From NCBI RefSeq assembly GCF_003957295.1, contig NZ_RQPJ01000005.1, positions 1 through 64,000 of the forward strand: 64,000 nucleotides of DNA, written 5' to 3'. Each line of letters opens with the position of its first letter. Within the stretch, counting starts at the first letter, position 1. Made by a program: the position numbers and the translations under genes. The notes beneath the pieces were generated by a model, which was not told the origin of the DNA, searched no databases, and saw only the letters and a program-made list of their open reading frames with translations. Below, one piece after another: positions 1 to 64,000 of this stretch. This DNA comes from Arenibacter aquaticus. Its GTDB lineage: Bacteria; Bacteroidota; Bacteroidia; Flavobacteriales; Flavobacteriaceae.

Positions 1-2
1 AT

Positions 3-1484
3 ACCGTACAGGCCGGTGAACTGGATACAGATGGTATTGCCATTGGGACACTGAGCGCCAATGGAGGGACCTTGGGCGATGCTGCCTCCAACAGTCTCAA
101 CACCACCCTGAACAGTGTGGGAAGCACCACGGCGGTATTGGTGGATGCCCTAGGGCCAGTTGGTTATTCCGTGAGTTTCGATCAAAACCCCATCAATGAT
201 GCCAATGCAGCCTCAATTAGCTTTTCCATCACTGGGGCCGAAATCGGGTCAACATACAACTATACTATAAGCAGTTCGGAAGGAGAAACCAATGTGACCG
301 GTACGGGAACCATTGTCACAACTAACGATCATGTTGGCGGAATCGATCTAAGTACTTTAGCAGATGGAACCATTACCCTAGATTTTACCTTAACAGATAT
401 ACACAACAATTTAGGAAATACTGTTTCGGATGCCGTAATTAAAGGTACTGACATTGATAATGACGGAATTCAGGATAGCTCGGACAATTGTCCCTCGATG
501 GCCAATTCTGATCAGTTGGACACTGACACTGATGGTGAGGGCGATGTCTGCGATATGGACGATGACAATGACGGTACCCCGGATTCCGAAGATGCCTTCC
601 CATTGGACAATTCCGAGGACACTGACACCGACGGTGATGGTACCGGAAACAATGCAGATACTGATGATGACAATGACGGTACCCCTGATTCTGAAGATGC
701 CTTCCCTTTGGACAATTCCGAGGATACCGACACCGATGGTGATGGTACCGGAAACAATGCAGATACTGATGATGACAATGACGGTACCCCTGATTCTGAA
801 GATGCCTTCCCATTGGACAATTCCGAGGATACCGACACCGACGGTGATGGCACAGGAAACAATGCAGATACTGATGATGACAATGACGGTACCCCGGATT
901 CTGAAGATGCCTTCCCATTAGACAATTCCGAGGATACCGACACCGATGGTGATGGCATAGGAAACAATGCTGACACCGACGATGACAATGATGGAACCTT
1001 AGATTCCATAGACGATTTCCCCTTGGATAATTCCGAGGATACCGATACCGACGGTGATGGCAAAGGAAACAATGTAGATACTGATGATGACAATGACGGT
1101 ACTCCGGATTCCGAAGATGCCTTCCCTTTGGACCCTACGGAGGACAAGGATAGCGATAACGATGGTATTGGTGATAATGCGGATACTGATGATGATTCGC
1201 TCGCAACCGTGAATATCCCTATCCCTGCAGAGGCGTTTACGCCAAATGGGGACGGAATTAATGACGCATGGGTTGTACCAGGCATCAACAACTACCCCAA
1301 CAATGTAGTGAAGGTATTTAATAGGTCCGGTCATGAGGTATACGCAAAACGTAATTACCAAAATGATTGGAACGGTAGGCATAAGTCAGGCTCTTCAAAA
1401 TTACCGGCCGGTTCCTACCTATACGTTATTGACTTAGGAAATGGCACTGCACCATTACAAGGTTGGATATTCATCAATTATTAA
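3..1484 (+). CDS. Secreted thrombospondin type 3 repeat protein with T9SS type B sorting domain (5' partial)
   Basis: The reading frame is open from the first bases of the window, so this is the C-terminal part of a larger protein; the first in-frame ATG at 72 is internal. The visible part starts with Ig-like adhesin sequence, then a classical thrombospondin type 3 motif ([13 protein letters not shown]), then six copies of a 35-residue Asp-rich repeat that should bind calcium. The last ~85 residues (from [15 protein letters not shown] to the terminal GWIFINY) are a gliding-motility C-terminal domain of the CHU_C type, the signal for export by the type IX secretion system and cell-surface attachment. 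A PorP/SprF gene follows 18 bp later, the usual partner of type B substrates. The role is probably adhesion or surface structure; the ligand is unknown. Confidence 0.9.
556..1190 (+). repeat. Six tandem 105-bp calcium-binding repeats inside the TSP3 protein
   Basis: The string caatgacggtacccc or a close variant recurs with a 105-bp period (about 566, 671, 776, 881, 986, 1091). Each unit encodes 35 residues containing [20 protein letters not shown]. Units 1-4 are almost identical in DNA. Unit 5 ([11 protein letters not shown]) and unit 6 ([14 protein letters not shown]) have diverged. This fits recent unit duplication or gene conversion in the centre of the array. Confidence 0.9.
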
Positions 1485-1502
1485 TAAAAATCAAACAAAT
1501 AA

Positions 1503-2390
1503 ATGAACCTATTTCATAAAATAATAGTAATCTTGGTCTTTTCTATTTCTATTTTAACAAATGCTCAACAAGATCCCAATTATACCCTGTACAGATACAA
1601 CATGAACTTGATAAACCCAGCCTATGCCGGGGCCAATGACGGAACCACCATAGGCGTTAACGTACGTAGCCAGTGGTCCAATGTTAAAGGCGCCCCTGAG
1701 ACCCAAAGCTTAAACTTTGGAACACCTGTGGGCAAAAACCTTGGTATGGGTCTATCTCTGATAAGCGACAAGACCTTTATTGAAAAACAAACTTCAATAG
1801 CCCTGGACCTATCCTATCAAATAAAACTGGATGAAAACCATGACTTATTTTTTGGACTCAAAGCCGGATTCAATTCATATAGTGCCAATACGGACGGACT
1901 TGTCACTTATGGCATACAGGAAGACCCGAGCCTTATGAACCTCAATGGTAGACTAAATCCCAATTTTGGGGTAGGTATTCACCTAAGACATGACAAATAC
2001 TTCTTATCCCTGTCCGTCCCCAAAATTTTAAGTAGGGACAGATTGGAAGAAGAGGAGGGTGTCGCCACTGTGGGAGCAGACAAAAAACACCTGTATTTTG
2101 CAGGTGGTCTGGATTTATATCTGGGGCAAAACGTTACCCTAAAACCCAGCACTTTGGTCCGTTATGTGGAAGGATCCCCTTTATCTATAGACCTGACCAC
2201 CTTTCTTGCCTTTAATGATTTCTTTGACCTGGGCGCTGCCTACAGGATCAATGAGAGTGTTAGTGGTATGGCCCTTTTTAAGGTATCCAGCGGCATGTTG
2301 ATCGGGTACGTATACGAAAGTCCATTGGAAAACTCGATAAGTAACATTGACAATGGAACACATGAGATTATGTTGAACCTAAAACTATAA
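1503..2390 (+). CDS. PorP/SprF family type IX secretion outer-membrane protein
   Basis: A 295-residue protein with a signal peptide (to about residue 21, ...ILTNAQ) and the family opening QDPNYTLYRYNMNLINPAYAGAND. Alternating beta-strand character runs to the C terminus (HEIMLNLKL), as expected for an outer-membrane barrel. PorP/SprF proteins work with the type IX secretion system and are often encoded directly after a type B C-terminal-domain substrate; the gene upstream, 18 bp away, is exactly such a substrate. It probably helps export or anchor that protein. The two genes look like one operon ended by the terminator at 2416-2442. Confidence 0.93.
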   Translation: MNLFHKIIVILVFSISILTNAQQDPNYTLYRYNMNLINPAYAGANDGTTIGVNVRSQWSNVKGAPETQSLNFGTPVGKNLGMGLSLISDKTFIEKQTSIALDLSYQIKLDENHDLFFGLKAGFNSYSANTDGLVTYGIQEDPSLMNLNGRLNPNFGVGIHLRHDKYFLSLSVPKILSRDRLEEEEGVATVGADKKHLYFAGGLDLYLGQNVTLKPSTLVRYVEGSPLSIDLTTFLAFNDFFDLGAAYRINESVSGMALFKVSSGMLIGYVYESPLENSISNIDNGTHEIMLNLKL

Positions 2391-2415
2391 ATAACTTAAG
2401 TCTTTTTAACATTGG

Positions 2416-2442
2416 AAGCTGTCTGCAAAGGCAGCTTTTTTT
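2416..2442 (+). terminator. Rho-independent terminator after PorP/SprF
   Basis: AAGCTGTCT, loop gcaa, AGGCAGCTT followed by a T run. The stem is 9 bp with one G-U pair and lies 26 bp after the PorP/SprF stop. Confidence 0.85.
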
Positions 2443-3146
2443 GAATGAAGGGCAAGGTATTATTCTCTAAATTAGCAAAAATCAAATGAAATTCAAGTAT
2501 CAGGAGGATGATTGAAGACTAAACGGTACACTCAACCCTCGAAGGATTTTAAAACTTTCAGTTCCAGATAGTCCCGTAAGGGATAAAGTTTTTTTCATCC
2601 GGCAACCAGTTTTGCCGGCCAACCCCGAATAGTGGCCATCTTGCATACTTTCGGCTATTATCTAACCCTTCATCCACACCCCTACGATATTGTTCCCATA
2701 AGAGGGATCACAAGGTCTGGCAGATAAAGATTGGCACCTATCAACCCAATTAACGGAAGGAAACACCTCGTGACAGGACATTCTATATAATACTTGGAAA
2801 TCAATAAATTTAGTCATATGTTTGAAATTATTAATTACATGAAGAGTATGTCTGATACTGTAATTATAGAATAATAGTAATAAATTCCGATCGGATAAAT
2901 TTTTAAATAATCTGCGGTATTTTTTTAAGGTCATATGAAATTTCATTTTTTATTTAATATGGAGTCTATTAAGCCGAAAATCATCTTTCCGAAGTAAAGG
3001 GTACCCAAGAGTGTACCTAAAACCTCCTATACTAACAATCCATTCTTCAGACCCTTTAAAAAAGGGGTCAACTACTCGTTACGATCTATTTACACTAATT
3101 ATAGGGTTAGTGCACTATTTATTCATTAATTATAAAACATTTCATT
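2443..3146. other. 700-bp intergenic stretch with no supported gene
   Basis: No convincing coding region. A 7-bp inverted repeat CCGGCAA/TTGCCGG lies at 2599-2618 without a T run, so it is not a standard terminator. Reading frames at 2662-2946 (minus) and 3011-3193 (plus) have composition unlike genes. Confidence 0.5.
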
Positions 3147-3260
3147 ATGGCCATTGGCAAAAAAAAACTTTCCAAACAGCAGGTCAAAGCTAAAAGACAA
3201 GAAAAGATCCTTCAGCGTATGGAAGAAAAAAAGATGAAAAAACGCAAATCTAGAGTGTAA
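3147..3260 (+). CDS. Small, very basic protein (37 aa), hypothetical
   Basis: ATG GCC ATT GGC followed by Lys codons opens a 37-residue frame that begins MAIGKKKLSKQQVK and ends KKRKSRV. About 40% of residues are Lys or Arg, with the helix-forming stretch QEKILQRMEEKKMK. It ends at TAA, and a strong bidirectional terminator lies ~80 bp later. The composition resembles small ribosome- or nucleic-acid-associated proteins, but no family is recognised. A longer overlapping frame in another phase (3011-3193) is less protein-like. The case rests on composition and context only. Confidence 0.5.
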   Translation: MAIGKKKLSKQQVKAKRQEKILQRMEEKKMKKRKSRV

Positions 3261-3342
3261 GCCAAATTGAAGAACTTACTTAATATTCATAAAACAAAGA
3301 GGTCATCATTAAGTCACCTTTGAAACGATCTCTTTTAATTCT

Positions 3343-3378
3343 AAAACGGATGTACTTTTAGTGCATCCGTTTTATTTT
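3343..3378 (+). terminator. Strong terminator hairpin
   Basis: AAAACGGATGTAC, loop ttttA, GTGCATCCGTTTT, then TATTTT. The stem is 13 bp with one G-U pair. A/T runs on both sides mean it could act on either strand. It closes the transcript carrying the 37-aa ORF. Confidence 0.8.
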
Positions 3379-3555
3379 GACTTCACTCAACAGGAAACAC
3401 TTAATTATTCAATATTTTTTATTAAAAATACCTACTCGTGACCCTATAATTTTATGTAATTTTAATTCTGAAATTAGATTTATAATCAAAAAGCAAAATA
3501 AAAGTGCCTGTTCGGTATAATATTATAAATTAGCAAAGCTAAAATATAATAAGAG

Positions 3556-4164
3556 TTGAGTAGCACATTTAAATTTCGTATCCAACTGGATGGCAGTCAC
3601 CCTCCTATATCACGTGAATTTTTGGTACCATCGGATTTCACATTTTATAAGCTTCACCATACCGTTCAAATCGTTATGGGATGGGAGAACTATCACCTAT
3701 ATGAATTTTCCATCGACAGCTATCGAATAGGTCAACAATTTGAGGAGGACGGCTTTAACGGACCTAATGAGATTATAGACTCCAAGACTCTAAAAATCGG
3801 TGATGTACTAAAATACAAAAGTCAGAAATTGGACTATCTTTATGATTTTGGGGATTATTGGCAGCATTCCTTGACCTTGGAGAGAATTGTAGAAGACCTG
3901 ACAGTTCCATTTCCAATATGTTGCTCGGGAAATTTGAACTGTCCCCCGGAGGATATTGGCGGACTACCTGGGTTTTATGATTTTCTTAAAATCATAAACA
4001 AACCCAAGCACCCCGAGTATAAAGAACTCCAAAAATGGGTACAAAGTAAGCTGGTCTCTGTTGGCAGCAAATATGAACCTATGAAATTCTATAGTGAAAG
4101 GGTAAATTTTATACTTCTCAATTTAGATAAGTACATTATGGATTGGGAGAATGAGAGTGACTAA
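3556..4164 (+). CDS. Plasmid pRiA4b ORF-3-like family protein
   Basis: A 202-residue protein resembling the pRiA4b ORF-3-like domain. The features are FKFRIQLDGSHPPISREFLVP at the N terminus (an 'x-R-I-x-L-x-x-x-P-P-I-W-R' type opening with R in place of W), HHTVQIVMGWENYHLYEF, and LDYLYDFGDYWQHSLTLERI. The motif YDFGDxWxHxxxxE is the family hallmark. Function is unknown; members are scattered on plasmids, islands and chromosomes. The start is TTG at 3556; the first in-frame ATG lies inside the conserved domain and would truncate it. A 69-aa ORF follows 23 bp later and may be co-transcribed. Confidence 0.85.
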   Translation: MSSTFKFRIQLDGSHPPISREFLVPSDFTFYKLHHTVQIVMGWENYHLYEFSIDSYRIGQQFEEDGFNGPNEIIDSKTLKIGDVLKYKSQKLDYLYDFGDYWQHSLTLERIVEDLTVPFPICCSGNLNCPPEDIGGLPGFYDFLKIINKPKHPEYKELQKWVQSKLVSVGSKYEPMKFYSERVNFILLNLDKYIMDWENESD

Positions 4165-4187
4165 TAATATAAATTCATAGAAAGTTT

Positions 4188-4397
4188 ATGTTGAAAGATG
4201 GCTTTAGCTCGGACAAGTATAGCGACATACTGGATCACCTTAAAGATAATGGATTTCTAAGTACTGAGGATGTTTGTAATTTATTAAAAGAGTATACTTC
4301 CACCAAAAAAATTACTTTCGATTGTATAACCAAAGAAAAGTCCCTTATAGTATCTGAAGCTTTAATCGACAATTATCACAGAACAAAACCCAAGTAA
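4188..4397 (+). CDS. Hypothetical protein, 69 aa
   Basis: No family recognised. Begins MLKDGFSSDKYSDILDHL and ends IDNYHRTKPK. It is hydrophilic, mostly helical in appearance, and has no signal peptide or membrane segment. It follows the pRiA4b ORF-3-like gene by 23 bp on the same strand, so the two may be a unit. Codon use is AT-rich like its neighbour. Confidence 0.5.
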   Translation: MLKDGFSSDKYSDILDHLKDNGFLSTEDVCNLLKEYTSTKKITFDCITKEKSLIVSEALIDNYHRTKPK

Positions 4398-4522
4398 AAG
4401 GTTTAAATTTCCGTTACGTTTAAAAATTGCGAAATATCGTTAAATGATAACATTTGTGTTTTCTATAGTTTAAATTTTTGTTAAAAATATAAAAAATGAA
4501 CCTTTTCCTAAATTAGGCTTAT

Positions 4523-4554
4523 AAAAAAAGGGCCTCCAATCCCTTGGAAGTCCC
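4523..4554 (-). terminator. Terminator downstream of the tRNA-Arg fragment
   Basis: Read on the minus strand: GGGACTTCCAA, loop, TTGGAGGCCC followed by seven T (A run at 4523-4529). It sits ~10 bp past the CCA of the tRNA-Arg 3' fragment and fits as the original terminator of that tRNA transcript. Confidence 0.65.
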
Positions 4555-4564
4555 GTGTATAATG

Positions 4565-4609
4565 TGGTGATCGCGAAAGGATTCGAACCTTTGACCGTCT
4601 GATTAGAAG
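4565..4609 (-). other. 3' fragment of tRNA-Arg(TCT), probable integration (att) site
   Basis: On the minus strand the sequence has the anticodon loop CTTCTAA (anticodon TCT), 3' anticodon stem TCAGA, variable region CGGTC, T arm AAAGG/TTCGAAT/CCTTT, 3' acceptor strand CGCGATC, discriminator A and encoded CCA. Immediately 5' of the loop the expected partner stem TCTGA is replaced by CCTGT and no D arm follows. GATCGC reappears at 4655-4660 but at the wrong spacing for a tRNA. Homology breaks exactly at the anticodon loop, a common crossover point for tyrosine recombinases, and the integrase stop codon is 50 bp away. Confidence 0.75.
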
Positions 4610-4658
4610 ACAGGAGATATAAGATAGATAGAGTATTGTCCTGTCACACCTTCAGCGA

Positions 4659-5903
4659 TCAGTAGGCATCCACAGTTTCCCTACGTTCCCTATCCTTGAA
4701 CCGCTCCAGAAGCACACCAATATCCTCACTTATTTTTGACTCCATAACCTTGGCATATATTTGGGTAGTGGTTAACTTGGTATGACCCAATAGTTTTGAT
4801 ACCGTTTCTATAGGAACCCCGTTAGACAGCATGACGGTGGTAGCAAAGGTATGCCGTGCCACATGGAAGGTTAGATTCTTATGAATGCCACAGGCACTTG
4901 CAATTTCTTTGAGGTAAACATTCACTTTTTGGTTGGAGCACATAGGAAGTAATCCATTATAGGTTGGAAAATCTTTATACCTTTCTAAAATCTCCCATGC
5001 CTGGGGAAGAATGGGAATTTTCACAAGCTCGTCCGTTTTTTCCCGTTTGGTATAGATCCAGTTGCGATTGTCCATTCCCCTAGTAATTTTTTCAGCGGTA
5101 AGACTTTTTACATCCACATATGAAAGACCCGTATAACAGGAAAAAACAAAGCAGTCTTTTACATGTTGCAGCCTGTCCTGTTTAAATTCCGTTTCCTCTA
5201 ACCGTCTTAATTCCCTTTGGGTCAGGTACACGCGATCGAATTTATTGAACTTTAATTGGAACCGGTCGAAGGGGTTCTTTTGCATCCATTCCAACTTTAC
5301 AGCTAGGTTTACCATCTTTTTAAAGCGTTCCAAGTGTTTCATCACCCCATTATTACTGAGGCAAGGTTGTTTCTTCTTGTTAACACTTTTCCTTAAAAAC
5401 TGCTCAAAATTCAATAAAAACCCGAAATTGAGTTGCTTCAGATAAATATCCTCACGTTTCAGTTTCGTTTTTAAATAACGCTTTATGTATTTTTCTGTCG
5501 TGTAATAGTTCTTCATGGTGCCTGGCTTGAGGACATGGACCATATTCCCGTTGTGGTAGTCTATAAGATCCAACAAGGTCCGGCTTACTTCATCTTCTCC
5601 CAGGAAACGCATTTTTATGGAGTTGGAAGATACAATTTTGTCCTCATTTACGAGTTGACCATGGCACAGTAGTAATTTAGCTTTTACCTGATCCAAATAG
5701 GTATTTAGGTTTTGGATAGCTTCAGATCTGCCCTTACCCCTACCCTTGTTATAATCCCAATGCTCTGCGTGAATTTTTCGCTTTAAACTGATCTCTGCAC
5801 GTTTGCCCAAAGTAGTGATACGCACATAAATGGACAGGAGACCTGAAGTGCCCCTAGGTTTTCTTGTAAAAAAAATTACCGTAAATGTCTGGTTCGTTTT
5901 CAT
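4659..5903 (-). CDS. Tyrosine-type site-specific integrase, IntDOT-like
   Basis: A 414-residue tyrosine recombinase of the Bacteroidota mobile-element type. It has an N-terminal arm-binding region (residues 1-100), a SAM-like core-binding domain (about 105-215) and a catalytic domain (about 220-400). Visible active-site residues are Lys286, His347 and Arg350 (FHVARHTF), His374 (LLGH) and nucleophile Tyr383 (QIYAKV). The first catalytic Arg is absent: the motif reads TGLSYVDV, with Ser261. The same substitution is known in the CTnDOT integrase. It would integrate or excise an element; the adjacent tRNA-Arg fragment is the likely target. No relaxase, excisionase or phage genes are visible next to it, so it may be a remnant. 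Confidence 0.92.
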   Translation of the reverse strand: MKTNQTFTVIFFTRKPRGTSGLLSIYVRITTLGKRAEISLKRKIHAEHWDYNKGRGKGRSEAIQNLNTYLDQVKAKLLLCHGQLVNEDKIVSSNSIKMRFLGEDEVSRTLLDLIDYHNGNMVHVLKPGTMKNYYTTEKYIKRYLKTKLKREDIYLKQLNFGFLLNFEQFLRKSVNKKKQPCLSNNGVMKHLERFKKMVNLAVKLEWMQKNPFDRFQLKFNKFDRVYLTQRELRRLEETEFKQDRLQHVKDCFVFSCYTGLSYVDVKSLTAEKITRGMDNRNWIYTKREKTDELVKIPILPQAWEILERYKDFPTYNGLLPMCSNQKVNVYLKEIASACGIHKNLTFHVARHTFATTVMLSNGVPIETVSKLLGHTKLTTTQIYAKVMESKISEDIGVLLERFKDRERRETVDAY

Positions 5904-5997
5904 TTGAAATAGCTTTAGTTAGACAAAAATCACTAAGGAGAAAAGTCAAATCCTACCCTAAAGTTCTTTCAAGTTACTACAATTTCAGTGAACAACT

Positions 5998-6053
5998 GCA
6001 CACCGAATTGCACACCGAATTAGGTGTACACATATGATATCAAATGATATCAA
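5998..6053. repeat. Two short tandem duplications upstream of the integrase
   Basis: GCACACCGAATT occurs twice in tandem at 5998-6021, and ATGATATCAA twice in tandem at 6034-6053. GGTGTACAC between them partly inverts the first repeat. They lie 95-150 bp upstream of the integrase start. They could be integrase arm sites or operators for its promoter. Confidence 0.6.
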
Positions 6054-6065
6054 AGGAAATCCATA

Positions 6066-6107
6066 AAAACAAAAAACACTGATAATCAGCAGATTAACAG
6101 TGTTTTT
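6066..6107 (-). terminator. Terminator of tRNA-Pro
   Basis: AAAAACACTG (6072-6081) pairs with CAGTGTTTTT (6098-6107). On the minus strand the hairpin is followed by TTTGTTTTT. It lies 24 bp past the tRNA-Pro 3' end. Confidence 0.75.
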
Positions 6108-6130
6108 GCAATTACCTATTTCTAGGTTCG

Positions 6131-6204
6131 TCGGGATGACAGGATTTGAACCTGCGACCACACGGCCCCCAGCCGTGTGCGCTACCGGACTGCGCCACAT
6201 CCCG
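6131..6204 (-). tRNA. tRNA-Pro (anticodon GGG)
   Basis: A 74-nt cloverleaf on the minus strand: acceptor CGGGATG/CATCCCG, D stem GCGC/GCGC with loop AGTCCGGTA, anticodon stem CACGG/CCGTG around loop CTGGGGG (anticodon GGG), variable TGGTC, T arm GCAGG-TTCAAAT-CCTGT, discriminator A. CCA is not encoded. All stems are intact, so the gene should be functional. Confidence 0.95.
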
Positions 6205-6276
6205 ATACTACAATTTACTCAATACTCTCAATTCTTTTTCAGCATCTCCATTTAAATTGGATCCTCTGTGGGGCAG

Positions 6277-6304
6277 CCTGTCCTGAGCGTAGACGAAGGG
6301 CCGC
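6277..6304. repeat. Short dispersed repeat of the CCTGAGCGTAG-CGAAGG type
   Basis: The core TCCTGAGCGTAGACGAAGGG sits between tRNA-Pro and the FG-GAP gene. Elements with this core recur in intergenic DNA of many Bacteroidota and translate in one frame to the spurious peptide CPERRRR, which is what this copy gives. Recognition is from memory of the motif; only one copy is seen here. Confidence 0.5.
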
Positions 6305-6485
6305 ATCCCAAAAATCCGATTGCAAAAATAGGAAAGTTCAAACAATTATACCCAAAACTTTTGACAAAAAATGAATCTTTTTTTAGCTCATAGGTCAATG
6401 TTTATTTAGATTACTTCTTTCTTCTTTGTTTTCTAAAGGAGTTAAAAGCTGAAATACAATCGCATACACGCAAAAACAGAAAATA

Positions 6486-6515
6486 TTGGTCAATTAAAAA
6501 ATAAATACTAATTTG
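6486..6515 (+). promoter_or_regulatory. Possible Bacteroidota-type promoter
   Basis: TTGG at 6486 and TAATTTG ending at 6515 have near-consensus spacing for the Bacteroidota TTTG / TAnnTTTG promoter (18 rather than 19 bp). It is 55 bp upstream of the FG-GAP gene start. The region is AT-rich, so chance matches are likely. Confidence 0.25.
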
Positions 6516-6569
6516 AAAGTTTTAATTCATTGACTCAATACAAACCATAAACTATAGAATAAACCACCT

Positions 6570-8492
6570 ATGAAGCTTAAACGATTAATCCAATGCCTAT
6601 TTGTTACGTCCAGTATCATTTCCTACGCACAAACCCCAGATGAATCCTTGATTAGACTGGAGTATAAGGACACCACCTCCACAAAAGATTTGGCCGTAGG
6701 TCTTTGGGCCAATCCACTACCTATGGACTATGATCAGGACGGAGATTTGGATCTGGTCATCTCCTGTACGGACGTCCCTTTTAACGGTACTTTTCTTTTT
6801 AAAAATAACCTTGAAGTAGAAAATGGTCAAGCTGTATTTGATGCCCCTATAAAGCTTGGACCAGGAATGAGAAATGTGGCTATCTCTTATGTAGAGGAAG
6901 AGCCTAGGGTATTGGGTGTTGGTTTGGAATACAACAATTTTAGAAAATATGGATATACCAGGCCCGAAGGCCTATATCAGGCTTCCCAACTTCTAGACCA
7001 GTACAAGGAACGATTCAGCGATTGGAAATATGTTGACTACGACAACGATGGGGATATGGACCTCATTGTAGGAATAGATGATTGGAGCGAATACGGATGG
7101 GACAATGCCTTTAATGACAAAGGGGAATGGACCAACGGAGACCTCAGGGGCTACCTCTATCTGCTTACCAATGATAATGGCAACTACATTAATAGTGGCA
7201 AAATTCTGGCAGATAATAAACCCATAGATGTATATGGCAATACCACTCCCAACATGGCCGATTTTGATGGGGATGGCGATCTTGATTTAATATGTGGGGA
7301 GTTTGTAGATAGATTTACCTATTTTGAAAATATTGGAAGCAGGGAAAAACCTGTCTATTCCAAAGGGAGATTTCTAGAGAATGAAGATGGCCTCCTAAAA
7401 ATGGATTTGGAGATGATGAGGCCAGTGGCTATTGATTGGAACAAGGATTCAAAAATAGACCTGATCGTAGGCGATGAGGACGGCAGGGTTGTATTTATAG
7501 AAAACACAGGACAAACCACAGATAATATGCCTGTATTTAAGTCCCCAATATACATAAAACAAAAGAGTCAGTTCCTAAAGTTTGGAGCCTTGGTTACCCC
7601 TTTTAGTGTAGATTGGGACGAAGACGGTGACGAGGATCTAATCTGTGGAAATTCCGCTGGCTATATTGGATTCATAGAGAATTTGGATGGTGGTGACACA
7701 CCGGATTGGAAAGAACCGGTTTATCTAAAAGCAGATGGGGAAATTATTAGGGTATTGGCGGGGGAAAGCGGATCCATACAAGGCCCGGCCGAACGCAAAT
7801 GGGGATATACCACTCTTTCCGTTGCCGATTGGGATGGTGACGGACTTAAAGATATAGTACTGAATTCCATCTTTGGAAAAGTGGAATGGTATAAAAACTC
7901 AGGTACTAAAGGAGCTCCCAAACTAACCAAGATGGGCGGAGTTAAAGTGGATTGGAAAAAAAACCACCTCCCAAAACCAGAATGGAATTGGTGGAATCCT
8001 GAAAAGGACGAGTTGGTTACACAATGGAGGACCACCCCCTGCGCCATCGACTGGAACAAAGATGGCCTAATGGATTTGGTAATGTTGGACCACGAGGGCT
8101 ATTTGGCATTTTTTGAACGATTTAAAAAAAGAGGGAAACTTTACCTAAAACCCGGTCAACGTATCTTTAAAAACGCAGATGCCGCACATAACAACAACTG
8201 GCTGCGTTTAAATGAGCGTGAAGCAGGAGGCAGTGGCAGAAGAAAAATTGCCTTTGCAGATTGGGACGGGGATGGAGACTTGGATCTTTTAGCCAATAGT
8301 ACCAACATAGAGTGGTATGAGAACCTTGGAGAAAAAGAAGGAAACACCATCTTTAAGCACAAAGGAAATATAGTTAACACCAAATTGGCCGGACATACCA
8401 CCAGCCCCACAGTAGTGGATTGGGACAAGGATGGGAAACCAAATTTGTTGATCGGTGCAGAAGACGGACATTTTTATTATTTAAAGGAATAG
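6570..8492 (+). CDS. Secreted FG-GAP/VCBS repeat protein
   Basis: A 640-residue protein with a signal peptide (MKLKRLIQCLFVTSSIISYAQ). At least nine Ca-binding FG-GAP/VCBS blades follow, with signatures such as DYDQDGDLDLV, DFDGDGDLDLICG, DWDEDGDEDLICG and DWDGDGDLDLLAN, evenly spaced to the C terminus. It is predicted to fold as a beta-propeller outside the cytoplasm. No enzyme motif or type IX sorting domain is visible. It stands alone, plus strand, facing away from the tRNA and ended by its own terminator, opposite the minus-strand PUL. A role in glycan or protein binding is plausible from the neighbourhood but not shown. Confidence 0.85.
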   Translation: MKLKRLIQCLFVTSSIISYAQTPDESLIRLEYKDTTSTKDLAVGLWANPLPMDYDQDGDLDLVISCTDVPFNGTFLFKNNLEVENGQAVFDAPIKLGPGMRNVAISYVEEEPRVLGVGLEYNNFRKYGYTRPEGLYQASQLLDQYKERFSDWKYVDYDNDGDMDLIVGIDDWSEYGWDNAFNDKGEWTNGDLRGYLYLLTNDNGNYINSGKILADNKPIDVYGNTTPNMADFDGDGDLDLICGEFVDRFTYFENIGSREKPVYSKGRFLENEDGLLKMDLEMMRPVAIDWNKDSKIDLIVGDEDGRVVFIENTGQTTDNMPVFKSPIYIKQKSQFLKFGALVTPFSVDWDEDGDEDLICGNSAGYIGFIENLDGGDTPDWKEPVYLKADGEIIRVLAGESGSIQGPAERKWGYTTLSVADWDGDGLKDIVLNSIFGKVEWYKNSGTKGAPKLTKMGGVKVDWKKNHLPKPEWNWWNPEKDELVTQWRTTPCAIDWNKDGLMDLVMLDHEGYLAFFERFKKRGKLYLKPGQRIFKNADAAHNNNWLRLNEREAGGSGRRKIAFADWDGDGDLDLLANSTNIEWYENLGEKEGNTIFKHKGNIVNTKLAGHTTSPTVVDWDKDGKPNLLIGAEDGHFYYLKE

Positions 8493-8582
8493 TCCGTTTG
8501 TTTCTGTTATGGGTTCTTACTGTCTATAAATTATAGATAGTGCATTTTAACTTAACAGTCAACAAGCCAGCATTATATTAAG

Positions 8583-8624
8583 AAACCTTAAGACCATATG
8601 ATTATTGGTTTTAAGGTTTTTTTT
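8583..8624 (+). terminator. Terminator after the FG-GAP gene
   Basis: AAACCTTAAgACCA pairs with TGGTtTTAAGGTTT, followed by a T run. It lies 90 bp after the stop. Confidence 0.8.
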
Positions 8625-8833
8625 GTGCCCTATTTGTTATAGGGAAAGACCAAACTTAGCCCACTGCAAGGAGATAATGCCTTCCTTATAATCCGAAACA
8701 AAAAAATATGCCAACGTGAATTAAAAGCTTAGTCCATAAGCCAATTAAAATCTATTTAGAGATGCTAATAGACCAATGTTTTTTTTTAAAGGATGTTCTA
8801 TTCCCAAGTTTTATTCAAGATAAAATGATAACA

Positions 8834-8865
8834 ACAAAAAAGGGCCGACCCAAAAAGGTCGACCC
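8834..8865 (-). terminator. Terminator of the susCD-1 unit
   Basis: On the minus strand GGGTCGACC, loop TTTTTG, GGTCGGCCC is followed by TTTTTTGTTG. It lies ~25 bp past the SusD stop at 8890. Confidence 0.85.
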
Positions 8866-8889
8866 TGATTAACACTAACTCAATGTAGA

Positions 8890-10743
8890 CTAATTATTTG
8901 GTCCTTCCCCGTAATTTGGGTTGTTTTCATCGAACCAAATTCGCTCCGAATTTAGAATATTCGGATCATTAGTACCTGTAGTAAAGCCTTGCTCATCATA
9001 AGCTTGCTGTACATTTTCAAAGTTCACATTGTCCTCGGTTGGCGTACCTATCTCAAAACGTCTTGGTATACTCAATTCAGAACCAGCCGCCAAAATGGGC
9101 TCCCAAGGTAGAATAGCACTACCTACTTTAGGTATACCGGATCTTCTTACTGTTGTATAAACATCATGAGGAGTAGCAGCAAAGTTAATATATTGCTGAA
9201 TATAGACTTTCTCCAATCCATCTGTAGACAAATCGTAAGCCGGCTGTGCCAATAAATCGGAAATTTCATTCTCCTTTAGTTTCGTTGAAGCCATTTCTGC
9301 CATGGTTTCATCTTCATATACAGGATCGCTTTCATAGTAAAAGGTTTCTGTACTTTTAGCCAAAGCATCCATTCTCCTAACCGAAAGCTCTACCCCTAAA
9401 TCAAAATAAGCCTGGGCAGACCCGGATATATTGGCTCCCAACAACTTAAATTCTGCTAAATACAAATTAGTTTCTGCAGATGATCCTAATATTACTTCCA
9501 ATGGCGGATGGTTGTTAAGCTTTTGGATCAAGCGCCCCCCTGGCCTTGTAGGGTATGTATAGTCTATTCCTGTACGGGTTAACTTTTCTGCAAACGAAGA
9601 GGTAGAACTATATGCCTTGTCCACACCATCTATGGTTATCCTGTTTTGTGAAGCTTGTTGAAAATAATCATCATAAGCACCATCCTGCTGTTTATCAGGA
9701 GATAGAGGAGCTCCATGGTAACGTACCCATGGTTCCCCCGGACCAGACCAGCCCGCGAAATCTCCAAAAATATCATATTCCACATATTGCTCTACGTAGC
9801 TTGGCAGTGGGTTGCCAGCATCAATAAATGCCTGTACTACTTCAGCGTTAAAATCATTTTTATCAAAAAGAAAACGCAATCTAGGGTCCCTATTGTCTCG
9901 TAGAAAATCAATTAGATTTAAGCCTCCTGTTCCTGGCTGTGTACCATTGCCGGTTCCTCTGTATTCAATTCCCCTAGTATAAATAAAGTCATCATCCAAA
10001 GAGTTCATATATCCGGCAGAAGAATTAACCACTTCCTCTACAATACTAAGTGCCTTGCTCTTATTGGCATTGACCAATCTAGCAGCTATTCTAAGCTTTA
10101 AAAGGTTACAGAACTTTGCCCATTTACCATAATCACCATTATAGATTATATCCTGACTTCCCAAGCTAAATTGATCCGCAGCAGTAAGATCAGCAATGGC
10201 ACCGTCCAATTCTGACAACCAAGTATCAAATAACAACTCCTGTTGATCATAGATTGGCGTAATCAAGGGTGGAGTGGTGTAGGGTGCCAATCCGGCCTCT
10301 GTATATACCATTGATCCTTTAAAATCAGTCTGGGTCAAAGCCGTGGCAATCTGGGCTGCATAGGTCACCCCTACAATTCCTCGCATAGTCGCCTTTTCAT
10401 CTTCTGGTAAAGCATCAATCTTAAACCTAATATCCTTTGCATTAGGAATAATATTATAAACGTTCTGAGCCCCTCCTTGAGCAGCCATTTCAACAAACGT
10501 CTCAGGGTTACCAACTCCAGTTCCCGTTATTTGGCCCCAAGGATATACATAATCAAAATTGGTGTAAAACCAAATTAAATAATCATTGGTATACATGTCA
10601 TTGATTACCTTGGCTGCCGAATACCTAAGATCTGGTTCGGAAAGTGTTGATGGGTTACTATTCAGCTCAGCAAACTCGTCCTTATCGCAACCAACGATAA
10701 AAACTGCCAAGAGAATTACAAGTAATTTATATGTTTCTTTCAT
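8890..10743 (-). CDS. SusD/RagB family outer-membrane lipoprotein (pair 1)
   Basis: A 617-residue surface glycan-binding lipoprotein. The signal peptide ends in lipobox FIVGC (Cys19), followed by DKDEFAELNSNPSTL, typical of the SusD-like_2 group. TPR-like helices carry family features such as NGDYGKWAKFCNLLKLRIAARL and, near the C terminus, DVYTTVRRSGIPKV. It is slightly longer than pair 2 (about 490 residues). It works as the lid over the TonB-dependent transporter encoded 18 bp upstream. Its ligand cannot be read from sequence; presence in the PUL suggests an N-glycan fragment or glycopeptide. Confidence 0.93.
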   Translation of the reverse strand: MKETYKLLVILLAVFIVGCDKDEFAELNSNPSTLSEPDLRYSAAKVINDMYTNDYLIWFYTNFDYVYPWGQITGTGVGNPETFVEMAAQGGAQNVYNIIPNAKDIRFKIDALPEDEKATMRGIVGVTYAAQIATALTQTDFKGSMVYTEAGLAPYTTPPLITPIYDQQELLFDTWLSELDGAIADLTAADQFSLGSQDIIYNGDYGKWAKFCNLLKLRIAARLVNANKSKALSIVEEVVNSSAGYMNSLDDDFIYTRGIEYRGTGNGTQPGTGGLNLIDFLRDNRDPRLRFLFDKNDFNAEVVQAFIDAGNPLPSYVEQYVEYDIFGDFAGWSGPGEPWVRYHGAPLSPDKQQDGAYDDYFQQASQNRITIDGVDKAYSSTSSFAEKLTRTGIDYTYPTRPGGRLIQKLNNHPPLEVILGSSAETNLYLAEFKLLGANISGSAQAYFDLGVELSVRRMDALAKSTETFYYESDPVYEDETMAEMASTKLKENEISDLLAQPAYDLSTDGLEKVYIQQYINFAATPHDVYTTVRRSGIPKVGSAILPWEPILAAGSELSIPRRFEIGTPTEDNVNFENVQQAYDEQGFTTGTNDPNILNSERIWFDENNPNYGEGPNN

Positions 10744-10761
10744 CTTTTTAATTTTTTATTA

Positions 10762-13700
10762 TTAAAAGTCAATTGCAATGGAGAATGTGTAGCTCGCCAA
10801 GTAAGGACTAAAGGATCGTTCACGGAAAGAATCCGAACTAGTTGTTCCCCTAAAGCTTTCAGGGTTAATATCATTTGGCAATGAATTATACAAATAGGCC
10901 ACATTTCGTGCGTTTATACCAAGATATACGCTTCTGGCCCCTAATTTTTCTGCCGCCATTTTGGGTAAGTTGTAACCTAATGAAATATTTCTTAAAGCAA
11001 TGTATTTTACCTCAGCAAACCAGTCATCATTGATTACTCCATTCCCCCAAGAATTTAGACGATAGTGATAGTAGCTAGCGTGGGTAGGTTCTACATGACC
11101 GGCTTCATAAGCTTCTTGATAGGTCATACCCCCAACATCAACAGTAGATCCGTTAGGAGCTGTAACGGTTTGTCCTTCCGCAAAAACTCCGTCAGGTATA
11201 ATACCATCACTAAATTGAGTTCCTTGAACATCATCATATCCCGACGTCCACGTTACACCACCATGCTCAGGATCCCTACCGTACAAGGAACTCTCCGTGA
11301 ATCCGTAAGCAGTTCCGTAACGACTGGAGTAAGATGCCATATGTCCACCAAATCGAGCATCCAGCAGTACAGACATATTAAAATCACCTATGTTGAATTC
11401 ATTGTTCCAAGACCCTTCAAAATCTGGTTGAACTTTACCAACTTCTTCGGCTTCTCCACTTCTTTCAAAATAAGCTCCTCTTCTTGAATCTACCCAAATC
11501 AACTGATTCTTTCCATTGTTTGGGTGGTTGGGATCCGAAGATTCAAATTTCTTTGGAGCACTATCCGAATACAATACGCCATACTCACCACCTTCAAAAG
11601 CAACCGATCCTACACGGAAGTTACCGTAGCTTATACTACCCCCTAAACTCTTATACTCTCCAAAATCTGGATGTACCTCATCTATTTTAGTGGTATTGTT
11701 CCAGTAGTTAAAAGTGGAATTCCAACTAAAATTATTGGTCTTAACGGGGGTACCCATAACTGTCAATTCAACCCCAGAATTGGTCAAGGTACCAATATTG
11801 GTAAGCAGGTTGTTATATCCAGACTCACTGGGTAAAGGAACATTGCCAATTTGCTCCGAAATAGTTTCGTCATAATAGGCTACATCTACACCCAATCTAT
11901 TGTTAAAAAAACGAACATCGGCCCCTATTTCATATGAGTCCTTTCGCTCTGGCTTAATACTCCTATCTACCAAGGTGGTATTAACCGTATTGGTATAAAT
12001 AAAGTTCCCCCCATTATCTATACTTCCTTGGCCGTACCCCTTGTTAATGGTATAAGGGCTGGTATCAGAACCGACTTGCGCCCATGAAGCACGAATCTTT
12101 CCAAATGTAAACCAATTGGAAGTCCCTGTTACTTCACTAAACAACCAAGAACCGGACACAGAAGGGTAAAAGTAGGAATTATTACCTGTTCCATCCGTAT
12201 ACACTAAGGCAGATGACCAGTCGTTTCGACCTGTAACATCTAAGAATAATTGTTCTTTATATGCCAAACTTCCCAAGAAATAAGCCGAATTTAATTGTTT
12301 TGTGTCCGAAACGCCACCATCACCTCTTTGGGTCCTAAGAGAGTTTCCTAAATAAAATCTGCCTGGAACTATTAAACCGCCATCTGTCCATCCTCTGGTA
12401 TATGACTTTTCTTGCGTCCATATTTCCCCACCTAAAATAAGGTTGGCTGACAATTCTTCAGAAATATCCCTATTAAAGGCAAAAGTTAATTTTCCAGTTT
12501 TACTAACATCCTTATTATGCCTTAGTTCATAGTAACCACCCTCATTGGCAAATCCGCTACCCAAATTCTTTGCTTCGTACTCGGTTGTGTAATGGTTAAG
12601 GTTTCCCTCTGCAGTAATAGTCAGCCAGTCCGTTACATCAGCCGCCAAAGTAACAATTGGACGAACAACAGTTTCTTTGTTGTAATTATTATTGTTTTCA
12701 TAGGCAAACCAAAGTCCTTTGTTAGGAACATCTGCGTAATCATCACCGTAGTTAGCGTTGGGAACCCCCCCATGGGATGCCTGCCAGTACTGTTGTTGAC
12801 TATATTTTTCAGTATTGTACATTCTTCCAAAAGTACCATCAAAAAAGCTCTGGGAAATATCGTTTCTTGGGTTATGGGAATTGGAATCGGTAAAAGAAAT
12901 GGATGCACTAGCTCTTAACCAAGGTGCAAGCTTATAAGACCCTCTAAACAGTAATGAATTTCTTTTAAAGGAATTGTTTGGCAAAATACCTGTCCTATCC
13001 GTATATGAATCGGAAAGATAAAAATTACCTTTTTCATTACCACCACTCAAAGCAACTGAGGTATTGGTATTAACACCAGTACTATAAGCGTCTAACATAT
13101 TATTCTTTTGAGCTTCATAAGGAACCATATTCCCGTCGTAGTCCTCTATTAACCTACCATCAAATTTTGGTCCAAAACTCATCCAATCCCAACCGTGATT
13201 TCTTAAAGAAGGTACGCCGTCAGAATTATAGTTAAATTGTCCAGAATCATACGCATAATACTGGCCAGATCCGTCTTGATCTCCATAATCTATATAACCA
13301 GCCAAGGCACCTGGACCATACTCATTTTGCAAGGCTGGTGACCTATAAGCAATATCAAACCCAACAGATTGTTTAATAGAAACTCCAAGACCTCGAGTTC
13401 CAGATCCATCTTTGGTGGTAATCAACACTACACCATTGATACCTCTAGAACCGTATAAAGCAGTAGCTGCAGCACCCTTTAAAATGGAAACACTCTTATA
13501 GTCATCTGGATTTAGGTTTTTAAGTATATTTCCATAATCGTTGGACGATGCATTCCAATCTGCACTGGCATTGGAAGTAGCATTTTCCAATATAACACCA
13601 TCTATTACAAAAATAGGCTGGTTGTTACTAGAGTTTAGCGTAGACACACCCCTTATTTGGATTTTGGAATTACCAAAAAGACCTCCGTCGGAAGAACCAA

Positions 13701-14154
13701 TACTTACCCCTGGACTCTTTCCCTGTAGGGACTGAACGGGGTTCACGACATTGATTCTTGCCAATTCCTCTCCTTGAACTTCAGTCATTGCATAACCAAT
13801 GGCTTTGGCCTCTCTTTTAATACCCAAGGCAGTAACCACTACCTCTCCCAATTGTTCCGAATCCTCTTCCAAACTGGTGTTAATGGTGCTTTGCCCACTT
13901 ACTACAATTTCCTTGGTTGCAAAACCCAAAGAAGAAAAAACCAAGGTTGCTGAATTGGATACATTGATGGAGTAGTTCCCATCAAAATCGGTAGAAGTAC
14001 CATTAGAAGTACCTTTCTCTACCACATTTACCCCTGGCAAGGGAGTCCCAGTATCATCTTTTACCGTACCGGAAACGGTTTTGTTCTGCGCAAACACTCC
14101 TTGGACAAGGAGAAGTGCGGTCAGCAATAAATAGTAATGAATTTTTTTAATCAT
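10762..14154 (-). CDS. SusC/RagA family TonB-linked outer-membrane transporter (pair 1)
   Basis: An 1130-residue importer. Signal peptide (to ...VFAQ), a carboxypeptidase-regulatory-like domain (VSGTVKDDTGTPLPGVNVVE), a TonB-box region (EQLGEVVVTALGIKRE), a plug with RGVSTLNSSNNQPIFVIDGV, and a long beta-barrel ending in SFSPYLASYTFSIAIDF. There is no STN signalling domain, so regulation by an ECF sigma/anti-sigma pair through this protein is unlikely. The N-terminal ~110 residues closely match pair 2 (same LPGVNVVEKGT and STDFDGNYSINVS) while the barrel differs. This suggests duplication or shuffling with different cargo. Confidence 0.95.
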   Translation of the reverse strand: MIKKIHYYLLLTALLLVQGVFAQNKTVSGTVKDDTGTPLPGVNVVEKGTSNGTSTDFDGNYSINVSNSATLVFSSLGFATKEIVVSGQSTINTSLEEDSEQLGEVVVTALGIKREAKAIGYAMTEVQGEELARINVVNPVQSLQGKSPGVSIGSSDGGLFGNSKIQIRGVSTLNSSNNQPIFVIDGVILENATSNASADWNASSNDYGNILKNLNPDDYKSVSILKGAAATALYGSRGINGVVLITTKDGSGTRGLGVSIKQSVGFDIAYRSPALQNEYGPGALAGYIDYGDQDGSGQYYAYDSGQFNYNSDGVPSLRNHGWDWMSFGPKFDGRLIEDYDGNMVPYEAQKNNMLDAYSTGVNTNTSVALSGGNEKGNFYLSDSYTDRTGILPNNSFKRNSLLFRGSYKLAPWLRASASISFTDSNSHNPRNDISQSFFDGTFGRMYNTEKYSQQQYWQASHGGVPNANYGDDYADVPNKGLWFAYENNNNYNKETVVRPIVTLAADVTDWLTITAEGNLNHYTTEYEAKNLGSGFANEGGYYELRHNKDVSKTGKLTFAFNRDISEELSANLILGGEIWTQEKSYTRGWTDGGLIVPGRFYLGNSLRTQRGDGGVSDTKQLNSAYFLGSLAYKEQLFLDVTGRNDWSSALVYTDGTGNNSYFYPSVSGSWLFSEVTGTSNWFTFGKIRASWAQVGSDTSPYTINKGYGQGSIDNGGNFIYTNTVNTTLVDRSIKPERKDSYEIGADVRFFNNRLGVDVAYYDETISEQIGNVPLPSESGYNNLLTNIGTLTNSGVELTVMGTPVKTNNFSWNSTFNYWNNTTKIDEVHPDFGEYKSLGGSISYGNFRVGSVAFEGGEYGVLYSDSAPKKFESSDPNHPNNGKNQLIWVDSRRGAYFERSGEAEEVGKVQPDFEGSWNNEFNIGDFNMSVLLDARFGGHMASYSSRYGTAYGFTESSLYGRDPEHGGVTWTSGYDDVQGTQFSDGIIPDGVFAEGQTVTAPNGSTVDVGGMTYQEAYEAGHVEPTHASYYHYRLNSWGNGVINDDWFAEVKYIALRNISLGYNLPKMAAEKLGARSVYLGINARNVAYLYNSLPNDINPESFRGTTSSDSFRERSFSPYLASYTFSIAIDF

Positions 14155-14187
14155 ACTAATAATTTTAAGTTAGTTAATTAGATTTTT

Positions 14188-14200
14188 GGGTAGTGACCCC
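14188..14200 (-). promoter_or_regulatory. Conserved leader hairpin of susC-1
   Basis: GGGT-AGTG-ACCC lies 33-46 bp upstream of the susC-1 ATG. The same place before susC-2 holds TCGGG-AGTCA-CCCGA, within flanks that are also conserved (TTAACATT before it; AACTTAAAATTA and TAGTATGATT near the start codon). The stem is kept while bases differ, suggesting an RNA structure in the 5' leader. Confidence 0.5.
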
Positions 14201-14251
14201 AATGTTAAATAATTGCTAAATTTTCCACTTCTCCATTGAATGTTAAAATTA

Positions 14252-14265
14252 ATTCGACCGACAAC
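14252..14265 (-). promoter_or_regulatory. Shared 14-bp locus motif, copy 1 (susC-1)
   Basis: GTTGTCGGTCGAAT in coding orientation, 97 bp upstream of the ATG. It is identical to the copy before susC-2, and close variants lie in the symporter/kinase divergent region and before the cytochrome operon. Probably a regulator site or an upstream promoter element. Confidence 0.55.
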
Positions 14266-14578
14266 CAAGCAGAAACAATCAATAACCTATTCTCACCTCA
14301 CAATGCATCCTTGTCCCCAAATAGCATTTTAGCTATTAAGTAAAAATCGTATAACAATAGGCATAAATAATATCTTAAAAACAAAGATTACTTAACAATT
14401 TGATTGTAAATCGTTAACTCTATAATCAAAGAATTAAAGTGAGAACATTTGAAACCGACTGAGTTTAAGTTCACAAAAAGTGATAAAATTTTGGAAAGAG
14501 CAACTAATAACCACTTCATTAATAGCTTTACAAACCGGATTTTACCAGTATCATAAATCATTAAGAAGAGGCTAATAT

Positions 14579-14613
14579 AAAAGTGCCTTGCACAGTTAAG
14601 ACAAGGCACTTTT
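14579..14613 (-). terminator. Terminator after the FG-GAP/UnbV gene
   Basis: AAAAGTGCCTTG pairs perfectly with CAAGGCACTTTT over 12 bp, with T runs on both sides. It is 87 bp past the stop at 14700 and separates that gene from susC-1. The rest of 14270-14700 is AT-rich with no supported gene. Confidence 0.85.
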
Positions 14614-14699
14614 ATTTGGAAGATAGATAATCTATGTAATATTTGAGGATTTCAACATAGTCAATTAACCCTGCACATCATTTGGATTGGCCACATGGA

Positions 14700-17600
14700 T
14701 TAAGGTAATTTCTCAAAGACTTGCAATTTATCGTTGTTGTTGGCTACCAGTATCCATTCTTTTTGGCCTACGGTGATAGACAAAAGACCTTTGGCATCCC
14801 TATTGGCAAATATGCCACTTTCACTTTGTTCTTTTGGGGTAAAGTTACCATTTCCGTCACCCATCAACAAAACACCAGTACCTGCATCATTTCTAGGAGT
14901 TTCTATCTCCGCAACAAACAAGTTTCCCACAACTAAAACATCCAGATAACCATCACCGTCAAAATCCTTGATCAACATATCATTAATACTGGATAATTGT
15001 GCCAAATTGGGAAGCGCACTGACCTTAAAATTTCCATTGCCCAAATTCTCTACGTAGGAAGAGGCAAAGGTATCGGTCTTATAATGCAGGGACCTATCCA
15101 AATTTTCCTTACCATAAACCTCGTCAATCTCCAAGGAGGCAAAAATATCATACTTCTGTATTTTGTCCTTCAACCCGGGGATCTGTTCTGAAGAACAGGA
15201 AAATCCCCTTAAAGGGTAGTGTTTCTCCCCATTGTAATAGCCCAGAACAATATCATAGTTGCCATTATTGTCAAAATCGTTAAAATAAATATCGAAAGGT
15301 TTTTTGGGAGAGGTCTTGTACTTATAATTAAGACCAATATTCCCCACTACAAAGTCCATATCCCCATCCTGATCAAAATCGCCTTGGCCTACACTGTACC
15401 ACCATCCTGCGGTAGCTTGCAAATCAGGGATAATTAGTTTCTTTAAAACCCCATTTTCGTTGTTAAAAATTGTTATGGGCATCCATTCTCCAACCACTAT
15501 TAGATCAAGGTCACCGTCACCATCATGGTCGCTCCAAATGCCATCGGTAACCATCCCAAGATCCTTAAACTCTGGGGCAACCTCCTTGGTTCTATTTACC
15601 AACTGCCCGTTTTCATTACTTAGAAACATACTCGTAGCCGGCAATGGGTAATGGTGCGGTACATGCCTGCCCATCACAACAAGATCCATATCACCGTCCA
15701 TATCATAATCTGCTGCCACAACACTGGAGCCACTGCTACGATCCATACCTAGAATAGCTCCTTTGGAAAAAGCTCCATCGCCGTCGTTTATATAAAGTCG
15801 GTCTATATAATGAGGGTCATTGACTTTAAATTCATTCCCGCCACTAACAACATAGATATCCTGAAACCCGTCTCCATTAACATCAACAAAGAGCGCGGCA
15901 ACGTCTTCATAAGCGGCATCTTTGTCCCAAATACCCCCTTCATTTTTTACAAAGCCCCCATTTTTATCCGCAATAAACAATGAAGCAGCAAATCCTGTGG
16001 CACCACCAATAAAAACATCTTCCAAGCCATCATTATTAATATCCCCCTTAGCCATCGCTGGACCAAACTGGGACATTTTATGAGGAAGCAGAACCTGATA
16101 CTTATAATCATCAAAAACATTCTCTTGGTGCTTAAAATAAATCCCTGCCTTATGGGTAATGTCATTATACAATGAAGACACCGTTAAATCATTGGTTGTA
16201 TTTGGTTGTATACCCTCTATCATATTGAGCGTCAACTGTTGACCGGTACTAATATTGCGTAAGTTTGTAACAGTATTATTGGGCCAGTGTACAATTATAC
16301 TATCCACCACCGATCTTTGTCCTACTCCAAAATGGAGAATAGGCTCACTGGTAGAATAGATACCACGCACATTGGTATGCTCCAAAAATTGCTGCTCCCC
16401 TTGGGTATACAAGGTTACCTTTGTTCCAAATACCGTACTGTTCCCTGAATCTGTTAAAGCTATGCGAAGGTAATTACCGTCCGCTATTTTCTCAGAATTG
16501 TTTCTATAAATAAAGGCTTTTTCGTTAATGTTGTTTACGATCAGATCCAAGTCCCCATCATTATCCAAATCTGCATAGGCAGATCCGTTGGAAAAAGACT
16601 TTTCTTTTAGCCCCCATTCATTCATTATTTTCTTAAAATTCAATCCACCTAGATTCTTATAGGCATAGTTCTGTAAGGGTTGGGACGGAAGCACCCCCAA
16701 AACCTTGTCTAGATCCAATATATCAAATACACTGGTTATATTGCCACCTTGGGGATTTTCCTGTAGGTACTTAAAGCTTGTCTCATTAATGAGCTTTCCA
16801 ACTTTTTTATCAGCGTCGGTATTCCTAATATCGTGTAATAGCCCATTAGTAATATAGGTATCCTTAAGTCCGTCATTATCAAAGTCCGCTATAAGATTGG
16901 ACCAGCTCCAATCTGTGGCCGCCATCCCCGTTAATTGGGCTACATCACTAAAAGTGCCATTGCCGTTGTTGCGCTGCAAGGCATTGTACATATATTGATA
17001 GTGGCCTCCTTCATTCACCACCTTCCAAAAGGCCTCGGGATTCATGCCACTCATATTGGATTTCAGACGAAAATTGTCCTCTGCCACCATATCCACAACA
17101 AAAATATCCAAAAGGGCATCGTTGTCTATATCGGCCACATCTACTCCCATACTATAATATGAGGTATGGTTAAGCGCCTTATCGGCCACATTGGTAAATG
17201 TACCATCCTGGTTATTTAAAAGCAGGAAGTCAGGGGCATTGAAGTCATTGGCCACATAGAGGTCCGTCCAACCATCGTTATTAAGATCGCTGGCCGAAAC
17301 GCCATTGGGAAAACCGGTCAACATTAGCCCGGCCTCTTCTGTGGTCTCCTCAAAGAACTCCTTACCGGTATTCCGATATAGCTTAACGTGGTACTCCTCC
17401 TTTAACAGTTCAGTACCTGAAAATTTGGAATAACTCCCAGGGTTTGGTGGCTGGGTCAACAAAAAAAGATCCAATAGGCCATCCTTATCGTAATCCAAAA
17501 AAGTAGCATGTCTAGTCCTTTGGGTATCGGCAACTCCGTACTGAGAGGCCGACTCTATAAATTTCCCGTTTCCGTCGTTAATATACAGCAGGTTGGTCCT

Positions 17601-18035
17601 CCATTGTGGCTTATCGTCATATAGCTCACGGCTTACATAAATATCCAAATTGCCATCATTGTTCACATCCGCAACAGTAACCCCGGTAGACCACCCTCCG
17701 TCATCTTGGATACCTGCGGAGCTGGTCATATCCTTGAACTTTAAATTGCCTTGGTTAAAATACAGTTTATCGGGAACCATATTACCGGCAAAATAAATAT
17801 CCTGAAGACCGTCATTATTAAAATCGCCCACCCCCACTCCTGCTCCTCCATAAAAATTGGAATACAGCAGTATATTGGCGTCCTTGGTATCTTTTATTTT
17901 GTTGTTAAAATGTATCCCCGTGTGTTTGCCATTCATCAACGTAAACCTTGAACTTTCTTGTGCTACTACAAGAAAACACCCCAAAAGATACACCCATATA
18001 AAAAGTATCACTCTACCTTTACTCATCACATCCAA
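14700..18035 (-). CDS. Exported FG-GAP/VCBS protein with ASPIC/UnbV domain
   Basis: A 1111-residue exported protein. The N terminus MDVMSKGRVILFIWVYLLGCFLVVAQ is cut as a signal peptide; Cys19 could instead be a lipid site. Many FG-GAP/VCBS repeats follow (GDFNNDGLQDIYFAGN, DVNNDGNLDIYVSREL, DINNDGLEDVFIGG, DYDMDGDMDLVVMG). An ASPIC/UnbV domain at about 515-600 includes HTNVRGIYSTSEPILHFGVG and VDSIIVHWPNN. More repeats fill the C terminus. Its position between the two SusCD units, in the same orientation, suggests a surface glycan-binding role, but such proteins are not biochemically defined. A second in-frame ATG three codons on could also be the start. Confidence 0.9.
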   Translation of the reverse strand: MDVMSKGRVILFIWVYLLGCFLVVAQESSRFTLMNGKHTGIHFNNKIKDTKDANILLYSNFYGGAGVGVGDFNNDGLQDIYFAGNMVPDKLYFNQGNLKFKDMTSSAGIQDDGGWSTGVTVADVNNDGNLDIYVSRELYDDKPQWRTNLLYINDGNGKFIESASQYGVADTQRTRHATFLDYDKDGLLDLFLLTQPPNPGSYSKFSGTELLKEEYHVKLYRNTGKEFFEETTEEAGLMLTGFPNGVSASDLNNDGWTDLYVANDFNAPDFLLLNNQDGTFTNVADKALNHTSYYSMGVDVADIDNDALLDIFVVDMVAEDNFRLKSNMSGMNPEAFWKVVNEGGHYQYMYNALQRNNGNGTFSDVAQLTGMAATDWSWSNLIADFDNDGLKDTYITNGLLHDIRNTDADKKVGKLINETSFKYLQENPQGGNITSVFDILDLDKVLGVLPSQPLQNYAYKNLGGLNFKKIMNEWGLKEKSFSNGSAYADLDNDGDLDLIVNNINEKAFIYRNNSEKIADGNYLRIALTDSGNSTVFGTKVTLYTQGEQQFLEHTNVRGIYSTSEPILHFGVGQRSVVDSIIVHWPNNTVTNLRNISTGQQLTLNMIEGIQPNTTNDLTVSSLYNDITHKAGIYFKHQENVFDDYKYQVLLPHKMSQFGPAMAKGDINNDGLEDVFIGGATGFAASLFIADKNGGFVKNEGGIWDKDAAYEDVAALFVDVNGDGFQDIYVVSGGNEFKVNDPHYIDRLYINDGDGAFSKGAILGMDRSSGSSVVAADYDMDGDMDLVVMGRHVPHHYPLPATSMFLSNENGQLVNRTKEVAPEFKDLGMVTDGIWSDHDGDGDLDLIVVGEWMPITIFNNENGVLKKLIIPDLQATAGWWYSVGQGDFDQDGDMDFVVGNIGLNYKYKTSPKKPFDIYFNDFDNNGNYDIVLGYYNGEKHYPLRGFSCSSEQIPGLKDKIQKYDIFASLEIDEVYGKENLDRSLHYKTDTFASSYVENLGNGNFKVSALPNLAQLSSINDMLIKDFDGDGYLDVLVVGNLFVAEIETPRNDAGTGVLLMGDGNGNFTPKEQSESGIFANRDAKGLLSITVGQKEWILVANNNDKLQVFEKLP

Positions 18036-18063
18036 TAAGATATAAATTAATTATTAAACCAAA

Positions 18064-18087
18064 GAAAGGAGGGTTTCCCCTCCTTTC
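18064..18087 (-). terminator. GC-rich hairpin after susD-2
   Basis: GAAAGGAGGG pairs with CCCTCCTTTC around a 4-nt loop. On the minus strand it is followed by TTTGGTTT, a weak T tract. It lies 48 bp past the susD-2 stop and 28 bp before the FG-GAP/UnbV gene. It may terminate fully or only partly, letting some transcription continue. Confidence 0.65.
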
Positions 18088-18134
18088 TCAATTTAAAACA
18101 TTACCAGTACATTTACAATTGTAATTGCAAAAGC

Positions 18135-19613
18135 TTATTCAGCATCCCACCAAACTCTCGTGGTAAGCAGGTCGGGTCCTTGTGCTGCGATAGCAGCTGC
18201 ATAATTTTCTGGATTGTTACTTTGTTCACTTTCAGAATAGGTTAGCCTTCTCGGAATTGTACCATTGGTAACATTACCAGGATAGTTGACCGGTACTAAA
18301 TTGGGGAAACCGGTTCTTCTCCAGTTGGAAAATGCCTCGTATTCATTTAAGAAAGTAGCTGCCCAATATTGGGTATTAATTTGTTCTATTGCATTAGCCG
18401 CATCGAAAGGGTTAGCCAACAAATAAGCATCTATATCATCATCAGCAATTACAGCATCTGGGCCGTATATCTCTAGCATTTTCATTGCTGCCCTTACACC
18501 TGCGTTGTAATGGGGTTCTGGATCGCCTCCAGCCAAATTCCATCTCACCGCAGCCTCTGCCAACATAAATTCAACTTCTGCATAGGTCTGAAAGAACATT
18601 GGAGCTTCAAAAAAAGTTATGATGTCACTAGGCTCTGCATAAAGATTAGTATCCTCCTCTCCGGTTGCTTCCAATAGCAACTCTGAATCCAATCCATTAG
18701 GCAAACCCTTCAAATCTGAAGGATCTGTACTGCCATCGCTTCTTCTTGAAGCCAATATGGGAAGCCTAGGATCTCCTTGCAAAAAGTCCACAAATGTTTT
18801 ACTCAAACGCTGATTCCCATCCGCATCAAAAGCCTCACTATTGCCATTACGGTTGTTGACATCGTGTTGAAGATAAAAAATATCGTCATTAGATTCCATA
18901 ACCCCACCATCAATGGCTTTGGTAACCCAAGCTTGTGCAGCTGTAGGATCTCTTTTGATTAAGCGAAAACCTAGTCTTAACATCAATGAATTGGCCAATT
19001 TTTTCCATTTGGTTTGATCTCCCTGATAAATTAAATCAGCGGCACCAAACTGCGATGTACCTGTTCCCAAAGCAGCCGCAGACTCTTCCAACTCTTTTAA
19101 TAGGTCTGGATATATCTCACTTTGTGAATCATACTTAGGTGTAAGTATTCCAGAAATAAAAGCTTTACCAGCCTCACTGTAAGGGATATCACCATACAGA
19201 TCAGTTAATCTGGAATACACATAAACCCTCATAATTCTAGTAATGGCCCTCATTTCCTCAGGAGCTTCCTCTTCTTCCAGTTGAACCATCATATCCTCTA
19301 AAGACTTTACTACATTTCCGTAGTACCTATCAATCAATGAAGAGGCATACCCCTTGTTCCAAGTGTATTTATCACCTGACCAATATCCTGCCGTTACCGC
19401 AAGATGCTGCATCATGGTTGATTGGTATATAAGGTTTGCGCGCCAGTTGTCATAACGCTCACTAGACATAAATTTTTGTGCTGCGGTCAGTTTTGTGGAA
19501 AGGCTAACCTGAACCGGTTTGGTTGGGTTAACATTTAATTCCTCAAAACCTTTATCGCATGCACCCAACAAGAATGCAATTAATAATATATAAATCGAAT
19601 TTTTCATAGTCAT
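18135..19613 (-). CDS. SusD/RagB family outer-membrane lipoprotein (pair 2)
   Basis: A surface glycan-binding lipoprotein of about 492 residues from ATG at 19613 (or 490 from ATG at 19607; both fall after the SusC stop). Lipobox FLLGAC then DKGFEELNVNPTKP, as in the SusD-like_2 group. Later features are LTDLYGDIPYSEAGKA, LIYQGDQTKWKKLANSLMLR and FSNWRRTGFPNLVPV. The start is 4 bp after the SusC-2 stop, so translation is likely coupled. It forms the lid of the SusC-2 importer. Confidence 0.93.
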   Translation of the reverse strand: MTMKNSIYILLIAFLLGACDKGFEELNVNPTKPVQVSLSTKLTAAQKFMSSERYDNWRANLIYQSTMMQHLAVTAGYWSGDKYTWNKGYASSLIDRYYGNVVKSLEDMMVQLEEEEAPEEMRAITRIMRVYVYSRLTDLYGDIPYSEAGKAFISGILTPKYDSQSEIYPDLLKELEESAAALGTGTSQFGAADLIYQGDQTKWKKLANSLMLRLGFRLIKRDPTAAQAWVTKAIDGGVMESNDDIFYLQHDVNNRNGNSEAFDADGNQRLSKTFVDFLQGDPRLPILASRRSDGSTDPSDLKGLPNGLDSELLLEATGEEDTNLYAEPSDIITFFEAPMFFQTYAEVEFMLAEAAVRWNLAGGDPEPHYNAGVRAAMKMLEIYGPDAVIADDDIDAYLLANPFDAANAIEQINTQYWAATFLNEYEAFSNWRRTGFPNLVPVNYPGNVTNGTIPRRLTYSESEQSNNPENYAAAIAAQGPDLLTTRVWWDAE

Positions 19614-19617
19614 TTTT

Positions 19618-22600
19618 TTAAAACTTAACACTTAAATTTAATCCAAAACTTCTAGAGGAAGGAACTCCAAAATACTCCAACCCCTGGGAATTTCCTACGT
19701 TATAAGCACTTTCTGGATCTATGTTATCTACACTTCTTTTTAAATAAAACAAATTGGAGGCAATAACCGAAATATTTACATTGGTCAAGAATATATTCTC
19801 CAATGATTTCTTGGGCAAGCTATACCCAAGACTCAATTGTCTAAATTTGATATAATCAGAATCTTCAACAAATTCTTCTGCTATATCGTTTATTTCTCCA
19901 TAATAGGTTTGCAAAAACTCCGGGGCTACCGTAGTAGTAAATGGTTGATTGGTATCAGCATCTATACCGGAAACAGTAAGGCCGTTTTCCCTACCTTCCA
20001 AAGTCGCTTTATGTAACCCATTCCCGTATACGGTCGTATTGGTACCAGAAAATATTTGACCTCCAAATTTACCGTCGATCAAGAAGTTTAAATTGAAGTT
20101 TTTATAGGAAAAGCTATTACTGAAACCTAAAGTTAAAGGAGGCACGCCTTCTCCCAAAATCTTTCTCTCTCCTTCAACAGCTACAGGAACTCCGTCTCCA
20201 TTTATGGTATATTTAATTACACCATTCTCATCCCTGTCATAAGAAACTCCAACTATAGTACCATATGCCTCACCAACAATATGTGTAATTCTAACATTAC
20301 GGGTACGTGGCTCATCCAAATTCACGTCGGCATTGGCAGCATTCGTAGCCAACACTTTTCCTTGATTATAAGCTCCGTTGATGCTAGTGGTCCAATTAAA
20401 ATTCTGAGTGCGTATAGGGCTGCCACTTAACAAGAATTCAACACCCTTGTTCTCTACTTTTCCAATATTGGCCTTAGCTCCTCCGTAACCAGAGAATACA
20501 GAAGTGGACACATCTACTATATCCTTGGTGGTTTCGTTTTCATAATATGCCATATCCAAGGAAAGCCTATTATTAAAAAACCTTGCATCCAATCCTATTT
20601 CCGCCTCAGTTTTACTAAATGGCACTAAATTGGAATTAGGTACGGTTCCTCCGTTAACCCGGCCTGTAGGTTGTCCTAAAAACCCCTGTCCAAAAATTTC
20701 ATATGTAAGTGCCAAGGCGTACGCGTCCTGTGCTCCACCAGCAACCTCAGAGTACCCACCTCTTAATTTCAAGAAGCTGATTGGCTCTGGCATGTCAAAT
20801 GCATCAGACAATATCAAACTCGCATTGACTGAAGGATAGAAATCGTTATTAGGGGTTGTTTTACCAGGAAAGGAAAGGGTAGAAAACCAGTCATTCCTAC
20901 CGGTAAAAGTAACATAGGCCCAACGGTCATAAGAAAGCTCCACTGACCCGTACAAGGATCCTATTTTTCTTTCGCTATAACTACGGCTTCTGTTTTGATT
21001 GGCCGTATTGGCAATATCTTCCAGGCCGGGAACAATAAAATCACTACCCCCTAAATTTAATTGTTCTTGTTTAATGTGGTTACTGTTTGCTCCAACAAAA
21101 GCTACAGTAGAAAACTTATCGGTGATATCCTTTTCAACACCTAAAATAACATCAGCATCTATTTGAGAATAACGAATTTCCGTTTCATTAATTCCTCCCA
21201 AGGGCTTATAGGCTGTGCCAAAAGGTTCTACTGCAGTTCGTTTAATGGTAGAATGATCTATACCCGTCCGCCCGGATAAGTATAACCAATCCGTAATATC
21301 ATAACGAAGAGAGGTAGAAGCAATTATCCTATTCTTGGTATCTTCATTTCTGAAGTTATATGCAGCAAAATATGGATTTTGCGAAAAAGTATTATTAGAG
21401 TACTGTCTTTCAGTTCCATCTGGATTTGTACCTGGCTCCATAAATCTTACATCAACGTTAGGAGGCAGATTGGCAACCGTAAAATTCCCGTTACCCGGGG
21501 CATCAGATAAACGTGGACGGTTCTGAACATCCTCATTGATATATTTTACATTTACTTGAGAAGTCAATTTCTCTCCTAAAACAGCACTGGAATTCAAAGA
21601 AAAAGTTTTTCTGTTCAAACCTGCATTGGGCATTACATCCTCATTGGTAAGGTCGGAAGCTGAAAATCTATAGCTCATCTTTTCTGAACCACTTGTAAGC
21701 GCCACAGTATTAATAAATGTTGTTCCCGTTCTGTAAAAATGGTCCAAATTACTTCCTACATAAGAATATGGTCTTTCTACACCGTCCCACTGCACAACCG
21801 AAGAGCCATCCAATTTTGCCCCCCAGGAACTGGTTCCCAAATCCAGAGCCTCAGACTGATTGACAGGTTTTCTACCTCTTGTTCCCTGTCCGTACTCTTT
21901 TTGAAAATCTTGCAAGGAAGTATCCACAGTGTCAAAGGTTACCGAGCTACTAAGCTCTACACCAAAGCCTTCCTGGCCTTTTCCTGATTTAGTAGTAACA
22001 AGTATAACCCCACCGGCAGCACGAGAACCATACAACGCGGAAGCAGCACCACCCTTCAGGACACTAACAGATTCAATATCGTCAGGGTTAAGACTGGAAA
22101 TGCCATCACCACCATCCGAACCGCCCCATAGGCCAGCTGAACCATTATTTTCATTACCGATCGGGATTCCATCGACAATATACAATGGCTGATTATCCCC
22201 GGACAGAGAACTGGCCCCACGTATAATAACCCTACTGGAACCTGCCGCACCTGTAGCATTTTGGGTTATGTTAACCCCAGCAACCTTTCCTTGTAGAGCA
22301 TTAATAGCATTGGTCTGTTTTACGGTAGACAATTCCTCTCCCCCTACCTCAGTCAGGGAATATCCCAGAGCCTTGGTTTCTTTTTTAATACCCAAAGCGG
22401 TCACAACAACTTCACCAAGTTGTTCTGCATCCTCTTCCAATCCTACATTGATCACCGATTGACCATTTATAGCAACCTCTTTGGAAGAAAATCCCAAAGA
22501 CGAAAAGGTTAAAACACCATTTTTACTGGATACATTTATGGAATAATTACCATCAAAATCCGTAGAGGTACCGTTTACTGTTCCTTTTTCTACGACATTG

Positions 22601-22725
22601 ACGCCAGGTAGCGGATCACCCAAATCATCAGTGACCGTTCCGGTTACAACTATGTTCTGGGCCGTAATTCCCTGCATGCAGAAAATAACCAAGAACATTA
22701 AATAATAATGAACTTTTTTAATCAT
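19618..22725 (-). CDS. SusC/RagA family TonB-linked outer-membrane transporter (pair 2)
   Basis: A 1035-residue importer with signal peptide (...GITAQ), carboxypeptidase-regulatory-like domain (VTGTVTDDLGDPLPGVNVVE), EQLGEVVVTALGIKKE, plug motif GASSLSGDNQPLYIVDGI, and a barrel ending SSRSFGLNLSVKF. No STN domain. The leader (about 115 bp) and N terminus are clearly paralogous to pair 1. The gene starts a separate unit from the glycosidases: a strong terminator lies 400 bp upstream and its own conserved leader precedes it. Confidence 0.95.
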   Translation of the reverse strand: MIKKVHYYLMFLVIFCMQGITAQNIVVTGTVTDDLGDPLPGVNVVEKGTVNGTSTDFDGNYSINVSSKNGVLTFSSLGFSSKEVAINGQSVINVGLEEDAEQLGEVVVTALGIKKETKALGYSLTEVGGEELSTVKQTNAINALQGKVAGVNITQNATGAAGSSRVIIRGASSLSGDNQPLYIVDGIPIGNENNGSAGLWGGSDGGDGISSLNPDDIESVSVLKGGAASALYGSRAAGGVILVTTKSGKGQEGFGVELSSSVTFDTVDTSLQDFQKEYGQGTRGRKPVNQSEALDLGTSSWGAKLDGSSVVQWDGVERPYSYVGSNLDHFYRTGTTFINTVALTSGSEKMSYRFSASDLTNEDVMPNAGLNRKTFSLNSSAVLGEKLTSQVNVKYINEDVQNRPRLSDAPGNGNFTVANLPPNVDVRFMEPGTNPDGTERQYSNNTFSQNPYFAAYNFRNEDTKNRIIASTSLRYDITDWLYLSGRTGIDHSTIKRTAVEPFGTAYKPLGGINETEIRYSQIDADVILGVEKDITDKFSTVAFVGANSNHIKQEQLNLGGSDFIVPGLEDIANTANQNRSRSYSERKIGSLYGSVELSYDRWAYVTFTGRNDWFSTLSFPGKTTPNNDFYPSVNASLILSDAFDMPEPISFLKLRGGYSEVAGGAQDAYALALTYEIFGQGFLGQPTGRVNGGTVPNSNLVPFSKTEAEIGLDARFFNNRLSLDMAYYENETTKDIVDVSTSVFSGYGGAKANIGKVENKGVEFLLSGSPIRTQNFNWTTSINGAYNQGKVLATNAANADVNLDEPRTRNVRITHIVGEAYGTIVGVSYDRDENGVIKYTINGDGVPVAVEGERKILGEGVPPLTLGFSNSFSYKNFNLNFLIDGKFGGQIFSGTNTTVYGNGLHKATLEGRENGLTVSGIDADTNQPFTTTVAPEFLQTYYGEINDIAEEFVEDSDYIKFRQLSLGYSLPKKSLENIFLTNVNISVIASNLFYLKRSVDNIDPESAYNVGNSQGLEYFGVPSSRSFGLNLSVKF

Positions 22726-22759
22726 ACTAGTAATTTTAAGTTAGATAATTTAGAGTTAA

Positions 22760-22774
22760 TCGGGAGTCACCCGA
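22760..22774 (-). promoter_or_regulatory. Conserved leader hairpin of susC-2
   Basis: TCGGG-AGTCA-CCCGA, 34-49 bp upstream of the ATG, is equivalent to the hairpin at 14188-14200 before susC-1. Sequence changes between the two copies keep a GC stem. Confidence 0.5.
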
Positions 22775-22825
22775 AATGTTAATTGTTTATTAAATTTTCT
22801 ATTTATCAGTCAAATGCCAAAATAT

Positions 22826-22839
22826 ATTCGACCGACAAC
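22826..22839 (-). promoter_or_regulatory. Shared 14-bp locus motif, copy 2 (susC-2)
   Basis: GTTGTCGGTCGAAT in coding orientation, 100 bp upstream of the ATG and identical to the susC-1 copy. The rest of 22840-23130 is AT-rich without a supported gene. Confidence 0.55.
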
Positions 22840-23130
22840 AACCAATTACCCACAAATAACGGAATTAAAGACAATTCCAACCAAATAAAACAAACAAAAT
22901 ATCACCAATTTTAGCATAAAAAACATCTAACTGGGTCCAAAAAGTACTAATATATTTTGATTTAATTTATGTTTTAATTAACAATTCAACAACTAAATAT
23001 AGAACTGATTATAAAGTAATGATACTGCTTTATTGGTAATAAACACGATTTAACAATATTTCGGTTATAAAGGTTAATTATCAATCAAAATTTTCTTATA
23101 AATTGGTAGTTGGAAAAATTTGAAATCCTC

Positions 23131-23168
23131 AAAAAAAATCCTGACACGTACATATACGGTCAGGATTT
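23131..23168 (-). terminator. Terminator of the glycosidase operon
   Basis: AAATCCTGAC (23136-23145) pairs with GTCAGGATTT (23159-23168), with an inner CGTA/TACG extension. On the minus strand eight T follow. It is 154 bp past the GH29 stop and is a very strong terminator. Confidence 0.9.
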
Positions 23169-23321
23169 ACACTATACCTCATCAATTTCTCATAAACTAG
23201 GTTCTATTATCAGCAAAGCGAGTGCTTTCCCATACCTAGTAATAATGCAAAAACATCTAACTAATTCTCAATTAATTACCTTCAAAAATATATAAACAAC
23301 AAAGGTTCAGACCCTTACAAA

Positions 23322-24812
23322 TTATTTTATCTTAATCACAAAGGCCTCGGTTTTCAAAAGTTCCGTCTCCAATTCTTTGGGCAGTATAATGGCCATACCC
23401 TGATCTTTTTGAGACCACTTTAGATTTTTATTGGACCCTAAAAGCTTAGCTTTGGCCCTTTTTGAAGCCTTATAATCTGGAAACACTATCTCCGTGGGCA
23501 AGACTGTCTGTCCTTTTTCAACCAAATAGGTAAGATACACACTGCCATCGGGCTTGGCTGTTACACAAGTATTATTGAACTTATAGGGCGCCATAGCTCT
23601 AGTTCCATAGATAGCCTCATCATTTATAGACATCCATGTCCCAATTTCACTTAACAATCTGTATGCTCCCTCATCCCATTCCCCTTCAGGGCTAGGCGCA
23701 ATATTCAGCAGAAGATTACCTCCCTTGGCAACAATATCTACCAAGGTATGAATAGCTTCCCGACCAGACATGTATTCGGCGTCAAATGAGTAGGACCAGC
23801 CCCCGCCGGCAATCATACAGGATTCCCATGGATAGGGAAGGGGTTTTTCTGGCACCCTGTTCTCCGGGGTTAGATAATTCTGATTTTTTCCATGTACCGC
23901 ACGGTCTACCACTATTAAACCCGGTTGTTTCTTCCTGGCTTTCTCTACCAACTCGTCCATTTTAATATCCTGATTGACGATACGGTGTTTTAAATAGCCA
24001 TTGTCATTATTGACCAATTGTTGTTCATACCAGTTGGTTATGTCCGACTTAGGTGTCTTAGCCACCCAGCCACCGTCTAGCCACAAAATATCTACCTTGC
24101 CATAATCGGTAAGCAGTTCTAAGATTTGATTGTGTGTAAAATCTATATACTCTTGCCATTTTTCCGGATTGGCCTCTGGTTCATAATTTACGTTTCTATC
24201 CCGTGGCGGATAATATGGATCCCAATAACTAGGGGTATTCCAATCTGGTTTGGAGAAATAGGCCCCGGCCCATAGCCCTTGATCCCTAAAAGAATTGAAA
24301 ATCTCCTTGGTAATATTGGCTTTGGGGTGACTAGAGAAGGGGGTTTTGGGATCTGTAATTTTATAATCCGTATACTTGGTATCAAACATAGAGAAACCGT
24401 CATGGTGCTTTGTAGTAAACACCACATATTTCATCCCAGCCTTCTTCGCCGCCTTGGCCCATTTTTCCGGATCAAATTTTACGGGGTTAAACGTCTTCTG
24501 CAATGCCTCATACTCTTCCTTATAGGTATTGTAGTCACTGGGATTGGAACCTTTTGTTCGTTCGCACCATCCGTACTCTTCAGGACATAGGGACCAAGAC
24601 TCCACTATTCCCCATTGACTATAGGTTCCCCAATGCATTAAAAGACCAAATTTTAAATCCTGCCATTGATCCAACTTTTCCAGTACCAACGGATCGGTTT
24701 CCGGAACATACCGCTCGTCCTCATAAATGGCTTGGGCGCCAACTAACTGACAAAACAGGGCGGATGCTACCACTATCATAATGAATCGTAACCTAGTATT
24801 TATAATTTTCAT
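23322..24812 (-). CDS. GH29 alpha-L-fucosidase
   Basis: A 496-residue secreted enzyme. Signal peptide to about residue 27 (...LVGAQA), then the GH29 core: LKFGLLMHWGTYSQWG (53-68), the active-site segment TTKHHDGFSMFDTKYTDY (133-150), and WLDGGW holding the predicted nucleophile Asp246. A C-terminal beta-sandwich of about 90 residues follows, as in family members. It removes alpha-linked L-fucose; in N-glycans this would be core or antenna fucose. It is the last gene of the glycosidase operon, 11 bp after the DUF4838 gene. The exact linkage specificity cannot be read from sequence. Confidence 0.93.
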   Translation of the reverse strand: MKIINTRLRFIMIVVASALFCQLVGAQAIYEDERYVPETDPLVLEKLDQWQDLKFGLLMHWGTYSQWGIVESWSLCPEEYGWCERTKGSNPSDYNTYKEEYEALQKTFNPVKFDPEKWAKAAKKAGMKYVVFTTKHHDGFSMFDTKYTDYKITDPKTPFSSHPKANITKEIFNSFRDQGLWAGAYFSKPDWNTPSYWDPYYPPRDRNVNYEPEANPEKWQEYIDFTHNQILELLTDYGKVDILWLDGGWVAKTPKSDITNWYEQQLVNNDNGYLKHRIVNQDIKMDELVEKARKKQPGLIVVDRAVHGKNQNYLTPENRVPEKPLPYPWESCMIAGGGWSYSFDAEYMSGREAIHTLVDIVAKGGNLLLNIAPSPEGEWDEGAYRLLSEIGTWMSINDEAIYGTRAMAPYKFNNTCVTAKPDGSVYLTYLVEKGQTVLPTEIVFPDYKASKRAKAKLLGSNKNLKWSQKDQGMAIILPKELETELLKTEAFVIKIK

Positions 24813-24823
24813 TTATACGGATT

Positions 24824-27064
24824 TTAATTAATTATTATTTCATCGGCAAACAACCAGGAAGGTAATCCGGCTGCGTGGTGCCAGTAGGGAGTTTTGGTAT
24901 TTAAAGCTTTAACCTTTATATATCGTGCCTTTTGGGGGTCAAAATCCAGCTTAAAATACTGAATATCGTTTACCTTACTTTCCTTGGTCAAGGGCGAAGA
25001 ATTCTGAATTTCCCCCAAACTATAGTACTCCTCCCCATCCATGGATCCAGAAAAGCTAACAGATGTAGGGAAGAACACCACATGATTGGTTACCTGTAAA
25101 AAAGCTGTAGAAATAGTGCTGATATCCATTGGCTCGCCCAAGTCTACCACCACCTCCATATCATTTCCTTCATACCCTAACCAATTTGCATAAAAACTAC
25201 TACCGCCCAACGCCCCATCGGTCAGCACCATAGGGTCTTCCCGGGCATACTTCTTGGGGTGTGTTATACTAATCACTTTTTTCCCCAAAGCCTTGTTAGG
25301 CATCGCAGCAACCTCCAATGCCGACATATAATTGGCCAAGTACTCGGTAACGGTAAAACCCATTTCATTCATAAGAACCACATTGTTGGTGGAACTGGTT
25401 TCCCTAAAATTATCCAATAGGGTGGTTACCATGGGGTTTATGATTGTTTTACCCGTTTCACTTTCATTCAAAAGTTTAAAAGTGTCTGTTAGGTTTTTCC
25501 TGCTAGCTTCCAACACCGCGTAATCTACTCCCAAACGCGCCATTTTTACACGTGCCAATAATTCCGGTTTACCCACCACTTCTTCCTCGGCCTTATTGAA
25601 CAACTCTGAATACTCCAGCAGTAATCCCGGACTTAAATATGAGGTAAAGGCTTCAGAAGGATCTCCATACAAAAACAAGAAAAAATCTTTGTCCTCAGCA
25701 ATCTTGGTATGGATCTTATCTATATATTTTTTTATATATACGCCCGCCTCCCCATAGTAACCGTCTGTAAAATCGGCGATCAACTCTTCCAATTCCCTAT
25801 CTGGGTTCCACAATAGTTGAGCGGTTATATAAGATCTCAATTCAAAGAGTTCACTTGGATGATTGCTGTGTTGTTCAAAGACCCATTGGGCATTATTGTC
25901 CCTAAACAAATGAATATTTGGTCTCAGCGTATTCAAATTGGGAAAGGGTGCCAAAAAATTGGTGAATTGGGTAGTATAATCCCATATCCTAATATTGTCG
26001 GTTAATTCTCCCCAACCCCTTAAATCGTCTGCAAATTCGGTACATTTTTCTGCGATGGGCGCGCTACGGTCGCACTCAATGGAACACAGTGTAATCAACA
26101 CATTGTCCAATGGCTTTGTTTTACAAGGTCTTCGGGTATATTGATACGCCAATGTTGAAATGGTTTTTTCCGGAAAGTCCTTGGCTATCTCGTTTACAAA
26201 TCTGATCATAGTACCGGACGGACTCCCTTCTTCTGTATCTACAGCACTACAGTTTTCACATTGACAATGTTGTTGATTGTCATCCTGACTTACGGACAAC
26301 ACATTTTTCCCTGGATGCCGGGCAAACAATGAGGCCACGGAATCCTTAACAATAGCAAGTACCTCCGGATTGGTCAAACACAACTGGGTGGGCAATCTTT
26401 TATCTCCACGCAAGGCATAATACTCCGGGTTGGTTTTATAAAACTTATCTTCCGGCATAAACCTGTGAAAAGTATGCACCCTAGCCTGCGGCACATAATC
26501 CGGGAAGGACTCGTAGGTCACCTTTTGTTTATCCGCAAAATCATGATTGTCATAATACAGTTGGGAATGTACCGTTCTTGTTGTAATATCGGGGGTATAC
26601 CGGTAATCAATAGTGGGTAGTCGCACCGTTTTAACAGTGGGGATTTTCTCCACTCCAGGAGCGTACCACCTACAGCCCAAAAATCGTCCTAAAAACTCAT
26701 ATACGGCATTTCTCAAAGCCTTGTCCGACCCCCCCGAAATATAAAGATCCTTGTTAAGTGTTTTAATATGGATTTCATGCTCTCCCAAATCCTTTCCCGA
26801 TTCACCAGTCAGAAATATGGAATTTTCACCCTCCTTTTGGGGTTCCCCTTCTACAATATTGATCCTTTCCCCACCTATATCGTACAGATAATATTGTAAT
26901 TCTTCAGCAGTTTTGTATTGATGTTCTGAAGCACCTTCCCCTAGAACTATTCTATAGTCCGATTTACCACCATCAACCAACTCAATTCCATTATTACAGG
27001 ACACTGACAATAGACACCAAGCAACTAACAAAAGGATCCTGTAGTGGTATAGAATAAACTTCAT
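24824..27064 (-). CDS. DUF4838 lipoprotein, candidate GH163 endo-beta-N-acetylglucosaminidase
   Basis: A 746-residue lipoprotein: lipobox LLSVSC (Cys23), an N-terminal alpha/beta domain like that before GH67/GH20 catalytic domains (KTAEELQYYLYDIGG; GRFLGCRWYAPG at 126-137), then the DUF4838 barrel. The acidic/Cys motif SVSQDDNQQHCQC (257-269) is a conserved landmark of the family. The last ~130 residues (VVDLGEPMDISTIS ... SWLFADEIIIN) form an F5/8-type discoidin-like module. From family knowledge, DUF4838 proteins include GH163 enzymes that release complex N-glycans from protein. This role fits the locus but is inferred. The gene sits between GH92 and GH29 with gaps of 21 and 11 bp. Confidence 0.8.
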   Translation of the reverse strand: MKFILYHYRILLLVAWCLLSVSCNNGIELVDGGKSDYRIVLGEGASEHQYKTAEELQYYLYDIGGERINIVEGEPQKEGENSIFLTGESGKDLGEHEIHIKTLNKDLYISGGSDKALRNAVYEFLGRFLGCRWYAPGVEKIPTVKTVRLPTIDYRYTPDITTRTVHSQLYYDNHDFADKQKVTYESFPDYVPQARVHTFHRFMPEDKFYKTNPEYYALRGDKRLPTQLCLTNPEVLAIVKDSVASLFARHPGKNVLSVSQDDNQQHCQCENCSAVDTEEGSPSGTMIRFVNEIAKDFPEKTISTLAYQYTRRPCKTKPLDNVLITLCSIECDRSAPIAEKCTEFADDLRGWGELTDNIRIWDYTTQFTNFLAPFPNLNTLRPNIHLFRDNNAQWVFEQHSNHPSELFELRSYITAQLLWNPDRELEELIADFTDGYYGEAGVYIKKYIDKIHTKIAEDKDFFLFLYGDPSEAFTSYLSPGLLLEYSELFNKAEEEVVGKPELLARVKMARLGVDYAVLEASRKNLTDTFKLLNESETGKTIINPMVTTLLDNFRETSSTNNVVLMNEMGFTVTEYLANYMSALEVAAMPNKALGKKVISITHPKKYAREDPMVLTDGALGGSSFYANWLGYEGNDMEVVVDLGEPMDISTISTAFLQVTNHVVFFPTSVSFSGSMDGEEYYSLGEIQNSSPLTKESKVNDIQYFKLDFDPQKARYIKVKALNTKTPYWHHAAGLPSWLFADEIIIN

Positions 27065-27085
27065 GGCTAAATAGGATTAAGGTTA

Positions 27086-29326
27086 TTATTTTAGTTTAAA
27101 CTCCAGTAACTTCGCATTCACCAACTTATCATGTGGAATAAAATAACTATTATGGGATTTCCCCTGAACACTTATGCTTTGGATACGTTTATTCATTTCT
27201 GATAAATTGGCTTGTATCGTTAGTTTTTCCTGCTGATAGTAGTCCGTATCCAAATGTATGGTAATCTTACTAAACTTAGGGGTAGTAATGGTATAGATTG
27301 GATTGGCCGGACTAACTGGGTATATCCCCATCATGGAAAAGACCGCCCAGGCAGACATAGTTCCGGTATCATCATTGCCGGGGAGTCCGTCCGCTGCATT
27401 TTTATAATAGGTATCCAATAGTTCTGAAACCTTTTCTTGCGTTCTACCTTCCTGCCCTTTTACATAATTGAACAAGTAGGGATAAGCAATATCAGGTTCG
27501 TTGGCCATATCGTACTGCCCTTTGTCAAATACGTCCTGCAGTCGGTCTGTAAAAGCCTTTCCGCCTCCCATTAGCCTCATCAGCCCCTTGGTGTCATGGA
27601 CCACCATAAAGGAATACTGCCATGCGTTCCCCTCTATAAAACCCAGGTTCTTTTCAAAATTGGCCCCAGATTCTGGATTGTAAGGAGTTAACCAGCTGCC
27701 GTCATCATTCCTTGGCCTCAGTAGGTTGTATTCCTTATCAAAGAGCTTTCTATAGGATATAGCTCTTTTTGAGAAGCGCTTATAGTCCTCTTTTTTACCC
27801 AGGGATTTAGCTAATTGGGCAATAGCATAATCAGATATATTGTACTCCTGTGTAGTTGAAACCGACCCACTATTGGTTGTTTTTGTGGTAAGATACCCCT
27901 TCTCCAAATAGTCTTTGATTCCCGGACGCAATGGGTTGCCCTCAATTTGGTCTGCACTCTTTATCATTGCAGAATAGGCCTTTTCTATATCAAAATCCGT
28001 GATACCCTTTAAATAGGTATCGGCAATTACAATACCTGCAGGGTCACCTACCATGGTAGTTGTTTCCGTAGCGTTCAATTCCCATTTGGGCAACCAACCG
28101 CTTTCATCATATATCTGAAGCATACTTTTTACCATATCCGATTGTTGCTTGGGATATACCAAACTCATGAGCTGGTGTAAATTCCTATAGGTATCCCATA
28201 AGGAAAAAACGGTATACCGCGTATCTTCGGTCTTTAGCACATCCCTAGTTTTCATTTTCGGGTATTCGCCATTCACATCGTTTAAAGTACTGGGATGGAT
28301 CAAGGTATGATATAAGGCCGTATAAAATTTAACCTTATCCTCTTCCTGCCCGCCCTCAACTTCAATTTTGGACAAATAGCTATTCCAATTGGCTTTGGCT
28401 TCTGCCAATATTTGATCAAATGTGCGGGTAGAGGTTTCCTTCTCCAGGTTTTCTCGGGCGTTTTCTATACTAACATAAGAAACACCAATTTTCATTTCCA
28501 CAACAGTGGGTTCATCAAATTTATACCGCATATAGCTTCCGATACTATCCCCTACCACCACGGCCTTATATCCGGGCATTTTACGGGTCTTCCCGTTATA
28601 CCCCATCCATTCCGCCTCAGCTCCCTTATAGGTAGTAGGCTTTTTCCATACACCAAACTCCTTTGCGGCTTGGGAAAATCGAGCCACAAAATAAACGGGA
28701 TAGGCTTCTTCTGGCTTGTAGTAACAAAAAGAACCTACTGTGCGCACCCCTTCTATCTCTGTGGGCGACACTACCTTGACCGAGGCCCCTTGCTCATTGG
28801 TAAGCCCCAAGCCAAGATTGATCAGGATATTGGCCTCTCCTTTGGGGAAGTGGTACTTACTTACTCCTACCCTAGTTGTGGCAGTTGCCTCTACCTTTAC
28901 CTTATGCTTGTCCAAGAAATTGGAGTAATACCCCACCTTGGACACCTCTTCGGAATAGGTAGTGCCGTAATCCAGGTGATTCACCTTTAATGCTCCCGTA
29001 GTTGGCATGGCAAGAATAACTCCCAGCTCCGGACAGCCAACACCACTAAGATTAACATGACTGAAACCCGTTAGGAACGAATTTTCGTGCACATAAGGAG
29101 TGGACAACCATCTACTATCCTTCTCCAATGGCAAATTCTCAGGTCCTGCAACGTTGAATGGTGACACATTTACCATCCCCCTTACGGCAATAGGACCAGG
29201 GTTTGTTGTTCCAAAATTAGAAGTCCCGATAAACGGATTTACATAATCTACCGGCTTTTTTTGGGCCTTGGCACCTATGGTCAAAAAAAGCATAACCAAG
29301 ACAATTTTACATGGTAAGTTCATCAT
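27086..29326 (-). CDS. GH92 family alpha-mannosidase
   Basis: A 746-residue secreted enzyme when started at the MMNLPCKIVLV signal peptide; an in-frame ATG six codons upstream (29344) is also possible. The mature protein starts KKPVDYVNPFIGTSNFG, the GH92 hallmark. LTGFSHVNLSGVGCPELG and, near the C terminus, GLPGNDDTGTMSAWAVFSMM follow, giving the calcium-dependent (alpha/alpha)6 core. GH92 enzymes are inverting exo-alpha-mannosidases that trim N-glycan mannose. Linkage (1,2/1,3/1,4/1,6) is not predictable here. It lies in the operon 149 bp after GH20. Confidence 0.95.
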   Translation of the reverse strand: MMNLPCKIVLVMLFLTIGAKAQKKPVDYVNPFIGTSNFGTTNPGPIAVRGMVNVSPFNVAGPENLPLEKDSRWLSTPYVHENSFLTGFSHVNLSGVGCPELGVILAMPTTGALKVNHLDYGTTYSEEVSKVGYYSNFLDKHKVKVEATATTRVGVSKYHFPKGEANILINLGLGLTNEQGASVKVVSPTEIEGVRTVGSFCYYKPEEAYPVYFVARFSQAAKEFGVWKKPTTYKGAEAEWMGYNGKTRKMPGYKAVVVGDSIGSYMRYKFDEPTVVEMKIGVSYVSIENARENLEKETSTRTFDQILAEAKANWNSYLSKIEVEGGQEEDKVKFYTALYHTLIHPSTLNDVNGEYPKMKTRDVLKTEDTRYTVFSLWDTYRNLHQLMSLVYPKQQSDMVKSMLQIYDESGWLPKWELNATETTTMVGDPAGIVIADTYLKGITDFDIEKAYSAMIKSADQIEGNPLRPGIKDYLEKGYLTTKTTNSGSVSTTQEYNISDYAIAQLAKSLGKKEDYKRFSKRAISYRKLFDKEYNLLRPRNDDGSWLTPYNPESGANFEKNLGFIEGNAWQYSFMVVHDTKGLMRLMGGGKAFTDRLQDVFDKGQYDMANEPDIAYPYLFNYVKGQEGRTQEKVSELLDTYYKNAADGLPGNDDTGTMSAWAVFSMMGIYPVSPANPIYTITTPKFSKITIHLDTDYYQQEKLTIQANLSEMNKRIQSISVQGKSHNSYFIPHDKLVNAKLLEFKLK

Positions 29327-29493
29327 TATTTCTTTCGTTTCCATATTCTTAAATAAAAGTGGAGCTATTAGCTTAAGTTTTGCCCCCCTCTACTCTATTA
29401 ACAATTATATAATTACCTTATTTTAAAGGCACCAAACACCCTACCTTAACACCACATGACTGGCTATTATTCTGCATACTTTCTAGCTTACAG

Positions 29494-31818
29494 CTATTCT
29501 ACGACCACCTCATCTATAAACATCCAAGAACCGCCACCTGTAGGGGGCGTACCCAAATTTCTTGCAATAACCTTGACATATCTGGCCGATTGCTGCCCAA
29601 TTTCCAGGACGAAATCTTTTAATTCCGAGCTACTATTTACCGCATAGGGCCTATTTATGGCTCCTACACTCTTATAGGTATTTCCGTCATCTGATAAGAA
29701 TACCTCCACACCAACTGGGAAATATATCCCTGACCCTTGGTTTTCCAAAGACCCGATAGTTACTGTTTTGATCTCCGTTGGGTTTTCCAGATCAATGATC
29801 AATTCCATATCATCTCCCAACCATCCTTGCCACTGACCGTCATGAAAATTTTTGGATCCCCGCATTACATTTACCATTCCCAGATCCTTGGCACCTTGGT
29901 AGCTATCGTGATACCTATTAATATAGGTCACCGGTTTTCCTGCAGCCTTGTGGTAGGTAATTGTTTTTTCAAACAGGTCGCCAATAGGCTCGCCTTCTTT
30001 GAACACCTGTGCTTTGATAGTTGTGGTCTTATCAATAGTTAAGGGAGAGCTGTATTGTTCAGATGTCGCAGTTAAGGGGCTTCCATCCAAGGTAAAGCGT
30101 ATATCGGAATCTGGAAATTCTGATTCCAGCACCAAGGAAATAGCTCCACTTTCCAAAACAGTAGCCTCCATTGAGACTTGATAAACACTTTTTGCATAGT
30201 TGATTCCCAATACATTGTATCGTTCAAACAAACTGCTAACCCTTCTTGAAAAATCTAACCATTCCTTATCTTCCTTTTCACTCCATACAGCTTCTGCCAA
30301 GGCCGCTAATCTCGGATAGGTCATGTATTGTGCCTGTGCTTCGGTAGGCACATATTCTGTCCATAAGTTGGCTTGGCCTCCCAAGACATGCTTGGCTTGC
30401 TCAGGGGTCATTTCTTCTACTACCGGATCAAACTTATAGACCTTGCTAAGAGGTAGGTTGCCACCCCAGGCCAATGGCTCCAAATTCTGATCACCTTGGT
30501 AGTAATCAAAATAACAATGTGAAGTAGGCGACATTACCACGTCGTGGCCTGCCTCGGAGGCCTCTAGGCCACCTTTTACGCCCCGCCAACTCATAACCGT
30601 TGCCCCTGGTGCCAGACCGCCTTCCAAAATTTCATCCCAACCAATCAGGGTCCTTCCCTTGGAACTAACGAAGCGTTCCATGCGTTTTATAAAATAACTC
30701 TGCAATTCCTCCACATTGGCCAAACCTTCATCACGCACTCTTTTTTTACAGTCCGCACACACTTTCCAATTTGTTTTGGTTGCCTCATCGCCCCCAATAT
30801 GAATGTACTGGGATGGAAACAGCTCCATTACTTCCAGCAAAACATTTTCCAAAAACGCAAAGGTAGATTCCTTTCCTGGGCAATATATTTCGGTAATAGG
30901 CCATACACCTCCCGAGGGCACCATAATTTGATGTTGAAAACAGGACAATTCCGGATAGGCTGCAATGGCGCTCATAACGTGGGCGGGCATCTCTATTTCC
31001 GGAACAACATTAACTCCCTTACTACTGGCATAGGCCACTATTTCTTTAATATCTTCCTGGGTATAAAAGCCTCCCAAAGTAGCCTTGGTCCCCAATTCTG
31101 GTGTTGGACGCGCATTCCATGGTTTTTCTTCCTGGTCTACCCTAAAGCCCCCCACTTGGGTCAATTTGGGGTATTTTTTTATTTCTATACGCCAGCCCTG
31201 ATCATCTACCAAGTGTAAATGCAGCGTATTCATTTTCAATAAAGCAAGCTGATCTATGGTGGCCATAATATAATCTTTGCCAAAAAAATGTCTGGAAACA
31301 TCCATCATAAATCCACGCCATTTAAACCGAGGCGCATCGGAGACATCAACATTGGGAATAACCCAATCCACAGCATCCACAAGGGTATTACTTTCTATGG
31401 ATACCGGAAGTAATTGCCTCACTGTCTCCAGTCCGTACAAAAATCCAGAATACCCCTTGGCCTTTATAGTTACCTTCTCCCTGGACACCTCAAGTACATA
31501 AGCCTCTTCCTTCAGGGAAGTGTCAACAACTAATTCAACAAAGTTATTAGCTGGGGCAGCGGTTACTACTTCCAATTCCCAATTTGCCGACCGATTAAAT
31601 TTCTCTCTCAAAAAATTAACTACCTCAGCATACTTCCCGTCCACCACGAATTTGGTATCCGGGGTAAACTCAAAAGCCCCTTGATTTAACTTTAGATCAT
31701 TAGGTTGGGGAACAATATGTATGTCCTCCTGAGAAAAAACCGTCTTACTTTTCTCTGTACAGCCAAACGCAACAAAAAGCAAGAACAATAACACACTACC
31801 AACAACAGCCTTATTCAT
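29494..31818 (-). CDS. GH20 beta-N-acetylhexosaminidase with C-terminal discoidin-like module
   Basis: A 774-residue lipoprotein (lipobox FVAFGC, Cys20). An N-terminal GH20b domain (32-155) precedes the GH20 barrel: MMDVSRHFF, LHLHLVDDQGWRIEIK and the catalytic pair Asp344-Glu345 in HIGGDEATKTNWK. A chitobiase/hexosaminidase C-terminal beta domain (IRFTLDGSPLTATSEQY) follows, then an F5/8-type module ending SWMFIDEVVVE. It removes terminal beta-GlcNAc or GalNAc by substrate-assisted catalysis, probably at the cell surface. In this PUL the likely job is trimming N-glycan antennae. Confidence 0.95.
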   Translation of the reverse strand: MNKAVVGSVLLFLLFVAFGCTEKSKTVFSQEDIHIVPQPNDLKLNQGAFEFTPDTKFVVDGKYAEVVNFLREKFNRSANWELEVVTAAPANNFVELVVDTSLKEEAYVLEVSREKVTIKAKGYSGFLYGLETVRQLLPVSIESNTLVDAVDWVIPNVDVSDAPRFKWRGFMMDVSRHFFGKDYIMATIDQLALLKMNTLHLHLVDDQGWRIEIKKYPKLTQVGGFRVDQEEKPWNARPTPELGTKATLGGFYTQEDIKEIVAYASSKGVNVVPEIEMPAHVMSAIAAYPELSCFQHQIMVPSGGVWPITEIYCPGKESTFAFLENVLLEVMELFPSQYIHIGGDEATKTNWKVCADCKKRVRDEGLANVEELQSYFIKRMERFVSSKGRTLIGWDEILEGGLAPGATVMSWRGVKGGLEASEAGHDVVMSPTSHCYFDYYQGDQNLEPLAWGGNLPLSKVYKFDPVVEEMTPEQAKHVLGGQANLWTEYVPTEAQAQYMTYPRLAALAEAVWSEKEDKEWLDFSRRVSSLFERYNVLGINYAKSVYQVSMEATVLESGAISLVLESEFPDSDIRFTLDGSPLTATSEQYSSPLTIDKTTTIKAQVFKEGEPIGDLFEKTITYHKAAGKPVTYINRYHDSYQGAKDLGMVNVMRGSKNFHDGQWQGWLGDDMELIIDLENPTEIKTVTIGSLENQGSGIYFPVGVEVFLSDDGNTYKSVGAINRPYAVNSSSELKDFVLEIGQQSARYVKVIARNLGTPPTGGGSWMFIDEVVVE

Positions 31819-31874
31819 ATTTTACTCAACTTCTATTTATAATGGGTATCCCTTCTATTTTCCCTTTAAAAGAA

Positions 31875-32948
31875 TCAGTTCTTTACGTCCAAAGTTTTAA
31901 ACTTACCATCCTCGGTTATCACCAATGTTTTTCCCGTAAACGGACTTTTTACCGAAATGGTCCAACCAAAACTACTTTGTTCATACACCGCTTTCACAGT
32001 CTGGCCCAGAATTACCTTGGGTTGGGACACCTGTCCTACCGCACCTTCCCTTACATGCAAAATACCTCTGTAAAGGGAATACATATGCCATTTTATATGG
32101 TCGTCCTTTGGAATCGAAAAATTAGCATTACCCCCTGCCTCTTCCGAAGAAAAATACACATAGCCCCAATGCTCGGGTTCGTGCATATTAATTACTCCTT
32201 GTGGCGACCATACCCAGTTGTATTCGGGCATAAACTTCCCTTTTTCATCTTTTTTTCTGGAATAGCGCCCTTCCTTTAGATCAAAATCCCAGTTTACCCT
32301 AGAGAAATTAATTCGCCAAAATTGATTCTCCGGGACGCCTCCGCCAGAACTGGCTTCGGTAATAACCTTCCAAGGAAGGGCAATCTCCACCGTCCAGCCT
32401 TTGTCCAAATCCGATGAATTATTCAAAGTTCCATCTATATGTACTGCCGATTTCACCCCTTGTATGTCCCAACTATCTATTACCTTGCCATGGTTCCTGT
32501 AAGGCTTGGTCAAAAACAAATCCCATAGCGTATTGTGGGCATTCATCTCATACTCGTAGTAATTATGGGTATCCCCATCAGGGTCTATAAAAATTTCAAA
32601 ATCGTTGTTGTAAAAGATCACTGTATCCCTTTGCTTTAAGGTTGCCCACACATGCGGCTCCTCCATTTCTGCCAACACATACAAATAATCCTCGTCCCAC
32701 AACATTTTCATTCTGGTCCTATAAGTTGGCGTCTTCACCCCTTCTATATCAATATAATCCTGTGACCAAGGTGCCTTCTTCCATGCCGATTCATCACTCT
32801 TTCCATCTATAACCAAGGCATCATTGGCCTTGTAGGCTATATAATCCCTTGGCACTTTATCTTGGGCTTCCAGGGCATGAATACCCAATTGCATTAGAAA
32901 AATTACTAAAGCACATTTTACTGCTCTATTAAAATATCTGTGTTCCAT
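31875..32948 (-). CDS. Carbohydrate-binding family 9-like protein
   Basis: About 357 residues from the ATG giving MEHRYFNRAVKCALVIF; an upstream ATG at 32990 would add 14 residues ahead of the signal peptide. After the cleavage region (...HALEAQ) comes a CBM9-like/DOMON beta-sandwich: DALVIDGKSDESAWKKAPW, TRMKMLWDEDYLYVLAEMEEP, FEIFIDPDGDTHNYYEYEMN and GWTVEIALPWKVI. No catalytic residues are recognised. Proteins of this kind are frequent in PULs and probably bind glycan in the periplasm or at the surface. It lies between GH130 and GH20 in the operon. Confidence 0.85.
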   Translation of the reverse strand: MEHRYFNRAVKCALVIFLMQLGIHALEAQDKVPRDYIAYKANDALVIDGKSDESAWKKAPWSQDYIDIEGVKTPTYRTRMKMLWDEDYLYVLAEMEEPHVWATLKQRDTVIFYNNDFEIFIDPDGDTHNYYEYEMNAHNTLWDLFLTKPYRNHGKVIDSWDIQGVKSAVHIDGTLNNSSDLDKGWTVEIALPWKVITEASSGGGVPENQFWRINFSRVNWDFDLKEGRYSRKKDEKGKFMPEYNWVWSPQGVINMHEPEHWGYVYFSSEEAGGNANFSIPKDDHIKWHMYSLYRGILHVREGAVGQVSQPKVILGQTVKAVYEQSSFGWTISVKSPFTGKTLVITEDGKFKTLDVKN

Positions 32949-33001
32949 ATGATGTATTTTATTGATTATATGCGGTAACAACCAAACCAAAGGACTAGCC
33001 C

Positions 33002-33967
33002 CTATAGACTATTTTCTTTGGTAAATTTCACTATTTCTGAAATACGACCAAAGGCCAAACCGGTCACTGTGTCTGCGGCACCGTAGTATATGGCAACCTT
33101 ATCCTCTTCTATAGAATGTAAAGCAGCACACGGAAAAACCACATTTGGCACATCGCCTACACACTCGTAATTGGTTTGTGGAGACAATAAATATGGTTTT
33201 GTTCTGTACAATACCTGATCTGGACGATCCTTGTCCAATATGGCGGCACCCATGGAATACCTAAATCCGTTGCAGGTATTTATAACACCGTGGTAGAAGG
33301 TCAACCACCCTTCATCCGTAAGGATCGGTATAGGGCCAGCCCCAATCTTGGTACACTGCCATGCACTGTCTACAAAGGGGGTAACTTTCATCACACATCT
33401 GTGTTCTCCCCAATACTTCATATCAGGGCTATAACTTATATAAATATCCCCAAAAGGCGTATGCCCGTTATCACTTGGTCTACTTAACATGGCGTATTTA
33501 CCATCTATTTTTTCTGGAAATAACACCCCATTTCTATTGAAGGGCAGAAAGGCATTTTCGCATTGAAAAAACTCCTTAAAGTCAAATGTATAACCAATTC
33601 CAATAGTAGGACCATGATACCCATTGCACCATGTAATCCAATATCTATCCTCTATAAATACCACACGGGGATCATACTTATAGTCCGATTCTATCATATT
33701 GGTATTCCCCTCACCAAATACTATTGGCTCATGGTTAATATCCCAATTGATACCATCCTTGCTAAAACCTGCAAAAATATTCATTTGCACGGCCTTGTTA
33801 TCACAACGGAACACCCCGGCAAATCCGTCCTCAAAGGGAACCACCGCACTATTAAAGATACTATTGGAAGAGGGTATTGCATCTCTCTCAACCACTGGAT
33901 TTTCCGAATACCGCCATACTACATCTGCACAATCAGCAGGCCTTTCTTGCCATGGAATACTATTCAC
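33002..33967 (-). CDS. GH130 beta-mannoside phosphorylase, probably Man-beta-1,4-GlcNAc phosphorylase
   Basis: A 321-residue cytoplasmic enzyme without signal peptide. A five-bladed propeller family is shown by [41 protein letters not shown] (DPR motif), [18 protein letters not shown] and [12 protein letters not shown]. The N terminus [20 protein letters not shown] resembles the GH130_2 group that includes Bacteroides mannosyl-GlcNAc phosphorylase. It would split the N-glycan core disaccharide with phosphate to give mannose-1-phosphate and GlcNAc. The GH20/GH92/GH29 context supports this over mannan use. Activity on Man-Glc or mannobiose cannot be excluded. Confidence 0.88.
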
Positions 33968-34131
33968 TTTATAATAATTTATATGTTAAACTTTATTTAA
34001 TTGTCTTCTTAAAAATAAACTGATACCAAGGAAAAAGTAGCAACATTTAACCTACTTACCTTAATCCACTTGTTCATCCAACATCTTTAGACACCCTTTG
34101 GCACGCTTTAAGAAATCTTAACGGGATTCCC

Positions 34132-36009
34132 TTAATTGGGTATTTTCCTAACTTTATCCAACCATGTGAATTTAAGAATAGCCGATGTAAGAACAAACAC
34201 CGCCAAAGCAATTAATGCCTTTGGATAGTCACGGATCATAAAATATATAGGCAGTACAATCATACTGGACTGCCACACAATTCCAACCACACAGTTCATC
34301 ATATCCCACCAAAATTCATTGTTCTTTTGAAAGCTGGGGTCTTCAGCCTTTAAATCCTTATATATTGGATTCCACCATCCCCATGGCCTTACATTTTTAT
34401 AGAATGATTTTAAAATTTCCCTATCTGTAGGGGCACTTAAATAGGTCCCCAAAAACGACCCCAATAAAGAAACCCCAAAAATTATAGGAAATAGGTATAT
34501 AGCATGGATATGGGAAAGATTGTACAAAATACTATCCTCTATAAAATTGCCCTTATTCTGATCCAGTACAAATTGCAAGGAAGCAATGACCAAACCGGAG
34601 AGCATGCCCCAAAAATAACCCCAGCCGTTAAATCGCCACCATATCCATTTTAGAAAATTAGCAGCCACATAACCTCCAAACAGGGCACTGGTAATCCAAA
34701 GGGTAAGTGAGTTAATAGAATCTGCAAAGAACCCCATGAATACCCCTAAAAACACCACGACAAAAGAAGCGATATGACTGGCCTTAATATAATGTTTATG
34801 GGAGGCCTCGGGCTTAAAATATTTTTTATAAATATCATTGACCAGATATGCGGGACCGGCATTGACAAAGGCTGAAAAGGTAGACATAAAGGCCGCCAAC
34901 AAACCAGCCAACAACAACCCCTTTATTCCCACGGGAACGTGAAAATTGATCACTTTGGGCAAAATAACTTCCATATCCCCACCTGTTAAGGAGGTATCTG
35001 AAACCATACCGGGCGTCAGTACTACAAGGGCTATTACCACAATACCTGTAATAAGCAGATAACGTGGTATAAACAACACCAAATTGGTAAATCCGCTCAT
35101 ATATGCAGCTTCCTTAACGGTCTTGGTAGATAAAATTCGCTGAAGATCATAACTTGGCGTTGGCCCGGCAATACTTGCAAAAAAGCCTTTGAAAAGGGTC
35201 ATCCCTATCAAGGCCCCGAACATTTTATACCCTTCAGAATCTATCAAATCATTAAAGGCCTGAAATTCCCGGTCCCAATGGGTACCCAATTCCCAGCCAA
35301 AAAATACATTCTTCCATTCGGCACTTATTACCGAATTTATTTCCACATCGGTAAAGGCAAAAAAGGCGTAACCGGCAACAAGGATTCCGGCGATAACCAT
35401 AATAATATATTGTAATACCTCCGTAGCCACTACAGAGAACATCCCTCCCTTTACCGTATAAATAGTAGTGAGGAAAATAATGATCACGGCATAGGTCTGC
35501 TCTGAGGTCAACAAAAGCATGTCTCCCAAATGAACAGCTAAATCCCATGGTAAAATTATAGTTAAGAACTTACCTACCCCTTCAAAGAAATAAGCAATAA
35601 ACCCAACGGCAGCTACAATGGCAAATACGGCAACTATACTATGCGAGGCCCTTCCGGCCCTATCATCCCCAAAACGGGTTAATATCCACTCCGAACCTGT
35701 CATAATGTTAGACCTCCTAATCCAGACGGCCAAAAACATCATGACAAAAATTTGATTCCATATTGGCCATAGCCACATGAACATAAAGCTTTTTACGCCA
35801 TAAAGGAATAAAATCCCTACCATCCAGGCGGTTCCGGAAACATCAAACATTCCCGAGCCATTACTGAGCCCCAAATAATACCATTTAATATTATTCCCTC
35901 CCAAGAAATACGACTTAAGGCCCTTTGAGGCTTTTTTTGAAACCCATATACCCACAAAGAGCGTAAGTACTACATAAACAATAATTATCGATATATCAAT
36001 TACATTCAT
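34132..36009 (-). CDS. Sodium:solute symporter (SSS family)
   Basis: A 625-residue inner-membrane protein with about 14 hydrophobic segments. SSS features include the N-terminal ISKKASKGLKSYFLGGNN region, GLSNGSGMFDVSGTAWM, and GLLLAGLLAAFMSTFSAFVNAGPAYLVND, the conserved segment of the sodium-site helix. It is the first gene of the glycosidase operon and precedes GH130 by 164 bp, so it probably takes up a released monosaccharide or the Man-GlcNAc disaccharide feeding GH130. The substrate is inferred only. It diverges from the LytS-type kinase gene across a 318-bp spacer. Confidence 0.93.
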   Translation of the reverse strand: MNVIDISIIIVYVVLTLFVGIWVSKKASKGLKSYFLGGNNIKWYYLGLSNGSGMFDVSGTAWMVGILFLYGVKSFMFMWLWPIWNQIFVMMFLAVWIRRSNIMTGSEWILTRFGDDRAGRASHSIVAVFAIVAAVGFIAYFFEGVGKFLTIILPWDLAVHLGDMLLLTSEQTYAVIIIFLTTIYTVKGGMFSVVATEVLQYIIMVIAGILVAGYAFFAFTDVEINSVISAEWKNVFFGWELGTHWDREFQAFNDLIDSEGYKMFGALIGMTLFKGFFASIAGPTPSYDLQRILSTKTVKEAAYMSGFTNLVLFIPRYLLITGIVVIALVVLTPGMVSDTSLTGGDMEVILPKVINFHVPVGIKGLLLAGLLAAFMSTFSAFVNAGPAYLVNDIYKKYFKPEASHKHYIKASHIASFVVVFLGVFMGFFADSINSLTLWITSALFGGYVAANFLKWIWWRFNGWGYFWGMLSGLVIASLQFVLDQNKGNFIEDSILYNLSHIHAIYLFPIIFGVSLLGSFLGTYLSAPTDREILKSFYKNVRPWGWWNPIYKDLKAEDPSFQKNNEFWWDMMNCVVGIVWQSSMIVLPIYFMIRDYPKALIALAVFVLTSAILKFTWLDKVRKIPN

Positions 36010-36327
36010 TAAACTCCTGTTTTAAGGGTTATTAAATAGTATATTCACCAGCTATCTTTGAAGTGCCAAAAGTTAAAAAGAAGGTATTATGCCATGTTTT
36101 TTCTTAGCAAAAGACAACTACTCTATTTTTTTTTATAAATTCCCCAAATTTTCATGGTGGGGTTGGCCGCAATCATATTTTTACACGAAAAATTACAAGT
36201 GTTTGCGGCTTTCAGAATTAAATATTTGATTTTTTTCAGGGAAGGAGAATAAATTTAGACCAACAACCAAACCGTAAAGCCAAACGCCTTTATTTGGAAA
36301 CAACCACACCGTGAACTAAGCATTCAA
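36010..36327. promoter_or_regulatory. Divergent promoter region, symporter operon / kinase-regulator
   Basis: A 318-bp spacer between divergent starts. It holds the shared motif copy at 36254-36267 and AT-rich tracts. No coding frame. No clear TTTG-N19-TAnnTTTG promoter is visible on either strand. Confidence 0.5.
36254..36267 (-). promoter_or_regulatory. Shared 14-bp locus motif, copy 3 (symporter/kinase spacer)
   Basis: GTTGTTGGTCTAAA on the minus strand. It matches the susC copies at 11 of 14 positions, and the next bases outward (ACAACCAA on plus) match copy 1 too. It is 244 bp upstream of the symporter ATG in the same relative orientation, and 60 bp upstream of the kinase in reverse. 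Confidence 0.45.
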
Positions 36328-37404
36328 ATGAATATGGGGTATCAAAATATATTGGGTAAGAAGAGCTATGGAGAATTCAGCATTAATTACCGACACCATA
36401 TAGTTTTTTGGTTGGTTTATATACTTTTCAACATTTTTAGATGGGGCAACGTACACCATGACTTTGTGTATTCACTAAAAACCAACTTATTGGGATTCCC
36501 CATCCATATGGCCCTAGCCTACCTCAATATTTATTTTTTAATGCCCAGGTTTGTATATACAAAAAAATATTTGACCTACACCCTGTTACTGCTGGCGTCC
36601 TTATACATAGGTCTGCTTATAAAATTTAATCTGACCTATTACCTTGTAAGTACCAATGTAATGCCAGAGTGGGGAGGCACCGAAAGCCTAACCCTAAATT
36701 ACGCTATTGTAACCATGTTAGGGGAACTGTACGTTATGTCTTTTGTAACAGCTATAAAAATCACGGTAGATTGGCTCAACGAAAGTCGCAAGCTGCACGA
36801 GGTGGAAAAAAGACAACTGACCACAGAATTAAAATTCCTAAGATCCCAAGTCTCCCCACATTTTTTCTTCAACACCCTGAACAACATCTATTCACTAACC
36901 CTGGAAAAATCGGACAGGGCCCCACAGATTGTACTGCGGTTATCAGAATTAATGCGTTATTTATTATATTCAACAGATAAGCCTTATCAGGACCTAACCA
37001 AGGAAATTGAATGCATTCAGAACTACATCGATTTGGAACGTATCAGGTTCGATAAATCCTTAAATATAGACATGAACGTGTCTGGAGAGGTAGAGGGCAA
37101 GGGAATAGCCCCAATGCTCCTTATTCCATTTGTTGAAAATTGCTTCAAACATGGGGCCAATAAAAGTATTGGCGAAGTACAGATAAAAATTAATCTAGAA
37201 GTTGTAGACAATATCTTAAAATTTGAAGTCAGCAATAACATTCCCCAAAACACAAAGGAAAATATAATGCCTACCACTGAAGGGGGCATAGGACTTACAA
37301 ATGTAAAAAAGCGATTGGAAATAGGCTACGAACCCAATGACTACGACCTATCTATATTTGAAGAAGATGAAATGTTTAATGTTATTCTGAAATTAAAAGT
37401 GTAA
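36328..37404 (+). CDS. LytS/YehU-type sensor histidine kinase
   Basis: A 358-residue inner-membrane kinase. Four N-terminal hydrophobic segments (about 25-40, 52-72, 82-108, 122-145) are followed by a His_kinase domain with phospho-acceptor His178 in LRSQVSPHFFFNTLNN, N box FVENCFKHG (Asn271) and GGIGLTNVKKRL. There is no large periplasmic sensor, so the signal is probably sensed in or near the membrane. The stop TAA overlaps the regulator's ATG by one base, giving a coupled pair. It diverges from the symporter operon, which makes PUL control plausible but unproven. Confidence 0.93.
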   Translation: MNMGYQNILGKKSYGEFSINYRHHIVFWLVYILFNIFRWGNVHHDFVYSLKTNLLGFPIHMALAYLNIYFLMPRFVYTKKYLTYTLLLLASLYIGLLIKFNLTYYLVSTNVMPEWGGTESLTLNYAIVTMLGELYVMSFVTAIKITVDWLNESRKLHEVEKRQLTTELKFLRSQVSPHFFFNTLNNIYSLTLEKSDRAPQIVLRLSELMRYLLYSTDKPYQDLTKEIECIQNYIDLERIRFDKSLNIDMNVSGEVEGKGIAPMLLIPFVENCFKHGANKSIGEVQIKINLEVVDNILKFEVSNNIPQNTKENIMPTTEGGIGLTNVKKRLEIGYEPNDYDLSIFEEDEMFNVILKLKV

Positions 37405-38120
37405 TGAGTATGAAGGCCATATTAATAGATGATGAACCACTAGCAATCAATGTACTAAAAAATTATATTGACCAAATCAAGGAATTACAACTAATACAAA
37501 CCTTTACCAATGCCATTGACGCCTCTACTTTTTTACAGAGAAATGAGGTAGATATTATTTTCTTGGACATTAATATGCCCATAATGAACGGATTGGACCT
37601 TCTAGGTGCCTTAAATTCCAAGGCTATGGTTGTTATGACTACAGCCCATGAAGAATATGCCTTAAAGAGTTATGAGTTGGAGGCCATAGATTATTTAGTA
37701 AAACCTATTCCGTTTCCCAGATTTCTAAAAACCATACATCGCATTATAAAACTCCGGGAAGGACTCCCCAATAGCAATACCCAGACCAAAAGTGAAAATC
37801 CAAGTATTTTCATAAAGATAGACAAGAAAAAACTGCAGAAAATTTATTTGGACGACATCATTGTCATAGAGAGCTTAAAAGATTATATCCGCATTAAGAC
37901 CAAATCCAACAAATTTATAATACATAAGACATTAAGTAGTTTTACCGATGAACTTCCTTCGGACAAATTCATTAGAATACATAGATCCTACACTGTGGCC
38001 ATAGACAAAATTGAAGCCGTTGAGGGGAACAGTCTTGAAGTTCAAGGGATACGATACACTATAGGCAGAAGTTACCTGAATGAGGTCAAGGGAAAAATAT
38101 TAAATGAAGATTCGGAATAA
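37404..38120 (+). CDS. LytTR family response regulator
   Basis: A 238-residue regulator. A receiver domain with acidic pocket Asp9-Asp10 and phospho-Asp55 in IIFLDINMPIMNG, and Lys in DYLVKPIPF, is followed by a LytTR DNA-binding domain (about 130-235; IFIKIDKKKLQKIYLDDI, DKFIRIHRSYTVAIDKI). LytTR proteins bind promoters to activate transcription. Four copies of a 14-bp motif upstream of the PUL and cytochrome units are candidate targets. The flanking cytochrome operon starts 152 bp downstream on the same strand. Confidence 0.93.
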   Translation: MSMKAILIDDEPLAINVLKNYIDQIKELQLIQTFTNAIDASTFLQRNEVDIIFLDINMPIMNGLDLLGALNSKAMVVMTTAHEEYALKSYELEAIDYLVKPIPFPRFLKTIHRIIKLREGLPNSNTQTKSENPSIFIKIDKKKLQKIYLDDIIVIESLKDYIRIKTKSNKFIIHKTLSSFTDELPSDKFIRIHRSYTVAIDKIEAVEGNSLEVQGIRYTIGRSYLNEVKGKILNEDSE

Positions 38121-38197
38121 TAGATTTCGCTTTATCCGACGTATTTTATCAAATAACAATTAAGATTAGTACTATTCTCATTTAGCTTTTCTTATAT

Positions 38198-38211
38198 GTT
38201 GTTAGTCGAAA
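38198..38211 (+). promoter_or_regulatory. Shared 14-bp locus motif, copy 4 (cytochrome operon)
   Basis: GTTGTTAGTCGAAA in coding orientation, 61 bp upstream of the first operon gene. It matches the susC copies at 11 of 14 positions and has the same orientation to its gene. The sequence TAAATATTTG ~20 bp downstream could be the matching -7 region. Confidence 0.45.
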
Positions 38212-38272
38212 AATAATCGTTAAATATTTGTAAATAACATAAATTCACAGGGCTTGTATTAACAATAAACAA

Positions 38273-40645
38273 ATGCCCATTAAATCCAATCATAATTTAT
38301 TATCGATATCACGATTAGGTATTTTACCCATTCTATACTTTGCTATGGCAGTATCAACGGTCAGCTGTACTTCTGGCGTTAAAACTACTGTGGCTATAAA
38401 TTCCAACTCTGCACAGGTCACTATTCCTGACAAAATAGATTTCACCTTCCATGTAAAGCCCATTTTGTCGGATCGTTGCTTTAAATGTCACGGACCGGAC
38501 AAGAATGCCATAGAGGGCGGACTCTCCCTTCATACCGCCGAGGGTGCCTATATAGCGTTGGGCAAAAACAAGGACCACCACGCTATTGTACCTGGAAACT
38601 TGGAAAAGAGTGAGCTTATAAATAGGATCTATACCTCTGACGAATCCCTATTGATGCCCCCACCAGAATCTAACCTAGTCCTGGAAGAACACGAAAAGGA
38701 AATCCTAAAAAAATGGATAGAACAAGGTGCTGAATACAAGACTCACTGGGCTTTCATCGCTCCCGAAAAACCAGAAGTACCCAAAATAAAGCAAGCTAAT
38801 TGGGGGAATAATGAAATTGATCAATTTGTTTTATCAAAACTGAAGGAAAACGGATTGGCGCCCAATAAAAAAGCTTCCAAAGAAAAATTGCTACGACGTG
38901 TTTTTTTCGACCTTACCGGATTACCTCCGAGTGTTGGACAGATTGAAAAATTTGTTAATAACAATTCACCACTAGCCTACGAGCAGGTTATAGATTCATT
39001 ATTACAAACACAAGACTATGCTGAGCATATGTCGGCCGAATGGATGGATATAGCACGCTACGCGGACACCCATGGGTATCAGGATGATTTTGAACGCATT
39101 ATGTGGCCATGGAGGGACTGGGTTATCCATGCCTTTAGTAAGAACATGCCCTATGACCAATTTGTAACCTATCAACTGGCCGGCGACCTACTTCCCAATG
39201 CAAACGCCGAACAAATATTGGCCACCGGTTTTAACAGAAACCACAAGATCACCTTTGAGGGAGGAGTAATCCCTGAAGAGTATAGAGTAGAATACGTTGA
39301 AGATAGGGCAGTAACCTTTGGAACAGCCTTTCTGGGTCTTACCTTTGAATGCGCCCGTTGCCATGACCATAAGTATGACCCCATTAGCCAAAAAGAACAT
39401 TTTGAACTGTATAGCTTCTTTAACAATATAGACGAGCTTGGGCTAACACCGGGAGGGGCAGGCAAAATTCCCAAACCCTATATGACCATAACCGAAAAAG
39501 AAAAAAACGGGGTACTGAGTTTTGTGCAAATGCAAAAAACCGAAATGAAAGAAATCCCGGTCATGGTCATGAACGAAATGGAAGATATAAGGCCATCATT
39601 TATTTTGAACAGGGGTGTTTATGACCAACCTACTACCCAGGTATATCCCAACACTCCACAATCTATTTTACCCTTTCCAAGCGAATATCCGCAAAATAGA
39701 TTAGGACTGGCCAAGTGGTTGTTCCACAAGGACAATCCCTTAACGGCGCGGGTGGCAGTCAATAGGTTTTGGCAGCGGATGTTCGGAAACGGATTGGTAG
39801 CCTCCTCATTTGACTTTGGTAATCAAGGCTCCTTACCCACCCACCCAAAACTATTGGATTTTTTAGCCATCAAATTCCGGGAAGAGGGTTGGGATACCCG
39901 AAAAATATTAAAGTACATTGCCCTTTCGGCGACCTACCAACAAAGCACCGAAGTTACCAAAGAACTACAGGAATTGGACCCTGAAAACCAACTTTTGGCA
40001 CGTGCGCCCCGACTGCGACTTACAGCCGAAGTGATACGTGACCAAGCGCTAAAAATAAGTGGCTTGCTCAACCGTGAAGTAGGAGGCCCCAGTGTAAAAC
40101 CCTATCAACCGTCCGGAATTTGGGAAGCCACTACTGGAGGGGGAGGTGGAAGTACGGCTACCTATGTTACCAGTACTGGGAAAGACCTTTATCGTAAAAG
40201 TCTATATACATTTTGGAAAAGGACGGTTCCTCCACCAAGTATGATGACTTTTGATGCGGCATCCAGGGACCTATGTACCGTGAAGCGCCAGGAAACAAAC
40301 ACCCCCTTACAGGCCTTGGTGCTGCTGAACGACCCACAGCTCATTGAAGCCTCCAGGTTATTGGCAAAAACGGCAATGGACGTCCACATTGAAAAAAGCG
40401 ACCAGATTAGCTTTATTTTTAAACAGGCTACCTCTAGGGATCCCGACGAAGAAGAACTGCACATGCTGGACAATTATTACAGTAGCATGCTGGAGAAAGT
40501 AAAAAACAAAGGTATAGGTGCCGAAGATTATTTGAGCATAGGGGCCTTTGAAGTAAAAGGAGAGTATTCCAAATACAAATTGGCCGCCTTGGCACTGACC
40601 GCCCATTCCATTTTAAATTTAGACGAAACAATAAGTAGAGGCTAA
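38273..40645 (+). CDS. Planctomycete-type cytochrome c / DUF1549 / DUF1553 lipoprotein
   Basis: A 790-residue exported protein with lipobox STVSC (Cys32). It has a PSCyt1 c-type haem domain with CFKCH (69-73) in KPILSDRCFKCHGPD. A PSCyt2/DUF1549 domain follows (DQFVLSKLKENGLAPN; RRVFFDLTGLPPS; ADTHGYQDDFERIMWPWRDWV; CARCHDHKYDPISQ, a second CxxCH). A C-terminal DUF1553 domain (NPLTARVAVNRFWQRMFGNGLV; RETNTPLQALVLLNDPQ) ends the protein. Between the last two it is shorter than many planctomycete members. Function is unknown; two haem motifs suggest redox work outside the cytoplasm. It is the first gene of a three-gene operon with a 2-bp gap to the DUF1501 gene. Confidence 0.9.
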   Translation: MPIKSNHNLLSISRLGILPILYFAMAVSTVSCTSGVKTTVAINSNSAQVTIPDKIDFTFHVKPILSDRCFKCHGPDKNAIEGGLSLHTAEGAYIALGKNKDHHAIVPGNLEKSELINRIYTSDESLLMPPPESNLVLEEHEKEILKKWIEQGAEYKTHWAFIAPEKPEVPKIKQANWGNNEIDQFVLSKLKENGLAPNKKASKEKLLRRVFFDLTGLPPSVGQIEKFVNNNSPLAYEQVIDSLLQTQDYAEHMSAEWMDIARYADTHGYQDDFERIMWPWRDWVIHAFSKNMPYDQFVTYQLAGDLLPNANAEQILATGFNRNHKITFEGGVIPEEYRVEYVEDRAVTFGTAFLGLTFECARCHDHKYDPISQKEHFELYSFFNNIDELGLTPGGAGKIPKPYMTITEKEKNGVLSFVQMQKTEMKEIPVMVMNEMEDIRPSFILNRGVYDQPTTQVYPNTPQSILPFPSEYPQNRLGLAKWLFHKDNPLTARVAVNRFWQRMFGNGLVASSFDFGNQGSLPTHPKLLDFLAIKFREEGWDTRKILKYIALSATYQQSTEVTKELQELDPENQLLARAPRLRLTAEVIRDQALKISGLLNREVGGPSVKPYQPSGIWEATTGGGGGSTATYVTSTGKDLYRKSLYTFWKRTVPPPSMMTFDAASRDLCTVKRQETNTPLQALVLLNDPQLIEASRLLAKTAMDVHIEKSDQISFIFKQATSRDPDEEELHMLDNYYSSMLEKVKNKGIGAEDYLSIGAFEVKGEYSKYKLAALALTAHSILNLDETISRG

Positions 40646-40647
40646 TT

Positions 40648-42141
40648 ATGAGCGAAAAAAAAATAATTGAGGAACGGTCCTTAATTCTAAATAGAAGATC
40701 TTTTTTAGGGAAAACCGCACTTGGCGTTGGAGGGGTGGCATTGGCTTCACTCTTGGGCGCCAACCTGTTTAGAAAAGATGAAAATGGCATCTTAACCAAA
40801 GATGACAGCCTTAACGGAGTAAAAGGTATTTTAAATTCCTTGCACCATCCCGCCAAAGTAAAAAGGGTTATATACCTTTTTCAAAGTGGAGGGCCTTCCC
40901 AATTGGAACTATTTGACCACAAACCTTTGTTGAACAAACGCAGGGGCGAAGATCTGCCCGAATCCATCAGAAACGGACAAAGACTTACCGGCATGACCGC
41001 TGGACAGGACAAATTCCCTCTTGTTGGGTCATTATACAAGTTCAATAAACATGGAAAGAACGGTACAGAGATCAGTGAACTATTGCCATATACCGCAAAA
41101 ATGGTGGATGATCTCTGTATTATAAAATCCATGTATACCGAAGCTATAAACCACGATCCTGCAGTGACCTTTTTTCAAACAGGCTCCCAACAACCGGGAA
41201 GACCAAGCATTGGATCTTGGCTAAGTTATGGGCTCGGCAGCGAAAATGAGAACCTACCTGCCTTTACAGTTTTGTTATCGCGTGGTACCGGAAGACCTAA
41301 CGGTCAGCCGCTCTATACCCGACTATGGGGCAATGGATTCCTACACTCACTACATCAAGGTGTACAGTTCAGGGCAGCCAAGGACCCTGTACTTTACCTA
41401 AACGACCCCAAGGGAATTACCAAAGAAGTTAAACGTGAAATGTTGGATAATATAGCTGCCTTAAACGATAAGCACTATCAAGACAACGGGGATCCTGAGA
41501 TAAAAAGTAGGATTGCCCAATATGAAATGGCGTATAGAATGCAAACTTCGGTCCCCAATGTAATGGACACAGCCAAGGAACCCGATTATATTTACGAAAT
41601 GTATGGCCCAGAGGCCAAAATACCTGGCACTTATGCCGCCAATTGCCTTTTGGCAAGGAGATTGGCAGAACAAGACGTTCGTTTTATCCAATTATATCAC
41701 ATGGGCTGGGATCAACATGACAACCTCCCCGGGGCCATTGCCAAGCAGGCAAAAGATGTAGATCAGGCTTCAGCGGCTTTGGTGGCCGATCTTAAGCAAC
41801 GCGGTTTACTGGAAGATACCTTGGTAATCTGGGGAGGTGAATTTGGCCGTACCAACTATTCACAAGGCCTACTCACCGATACCAATTACGGAAGGGACCA
41901 TCATCCTAGATCATTTACCATGTGGATGGCAGGTGGTGGTATAAAACCAGGAATGGTCTATGGGGAAACCGATGATTTTGGATATAATATTGTTAAGGAT
42001 CCCGTTCACGTGCACGACTTTCAGGCTACCATGTTGCATTTATTGGGCATAGACCATGAAAAGCTAACTTATAAATACCAAGGTAGAAGGTTTAGATTAA
42101 CCGATGTAGAAGGACATATTGTAAAAGATATTCTAACCTAA
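40648..42141 (+). CDS. DUF1501 (sulfatase-like fold) protein with Tat-type signal
   Basis: A 497-residue protein. A twin-arginine-like signal (NRRSFLGKTALGVGG, Arg16-Arg17) is followed by the DUF1501 fold related to alkaline phosphatases/sulfatases. Markers are VIYLFQSGGPSQLELFDHKP, HDPAVTFFQTGSQQPGRPSIGSW, WGGEFGRTNYSQG and GRDHHPRSFTMWMAGGGIKPGM. Tat export implies folding, perhaps with metal, before export. The partner is the haem protein encoded 2 bp upstream; the two families are regularly neighbours. The substrate is unknown. It is not a formylglycine sulfatase, as no C-x-P-S-R motif is visible. Confidence 0.9.
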   Translation: MSEKKIIEERSLILNRRSFLGKTALGVGGVALASLLGANLFRKDENGILTKDDSLNGVKGILNSLHHPAKVKRVIYLFQSGGPSQLELFDHKPLLNKRRGEDLPESIRNGQRLTGMTAGQDKFPLVGSLYKFNKHGKNGTEISELLPYTAKMVDDLCIIKSMYTEAINHDPAVTFFQTGSQQPGRPSIGSWLSYGLGSENENLPAFTVLLSRGTGRPNGQPLYTRLWGNGFLHSLHQGVQFRAAKDPVLYLNDPKGITKEVKREMLDNIAALNDKHYQDNGDPEIKSRIAQYEMAYRMQTSVPNVMDTAKEPDYIYEMYGPEAKIPGTYAANCLLARRLAEQDVRFIQLYHMGWDQHDNLPGAIAKQAKDVDQASAALVADLKQRGLLEDTLVIWGGEFGRTNYSQGLLTDTNYGRDHHPRSFTMWMAGGGIKPGMVYGETDDFGYNIVKDPVHVHDFQATMLHLLGIDHEKLTYKYQGRRFRLTDVEGHIVKDILT

Positions 42142-42157
42142 GCCAACAAGAAATAAA

Positions 42158-44215
42158 ATGATATTACAGATTATAGATCTAGGGCGCCTACACCCATTAT
42201 TGGTTCATATGCCCATAGGTATTTTGATATTGGTTTTCTTAATGGAACTATACTTCCGCAAAAAAACCAACGTTCCGGACCAGGACATTTTAAAATTTGC
42301 TTTAGGTCTGGCCGCCATCACCACAATCCTGTCCGTTGTTAGCGGATGGCTTTTAGGCCAGGACGGGGGATATGACGAGACCCTTCTTTTTAGACACCGC
42401 TGGATGGCCGTTGGACTAGCAGTGGGATCTATCATTCTATTCCTGCTAAAAAAATATCCTACAAAGTGGAGCAAACCTATCTATCTCCCCCTGTTTATCC
42501 TTATCATGGGGCTTTTGGGGCTTACCGGGCACTTAGGGGGCAGTATGACCCATGGTGAAGGATATTTGTATACGACTACAGAGACCAAAAAAGTAGTCAT
42601 TACAAATGTACAACAGGCAATGGTATACCAACATATAGTTCAGCCCATTTTTGATGCTAAATGTACCGGCTGCCACAACCCCAATAAAGTGAAGGGTGGT
42701 TTGATAATGACCACCAAGGAGCAGCTTTTAAAAGGTGGTGATTCCGGTAGTTTGCTGATGGCGGACCAAGGAGAACCCAGTAGATTGATGCACCACATAA
42801 AACTACCTATGGAAGATGAGGAGCATATGCCACCCAAAGGAAAAGTGCAGCTTACCAACAATGAAATAGCCTTGTTGCAATGGTGGATGGATAATGAAAA
42901 TTGTTTCGACTGTGTTGCCGGAACCTTAGAGAAAAACGAAAAAATAAACGAGATATTGGTTTCGTTGGAAGAGGACAGTTCACCAAGGGCCCAAATTGCA
43001 AAAACACTGGAATTGGTTCCTGACAATTGGTTGTCAAAAACAAACCAAAACGGAATTATCGCCACACGATTAGCTACCAATAACCCATTACTAATTGTAA
43101 ACCTTTCAGGGGAACAAGAATTGACAAAAGAACATTTTAAAGCGTTAAAAAAGTATGCCGAACATATTGTGGAACTAAATCTGGCGAACTCCAATTTTAA
43201 CGATGACCTATCATCACAACTAACCTCCTTTAAAAACATCACCAAATTACAACTACAGAATACGGAAATTACCGATATGACCTTGAACCGCCTACACCAT
43301 ATGCGGTATCTGGAATCCTTAAACCTCTATGGCACCGCCATTACCGATATAGGGCTGGAGAAACTTACACCCCTATCCGGACTTAAAACTGTTTATACTT
43401 GGCAATCAGAAATCAGCCAAGAGGCGTTGGATAATTTTGACAGTCAAAACCCTGAGTTAACTGTAGTTCGTATAGACCAAGATCTCTTTCTCCCTACCCA
43501 CCTAGATCCACCTGTGATCGTTTCCGAAAAGGATTTCTTTAAGGATTCCCTAGTCGTAAGCCTAGAGTCGTTCCACAAGGGCACAAGCATTTTTTACACC
43601 CTGGACGGATCCCCTCCAGATTCAACGTCCTTAAAATACAAAAAACCTATATTACTTACCCACTCCGCCCATATTAAAGCGGTCACCCACAAACCGGGCT
43701 GGGACCTAAGCACTATAAAATCTGCCAGTTTCAAAAAATCGGCCTTTACCTATGATTCAGTTACCCTAGAAGTACAGCCACATGAAAAATACAAGGGTCA
43801 CGGCAACAAGACCTTGATTGACCAAAAAAGAGGAAGCGACAATTTCCTTGATGGCAACTGGCTAGGTTATGAGGGCAGTAGTTTTAGGGCTACCATTGAA
43901 CTACAAAAGGAGGAGTTGATATCTACGGTATCCGTAGGTTCGTTATCGGCACCACAACAATGGATATTCTTCCCAAGGGGCTTCAAGGTCTGGGTCTCCA
44001 ATGACGGGAACAATTACAAGCTTATCCATTCTGAACATTTGGAAGCTGAAAAGCCCAATACAGATACTAAGTTTAATTTCTTTGACCTTGCCATACCCCC
44101 TACCAAATCCAATTTTGTGAGGGTAGAAGTCATTAGCCAACTACAAAACCCCTCATGGCACCCCAATCCAGGAGAAAAGAGTTGGTTGTTCATAGACGAG
44201 ATCGTGCTTAACTAA
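42158..44215 (+). CDS. Multidomain membrane cytochrome: DUF2231, PSCyt1, LRR, CHB_HEX_C and F5/8 modules
   Basis: A 685-residue protein. Four N-terminal transmembrane helices form a DUF2231-like domain (LHPLLVHMPIGILIL at 11-25, through about 125). A c-type haem domain has CTGCH (169-173) in FDAKCTGCHNPNKVKGG and MPPKGKVQLTNNE. Leucine-rich repeats occupy about 305-430. A chitobiase-type beta domain (FYTLDGSPPDSTSLKYKKP) and an F5/8 discoidin-like module ending SWLFIDEIVLN close the protein. The last two modules match those of the GH20 lipoprotein in the nearby PUL. It probably anchors the operon's redox function to the inner membrane, with binding modules facing outward. Confidence 0.88.
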   Translation: MILQIIDLGRLHPLLVHMPIGILILVFLMELYFRKKTNVPDQDILKFALGLAAITTILSVVSGWLLGQDGGYDETLLFRHRWMAVGLAVGSIILFLLKKYPTKWSKPIYLPLFILIMGLLGLTGHLGGSMTHGEGYLYTTTETKKVVITNVQQAMVYQHIVQPIFDAKCTGCHNPNKVKGGLIMTTKEQLLKGGDSGSLLMADQGEPSRLMHHIKLPMEDEEHMPPKGKVQLTNNEIALLQWWMDNENCFDCVAGTLEKNEKINEILVSLEEDSSPRAQIAKTLELVPDNWLSKTNQNGIIATRLATNNPLLIVNLSGEQELTKEHFKALKKYAEHIVELNLANSNFNDDLSSQLTSFKNITKLQLQNTEITDMTLNRLHHMRYLESLNLYGTAITDIGLEKLTPLSGLKTVYTWQSEISQEALDNFDSQNPELTVVRIDQDLFLPTHLDPPVIVSEKDFFKDSLVVSLESFHKGTSIFYTLDGSPPDSTSLKYKKPILLTHSAHIKAVTHKPGWDLSTIKSASFKKSAFTYDSVTLEVQPHEKYKGHGNKTLIDQKRGSDNFLDGNWLGYEGSSFRATIELQKEELISTVSVGSLSAPQQWIFFPRGFKVWVSNDGNNYKLIHSEHLEAEKPNTDTKFNFFDLAIPPTKSNFVRVEVISQLQNPSWHPNPGEKSWLFIDEIVLN

Positions 44216-44312
44216 TTTTTGGGTCTTTGGGCGGTGGCATACATCCTTGCTATGTAACAATTATTACATTCCAGTTTATAGTTACCTTTATCTTTGCATC
44301 AAAATCGTAAAT

Positions 44313-44873
44313 ATGGAATATATTCTACAACCCTGGCCGTGGTATGTCTCCGGCCCATTGATTGCGTTGGTGATGTTTTTGCTGATATATTTTGGAAAAA
44401 CATTTGGCATGTCGTCCAATCTAAAGACACTTTGTACCATTGGGGGAGCAGGAAAATATTCAGATTTTTTCAGGTTTGATTGGAAGGCTCAACGTTGGAA
44501 CCTTACCGTTGTTATTGGAGCGGTCATTGGAGGTTTTATTGCAACCCAATTCCTATCCGATGGTTCTACCATTGCCTTGAGTACAGCAACCATTTCGGAT
44601 CTGGAAAAATTAGGGTTTAGCAATATTGGCGAATCCCTATTGCCCCCTGAAATTTATAATTGGGACAATGTACTAAGCCTTAAGGGAATGTCTATTTTGA
44701 TCATTGCCGGGTTTCTTGTTGGGTTTGGGACCAGATATGCCGGTGGATGTACCTCTGGGCATGCCATTACCGGTTTAAGCAACCTACAGCTACCCTCGCT
44801 TATAGCTGTTATAGGTTTTTTTATTGGAGGTCTTGTAATGACTTATTTTATGCTACCGATAATTTTTGGGTAG
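44313..44873 (+). CDS. YeeE/YedE family membrane protein (N-terminal half type)
   Basis: A 186-residue inner-membrane protein from ATG at 44313; an in-frame ATG at 44247 would add residues that overlap the spacer. Family marks are [15 protein letters not shown] and [18 protein letters not shown] with its conserved Cys. YeeE/YedE proteins carry thiosulfate or related sulfur species. Here the transporter is split into two genes; the second half follows 130 bp later. Sulfur uptake or export is inferred from the family. Confidence 0.9.
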
Positions 44874-45003
44874 TTAATCATGGCAGTAAAAAGAGGATAC
44901 ATTATAGGCACAGTGTCTTATTTGGCCATTTCCTCTTTAAATAATAACATCATGACATTAGTGGCCACTTGCAGCGGCCAACATATATTGAAACATAGAA
45001 AAT

Positions 45004-45417
45004 ATGAAATTTTTAAAATTTTTATTTGTAGGTATCTTTTTTGGGATCGTTTTGGTAAAATCCGAAGCAGTATCCTGGTACCGCATTTATGAAATGTTCA
45101 AGTTCCAATCATTCCACATGTACGGAATCATTGGTTCTGCCGTACTACTTGGAGTGATCTCGGTTGCGTTTATTAAAAAATCCCAATTAAAAAGCTTAGA
45201 AGGGAAGCCAATCCAATTGGTCATAAAAGAAAAGGGGCTTACGAGGTATCTCGTTGGCGGAACCATTTTTGGATTGGGATGGGCTTTGGCAGGTGCTTGC
45301 CCAGGTCCTATGTACATACTTGTGGGAAGTGGTGTCTTTAGCATGTTTATTGTAATAGCCGCGGCTATTTTGGGAACCTTTACATATGGTGTCCTAAAAA
45401 ACAAATTGCCACACTAA
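45004..45417 (+). CDS. DUF6691 / YeeE-YedE family membrane protein (C-terminal half type)
   Basis: A 137-residue protein with four hydrophobic segments and the motif GLGWALAGACPGPMYILVG, the second conserved Cys motif of the YeeE/YedE family. It pairs with the 186-residue protein upstream to form a complete transporter. The 130-bp spacer between them carries no convincing ORF. A 9-bp inverted repeat (AAATTGCCA/TGGCAATTT) spans the stop at 45403-45437 without a T tract and could weakly terminate. Confidence 0.88.
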   Translation: MKFLKFLFVGIFFGIVLVKSEAVSWYRIYEMFKFQSFHMYGIIGSAVLLGVISVAFIKKSQLKSLEGKPIQLVIKEKGLTRYLVGGTIFGLGWALAGACPGPMYILVGSGVFSMFIVIAAAILGTFTYGVLKNKLPH

Positions 45418-45639
45418 GCCATGGTCCCTGGCAATTTAGATTACACCAACAAGGCAGTAGTAGGCAAGAAGGTGGGCTTATTTTGATAATTTGTTTACCT
45501 AATAGGGTATTATTTTAAGAGTTGGCCACAAAAACTTAATCCACATTACTGCAGACATGTTATTGCCCCATAATTAAATACTTTACTAGATTTTCAAATC
45601 CGCTACTTATTGGAAAGATCCCAATCACCAAACTCCAGA

Positions 45640-45915
45640 TTAAACAATTTCAGCACTTAGTCCTGCCTGTAAAAGCTTGCCACAACGGGGCTCTAGATCA
45701 TTATATTCCCCAGTCTTAACAGTACACTTACCGTTATAATGTACAATTAAGGCGCACTGCTCTGCTTGTTCGGGCGTGTGATCACAGGCCTTGATCAATG
45801 TTTCTATAACGTGATCAAAAGTGTTGACATCATCATTGAATAAAACGATCTCATTTTGCTTTACGGTATTCTCCTCCAAAAGTAATTCTTCCAAGACTTT
45901 TTCCCTGGTACTCAT
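45640..45915 (-). CDS. clpS: ATP-dependent Clp protease adaptor ClpS
   Basis: 91 residues from the ATG giving MSTREKVLEEL; an ATG six codons upstream is possible. ClpS core: EIVLFNDDVNTFDHVIETLIKACDHTPEQAEQCALIVHYNGKCTV, with the DD-N-x-x-x-x-x-x-V pattern for N-degron and ClpA-type binding. It delivers N-end-rule substrates to Clp protease. Last gene of the tpiA-prmA-clpS run, 21 bp after prmA. Confidence 0.94.
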   Translation of the reverse strand: MSTREKVLEELLLEENTVKQNEIVLFNDDVNTFDHVIETLIKACDHTPEQAEQCALIVHYNGKCTVKTGEYNDLEPRCGKLLQAGLSAEIV

Positions 45916-45936
45916 AGAATTCAATTTTAACACCTT

Positions 45937-46773
45937 CTAAAATACGTATTTTACGGCAACCCAATTATTCTTTTTAAGATTTTTTTCAAACTTCAACCCT
46001 AATCCGACACATTTTTCCGTTATTACAGTAATGTCCTGCTCATAAAACCCACTCAAAAAGACTATTCCTCCCTTATTTAAACAGTTAACGTAACTAGGAA
46101 GGTCCTCCAATAAAATATTCCTATTTATGTTGGCTATAACAATATCGTACTTTTGGTCTACCAATAGCTCTGCAGTACCCTCTTGTACCCTTATTTGCTC
46201 ACAATGGTTACGCTCCACATTTTCCAAGGCGTTGAGGTAGCACCAATTGTCTATGTCTATAGCATCTATTTGGGTAGCTCCCTTCATAGAAGCCAAAATC
46301 GCCAACACTCCGGTACCACACCCCATATCCAGGACAGATTTACCTTTAAAATCGTGATCCAAAATAAACTGCAACATCATATGGGTGGTTTCATGATGTC
46401 CGGTACCAAAGCTCATTTTAGGCTCTATAACAATATCGTAATCAACTTGAGGCTTATCATGAAAAGGTGCCCTTACCACACATTTGTCGCTAACAAGGAT
46501 TGGTTTAAAATTACTTTCCCAAGTGGCGTTCCAATTCTCCTGTTCTATTTCCTTCAATTCATATGTTATTGTAAATAAAGGATTTTTAAGGATATGTATA
46601 TCGTCCAAGATTCCAGGGTGCCAATCTTCTTTCCTTATATAAGCCTGAATACCATCTTCTGTTTCCACAAAACTTTCAAATAGCACATTGCCCAACTCGG
46701 CAGTAAGAATATCGGAAGCTGGCTGCACCGGGTCTACTTTAAAATTATATTCTAAATATATAGTATTCGACAT
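45937..46773 (-). CDS. prmA: Ribosomal protein L11 methyltransferase PrmA
   Basis: 278 residues starting MSNTIYLEYNFKV. A longer frame to 46842 is rejected because it would run through the tpiA terminator. The AdoMet-binding domain has MSFGTGHHETTHMMLQ, GKSVLDMGCGTGVLAI (motif I) and YDIVIANINRNIL (the NINR-like motif of PrmA). It trimethylates L11 in the cytoplasm. It sits between tpiA and clpS, a conserved order in Flavobacteriia. Confidence 0.95.
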   Translation of the reverse strand: MSNTIYLEYNFKVDPVQPASDILTAELGNVLFESFVETEDGIQAYIRKEDWHPGILDDIHILKNPLFTITYELKEIEQENWNATWESNFKPILVSDKCVVRAPFHDKPQVDYDIVIEPKMSFGTGHHETTHMMLQFILDHDFKGKSVLDMGCGTGVLAILASMKGATQIDAIDIDNWCYLNALENVERNHCEQIRVQEGTAELLVDQKYDIVIANINRNILLEDLPSYVNCLNKGGIVFLSGFYEQDITVITEKCVGLGLKFEKNLKKNNWVAVKYVF

Positions 46774-46804
46774 ATTATATTTTCTTTTTGTTAGCCCCTT
46801 ATAA

Positions 46805-46834
46805 GGAAAAATGCCCGTTAACGAATCAACGGGC
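46805..46834 (-). terminator. Terminator between tpiA and prmA
   Basis: GCCCGTT (46813-46819) pairs with AACGGGC (46828-46834); on the minus strand ATTTTTCC follows. It lies 80 bp past the tpiA stop and argues against the upstream prmA start. Confidence 0.75.
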
Positions 46835-46913
46835 AGCTGCACTCTTTAAGCCCAAAATCTCTTAATGGATAAATTTGAACTTATAATTACATTAAAATTA
46901 AATCGTATATACC

Positions 46914-47666
46914 TTATCCTATTGCCTCTATTATGGCTACAAAGTCGTCCGCTACCAAAGAAGCGCCCCCTATTAAACCTCCATCTACATCCGGCTTAGA
47001 GAATATTTCTACGGCATTGGCCGGTTTTACACTACCTCCGTACAATATGGAAACATTATTGGCAACACCTTCATCATACGCCTCGGTAATTGTTTTACGG
47101 ATAAAGGCATGCATTTCCTGTGCTTGCTCTGGTGATGCCGTTTCTCCAGTACCTATTGCCCATACCGGCTCATAGGCTAGGATAATCTTGCTCCAATCTG
47201 CAGCATCCAAGGTAAATAATGCATTTTTTAGTTGGCTTTCCACCACATTAAAATGATTTACTGACCTGCGGTCCTCCAACTCTTCCCCAAAACAAAACAT
47301 TACCCTCATATTCTTGGCCAATGCAGCTGCTACTTTTTTGGCCAATATTTCATCTGTTTCACCAAAATAGGCCCTTCTTTCAGAGTGCCCTATAATTACA
47401 GTATCCACACCTACGGCCAAAAGCATGTCTGCAGAGATCTCCCCCGTATAAGCACCATTTTCTGCAAAGTGCATATTCTGCGCTATCACTTGGATAGTTG
47501 AAGAACCCAATTGAGTTACTGCCGAGGCCAAGTTCACAGCAGTAGGGGCTACCATAACTTCTGCCTGTGTTTCTGGAAGCTTAGCCGAAAGTTCTGTCAA
47601 TAATACTTTCGTTTCCCCAAGGTTCTTATTCATTTTCCAATTCCCTGCTACTATTTTACTTCTCAT
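46914..47666 (-). CDS. tpiA: Triosephosphate isomerase
   Basis: 250 residues, normal family length. GNWKMNKN at the N terminus (catalytic Lys), IGHSERRAYFGE (catalytic His), AYEPVWAIGTGETA (catalytic Glu) and the phosphate-gripping VSILYGGSVKPAN and GGLIGGASL loops are all present. It interconverts dihydroxyacetone phosphate and glyceraldehyde-3-phosphate in glycolysis. Upstream lies the DoxX gene on the same strand. Confidence 0.97.
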   Translation of the reverse strand: MRSKIVAGNWKMNKNLGETKVLLTELSAKLPETQAEVMVAPTAVNLASAVTQLGSSTIQVIAQNMHFAENGAYTGEISADMLLAVGVDTVIIGHSERRAYFGETDEILAKKVAAALAKNMRVMFCFGEELEDRRSVNHFNVVESQLKNALFTLDAADWSKIILAYEPVWAIGTGETASPEQAQEMHAFIRKTITEAYDEGVANNVSILYGGSVKPANAVEIFSKPDVDGGLIGGASLVADDFVAIIEAIG

Positions 47667-47739
47667 TTTATACCTATTTACGTTGTTCTTTCTTTAAATG
47701 ATTATTTACTGTTTTGCTTAAAACAATTTGTATTACAAA

Positions 47740-48837
47740 CTAATTAAACTCCAAATCGTCCAAGTCGTTATAATGTACCTTTTGGACTATAGTTCCTTTT
47801 TCCAAAACCAGTACTCCGGGATTGGAGCGAACTATTGTCTTTAAGGTGGTTTCATCCGTAAAATAAAATTCGAATCCCAGCTGATACTCCTTTTTAATCT
47901 TTTGCGTATACCCTGGTCCGGAAGCCGACATGCCAATTACCTTATATCCTTCATTCATGGCCCTATCGGTCACCCCTTTTACATCTTCAAAAGCACTGTA
48001 TTGACTCTTTGCCAAATCATAAGCGATTACCATCACCAACTTAGGCTCCTGCAACAGTGCGGGCGCAAAATCCTCCCCATCCTTTTCTATACTAAAATCG
48101 TGTATAGGAGGTTCATATCCCTTTTGCACCTCTTCGGTCTCAACGCCAATAAACTCGCCATCCACCGAAGGGTAATCCCCATTGGTTACAACAACCTTCT
48201 CTTGACCATTTACATTGAACTTCCAACTATAATCAAAAATAGCAACTGGAGCACCTTCGGGCACACTCATACCTTCCTCTATATTGGCCCCAATTTTATA
48301 GGGTCTAAAATCTATTGCAGGCAAATGGTTAAGTACATAATACGCAAAGATAGCACTAGCCAATAAACCAACCCCTACAATAAGTCTTTTTCCTCCCTCG
48401 CCTAATGGCGATTTAATAGAATTGATACCAAGCAAAAGTATAACAATGAGCACCAACAAAATAACGTCCTTGGTAAAAGATTCCCAAGGTGTTAGTTTTA
48501 TGGCGTCCCCGAAACAGCCACAATCGGTAACCTTATTAAAATATGCGGAATAAAAAGTAAGGAAGGTAAAAAACACAATCATGGCCAAAATGCTCCATAA
48601 CGTGACCTTAATACGGAATCCTACCAATAGCATTATCCCTAAAAGCACCTCTGCAATGACGACCAAAATAGAGATTGCCAAAGCATAGGGCATTAGGAAC
48701 TCCAAATCAAGTACGCCCGGACTAAAATATTCCTCCAGTTTAAAAGAAAAGCCAACCGGGTCGTTTAATTTTATAAATCCACTAACAATAAATAATAGCC
48801 CCACAATAATGCGGCATAGTGTCACTATATATTTCAT
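47740..48837 (-). CDS. BT_3928-type DoxX family membrane protein
   Basis: 365 residues. The N-terminal half holds the DoxX/MauE-like four-helix membrane domain (ITLCRIIVGLLFIVSGFIK-type opening with GFIKLNDPVGFSFKLEEYF, and TDCGCFGDAIKLTPW). The C-terminal half has a thioredoxin-like region (PKLVMVIAYDLAKSQ, GYKVIGMSASG) with no CxxC. The exact role is unknown; redox or quinone functions have been proposed for the family. It lies between DUF1599 and tpiA, the usual flavobacterial setting. Confidence 0.88.
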   Translation of the reverse strand: MKYIVTLCRIIVGLLFIVSGFIKLNDPVGFSFKLEEYFSPGVLDLEFLMPYALAISILVVIAEVLLGIMLLVGFRIKVTLWSILAMIVFFTFLTFYSAYFNKVTDCGCFGDAIKLTPWESFTKDVILLVLIVILLLGINSIKSPLGEGGKRLIVGVGLLASAIFAYYVLNHLPAIDFRPYKIGANIEEGMSVPEGAPVAIFDYSWKFNVNGQEKVVVTNGDYPSVDGEFIGVETEEVQKGYEPPIHDFSIEKDGEDFAPALLQEPKLVMVIAYDLAKSQYSAFEDVKGVTDRAMNEGYKVIGMSASGPGYTQKIKKEYQLGFEFYFTDETTLKTIVRSNPGVLVLEKGTIVQKVHYNDLDDLEFN

Positions 48838-48920
48838 ATTTTAATAAATTCCTTTTTAAACGAGCCTTGCAAATACAACACACAGGATAATTTTTTTTCA
48901 ACATCATTAATATCAAACTC

Positions 48921-49469
48921 TCAAGCCTTTTCTGCCACCCCTAGGTGGATCATTGCAAAAACGGCATAATTAATCATGTCCTGATAATTGGCATCTATAC
49001 CTTCGCTTACCAATGTCTTGCCCTTATTGTTCTCTATTTGCTTAACCCGCAACAACTTTTGTAGAATTAAATCGGTCAATGAACTCACCCTCATCTCCCG
49101 CCATGCTTCCCCATAATCGTGATTTTTATTTTCCATCAATGTCTTGGTGACGGAAATATGTTTATCAAAGAGGTCTATTGCTTCGGCAGCAGAAAGATCG
49201 GGCTGGTCCACGATCCCCTTTTCAATCTGAATCAAGGCCATAACGGAGTAATTGATTATCCCAATAAATTCGGAAACTTCCCCCTCATCTACCTTGTGCA
49301 CTTCATTTTCCTGCAAGCCCCTAATACGCTGCGCCTTAATATATATCTGATCTGTAAGTGAGGGAAGTCGTAGAATTCGCCATGCACTGCCGTAATCTTG
49401 CATTTTTTTTAAGAAGAGATCCCTGCAAATCTTAATAACGGCATTGTATTGCTCCGAAGTATTGTGCAT
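48921..49469 (-). CDS. DUF1599 domain protein
   Basis: 182 residues with two tandem copies of a helical motif: CRDLFLKKMQDYGSAWRILR near the N terminus and TLMENKNHDYGEAWREMR about 90 residues later. Each is followed by SLTDxIxxKxxRxxxxE and a Y-MINYxVxAxIxxxK type helix. This is the DUF1599 (nucleotide-modification-associated) pattern; the enzymatic role is not known. It is divergent from folP and the first gene in the DoxX-tpiA direction. Confidence 0.9.
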   Translation of the reverse strand: MHNTSEQYNAVIKICRDLFLKKMQDYGSAWRILRLPSLTDQIYIKAQRIRGLQENEVHKVDEGEVSEFIGIINYSVMALIQIEKGIVDQPDLSAAEAIDLFDKHISVTKTLMENKNHDYGEAWREMRVSSLTDLILQKLLRVKQIENNKGKTLVSEGIDANYQDMINYAVFAMIHLGVAEKA

Positions 49470-49577
49470 TTAATGTTTCAAATTTGTGTAAATTTCGCTT
49501 AAAATTTTAAACTATTCAAAAATCGAGGTTTAAACTTAACTTCCCAAAGTTTTGCCCCATTTTATATCAAAAATAAT

Positions 49578-50405
49578 ATGACCTTAAACTGCAAAGGACA
49601 GTTACTTGATCTGGACACCCCAAAAGTTATGGGAATCCTTAATATTACGCCCGATTCGTTTTATGACGGGGGAAGCTATAAAAGTGAAGATGACTTATTA
49701 AAGAAGGTGAATTCCATGTTGCTGCAAGGAGCCACTTTTATAGACGTGGGCGCTTATAGTTCTAGACCGGGTGCCGATTATGTAGAGGAAAAAGAGGAGT
49801 TGGCACGTATTGTTCCTATTGTAAAACTACTAATACATCACTTCCCCGATATTATACTCTCTATAGACACCTTTAGAAGCACTGTTGCGGAGGAATGCCT
49901 TAAACATGGTGCAGCTATCATAAATGACATATCGGCCGGTAATTTGGACTCCAAAATGATATCTACTGTGGGTAAATACAAGGCCCCTTATATTTTGATG
50001 CACATGAGGGGAAACCCTAACAGCATGCAACATAAAACCCATTATAAGGACCTTCTTGGCGAAATGATTTTCTATTTTTCAGAAAAAGTAGCCTTGGCCA
50101 GGGAATCAGGGATCCAGGATATTATTATAGACCCTGGTTTTGGTTTTGCAAAAACCTTGGAACAGAATTATGAAATTCTAAAAAAATTCAGCTTATTACA
50201 GCAGTTAGAACTGCCCATACTTACCGGTATCAGTAGAAAATCCATGATTTACAAACTCTTGCAAAACACCCCCAAGGAAGCCCTAAACGGCACAACCGCT
50301 TTGCATATGTACGCCTTGGGCCAAGGCTCCAAAATTCTAAGGGCACACGACGTAAAGGAGGCTATGGAATGTATTACACTGTTTAATACTATTGACACAA
50401 AATAA
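49578..50405 (+). CDS. folP: Dihydropteroate synthase
   Basis: 275 residues. VMGILNITPDSFYDGG (pterin-site signature), FIDVGAYSSRPGA, LSIDTFRSTVAEE, INDISAGN, DPGFGFAKTLEQNYEIL and the C-terminal loop LPILTGISRKS with R-x-H near the end (LRAHDVKEA). It joins para-aminobenzoate to the pterin pyrophosphate in folate synthesis. It precedes cdaA by 118 bp, a conserved Bacteroidota order. Confidence 0.96.
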   Translation: MTLNCKGQLLDLDTPKVMGILNITPDSFYDGGSYKSEDDLLKKVNSMLLQGATFIDVGAYSSRPGADYVEEKEELARIVPIVKLLIHHFPDIILSIDTFRSTVAEECLKHGAAIINDISAGNLDSKMISTVGKYKAPYILMHMRGNPNSMQHKTHYKDLLGEMIFYFSEKVALARESGIQDIIIDPGFGFAKTLEQNYEILKKFSLLQQLELPILTGISRKSMIYKLLQNTPKEALNGTTALHMYALGQGSKILRAHDVKEAMECITLFNTIDTK

Positions 50406-50523
50406 AGGATGACCCCTGATAATTGTCCGTATTGGGGAATACGGTACAAAGCTACCGGAAACATTTTTTAATAATTTAATTTGCAGTACTGGCTTATTTC
50501 CTATTTTTACAAAAACCACAGCC

Positions 50524-51309
50524 TTGGATTTTTTAAACTTTCTAGATTTTAGTATTACTGATATTTTAGACATCTTTTTGGTGGCCGTACTTTTGTATTA
50601 TGTCTACCAATTGGTTAGGGGAACGGTGGCTATTAATATTTTTATAGGTATCGTTATTGTTTGGGGCTTTTGGAAACTTACCGAAGTCTTGGAAATGAAA
50701 ATGATCAGTAGCATGGTAGGGGGCTTTATGCAAGTGGGACTAATTGCCTTGATTATTGTTTTTCAACAGGAAATCAGGAAGTTCCTCCTAATGGTAGGTT
50801 CCACCAATCTGGCTTCCAAACGCAACTTCCTAAAACACTTTAAATTTTTAAAGGAAGATGGCCTCACCATTGGCACCAATGTAGATGCTATTTTGGCAGC
50901 CTGTGAAAAAATGGGAAACTCAAAAACCGGAGCTTTAATTGTTATTGCAAGAAATAATTCATTGGACTTTGTTAAATCTACCGGCGACAAAATGTACATA
51001 GAGATTACCCAGCCAATATTGGAAAGTATTTTCTATAAGAACAGCCCCTTGCACGATGGGGCCGCCATTATTGAAGACAACTTTATTGTTGCAACTAGGG
51101 TAATACTCCCCGTCTCCAACGAGCGCACCATACCATTGCGTTTTGGTCTTAGACATCGTGCTGCCGTTGGCATTACCGAAAAAACAGATTCGTTGGCCCT
51201 AATAGTCAGTGAAGAGACCGGACTAATCTCCTATATAAAAAATGGGGAATTTGTTCTTTACAAAGACCTGTCAGAATTGTCCAGTTTAATCAAGGCAGAC
51301 CTTATGTAG
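50524..51309 (+). CDS. cdaA: Diadenylate cyclase CdaA (c-di-AMP synthase)
   Basis: 261 residues. Three N-terminal membrane helices (about 12-30, 36-52, 62-80) precede a DisA_N/DAC domain with the DGA motif at 178-180 (SPLHDGAAII) and the RHR motif at 210-212 (GLRHRAAVG). Both are complete, so it should be active and make c-di-AMP from ATP. The start is TTG at 50524: the first ATG in frame would remove two helices. Confidence 0.95.
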   Translation: MDFLNFLDFSITDILDIFLVAVLLYYVYQLVRGTVAINIFIGIVIVWGFWKLTEVLEMKMISSMVGGFMQVGLIALIIVFQQEIRKFLLMVGSTNLASKRNFLKHFKFLKEDGLTIGTNVDAILAACEKMGNSKTGALIVIARNNSLDFVKSTGDKMYIEITQPILESIFYKNSPLHDGAAIIEDNFIVATRVILPVSNERTIPLRFGLRHRAAVGITEKTDSLALIVSEETGLISYIKNGEFVLYKDLSELSSLIKADLM

Positions 51310-51331
51310 CCCAATTGTTGTACCCCAATCA

Positions 51332-53098
51332 TTAGGCCACTTCTTCAGCCAGGAATTGAGATTCATATAGATTTTGATAATAACCTTTTTTACGCAACAA
51401 CTCTTTATGTGTACCCGTTTCCACTATCTTTCCATCTTGCATTACCAAAATCCTATCTGCCTTTTTTATTGTTGCCAGTCTATGTGCTATTATAATAGAG
51501 GTACGACCCTCGGTTATTTTCTCGGTAGCACGTTGTATCAACTGCTCCGAATAAGTATCAACAGAGGAAGTAGCTTCGTCCAGCACCAGTATACTGGGAT
51601 TGCTTACGTAGGCCCTTAAAAATGCTATGAGTTGTCGTTGTCCACTGGATAGCATGGTCCCCCTTTCTTTTATATTATAAGTATACCCTCCTGGCAGACT
51701 GGAAATAAACTCATGTACCCCAATTTGTTTAGCGGCCTGTTCCATATCTCCTAAGCTAATATCCTGGTTCTTTAAGGAAATATTATTGGCAATGGTATCG
51801 GCAAACAAGAATACGTCTTGCAGTACCACCGCAATTTTAGACCTTAAAGAATTTAACTTATAGTCCTTAATATTGACCCCATCTACCAATATAGCTCCGG
51901 AATTAATTTCATAAAACCGGTTGAGCAAGTTAATAATAGTTGATTTTCCGGCCCCCGTTGCCCCAACTATGGCTATGGTTTCCCCTGCATTGACGTTGAA
52001 CGATATACCGTGCAGCACTTCTTCATTTTCCAAATAACCAAAGCGTACGTCTTTAAACTCTATACGCCCCTCCACCTCCTGCTTTTCTACGGTCCCAAGG
52101 TCTTCAATATTGCTACTGGTATCTAAAATTTTAAACACCCTATTGGCAGCAACCATCCCCATTTGAAGGGTATTGAACTTATCAGCAATTTGACGAAGAG
52201 GACGGAACAACATACTGGAAAGTAATATGAACATAAAGATGGTACCGTATTCTTCCCTACTTATATTGGCAACATTTTGAAGTCCCCCATACCAGACAAT
52301 CAAGCCCACGGTTATAGAAGAAACAATTTCGGCAACTGGAAAAAATATAGAATTGTACCAAACTGTTTTTAGCCAAGCATTTTGATGTTTTTCATTAATC
52401 TTCCTAAACTTTTCCTTTTCTATTTCTTCCCTAGTAAACAACTGCACTATCTTCATTCCCGTAATACGCTCCTGCACAAAGGAGTTTAGGTTGGAAACTT
52501 GTGCCCTTACCTCTATAAAGGCTACCTTCATGGCCTTTTGAAACAACCTTGTAGCATATAAAATAATGGGCAAAACTGCAAAAACGATGAGGGACAACTT
52601 CCAATTGGCCACAATCATGACCACTGCCACAACCAGCATTTTTAAAAGGTCTGATACGATTACAAAAAAACCTTGACTAAATATCTCCCCAATTCGTTGC
52701 ATATCGGTCACCGCTCGGGTCACCAACAGCCCTATGGAAGAATTGTCATAGTATTTCATTTTAAAGCCCATGAGGTGATCAAAAAGCTTGATCCGAATAT
52801 CCATGATAACCGATTCTCCCAACCAGTTGGCATAGTAATTAAAATAGAGCTGACTCAACACCTCTCCAATTAAGGTTCCCAACATGGCCAGAGTCAATAT
52901 CAGCAATTTATCACCGTCTTTGTTTGTAATGGCATTGTCTACGACCTCCCCAACCAAAATTGGCGTAAGTACCGCAAAGGCCGATAGCAATATTGCCGCC
53001 AAGACAACACCATAGAAGGTTGTTAAATAAGGTCTTACATGCCGCAACAACCGCTTAAACAATCTAAAATCAAATGCTTTTCCCGTGTCCTTATCCAT
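51332..53098 (-). CDS. ABC transporter, fused permease and ATPase (MsbA-like)
   Basis: 588 residues from ATG at 53098; a TTG at 53107 would add three. Six-helix ABC membrane domain (1-320), then the ATPase: Walker A GATGAGKST, Q-loop VLQDVFLFADT, signature LSSGQRQL, Walker B SILVLDEATSS and the H switch IIIAHRLAT. It is a homodimeric exporter of lipid or drug type; the substrate is unknown. Its ATG overlaps the end of truA by 8 nt, so the two are translationally coupled. Confidence 0.94.
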   Translation of the reverse strand: MDKDTGKAFDFRLFKRLLRHVRPYLTTFYGVVLAAILLSAFAVLTPILVGEVVDNAITNKDGDKLLILTLAMLGTLIGEVLSQLYFNYYANWLGESVIMDIRIKLFDHLMGFKMKYYDNSSIGLLVTRAVTDMQRIGEIFSQGFFVIVSDLLKMLVVAVVMIVANWKLSLIVFAVLPIILYATRLFQKAMKVAFIEVRAQVSNLNSFVQERITGMKIVQLFTREEIEKEKFRKINEKHQNAWLKTVWYNSIFFPVAEIVSSITVGLIVWYGGLQNVANISREEYGTIFMFILLSSMLFRPLRQIADKFNTLQMGMVAANRVFKILDTSSNIEDLGTVEKQEVEGRIEFKDVRFGYLENEEVLHGISFNVNAGETIAIVGATGAGKSTIINLLNRFYEINSGAILVDGVNIKDYKLNSLRSKIAVVLQDVFLFADTIANNISLKNQDISLGDMEQAAKQIGVHEFISSLPGGYTYNIKERGTMLSSGQRQLIAFLRAYVSNPSILVLDEATSSVDTYSEQLIQRATEKITEGRTSIIIAHRLATIKKADRILVMQDGKIVETGTHKELLRKKGYYQNLYESQFLAEEVA

Positions 53099-53843
53099 TG
53101 TGCTCAATACTTAATTCTGGGTATTTTATTGCTGTTAAATATAATCCATGTGCGGGCACAGATACCCCTGCCCTACTCCTATTCCCACTGTCCAATATAG
53201 CGATTACGTCTGCCAAGGACGATTTGCCCATCCCTACATCCAAGAGGGTTCCTACAATAGCCCGCACCATATTGCGCAAAAATCTATCCGCTCTAATGGT
53301 AAAAACCAGTTTACCTTCCTGCTGTTCCCAATGGGCTCCTCTCACATCACAGATATAGGTTTTAACATCCGTATTGGATTTGGAAAAACATTCAAAATCC
53401 CTATAGTCCACTAAAATAGTGGCAGCTTTGTTCATCTGCTCAATATTTAACGGATATTTCACATAATATGCTGAATCGGTCAAAAATGGATTTTTTTCCT
53501 GTACTACCCAATATTCGTATACACGTTCCAAGGCATCAAAACGGGCGTGCGCATCCCCATGTACCTTAAAGATTACTTTCACCCCAATATCATTGGGCAA
53601 ATAGGCATTTAGACGATACTTTAACTCCTCACAATTAAATACTGCTTGGGAATTAAAGTGCGCATACATTTCCCTTGCATGAACACCGGCATCGGTACGC
53701 CCTGCCCCAGTCAATAAAATAGGCTCTTTTAGAAGCAAACAAAGTGCTTTCTCCAATACCTCTTGCACAGTTATTGCGTTTGGCTGCTTTTGCCAGCCAT
53801 GATAGTTTTTACCGTTATAAGAAAATTGAACGAAATACCTCAA
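53091..53843 (-). CDS. truA: tRNA pseudouridine(38-40) synthase TruA
   Basis: 250 residues. Opening RYFVQFSYNGKNYHGWQKQP, catalytic Asp51 in TGAGRTDAGVHA, and RADRFLRNMVRAIVGTLLDVG near the C terminus are all intact. It converts uridines 38-40 of the anticodon arm to pseudouridine. The stop lies inside the start of the downstream ABC exporter gene. Confidence 0.96.
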   Translation of the reverse strand: MRYFVQFSYNGKNYHGWQKQPNAITVQEVLEKALCLLLKEPILLTGAGRTDAGVHAREMYAHFNSQAVFNCEELKYRLNAYLPNDIGVKVIFKVHGDAHARFDALERVYEYWVVQEKNPFLTDSAYYVKYPLNIEQMNKAATILVDYRDFECFSKSNTDVKTYICDVRGAHWEQQEGKLVFTIRADRFLRNMVRAIVGTLLDVGMGKSSLADVIAILDSGNRSRAGVSVPAHGLYLTAIKYPELSIEHNG

Positions 53844-54013
53844 AAGTATATTATCTAATTATGGTTGCCAAAGATACTTGTTATTGAGGAGAAATAAATA
53901 AGCCCATCACAGAAAATCACCGGACAACTACAGCACTCTTTATTTAATTGGAACAATGAAACCACTACCTTTGACAGCGCCATAGGCAACGTTAAATACA
54001 ATTAAGGCTAAGA

Positions 54014-54511
54014 ATGAAAAAAATACTGCTACTATCGGACACTCACGGACACATAGACGAAAAGATTCTAAAATATGCTAGGGAAGCCGATGAAATATGG
54101 CATGCTGGTGACATCGGCAATTTAGAAGTAGTAGACAGTTTACAAAAATTTAAACCGCTAAGGGGAGTTTACGGCAACATAGATGATCATATATTACAAT
54201 TGGAATTCCCGTTGGACAATAGATTTAAATGTGAAGATGTTGATGTTTGGATAACCCACATTGGCGGTTACCCCAACAAATACAATGTGCGAATTAGGGA
54301 AGAGATTAAAAAGAACCCTCCCAAACTATTTATTTCCGGGCACTCGCATATCCTAAAAGTCATGTGGGACAAAAAATTAAACCTCTTGCATATGAATCCC
54401 GGTGCGTGCGGTATCCAAGGATTTCATCAAATAAGGACCATGTTGCGATTTGTTATTGACAAGGAAAATATAAAGGACCTGGAAATTATAGAACTGGGCA
54501 AAAGGGGGTAA
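54014..54511 (+). CDS. MJ0936/YfcE-type metallophosphoesterase
   Basis: 165 residues. Metal motifs in order: LLSDTHGHID (D-x-H), HAGDIGN (GD), YGNIDDH (GNxDDH) and ISGHSHILKV (GHxH), all present. A small cytoplasmic phosphodiesterase of broad or unknown substrate. It is convergent with the DUF4293 gene across a shared terminator. Confidence 0.93.
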   Translation: MKKILLLSDTHGHIDEKILKYAREADEIWHAGDIGNLEVVDSLQKFKPLRGVYGNIDDHILQLEFPLDNRFKCEDVDVWITHIGGYPNKYNVRIREEIKKNPPKLFISGHSHILKVMWDKKLNLLHMNPGACGIQGFHQIRTMLRFVIDKENIKDLEIIELGKRG

Positions 54512-54594
54512 TTTTCATGAGCCTCCATTAAGGGCTAAAATTAATATATCCCCCAAAAAAGGGAAATGCAGAAATTGCAAGGCAGTTTTTTCCA

Positions 54595-54622
54595 ATAAAA
54601 AACCCGGGCACTACCCCGGGTT
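54595..54622 (-). terminator. Terminator between the phosphoesterase and DUF4293 genes
   Basis: AACCCGGG pairs with CCCGGGTT around CACTAC; on the minus strand a TTTTTT run follows. It ends the DUF4293 transcript and may also act on the plus strand. Confidence 0.85.
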
Positions 54623-54652
54623 TAACGCACTAATACTACTAAGATGTTAGGC

Positions 54653-55063
54653 TTAACGCAATCGATCAACAGATTTTACAAGATCTTCATCCTTTTTGAT
54701 CGCCCTGTTGGCCAGGGCTAAAAAAACGATAGAAAATACAGGAATCAACATCCCAATACCCTTCTCAGAAACGTTGGTCTCTCCGGATAAATTTAGCGAT
54801 CGGAAAACGAAAAATCCTAGTAAAAAAAGATTCAATATTATATTCAATCTGTTTACCACAAATTGTTTTTTCCTATTTTTAAATAATACTATGGCTAAAA
54901 GCGCCAGTACTGCAATAATATAAAAAGCAATTGAAATAAACACCTCATTTTCGGCAAAAATTTCATTTCCCGCAGCGTCGGACCACAGATTTACAAAGAA
55001 CGGAAGAACCGCCCCCAATAGTATAACTACCATTAAATAAACTGTCTGTATTCTTTGAATCAT
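54653..55063 (-). CDS. DUF4293 family membrane protein
   Basis: 136 residues from ATG at 55063, giving MIQRIQTVYLMVVILLGAVLPFFVN; the longer frame to 55174 lacks support because MIQRIQT is the standard DUF4293 opening. Four transmembrane helices. Function is unknown. The gene is almost always next to rho in Bacteroidota, as here (200 bp, divergent). Confidence 0.92.
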   Translation of the reverse strand: MIQRIQTVYLMVVILLGAVLPFFVNLWSDAAGNEIFAENEVFISIAFYIIAVLALLAIVLFKNRKKQFVVNRLNIILNLFLLGFFVFRSLNLSGETNVSEKGIGMLIPVFSIVFLALANRAIKKDEDLVKSVDRLR

Positions 55064-55262
55064 GCTATTTAAACCAATTTTTGACGCAAAAATAAGCGTC
55101 TTTTTAAAAATTATCCCCAAAATATTGAAAATAATTTGTAATATTGCTTCGTTATAAGTCAGAATACTTACCAAAAGGGAATTTCATTCCCTTTATATTA
55201 TCCAAGACAAGAACAACATACACTTCGTATTTTCGTAATAAGTATAATTTATTCAACACTTA

Positions 55263-56951
55263 ATGTTTGAGATTTCAGATTTAAAATCAAAAAAGCTTCC
55301 TGAGCTTCAAGAGATAGCCAAGGGACTAAATGTAGCCAAGTTTAAAACTTTGAAGAAGCTGGATTTGGTCTATCAAATTTTGGATGTACAGGCATCGAAC
55401 CCGAAAATTGTAGAGGCAAGGACCGAAAAGTCTACCGAAGAGGACAAGCCGGCACCCAAACCCAAAAGGTCCAGAATTGTGAAGGCAAAGCCACAGGCAA
55501 AGGAAACCAAGTCTCCTGCCCCAAAGAAAGAAGAGAGCAAGGACACCAATGCGGATCAAAAGACGGCTTCTAGCCCGACTCCTGCCCCAACAACTGAAGA
55601 TAAAAAGGAAGAGCAAAAACCTGAGCGTAAACCAAGGCAGCACAATAAGTCCAATCAAGGAAAAAAAGAGCACCAAAAGACCGGTTCACAACAAAATAGT
55701 TCACAACAGAACACCCAGCAAAACAATAAACCTCAGCATAAAAAAAATACCCATCATCAAAAGGGCGGTTCGGACAAGAACAATAGCAACTTTGATAAAG
55801 ACCTTAGAAATAAATACAAAGAACCCGAATTTGAGTTCGATAGTATTATAGAAAGCGAAGGTGTTTTGGACATAATGCAGGACGGATACGGATTCTTAAG
55901 ATCTTCCGATTACAATTATCTTTCCTCACCAGATGATATATATGTTTCCCAATCACAGATAAGACTATTTGGACTTAAGACAGGGGATACCGTTCTTGGC
56001 AACGTTCGTCCACCTAAAGAAGGGGAAAAATATTTTCCTCTTATAAAGGTTAATAAAATTAATGGAGTTGACCCCCAAGTAGTAAGGGACAGGGTAGCTT
56101 TTGAGCATCTAACACCCTTATTCCCTCAAGAGAAATTTAACTTAGCTGAAAGACAAAGTACCATTTCCACGAGGATCATAGATTTATTCTCTCCAATAGG
56201 AAAAGGACAAAGGGGCATGATTGTTTCTCAACCTAAAACAGGTAAGACAATGCTCCTAAAGGATATCGCAAATGGTATAGCAGCCAATCATCCTGAGGTA
56301 TACCAAATTATCCTTCTGATAGATGAGCGCCCAGAAGAAGTTACCGATATGCAACGCAACGTTCGCGGAGAGGTAGTAGCCTCCACATTTGACAAAGAGG
56401 CTACAGAGCATGTTAGGGTTGCCAATATAGTATTGGAGAAGGCCAAACGCTTGGTAGAATGCGGACATGATGTAGTGATCCTTCTGGATTCCATCACTCG
56501 TTTAGCGCGTGCATACAACACGGTTCAACCTGCTTCCGGAAAGGTTTTGAGTGGTGGTGTGGATGCCAATGCCCTTCATAAACCTAAACGTTTCTTTGGT
56601 GCCGCCCGTAACATAGAAGGCGGAGGATCATTATCTATCATTGCCACCGCACTTACAGAAACCGGATCCAAAATGGATGAGGTGATTTTTGAGGAATTTA
56701 AGGGAACCGGTAACATGGAATTACAATTGGACAGAAAAATATCCAACAGAAGAATATTCCCTGCCATTGACCTTACCTCCTCTAGTACAAGACGTGATGA
56801 TCTGTTGTTGGATGAAAATACCATTCAAAGAATGTGGATCATGAGAAAGTATTTGGCCGATATGAATCCTGTAGAAGCCATGGAATTCATTGAGCAACGC
56901 TTTAAGCAAACAAAAAACAACGAGGAATTTTTGATGACAATGAATCAATAA
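55263..56951 (+). CDS. rho: Transcription termination factor Rho with large N-terminal insertion
   Basis: 562 residues, about 140 more than E. coli Rho. The N-terminal helical part (1-45, [21 protein letters not shown]) is followed by a low-complexity Lys/Pro then Gln/Asn-rich insert (about 50-185). Next come the RNA-binding cold-shock-like domain ([21 protein letters not shown]) and the ATPase core with P-loop QPKTGKTM (323-330), Walker [18 protein letters not shown] and the R-loop region. Bacteroidota Rho proteins often carry such inserts, which affect RNA binding and may support phase separation. Single gene with its own terminator. Confidence 0.96.
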
Positions 56952-56990
56952 TTACTAGCAGTATACCCCTTATATAAAGGGAAAATCTTT

Positions 56991-57026
56991 AATCCCATTT
57001 GGTTGGTAACCAAATGGGATTTTTTA
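56991..57026 (+). terminator. Terminator of rho
   Basis: AATCCCATTTGGTT pairs perfectly with AACCAAATGGGATT around GGT, followed by a T run. A 14-bp stem 40 bp after the stop. Confidence 0.92.
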
Positions 57027-57191
57027 TTTTCTATTACTATATATAAAAAAAAATGCCGCCTAAGCTCTTGAAATTTTTGTAGCTATATAATAATGTGTAA
57101 TTTAACTTTTTAATTTTAACAAGGGTTTTCCCCCAATCCTACTCATAAATGCAACATTTATTCAAAGAAAAAACTTGTAAAAACCCGTCTT

Positions 57192-57884
57192 ATGAAAAAC
57201 CAAAGAAAAAATTTCTTGAAATTATTTTTAACATCCCTAATTGTTATAGGATTTCTGTCTTGTGAAACCAAAAAAGATAAAAAACCGGTAACCGTGCAGG
57301 AAGTATCGGAAGTTACCGCCCCTAAACAAATTGTTAGCGTTGCCCAAGCCAAATCCATGTACGACGCCTATGGGGAGCGCAGGGTAGGCTTAATAGAGAA
57401 ATTTGAAAATGAACAAGCCCCTGAGAAAAAATTTGATGTGGCCCGCTTTGGGTATTATGACTATAATACTATTAAAGATTACCTTGCCTATATTGAGCAG
57501 GAAGCCAAAAAGGCCAACGTGGAAATTTCTACGCTTCGGTTTTACTTTTCTAACTACCCGGATAAAAAATCCTTTGAAGACGGAAGGGAAATTAAACATC
57601 CCAAACAAAATTCTTTCTTTATCATCCCTACTCTAAAAACAGAAGACGATAGAGATTACGGATTTTATATAAGGGAAGAAGACGATGGTAAAAATGTTCC
57701 CGTACTACTAACTGATAATCTAAATCCCAAAAAAGGAAATGATTCCGATATGCAACAGCAAACTGAACGTAAGTCCGAGGCTTCTTTCCTTCCCAACGCC
57801 GCCCCTGACATGTTTTACGAAAAAAACAAAAGTCTAATAATGAATGAATCCAATATGGTTCCTCCCCCGTATCACGAGGATTAA
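57192..57884 (+). CDS. Hypothetical lipoprotein
   Basis: 230 residues. Signal peptide with lipobox VIGFLSC (Cys23), then a hydrophilic mature part rich in Lys, Asp and Glu. Landmarks are RFGYYDYNTIKDYLAYIEQEAKKANVEISTLRFYFSNYPD and ESNMVPPPYHED at the end. No family named. The phrase YLAYIEQEAKKAxV-LRFYFxxYPD is seen in other flavobacterial lipoproteins, but no function is known. A membrane protein gene follows 28 bp later and is probably co-transcribed. Confidence 0.8.
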   Translation: MKNQRKNFLKLFLTSLIVIGFLSCETKKDKKPVTVQEVSEVTAPKQIVSVAQAKSMYDAYGERRVGLIEKFENEQAPEKKFDVARFGYYDYNTIKDYLAYIEQEAKKANVEISTLRFYFSNYPDKKSFEDGREIKHPKQNSFFIIPTLKTEDDRDYGFYIREEDDGKNVPVLLTDNLNPKKGNDSDMQQQTERKSEASFLPNAAPDMFYEKNKSLIMNESNMVPPPYHED

Positions 57885-57912
57885 CTAAAGTTCTGATAAC
57901 ACTATAGACAAA

Positions 57913-58602
57913 ATGCAGATATTGGATACTTTTTTAGAGAATGCCAGTGAGCCCATTTATGCCCTAACCCTTGTCATAGCCCTAATAAAGTATCCAAAAT
58001 ACTTTAGTACCCCATTGAAATATTTCCCAATACTTCTTATGTACACCTTATTAACTGAGGTATTGGGACATATTACCAGAAACTATGAGGTATACCATAT
58101 TGCTATTTTTTCTTCCTATGCTAGTTATAATGTGATAATTTATAACATTTATAATATCATATTTTTTAGCTATTTCTTCTTTGTATATTGGAAATATATA
58201 AATAATCGTTTCTACAAAAATATTATAGTTGCCAGTGGGTCATTGTTTCTTATCCTGTCGGCTATAAACCCATTCTTTCAGGATTTTAAATTGGAAGCAC
58301 AGATGTACAGTTATTTAACCGGGGCCATTATCATGCTAATGTGTATTGTACTCTTCTTCCTTGACCACCGCAATGCAAAGGATAAACTGGATTTTAGGTA
58401 TACCGGTATTAAATGGATCAGTATTGGCCTGTTTATTTTTTACGCCGGATATTTTCCTATAAAAGTTTCCATATATCAAAGTTACCTAAGCCTTTATACA
58501 GAATATATACATCTTAGAAGGATACACCTTACCCTGATAATAGTCTCCTACAGCTGTTTTATTATTGGTTTTGTGAGGATGAAAAAAAAGTTCTGGATTT
58601 AA
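57913..58602 (+). CDS. Hypothetical integral membrane protein (about 7 helices)
   Basis: 229 residues with roughly seven hydrophobic stretches, starting ALTLVIALIKYP and ending IIVSYSCFIIGFVRMKKKF. No motif or named family recognised. It follows the lipoprotein gene closely and ends 8 bp before the convergent aldehyde dehydrogenase gene. Confidence 0.78.
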   Translation: MQILDTFLENASEPIYALTLVIALIKYPKYFSTPLKYFPILLMYTLLTEVLGHITRNYEVYHIAIFSSYASYNVIIYNIYNIIFFSYFFFVYWKYINNRFYKNIIVASGSLFLILSAINPFFQDFKLEAQMYSYLTGAIIMLMCIVLFFLDHRNAKDKLDFRYTGIKWISIGLFIFYAGYFPIKVSIYQSYLSLYTEYIHLRRIHLTLIIVSYSCFIIGFVRMKKKFWI

Positions 58603-58610
58603 TATGCCCT

Positions 58611-59996
58611 CTACTTTTTAAGATACACGGTCTTTTTATTTACAAACTCCAACATCCCTTCCATAGATAATTCCCTGCCATATCCAGAAGCTTTGGTTCC
58701 CCCAAAAGGCAATCGAGGATCGGATTTAACCAATTCATTAATAAAAAATGCCCCATCAGGAATATCGGAAATGCAATCCAAGGCCGCATCAGTATCCTGG
58801 GTAAACAACATTGTTCCCAGACCATATTTGGATTCCATGGCCAACGTAATAGCTTCTTGTCTATTACTTGCCTTAATTACACTTGCCACCGGACCAAAAA
58901 GCTCCTCGTTAAATGCGGGCATACCCTGAGCCACATCGGTCAATATAGTAGGTTCATAAAAAGCAGCCTCCCTATTGTTTCCATAATATACCTTGGCGCC
59001 CAATTCAATTGAAACTGCTACCTGTTGGGACAGGTCTGCAGCAAGATCTTCCCTGGCCATCACCCCAACTTCCGTATCCATTTCCAGGGGATCACCTGTT
59101 TTTAGTGCACTTATTTTATCCCTGAACTTCATCAAAAATTCCGAATAAATTTCCTCTACCACAATAAACCTTTTGGCTGCAATACAACTCTGACCGGTAT
59201 TCTGCATGCGGGCCATAACCATGGTATCCACATATTGGTCCAAATCGGCATCCTCCCATACAATACAAGCGTTGTTACCTCCGAGTTCCATAACCGTTTT
59301 TTTCAAATACTGACCTGCCATTGCCGCTATAGCCCTACCCGCTTTTTCACTACCTGTCAAGGTTACCCCCTGAACAATAGGGTTGGCAACAATTGATTCC
59401 AATTGCCCATGGCCAACAAAAATACTTTGAAAGCAACCCTCAGGGTAACCTGCCTCCAAAAACAATTCCTGAAGGACTGTTGCGCAGCCTGGAACATTAC
59501 TCGCATGTTTTAAAAGTACCGTATTACCGGCCGTTAGGGTTGGTGCCGCAAAGCGGATAACCTGCCAAAAAGGAAAATTCCATGGCATAACGGCCAATAT
59601 ACACCCCAAGGGGTCATAACTAATAAAACTTTCGTCCGCCTCTGTTTCAATTAGGTCATCAGATAAAAATTGAACCGCATTCTTGGCGTAAAAATCGCAG
59701 GCCCATGCACATTTTTCAATTTCAGAAATCCCCTGTTTAATAGGTTTTCCCATTTCCTTGGACATGAGCATGGCGTAGTTCTCTTTTTTCTTTAACAACA
59801 AGGAGCTCAGTTTTTTTAGGAGTGCCACTCTATGTTCAACACTTTCCACCTTCCATTCCTGATAACAGCCTGATGCGCTATCCAGAACAGTATTAATTTC
59901 CGTTTCCGATAATATTTTATACTTATTCAATGACTCCCCTGTGTATGGGTTTACTGACTCTATATATTCCATTTGTAACATTTTAGGCTTGCCCAC
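58611..59996 (-). CDS. NAD(P)-dependent aldehyde dehydrogenase, succinate-semialdehyde type
   Basis: 461 residues (453-456 from the internal ATGs at 59981 or 59972). ALDH features: MPWNFPFWQVIRFAAP, TGSEKAGRAIA (cofactor loop), general base Glu237 in ELGGNN, nucleophile Cys271 in NTGQSCIAAKRF, and FNEELFGPVASVI. Length and sequence are closest in feel to succinate-semialdehyde dehydrogenases (GabD/YneI type), which feed succinate to the TCA cycle. Other aldehydes are possible. Confidence 0.9.
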   Translation of the reverse strand: MGKPKMLQMEYIESVNPYTGESLNKYKILSETEINTVLDSASGCYQEWKVESVEHRVALLKKLSSLLLKKKENYAMLMSKEMGKPIKQGISEIEKCAWACDFYAKNAVQFLSDDLIETEADESFISYDPLGCILAVMPWNFPFWQVIRFAAPTLTAGNTVLLKHASNVPGCATVLQELFLEAGYPEGCFQSIFVGHGQLESIVANPIVQGVTLTGSEKAGRAIAAMAGQYLKKTVMELGGNNACIVWEDADLDQYVDTMVMARMQNTGQSCIAAKRFIVVEEIYSEFLMKFRDKISALKTGDPLEMDTEVGVMAREDLAADLSQQVAVSIELGAKVYYGNNREAAFYEPTILTDVAQGMPAFNEELFGPVASVIKASNRQEAITLAMESKYGLGTMLFTQDTDAALDCISDIPDGAFFINELVKSDPRLPFGGTKASGYGRELSMEGMLEFVNKKTVYLKK

Positions 59997-60020
59997 AAAT
60001 TCACGGAAGCCTGTTTAACA

Positions 60021-61319
60021 TTATTTATTTATACTCTTTGGAAAGATTTCAATAAGTCTTTCCCTATCCAACTTGTTGTCTATATTATCTACTACATCCT
60101 TTTTTAAAGCTACCAGCTCCCCTTGCAGCGCTTCTTTATTTACAGCTGAAATTTCCGTGTCTCTTTCTGCATATACCAAGGCATCCAAAAGTGTTTTGAC
60201 CACGGAACTATCTTTTTTGGAATACAATCGGATAGGCTGCACCAATAGTTGTAAAAGGTCTTTGGCCAAAATATTATTCCGCACCAGAACAAGTTTGCCC
60301 TCCTTTACAGAGATGGAAGTTTTATTTGGTAGCCGCATCATTTTAATTAGTAAGGGTACAAGGTTATTTATGGCATTGATTGCCGTTCCTGGGTCATTAA
60401 TACCGGGTGACATTGCTTTCACCGCTATTTCCATAAGTTTAATTGCTCCCCCCAGTCCATCTCCCAGGTCGGTTCTACTCTTGGACAGATGAAGGCAAAG
60501 CGACAATTTTTCCAATTCCTTATCCGCTATAGACTGTTTTATACCCAATACCGGCATTCCTTCCCAAACACGCTCGCCCACATAAGGCAAAACTTCCATA
60601 GTAAGACCTTGTTCAAGCAGGGAATCGTCAATAAAATTCTCCTCGAAACCTCTGAAGTAACCCGACTTATGGGCCCTGATGGTTGTACCGTTGGTCATTT
60701 TAAATTCTTGTAATCCAAGTTGGGAATTAGCTTGCTGTTTCAACTCCCTATCCATGTATTTTGAGCTAGTCTGAAAAATGTTGTCTATTATATTATTTAT
60801 TTGAATAGCCGTGGAAATACTGTGTATAAAATAAACGAACAGCCCCACGCACAACACTCCCAAAACTGCCGCCAACATGGTTGACAGTCCAACGGAATTG
60901 GCATCCATCTCTCGGGCCCCCAAGACAATTAACACCAGTATACAATATAGCAACGATCCTATATATACCCCTAAAATTATTTGATGCCGCTTGTTGGAGA
61001 CCAACCCGGGCAGCAGCCGGGGCGAAAAATTGGCAGAAGCCTGACTCAGCACTACCATTACCATGGTAAAACTAAAAACGGTCAATGAGAGAATCCCGGA
61101 TATCAAGGTAGTCAATATGGCCCGTGAGGTTTCTTTGTCCTTTATAAAAAAATATGGAACCTCTTCCTTGAGGGACTTAGCGAGTTCTATAGTCTCAAAC
61201 TGCAACATTAACAAAGCCATTAAAAAAAACATCATAGAAATAAGAACAGGGTAAAACGCAATACTGCGAAGCACTCGCCCGTAAATCTTCTTAGAATATT
61301 TTAAAATGGATTTTAGCAT
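60021..61319 (-). CDS. DUF2254 family membrane protein
   Basis: 432 residues. Four hydrophobic helices in the first 175 residues (FYPVLISMMFFLMALLML; SGILSLTVFSFTMVMVVLSQ; GVYIGSLLYCILVLIVLG; VLGVLCVGLFVYFI) precede a soluble half with AMSPGINDPGTAINAINNL, the DUF2254 signature. Function is unknown. It is divergent from an MscS-like channel gene, which may hint at an osmotic or envelope role. Confidence 0.9.
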   Translation of the reverse strand: MLKSILKYSKKIYGRVLRSIAFYPVLISMMFFLMALLMLQFETIELAKSLKEEVPYFFIKDKETSRAILTTLISGILSLTVFSFTMVMVVLSQASANFSPRLLPGLVSNKRHQIILGVYIGSLLYCILVLIVLGAREMDANSVGLSTMLAAVLGVLCVGLFVYFIHSISTAIQINNIIDNIFQTSSKYMDRELKQQANSQLGLQEFKMTNGTTIRAHKSGYFRGFEENFIDDSLLEQGLTMEVLPYVGERVWEGMPVLGIKQSIADKELEKLSLCLHLSKSRTDLGDGLGGAIKLMEIAVKAMSPGINDPGTAINAINNLVPLLIKMMRLPNKTSISVKEGKLVLVRNNILAKDLLQLLVQPIRLYSKKDSSVVKTLLDALVYAERDTEISAVNKEALQGELVALKKDVVDNIDNKLDRERLIEIFPKSINK

Positions 61320-61591
61320 AATACAACTAATTTACCGCTTACCTAAAGGTAGGCAATAGTTCTATCGCAAAAAAGCCCTCCTAAGTTAGTTTTTGACGAA
61401 ATACACCAAATGGCTACTGATTATAAGATACTTACAAAACCCCACACTCCATTAGCGTCAAGAATATTTGGAATACAGGACGGATAAGCAATGAAAAGCC
61501 AATAAATTTGTATCAAACAAAAGGGTTACTGCAATACTATGGATAGACTTACTATACAAGTTCTTAAACTTAAGTCGCTTAAATAGTATAA

Positions 61592-61635
61592 TATATCTTA
61601 AAATAAGAAGGAAAGGTATTTCATTTTAAGATATA
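61592..61635. repeat. 13-bp perfect inverted repeat upstream of mscS
   Basis: TATATCTTAAAAT (61592-61604) and ATTTTAAGATATA (61623-61635) form a perfect inverted repeat with an 18-nt loop. No T run follows. It lies between divergent genes, where a terminator is not expected, so it may be an operator. The rest of 61320-61591 shows nothing I can name. Confidence 0.6.
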
Positions 61636-61656
61636 GATGATTAGGTTGGTTGTTTT

Positions 61657-61697
61657 AAAATGGTTCCGAGACACTTTTTTTTATCGGAGCCATTTTT
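61657..61697 (+). terminator. Orphan intrinsic terminator upstream of mscS
   Basis: AAAATGGTTCCGA pairs with TCGGAGCCATTTT over 13 bp (one G-U), then T and CTATTT. No plus-strand gene precedes it, since the neighbour DUF2254 is on the minus strand. It may end a small RNA or act as a leader attenuator. It overlaps an ATG at 61660, arguing that mscS starts downstream. Confidence 0.65.
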
Positions 61698-61782
61698 CTA
61701 TTTAAAAATACCTGCATATATTGCCCTAAAGACCCTAGAATTTTCCTTTGAACACTTGGAATTATTGGCAAACACCTTGATT

Positions 61783-62655
61783 ATGGACTTAAAAATAAAC
61801 GATGCCTGGAGCAAAATGCTCAATAGATTGACCTCGTGGTTAGACAGTCTAATAGTAAACTTACCCAACATCATTCTAGCCTCGGTCGTATTTATAATCG
61901 TTTTAATACTTTCTAAATATGTTACCAAACTTACTTGGAAGCTACTGAAAAAAAGTAGCCTTCAAAAATCCATGAAGAATGTCATAGCCAAATTACTTTC
62001 GGTGCTGGTTATTCTTACAGGCTTATTTTTTGTATTGGGAATACTGGATCTAAGCAAAACCCTAAACACCATCTTAGCCGGTGCGGGGGTTGCGGGACTA
62101 GCAGTAGGGTTGGCCCTGCAAGGTGCCTTGGCCAATACCTTCTCAGGGATTGTATTGTCTTATATAAAGCATATTAAATTTGGGGACTGGATAGAAAGCA
62201 ATGATTTTTCCGGGGAGGTAATCGACATTGACCTACGGGCGGTTACCATCAAACAACCTGATAACAATTTGGTGTATATCCCCAACAAATTGGTATTGGA
62301 GAACCCAATTAAGAACTACTCTACTACCTCACAATCACGGGTAATACTTAGCTGTGGGGTAGATTATTCGTCCAACTTGGAATTTGTACGGGATTTGGTG
62401 ATCAAGACCATAGAGTCTAGCTTTGAAAATGTGGGGACAGACAAGGAAATTATTTTTCTATATACAGAATTTGGTGATAGCTCCATAAACTTTGAGACCC
62501 GGTTCTGGATTACCTCCACCTCTTCCCTTGAGGTACTCAAGGCCAAGACCCAAGCCATGATCGCCATTAAAAAGGCCTTTGATGCCAATGACATTAACAT
62601 TCCGTTCCCCATACGTACATTGGACCTGCCTAAAGATTTTAGAAAGAACATCTAG
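61783..62655 (+). CDS. MscS-like small-conductance mechanosensitive channel
   Basis: 290 residues from ATG at 61783 (MDLKINDAW), normal for the family; the frame extends to 61660 but that part spans a terminator hairpin. Three N-terminal helices, the third being the pore-lining TM3 with Gly/Ala pattern (TILAGAGVAGLAVGLALQGALANTFSG). The beta domain follows (FGDWIESNDFSGEVIDIDLRAVTIKQPDN, VYIPNKLVLENPI). It releases solutes upon hypo-osmotic stress. Confidence 0.93.
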   Translation: MDLKINDAWSKMLNRLTSWLDSLIVNLPNIILASVVFIIVLILSKYVTKLTWKLLKKSSLQKSMKNVIAKLLSVLVILTGLFFVLGILDLSKTLNTILAGAGVAGLAVGLALQGALANTFSGIVLSYIKHIKFGDWIESNDFSGEVIDIDLRAVTIKQPDNNLVYIPNKLVLENPIKNYSTTSQSRVILSCGVDYSSNLEFVRDLVIKTIESSFENVGTDKEIIFLYTEFGDSSINFETRFWITSTSSLEVLKAKTQAMIAIKKAFDANDINIPFPIRTLDLPKDFRKNI

Positions 62656-62961
62656 GATTCAGAGGTAATCCATTGCCCTAAGGCCATTTTAGGCCCACAA
62701 TAAAGATTGTATAGCTGTATCAATGCCCAGAATTTTCCTTTCGCCTCGCATCATGGGTATTTTTATTGGTATTGTAGAATATCCATAAATGGAAAACAGC
62801 ACATAAAACTCAATTTTCCCTATATAAGAGTAATGGAACAAAAAATATGATTTATTGGGTCAACAGCTTCCGTAACAACATATTACCTTCGTCCTAGATG
62901 ATGTTATGCGGGAGGCATCACTTAAAAAATTCTCTCCGCTAACTTTAAAACCACATATACA
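62656..62961. other. Intergenic spacer without recognisable elements
   Basis: 306 bp between mscS and the DUF2383 gene. No open frame, hairpin terminator or clear promoter recognised. It should hold the promoter of the following stress-type gene. Confidence 0.4.
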
Positions 62962-63411
62962 ATGAGCACATACACTGCAACAGTAAGTGAAAAGTTAAAT
63001 GACCTATTGGAAAAGACCTACGACGCCGAAAAAGGATACAAAAAGGCTTGTGACAACACGGACAATCCGTATCTGAAATCGTTCTTCGAAAAAAAGAGTG
63101 CAGACAGACAACGATTTGGACTGCAACTAAAAAGCGAGATCGGTAGCTTGGGACAAGAATGGAAAAAAGACGGAAGCCTGGCAGCTGCGGCACACAGAAC
63201 ATGGATGGATTTCAAGGCCTTTTTTTCGGCCGATGACGATGAGGCTATGTTAGAGGAGGCCATAAGGGGAGAAAAAGCCTCTGTGGAGGAATATAAGGAG
63301 GTACTTTCTGATGCCAGTCTACCACCCAGTACTACTACCTTATTAACACAACAAATGAACCAAATTGAAGCAGATCTCAATGAAGTAAAGCGCTTAGAAG
63401 ACTTAAGTTAA
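62962..63411 (+). CDS. PA2169/DUF2383 four-helix-bundle protein
   Basis: 149 residues, ferritin-like four-helix bundle. Landmarks are VSEKLNDLLEKTYDAEKGYKKACD, FFEKKSADRQRFGLQLKSEIGSLG, GSLAAAAHRTWMDFKAFFS and EEAIRGEKASVEEYKEVLSD. Family members are stress-linked and of unknown activity; the paired Glu/Asp/His pattern could bind metal but this is not shown. Single gene with a perfect terminator. Confidence 0.93.
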   Translation: MSTYTATVSEKLNDLLEKTYDAEKGYKKACDNTDNPYLKSFFEKKSADRQRFGLQLKSEIGSLGQEWKKDGSLAAAAHRTWMDFKAFFSADDDEAMLEEAIRGEKASVEEYKEVLSDASLPPSTTTLLTQQMNQIEADLNEVKRLEDLS

Positions 63412-63433
63412 GTACCATAACAATTAAATCAGC

Positions 63434-63458
63434 AAAGAGGATGCCTGGCATCCTCTTT
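63434..63458 (+). terminator. Terminator of the DUF2383 gene
   Basis: AAAGAGGATGC and GCATCCTCTTT form a perfect 11-bp stem with a CTG loop, 23 bp after the stop; a partial T stretch (GGTTTT) follows. Confidence 0.85.
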
Positions 63459-63546
63459 AAGGTTTTAAAAAATAGTCCTGATGATACAAAGATTAACTGC
63501 TCTCCAAATTATACCTGTGAACAATAATTTTTATTAAATAAAATTT

Positions 63547-64000
63547 ATGTACCACAAACTATCTAATACCGCTAGTAGAACAACATTGGAAAAGGAATTA
63601 AACAAGCGTTTTAAATATCCGAATTTATATCAAAAACATATATTGATAAACGGTATAGACGAAGTAACTATTCCTATAATACCCATGGAAGAAGAAAACT
63701 TGATTGTACCTGCCATTTGGGGAATTCTACCAGAAAATTATAAAGATGATTGGAGTGTTTTTCAGAACATCTTCAATTCTTTAAATTTAAATATTAATTC
63801 CCTTGACAACCCCTCCTGGTACTCCAATGCCCTTCTTAACAGGAGGTGTCTTATTCCTGTTACAGGATTTTTCACTTCCTACTTAATTGACGGCATTCTA
63901 TATCCATACTATTTTCACAGGAAGTCCGGATTACCATTTTGCTTAAGCGGCATTTATAACAAACTGGAAGATGGTTTCCTTAGCTGTACCATCATCACCA
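63547..64000 (+). CDS. Divergent SRAP (YedK/HMCES-like) family protein, 3' partial
   Basis: ATG at 63547 opens a frame that runs to the window end (151 codons). It contains SRAP landmarks in order: LIVPAIWGILPENYKDDW, NALLNRRCLIPVTGFF, YPYYFHRKSGLPFCLSGIY and LSCTIIT. SRAP proteins normally start Met-Cys with Cys2 linking covalently to abasic DNA, and carry Glu in GFYEW. Here the N terminus is Met-Tyr-His-Lys and the second motif reads GFFTSY, so both the Cys and the Glu are missing. It is probably a non-catalytic or altered paralogue. The active-site His region lies beyond the window. Confidence 0.8.
   Translation, partial: MYHKLSNTASRTTLEKELNKRFKYPNLYQKHILINGIDEVTIPIIPMEEENLIVPAIWGILPENYKDDWSVFQNIFNSLNLNINSLDNPSWYSNALLNRRCLIPVTGFFTSYLIDGILYPYYFHRKSGLPFCLSGIYNKLEDGFLSCTIIT

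Follow-up and report, generated by a model that had tools for sequence, protein, structure and literature searches.

A bipartite site with 21-bp spacing connects a putative N-glycan utilisation locus and a PSCyt/DUF1501 operon of Arenibacter aquaticus in a probable LytTR regulon

In Arenibacter aquaticus, a LytTR two-component system very probably activates an N-glycan utilisation regulon that includes a PSCyt/DUF1501 operon, with both binding and activation predicted from sequence comparison. The neighbouring PF06580 kinase would phosphorylate the LytTR regulator (37404-38120), a dimer of which would be seated on two direct half-sites 21 bp apart, about two helical turns, upstream of the promoter, and the bound regulator would then activate transcription. 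Activation rather than repression is suggested because the sites lie upstream of their genes in a fixed orientation. The putative regulon has five sites and would comprise the operon running from the symporter to GH29, two SusCD units, the PSCyt/DUF1501 operon and a gene for an 859-aa hydrolase-like protein; its signal and substrate are presumed.

The locus and the 14-bp motif

The window, that is, the whole stretch of 64,000 nucleotides that was analysed, carries SusCD pairs together with GH92, GH20, GH29 and GH130 genes (Pfam), the combination by which an N-glycan polysaccharide utilisation locus is recognised. From the enzymes present, the substrate would be N-glycans or related mannose/GlcNAc/fucose glycans. 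Judging from strand and short gaps, the symporter gene and the enzyme genes at 23322..33967 probably form one operon, and by the same signs the locus appears to consist of four units, with a single site ahead of the first gene in each. The kinase and LytTR regulator genes are divergent from the symporter gene. Assignments are from Pfam, supplemented by orthologue comparison for the regulator:

8890..14154, minus strand: susC1-susD1 unit
14700..22725, minus strand: unit of susC2, susD2 and a gene for an FG-GAP/ASPIC protein
23322-24812, minus strand: GH29
24824-27064, minus strand: DUF4838
27086-29344, minus strand: GH92
29494-31818, minus strand: GH20
31875-32990, minus strand: CBM9-like
33002-33967, minus strand: GH130
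34132..36009, minus strand: sodium:solute symporter, first gene of the probable enzyme operon
36328..37404, plus strand: sensor histidine kinase, PF06580
37404..38120, plus strand: receiver-LytTR response regulator, the proposed binder
38273..45417, plus strand: PSCyt1/PSCyt2/PSD1, DUF1501, PSCyt1+DUF2231 and two Sulf_transp genes

An earlier note on this DNA had reported four copies of a 14-bp motif. A pattern search of both strands of the window with the consensus GTTGTYRGTCKAAW returned exactly four matches, which agree with the reported copies in all coordinates and sequences (distances are to the next start codon on the same strand):

14252-14265, minus strand: 14-mer before susC1, 97 bp
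22826-22839, minus strand: 14-mer before susC2, 100 bp
36254-36267, minus strand: 14-mer before the symporter operon, 244 bp
38198-38211, plus strand: 14-mer before the PSCyt gene, 61 bp

Dinucleotide shuffles give an expectation of 0.01 matches in the window, a post hoc figure, the consensus having been built from the sites themselves. That the copies lie 61-244 bp upstream in the same orientation was claimed correctly; the 14-mer is not the whole element but its downstream half, the other half of the bipartite site lying further upstream (see below). In a profile search of the window, no position other than the four sites rose above noise (next best E 0.15), and no site reading into the kinase and LytTR genes was found. 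The proposed link of the two-component system to the motif holds as regards position and fails as regards a site of its own: the copy at 36254 reads into the symporter operon, and the kinase and LytTR genes are tied to the regulon by position because no site of their own was found.

In the whole assembly (5,233,924 bases) the exact 14-mer occurs five times. The fifth match (C20:51065) is on another contig, in an intergenic region 63 bp upstream of a gene whose 859-aa product gives a weak alpha/beta-hydrolase signal; genes for Peptidase_S10, GH20 and GDSL lipase lie nearby. With one mismatch allowed there are nine more matches, and seven of these fall within ORFs.

The bipartite site and its specificity

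As far as the aligned sequences go, the reported 14-mer is one half, the promoter-proximal one, of a bipartite site composed of two direct half-sites, A and B, which have the core RTTNRK and are 21 bp apart from start to start. In the window, the sites are as follows:

36249..36290, minus strand: symporter operon site; A GTTTGG 36285-36280; B GTTGGT 36264-36259; E 2.5e-8
38175..38216, plus strand: PSCyt gene site; A ATTTAG 38180-38185; B GTTAGT 38201-38206; E 5.9e-7
14247..14288, minus strand: susC1 site; A ATTGAT 14283-14278, weak; B GTCGGT 14262-14257; E 2.3e-4
22821..22862, minus strand: susC2 site; A ATTTGT 22857-22852, weak; B GTCGGT 22836-22831; E 0.006

The underlying ungapped alignment of 42 columns contains 28 of 44 sites, five of the rows being the sites of A. 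aquaticus itself (G000). Twelve near-duplicates and four atypical sites (L049, L057, the CBM9 site of L062, and L083 of G023) make up the 16 that were left out, and the intergenic matches L073 (G018) and L084 (G033) were removed from the site lists before counting. The four atypical sites, if kept, would make half-site A look less clean. When sites were weighted by orthologue group (six groups, of which the CBM9 and PSCyt groups hold one site each), 3.46 of 6 groups had a second RTTNRK core at 21 bp on the upstream side, against at most 1.5 at any other offset from 8 to 45. Spacer stretches of 460 bp taken at the kinase start from 43 loci with a regulator orthologue gave the RTTNRK pair at 21 bp in 28 cases (next best offset in 12-33: 17). 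For the window's own spacer, 75 of 300 shuffles reached the best repeat score, which was obtained at offset 29, and the 21-bp repeat was not significant.

In PMC4847170, the binding sites of LytTR regulators are described as pairs of 9-11-nt repeats with a gap of 11-13 nt between them and no common consensus. The site would conform to this arrangement with half-sites of 9 nt and a gap of 12 nt, the length of 9 nt being a reading of the core and half-site A being weak at two susC sites.

With the 28-site profile, a search of the 5.23-Mb genome yielded five sites (E 2.5e-8, 3.7e-7, 5.9e-7, 2.3e-4 and 0.006), followed by a next match at 0.9. The genome-wide motif search that had been called for in the earlier note therefore ended with five sites clear of noise, not with dozens of equally good unrelated matches. 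Because five of the 28 profile rows are the genome's own sites, two control models were used. The model built only from relatives' sites, namely the symporter and PSCyt sites of 16 relatives, recovered the symporter site at E 5e-11, the hydrolase site, wholly unseen by the model, at 1.4e-4 and the PSCyt site at 1.8e-4, with the next match at 0.5. In the leave-out test, G000 and each orthologue group in turn were omitted from the model; among the 165,838 positions of the window plus L015, the five sites of A. aquaticus ranked 1, 4, 4, 5 and 2, with the other own sites included in the ranking.

The weakest part of the regulon case is the pair of susC sites of A. aquaticus. Both have a weak half-site A, whereas that of the symporter, PSCyt and hydrolase sites is clear; scored alone, half-site A ranks 1665 for susC1 and 4054 for susC2. 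The symporter/PSCyt control model did not recover the two sites genome-wide, and in the window alone they ranked 3 (E 0.054) and 8 (E 0.73). In the leave-one-group-out test the susC1 site ranked 4 and the susC2 site 5, and a fuller bipartite site is found upstream of a 94%-identical susC2 in G003.

Conservation and co-occurrence with the regulator

The exact 14-mer is present in 31 of 60 genomes (own included), with 54 matches in total, five of them own. Surroundings were fetched for 44 of the 49 non-own matches (40 regions), those in G038, G043, G048, G050 and G056 being left out. Fetched exact matches in genomes lacking a regulator orthologue are mostly inside ORFs and were treated as background. 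The 17 other Arenibacter genomes contain 31 exact matches, 25 of which precede orthologues or homologues of the same genes: the symporter gene, mostly at 241-249 bp, the gene for the 859-aa hydrolase at 62-63 bp, susC at 77-100 bp, and also the CBM9 gene. One match (L072) is in a symporter spacer whose next gene runs past the end of the fetched stretch, and five are not before such genes, lying inside ORFs (L047, L061, L066) or before other genes (L049, L057). When 14 symporter spacers were aligned, the site was seen in 12; L119 is without it, and the L116 spacer was cut short in the alignment, its site being recovered later by the profile. On the other side, 3′ of the regulator gene, a search allowing several spacings found the 21-bp pair in 12 relatives. 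Nine of these 12 PSCyt-side pairs start with CATTTAGC and 11 end with CATTTGTCG; in one of the 12 (L090 of G010) the gene behind the regulator is not PSCyt.

An orthologue of the LytTR regulator with 71-85% identity is encoded in 16 of the 17 other Arenibacter genomes, the exception being G004; in the named Arenibacter genomes of a separate regulator search, identity is 74-83%. At a profile E of 0.05, the 16 relatives have 2-6 sites each, many profile rows deriving from these same genomes, and G004 has none. At the same threshold, other genomes of the 60-genome set gave five sites in G036 (58% orthologue), none in G030 (52%) and three in G023 (48%); G025 has two sites and five further genomes one each, these six and G023 being counted as without the orthologue.

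Across 397 family genomes, regulator scores fall into two groups, one of at least 276 bits (64 genomes, 52-100% identity), taken as orthologues, and one of at most 246 bits. Only the lower-scoring group, a paralogue, is found in 40 genomes, and 293 have neither at E 1e-62. Searched with stricter filters, which lose weak matches, sites at E 0.02 were found in 50 of the 62 orthologue genomes (a set that omits G000 and G010; 49 of 61 without G036, the source of one profile row) versus 8 of 40 with the paralogue only and 4 of 58 with neither (2 of 18, G004 among them, plus 2 of 40). Fisher p values, with genomes counted regardless of kinship, are ~1e-9 against the paralogue-only set and ~2e-17 against the set with neither. 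The 12 orthologue genomes without a site at E 0.02 are G261, G325, G382, G159, G280, G350, G428, G277, G283, G030, G433 and G193. Regulator and sites together are thus found in 50 genomes, from roughly 38 genera besides Arenibacter.

Sites are also close to the regulator gene: of the 103 sites in the 62 orthologue genomes, 78 lie within 60 kb of it and 39 within 3 kb, and 34 of the 50 genomes have a site within 3 kb. Of the 39 close sites, the 30 on the regulator's 5′ side all point away from it, most of them at the kinase spacer roughly 1.1 kb distant, and the nine on its 3′ side are of mixed orientation. Among the best 80 regulator loci listed, 43 have the orthologue, including nine of Arenibacter that probably overlap the other genome set. 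A PF06580 kinase adjoins the regulator in all 43, and a GH92, symporter, CBM9 or susC gene is divergent from the kinase in 42. The kinase spacer region has a profile match (E 0.1) in 30 of the 43, three of these matches covering half-site B only, versus one weak match at the 37 listed loci whose regulators are more distant. A conserved, diverged block, GTTCAG-N15-GTCCGTCTAA, is present in six Gelidibacter spacers that the profile did not match. At paralogous LytTR loci, a different 21-bp repeat seen by eye in the kinase/susC spacer (L124, L125, L127) was not borne out by shuffles: the best score was reached by 27 of 300 shuffles for L125, 12 of 300 for L128, 192 of 300 for L124 and 296 of 300 for L127, and the best stretches are AT-rich and do not correspond to that repeat.

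To see which genes the sites precede outside A. aquaticus, 20 regions surrounding sites and regulator genes were chosen in 17 of the 62 orthologue genomes and inspected. All their 37 sites are intergenic. By hand count, 28 precede susC (11) or GH92/SSF/GH130/CBM9 genes (17 GH92/SSF/CBM9), and five precede genes for proteins of 536-654 aa, two of which are glucosamine-isomerase/PIG-L proteins (Pfam); the remaining targets are one PSCyt gene, one GMC oxidoreductase gene with Gluconate_2-dh3 behind it, and two other genes. The L233 cluster encodes an Asparaginase_2 protein, as might be expected if the bond between glycan and asparagine is cleaved. In G023, which belongs to another genus and has the 48% regulator, sites lie 58 bp before PSCyt, 68 bp before a GH92-SSF-GH130-CBM9 cluster and 124 bp before the hydrolase gene, with a weak site before susC (E 0.034).

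The candidate binder and related systems

With a PF06580 kinase beside the LytTR regulator and sites that co-occur with the orthologue (12 of 62 genomes being without a site), the dedicated regulon proposed in the earlier note, with the regulator at 37404-38120 as first candidate, gains support from the orthologous targets, the 21-bp repeat, the co-occurrence and the closeness. Spacing alone does not identify the binder, because AraC-type hybrid systems are also predicted at about 21 bp: in the portions of PMC3878776 drawn on here, Bacteroides hybrid systems are predicted to bind direct repeats approximately 21 bp apart, and two such systems are encoded at loci activated by alpha-mannan. The same regulon might accordingly be served by a hybrid system of this type or by a factor encoded elsewhere in the genome, which we consider unlikely. 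The sites track and adjoin this LytTR regulator across many genera, as opposed to the single weak match at loci with distant regulators, and Pfam scans of 41 of the window's 65 ORFs of at least 100 aa (the other 24 overlap these) gave no match to a hybrid system, AraC, ECF sigma or SusR-like protein; nor do these 41 include a hybrid sensor-AraC protein. LytTR is therefore favoured over an AraC-type hybrid from co-occurrence and from the closeness of sites and regulator.

The other readings concern the motif itself. The sigma-70 promoters of Bacteroidota have the consensus TAnnTTTG at the -7 box, spaced from a -33 box. The motif includes a TTG and stands correctly oriented ahead of start codons, and it had been suggested as an alternative that this is the -33 TTG of promoters. 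The suggestion did not survive comparison with 35 sites, downstream of which no offset has an exact TAnnTTTG in more than two sites, or in more than eight with one mismatch; the best one-mismatch offset, +14, is too near for a -33/-7 pair, and column information is low at +21 to +31, where a -7 box would fall. The motif is moreover accompanied by a conserved second half-site, and of the 96 Plug-domain matches in the genome only two have a site upstream, so that a core promoter box in place of an operator is very improbable. Given the same two of 96, the motif was also rejected as a general susC element. Least probable of all is that the likeness was inherited from duplicated susC upstream regions and has no shared regulatory role: the two susC copies agree in all 14 bp and precede genes for SusC paralogues, but the symporter, PSCyt and hydrolase genes, which are unrelated to these, have sites as well, and the sites are seen again in orthologous spacers. 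Coincidence was rejected in view of the conservation before orthologous genes and the family-wide co-occurrence.

The regulation by a LytTR system favoured here resembles that of E. coli YpdA/YpdB in combining a LytS-type kinase with a receiver-LytTR regulator, and the start-to-start distance of 21 bp fits. BtsS/BtsR (YehU/YehT) of E. coli is another such system; with the BtsR model (PRK11697) the regulator scores 126.2 bits, below the NCBIfam cut-off of 246. The Arenibacter system differs from the E. coli LytTR systems in its half-site sequence and in having SusCD glycan units and a PSCyt/DUF1501 operon as targets. Streptococcal LytTR Regulatory Systems also use LytTR direct repeats, mostly 12 bp apart in the part of PMC6193735 cited here. 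They differ in pairing LytTR with a membrane protein, not a kinase, and activate their own operon. The membrane protein acts as an inhibitor. The HTCS_Man regulons of Bacteroides thetaiotaomicron are alike in controlling alpha-mannan/N-glycan loci and in having predicted direct-repeat operators averaging 21 bp, as described in excerpts of PMC3878776; HTCS_Man proteins are single-chain hybrids with AraC domains, whereas kinase and LytTR regulator are two distinct proteins here.

Both LytTR systems and regulons of glycan loci are already known. For Bacteroides SusCD loci, the proposed regulators named in the consulted sections of PMC3878776 are SusR-like proteins, hybrid two-component systems and ECF sigma/anti-sigma pairs, and among the literature titles and beginnings of abstracts that were listed we found no report placing a SusCD glycan locus under a LytTR regulon. 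If the proposal is correct, a kinase and a LytTR regulator with a defined operator would constitute another control route for such loci, and the site model would allow regulon members to be predicted from sequence. The PSCyt/DUF1501 proteins would then share control with N-glycan enzymes, a direct lead to their role. PSCyt follows the regulator directly, with its own site, in seven of nine named Arenibacter loci and in both Cellulophaga loci, and PSCyt genes with a site in front occur in Arenibacter, Cellulophaga, G072 and G023. A weaker site of G204 (17.4 bits) stands before a gene for a GMC oxidoreductase, which is followed by one for gluconate 2-dehydrogenase subunit 3. The regulon might have a dedicated redox arm, in which an oxidative step of N-glycan use passes electrons to the PSCyt cytochrome/DUF1501 proteins; we offer this as a speculative reading that is more doubtful than not. 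Such an arm would give a place in a pathway to DUF1549, DUF1553 and DUF1501, domains to which Pfam assigns no function.

Candidate regulon members outside the window

The fifth regulon site lies on contig C20 of the same genome (stretch L015), with a protein whose closest PDB match is LC-Est1C, over residues 319-434. A weak site (17.4 bits) in a relative, G204 (locus L232), precedes two genes through which the regulon of another genus possibly has a redox member.

L015:9143-11722, 859-aa protein with the regulon site and an esterase-like stretch
L232:17678-19396, GMC oxidoreductase, downstream of the weak site
L232:16961-17671, Gluconate_2-dh3 protein, downstream of the same site

Operator and regulator in Gelidibacter

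At six Gelidibacter loci (L277, L282, L283, L287, L288, L303), the operator, read as GTTCAG-N15-GTCCGT, has apparently diverged together with the regulator (52-54%), and the two may have co-evolved.

Paralogous loci and other neighbours

In the kinase/susC spacers of three paralogous kinase-LytTR loci (L124, L125, L127), a different, GTGTNGTCTATAT-like 21-bp repeat was noticed by eye, for which shuffling gave no support. The kinase-LytTR pairs are divergent from susC-susD genes.

Compared with the window genes, the 331-aa gene of relative G007 matches none of them. Bases 5' of the motif preceding it form an inverted repeat, ATTGGTT...AACCAAT.

G007:C14:126966 (L057, L191), motif match ahead of the 331-aa gene
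Window 4659-5903, adjoining the glycan locus border, a phage-type integrase whose domains include Arm and SAM-like ones
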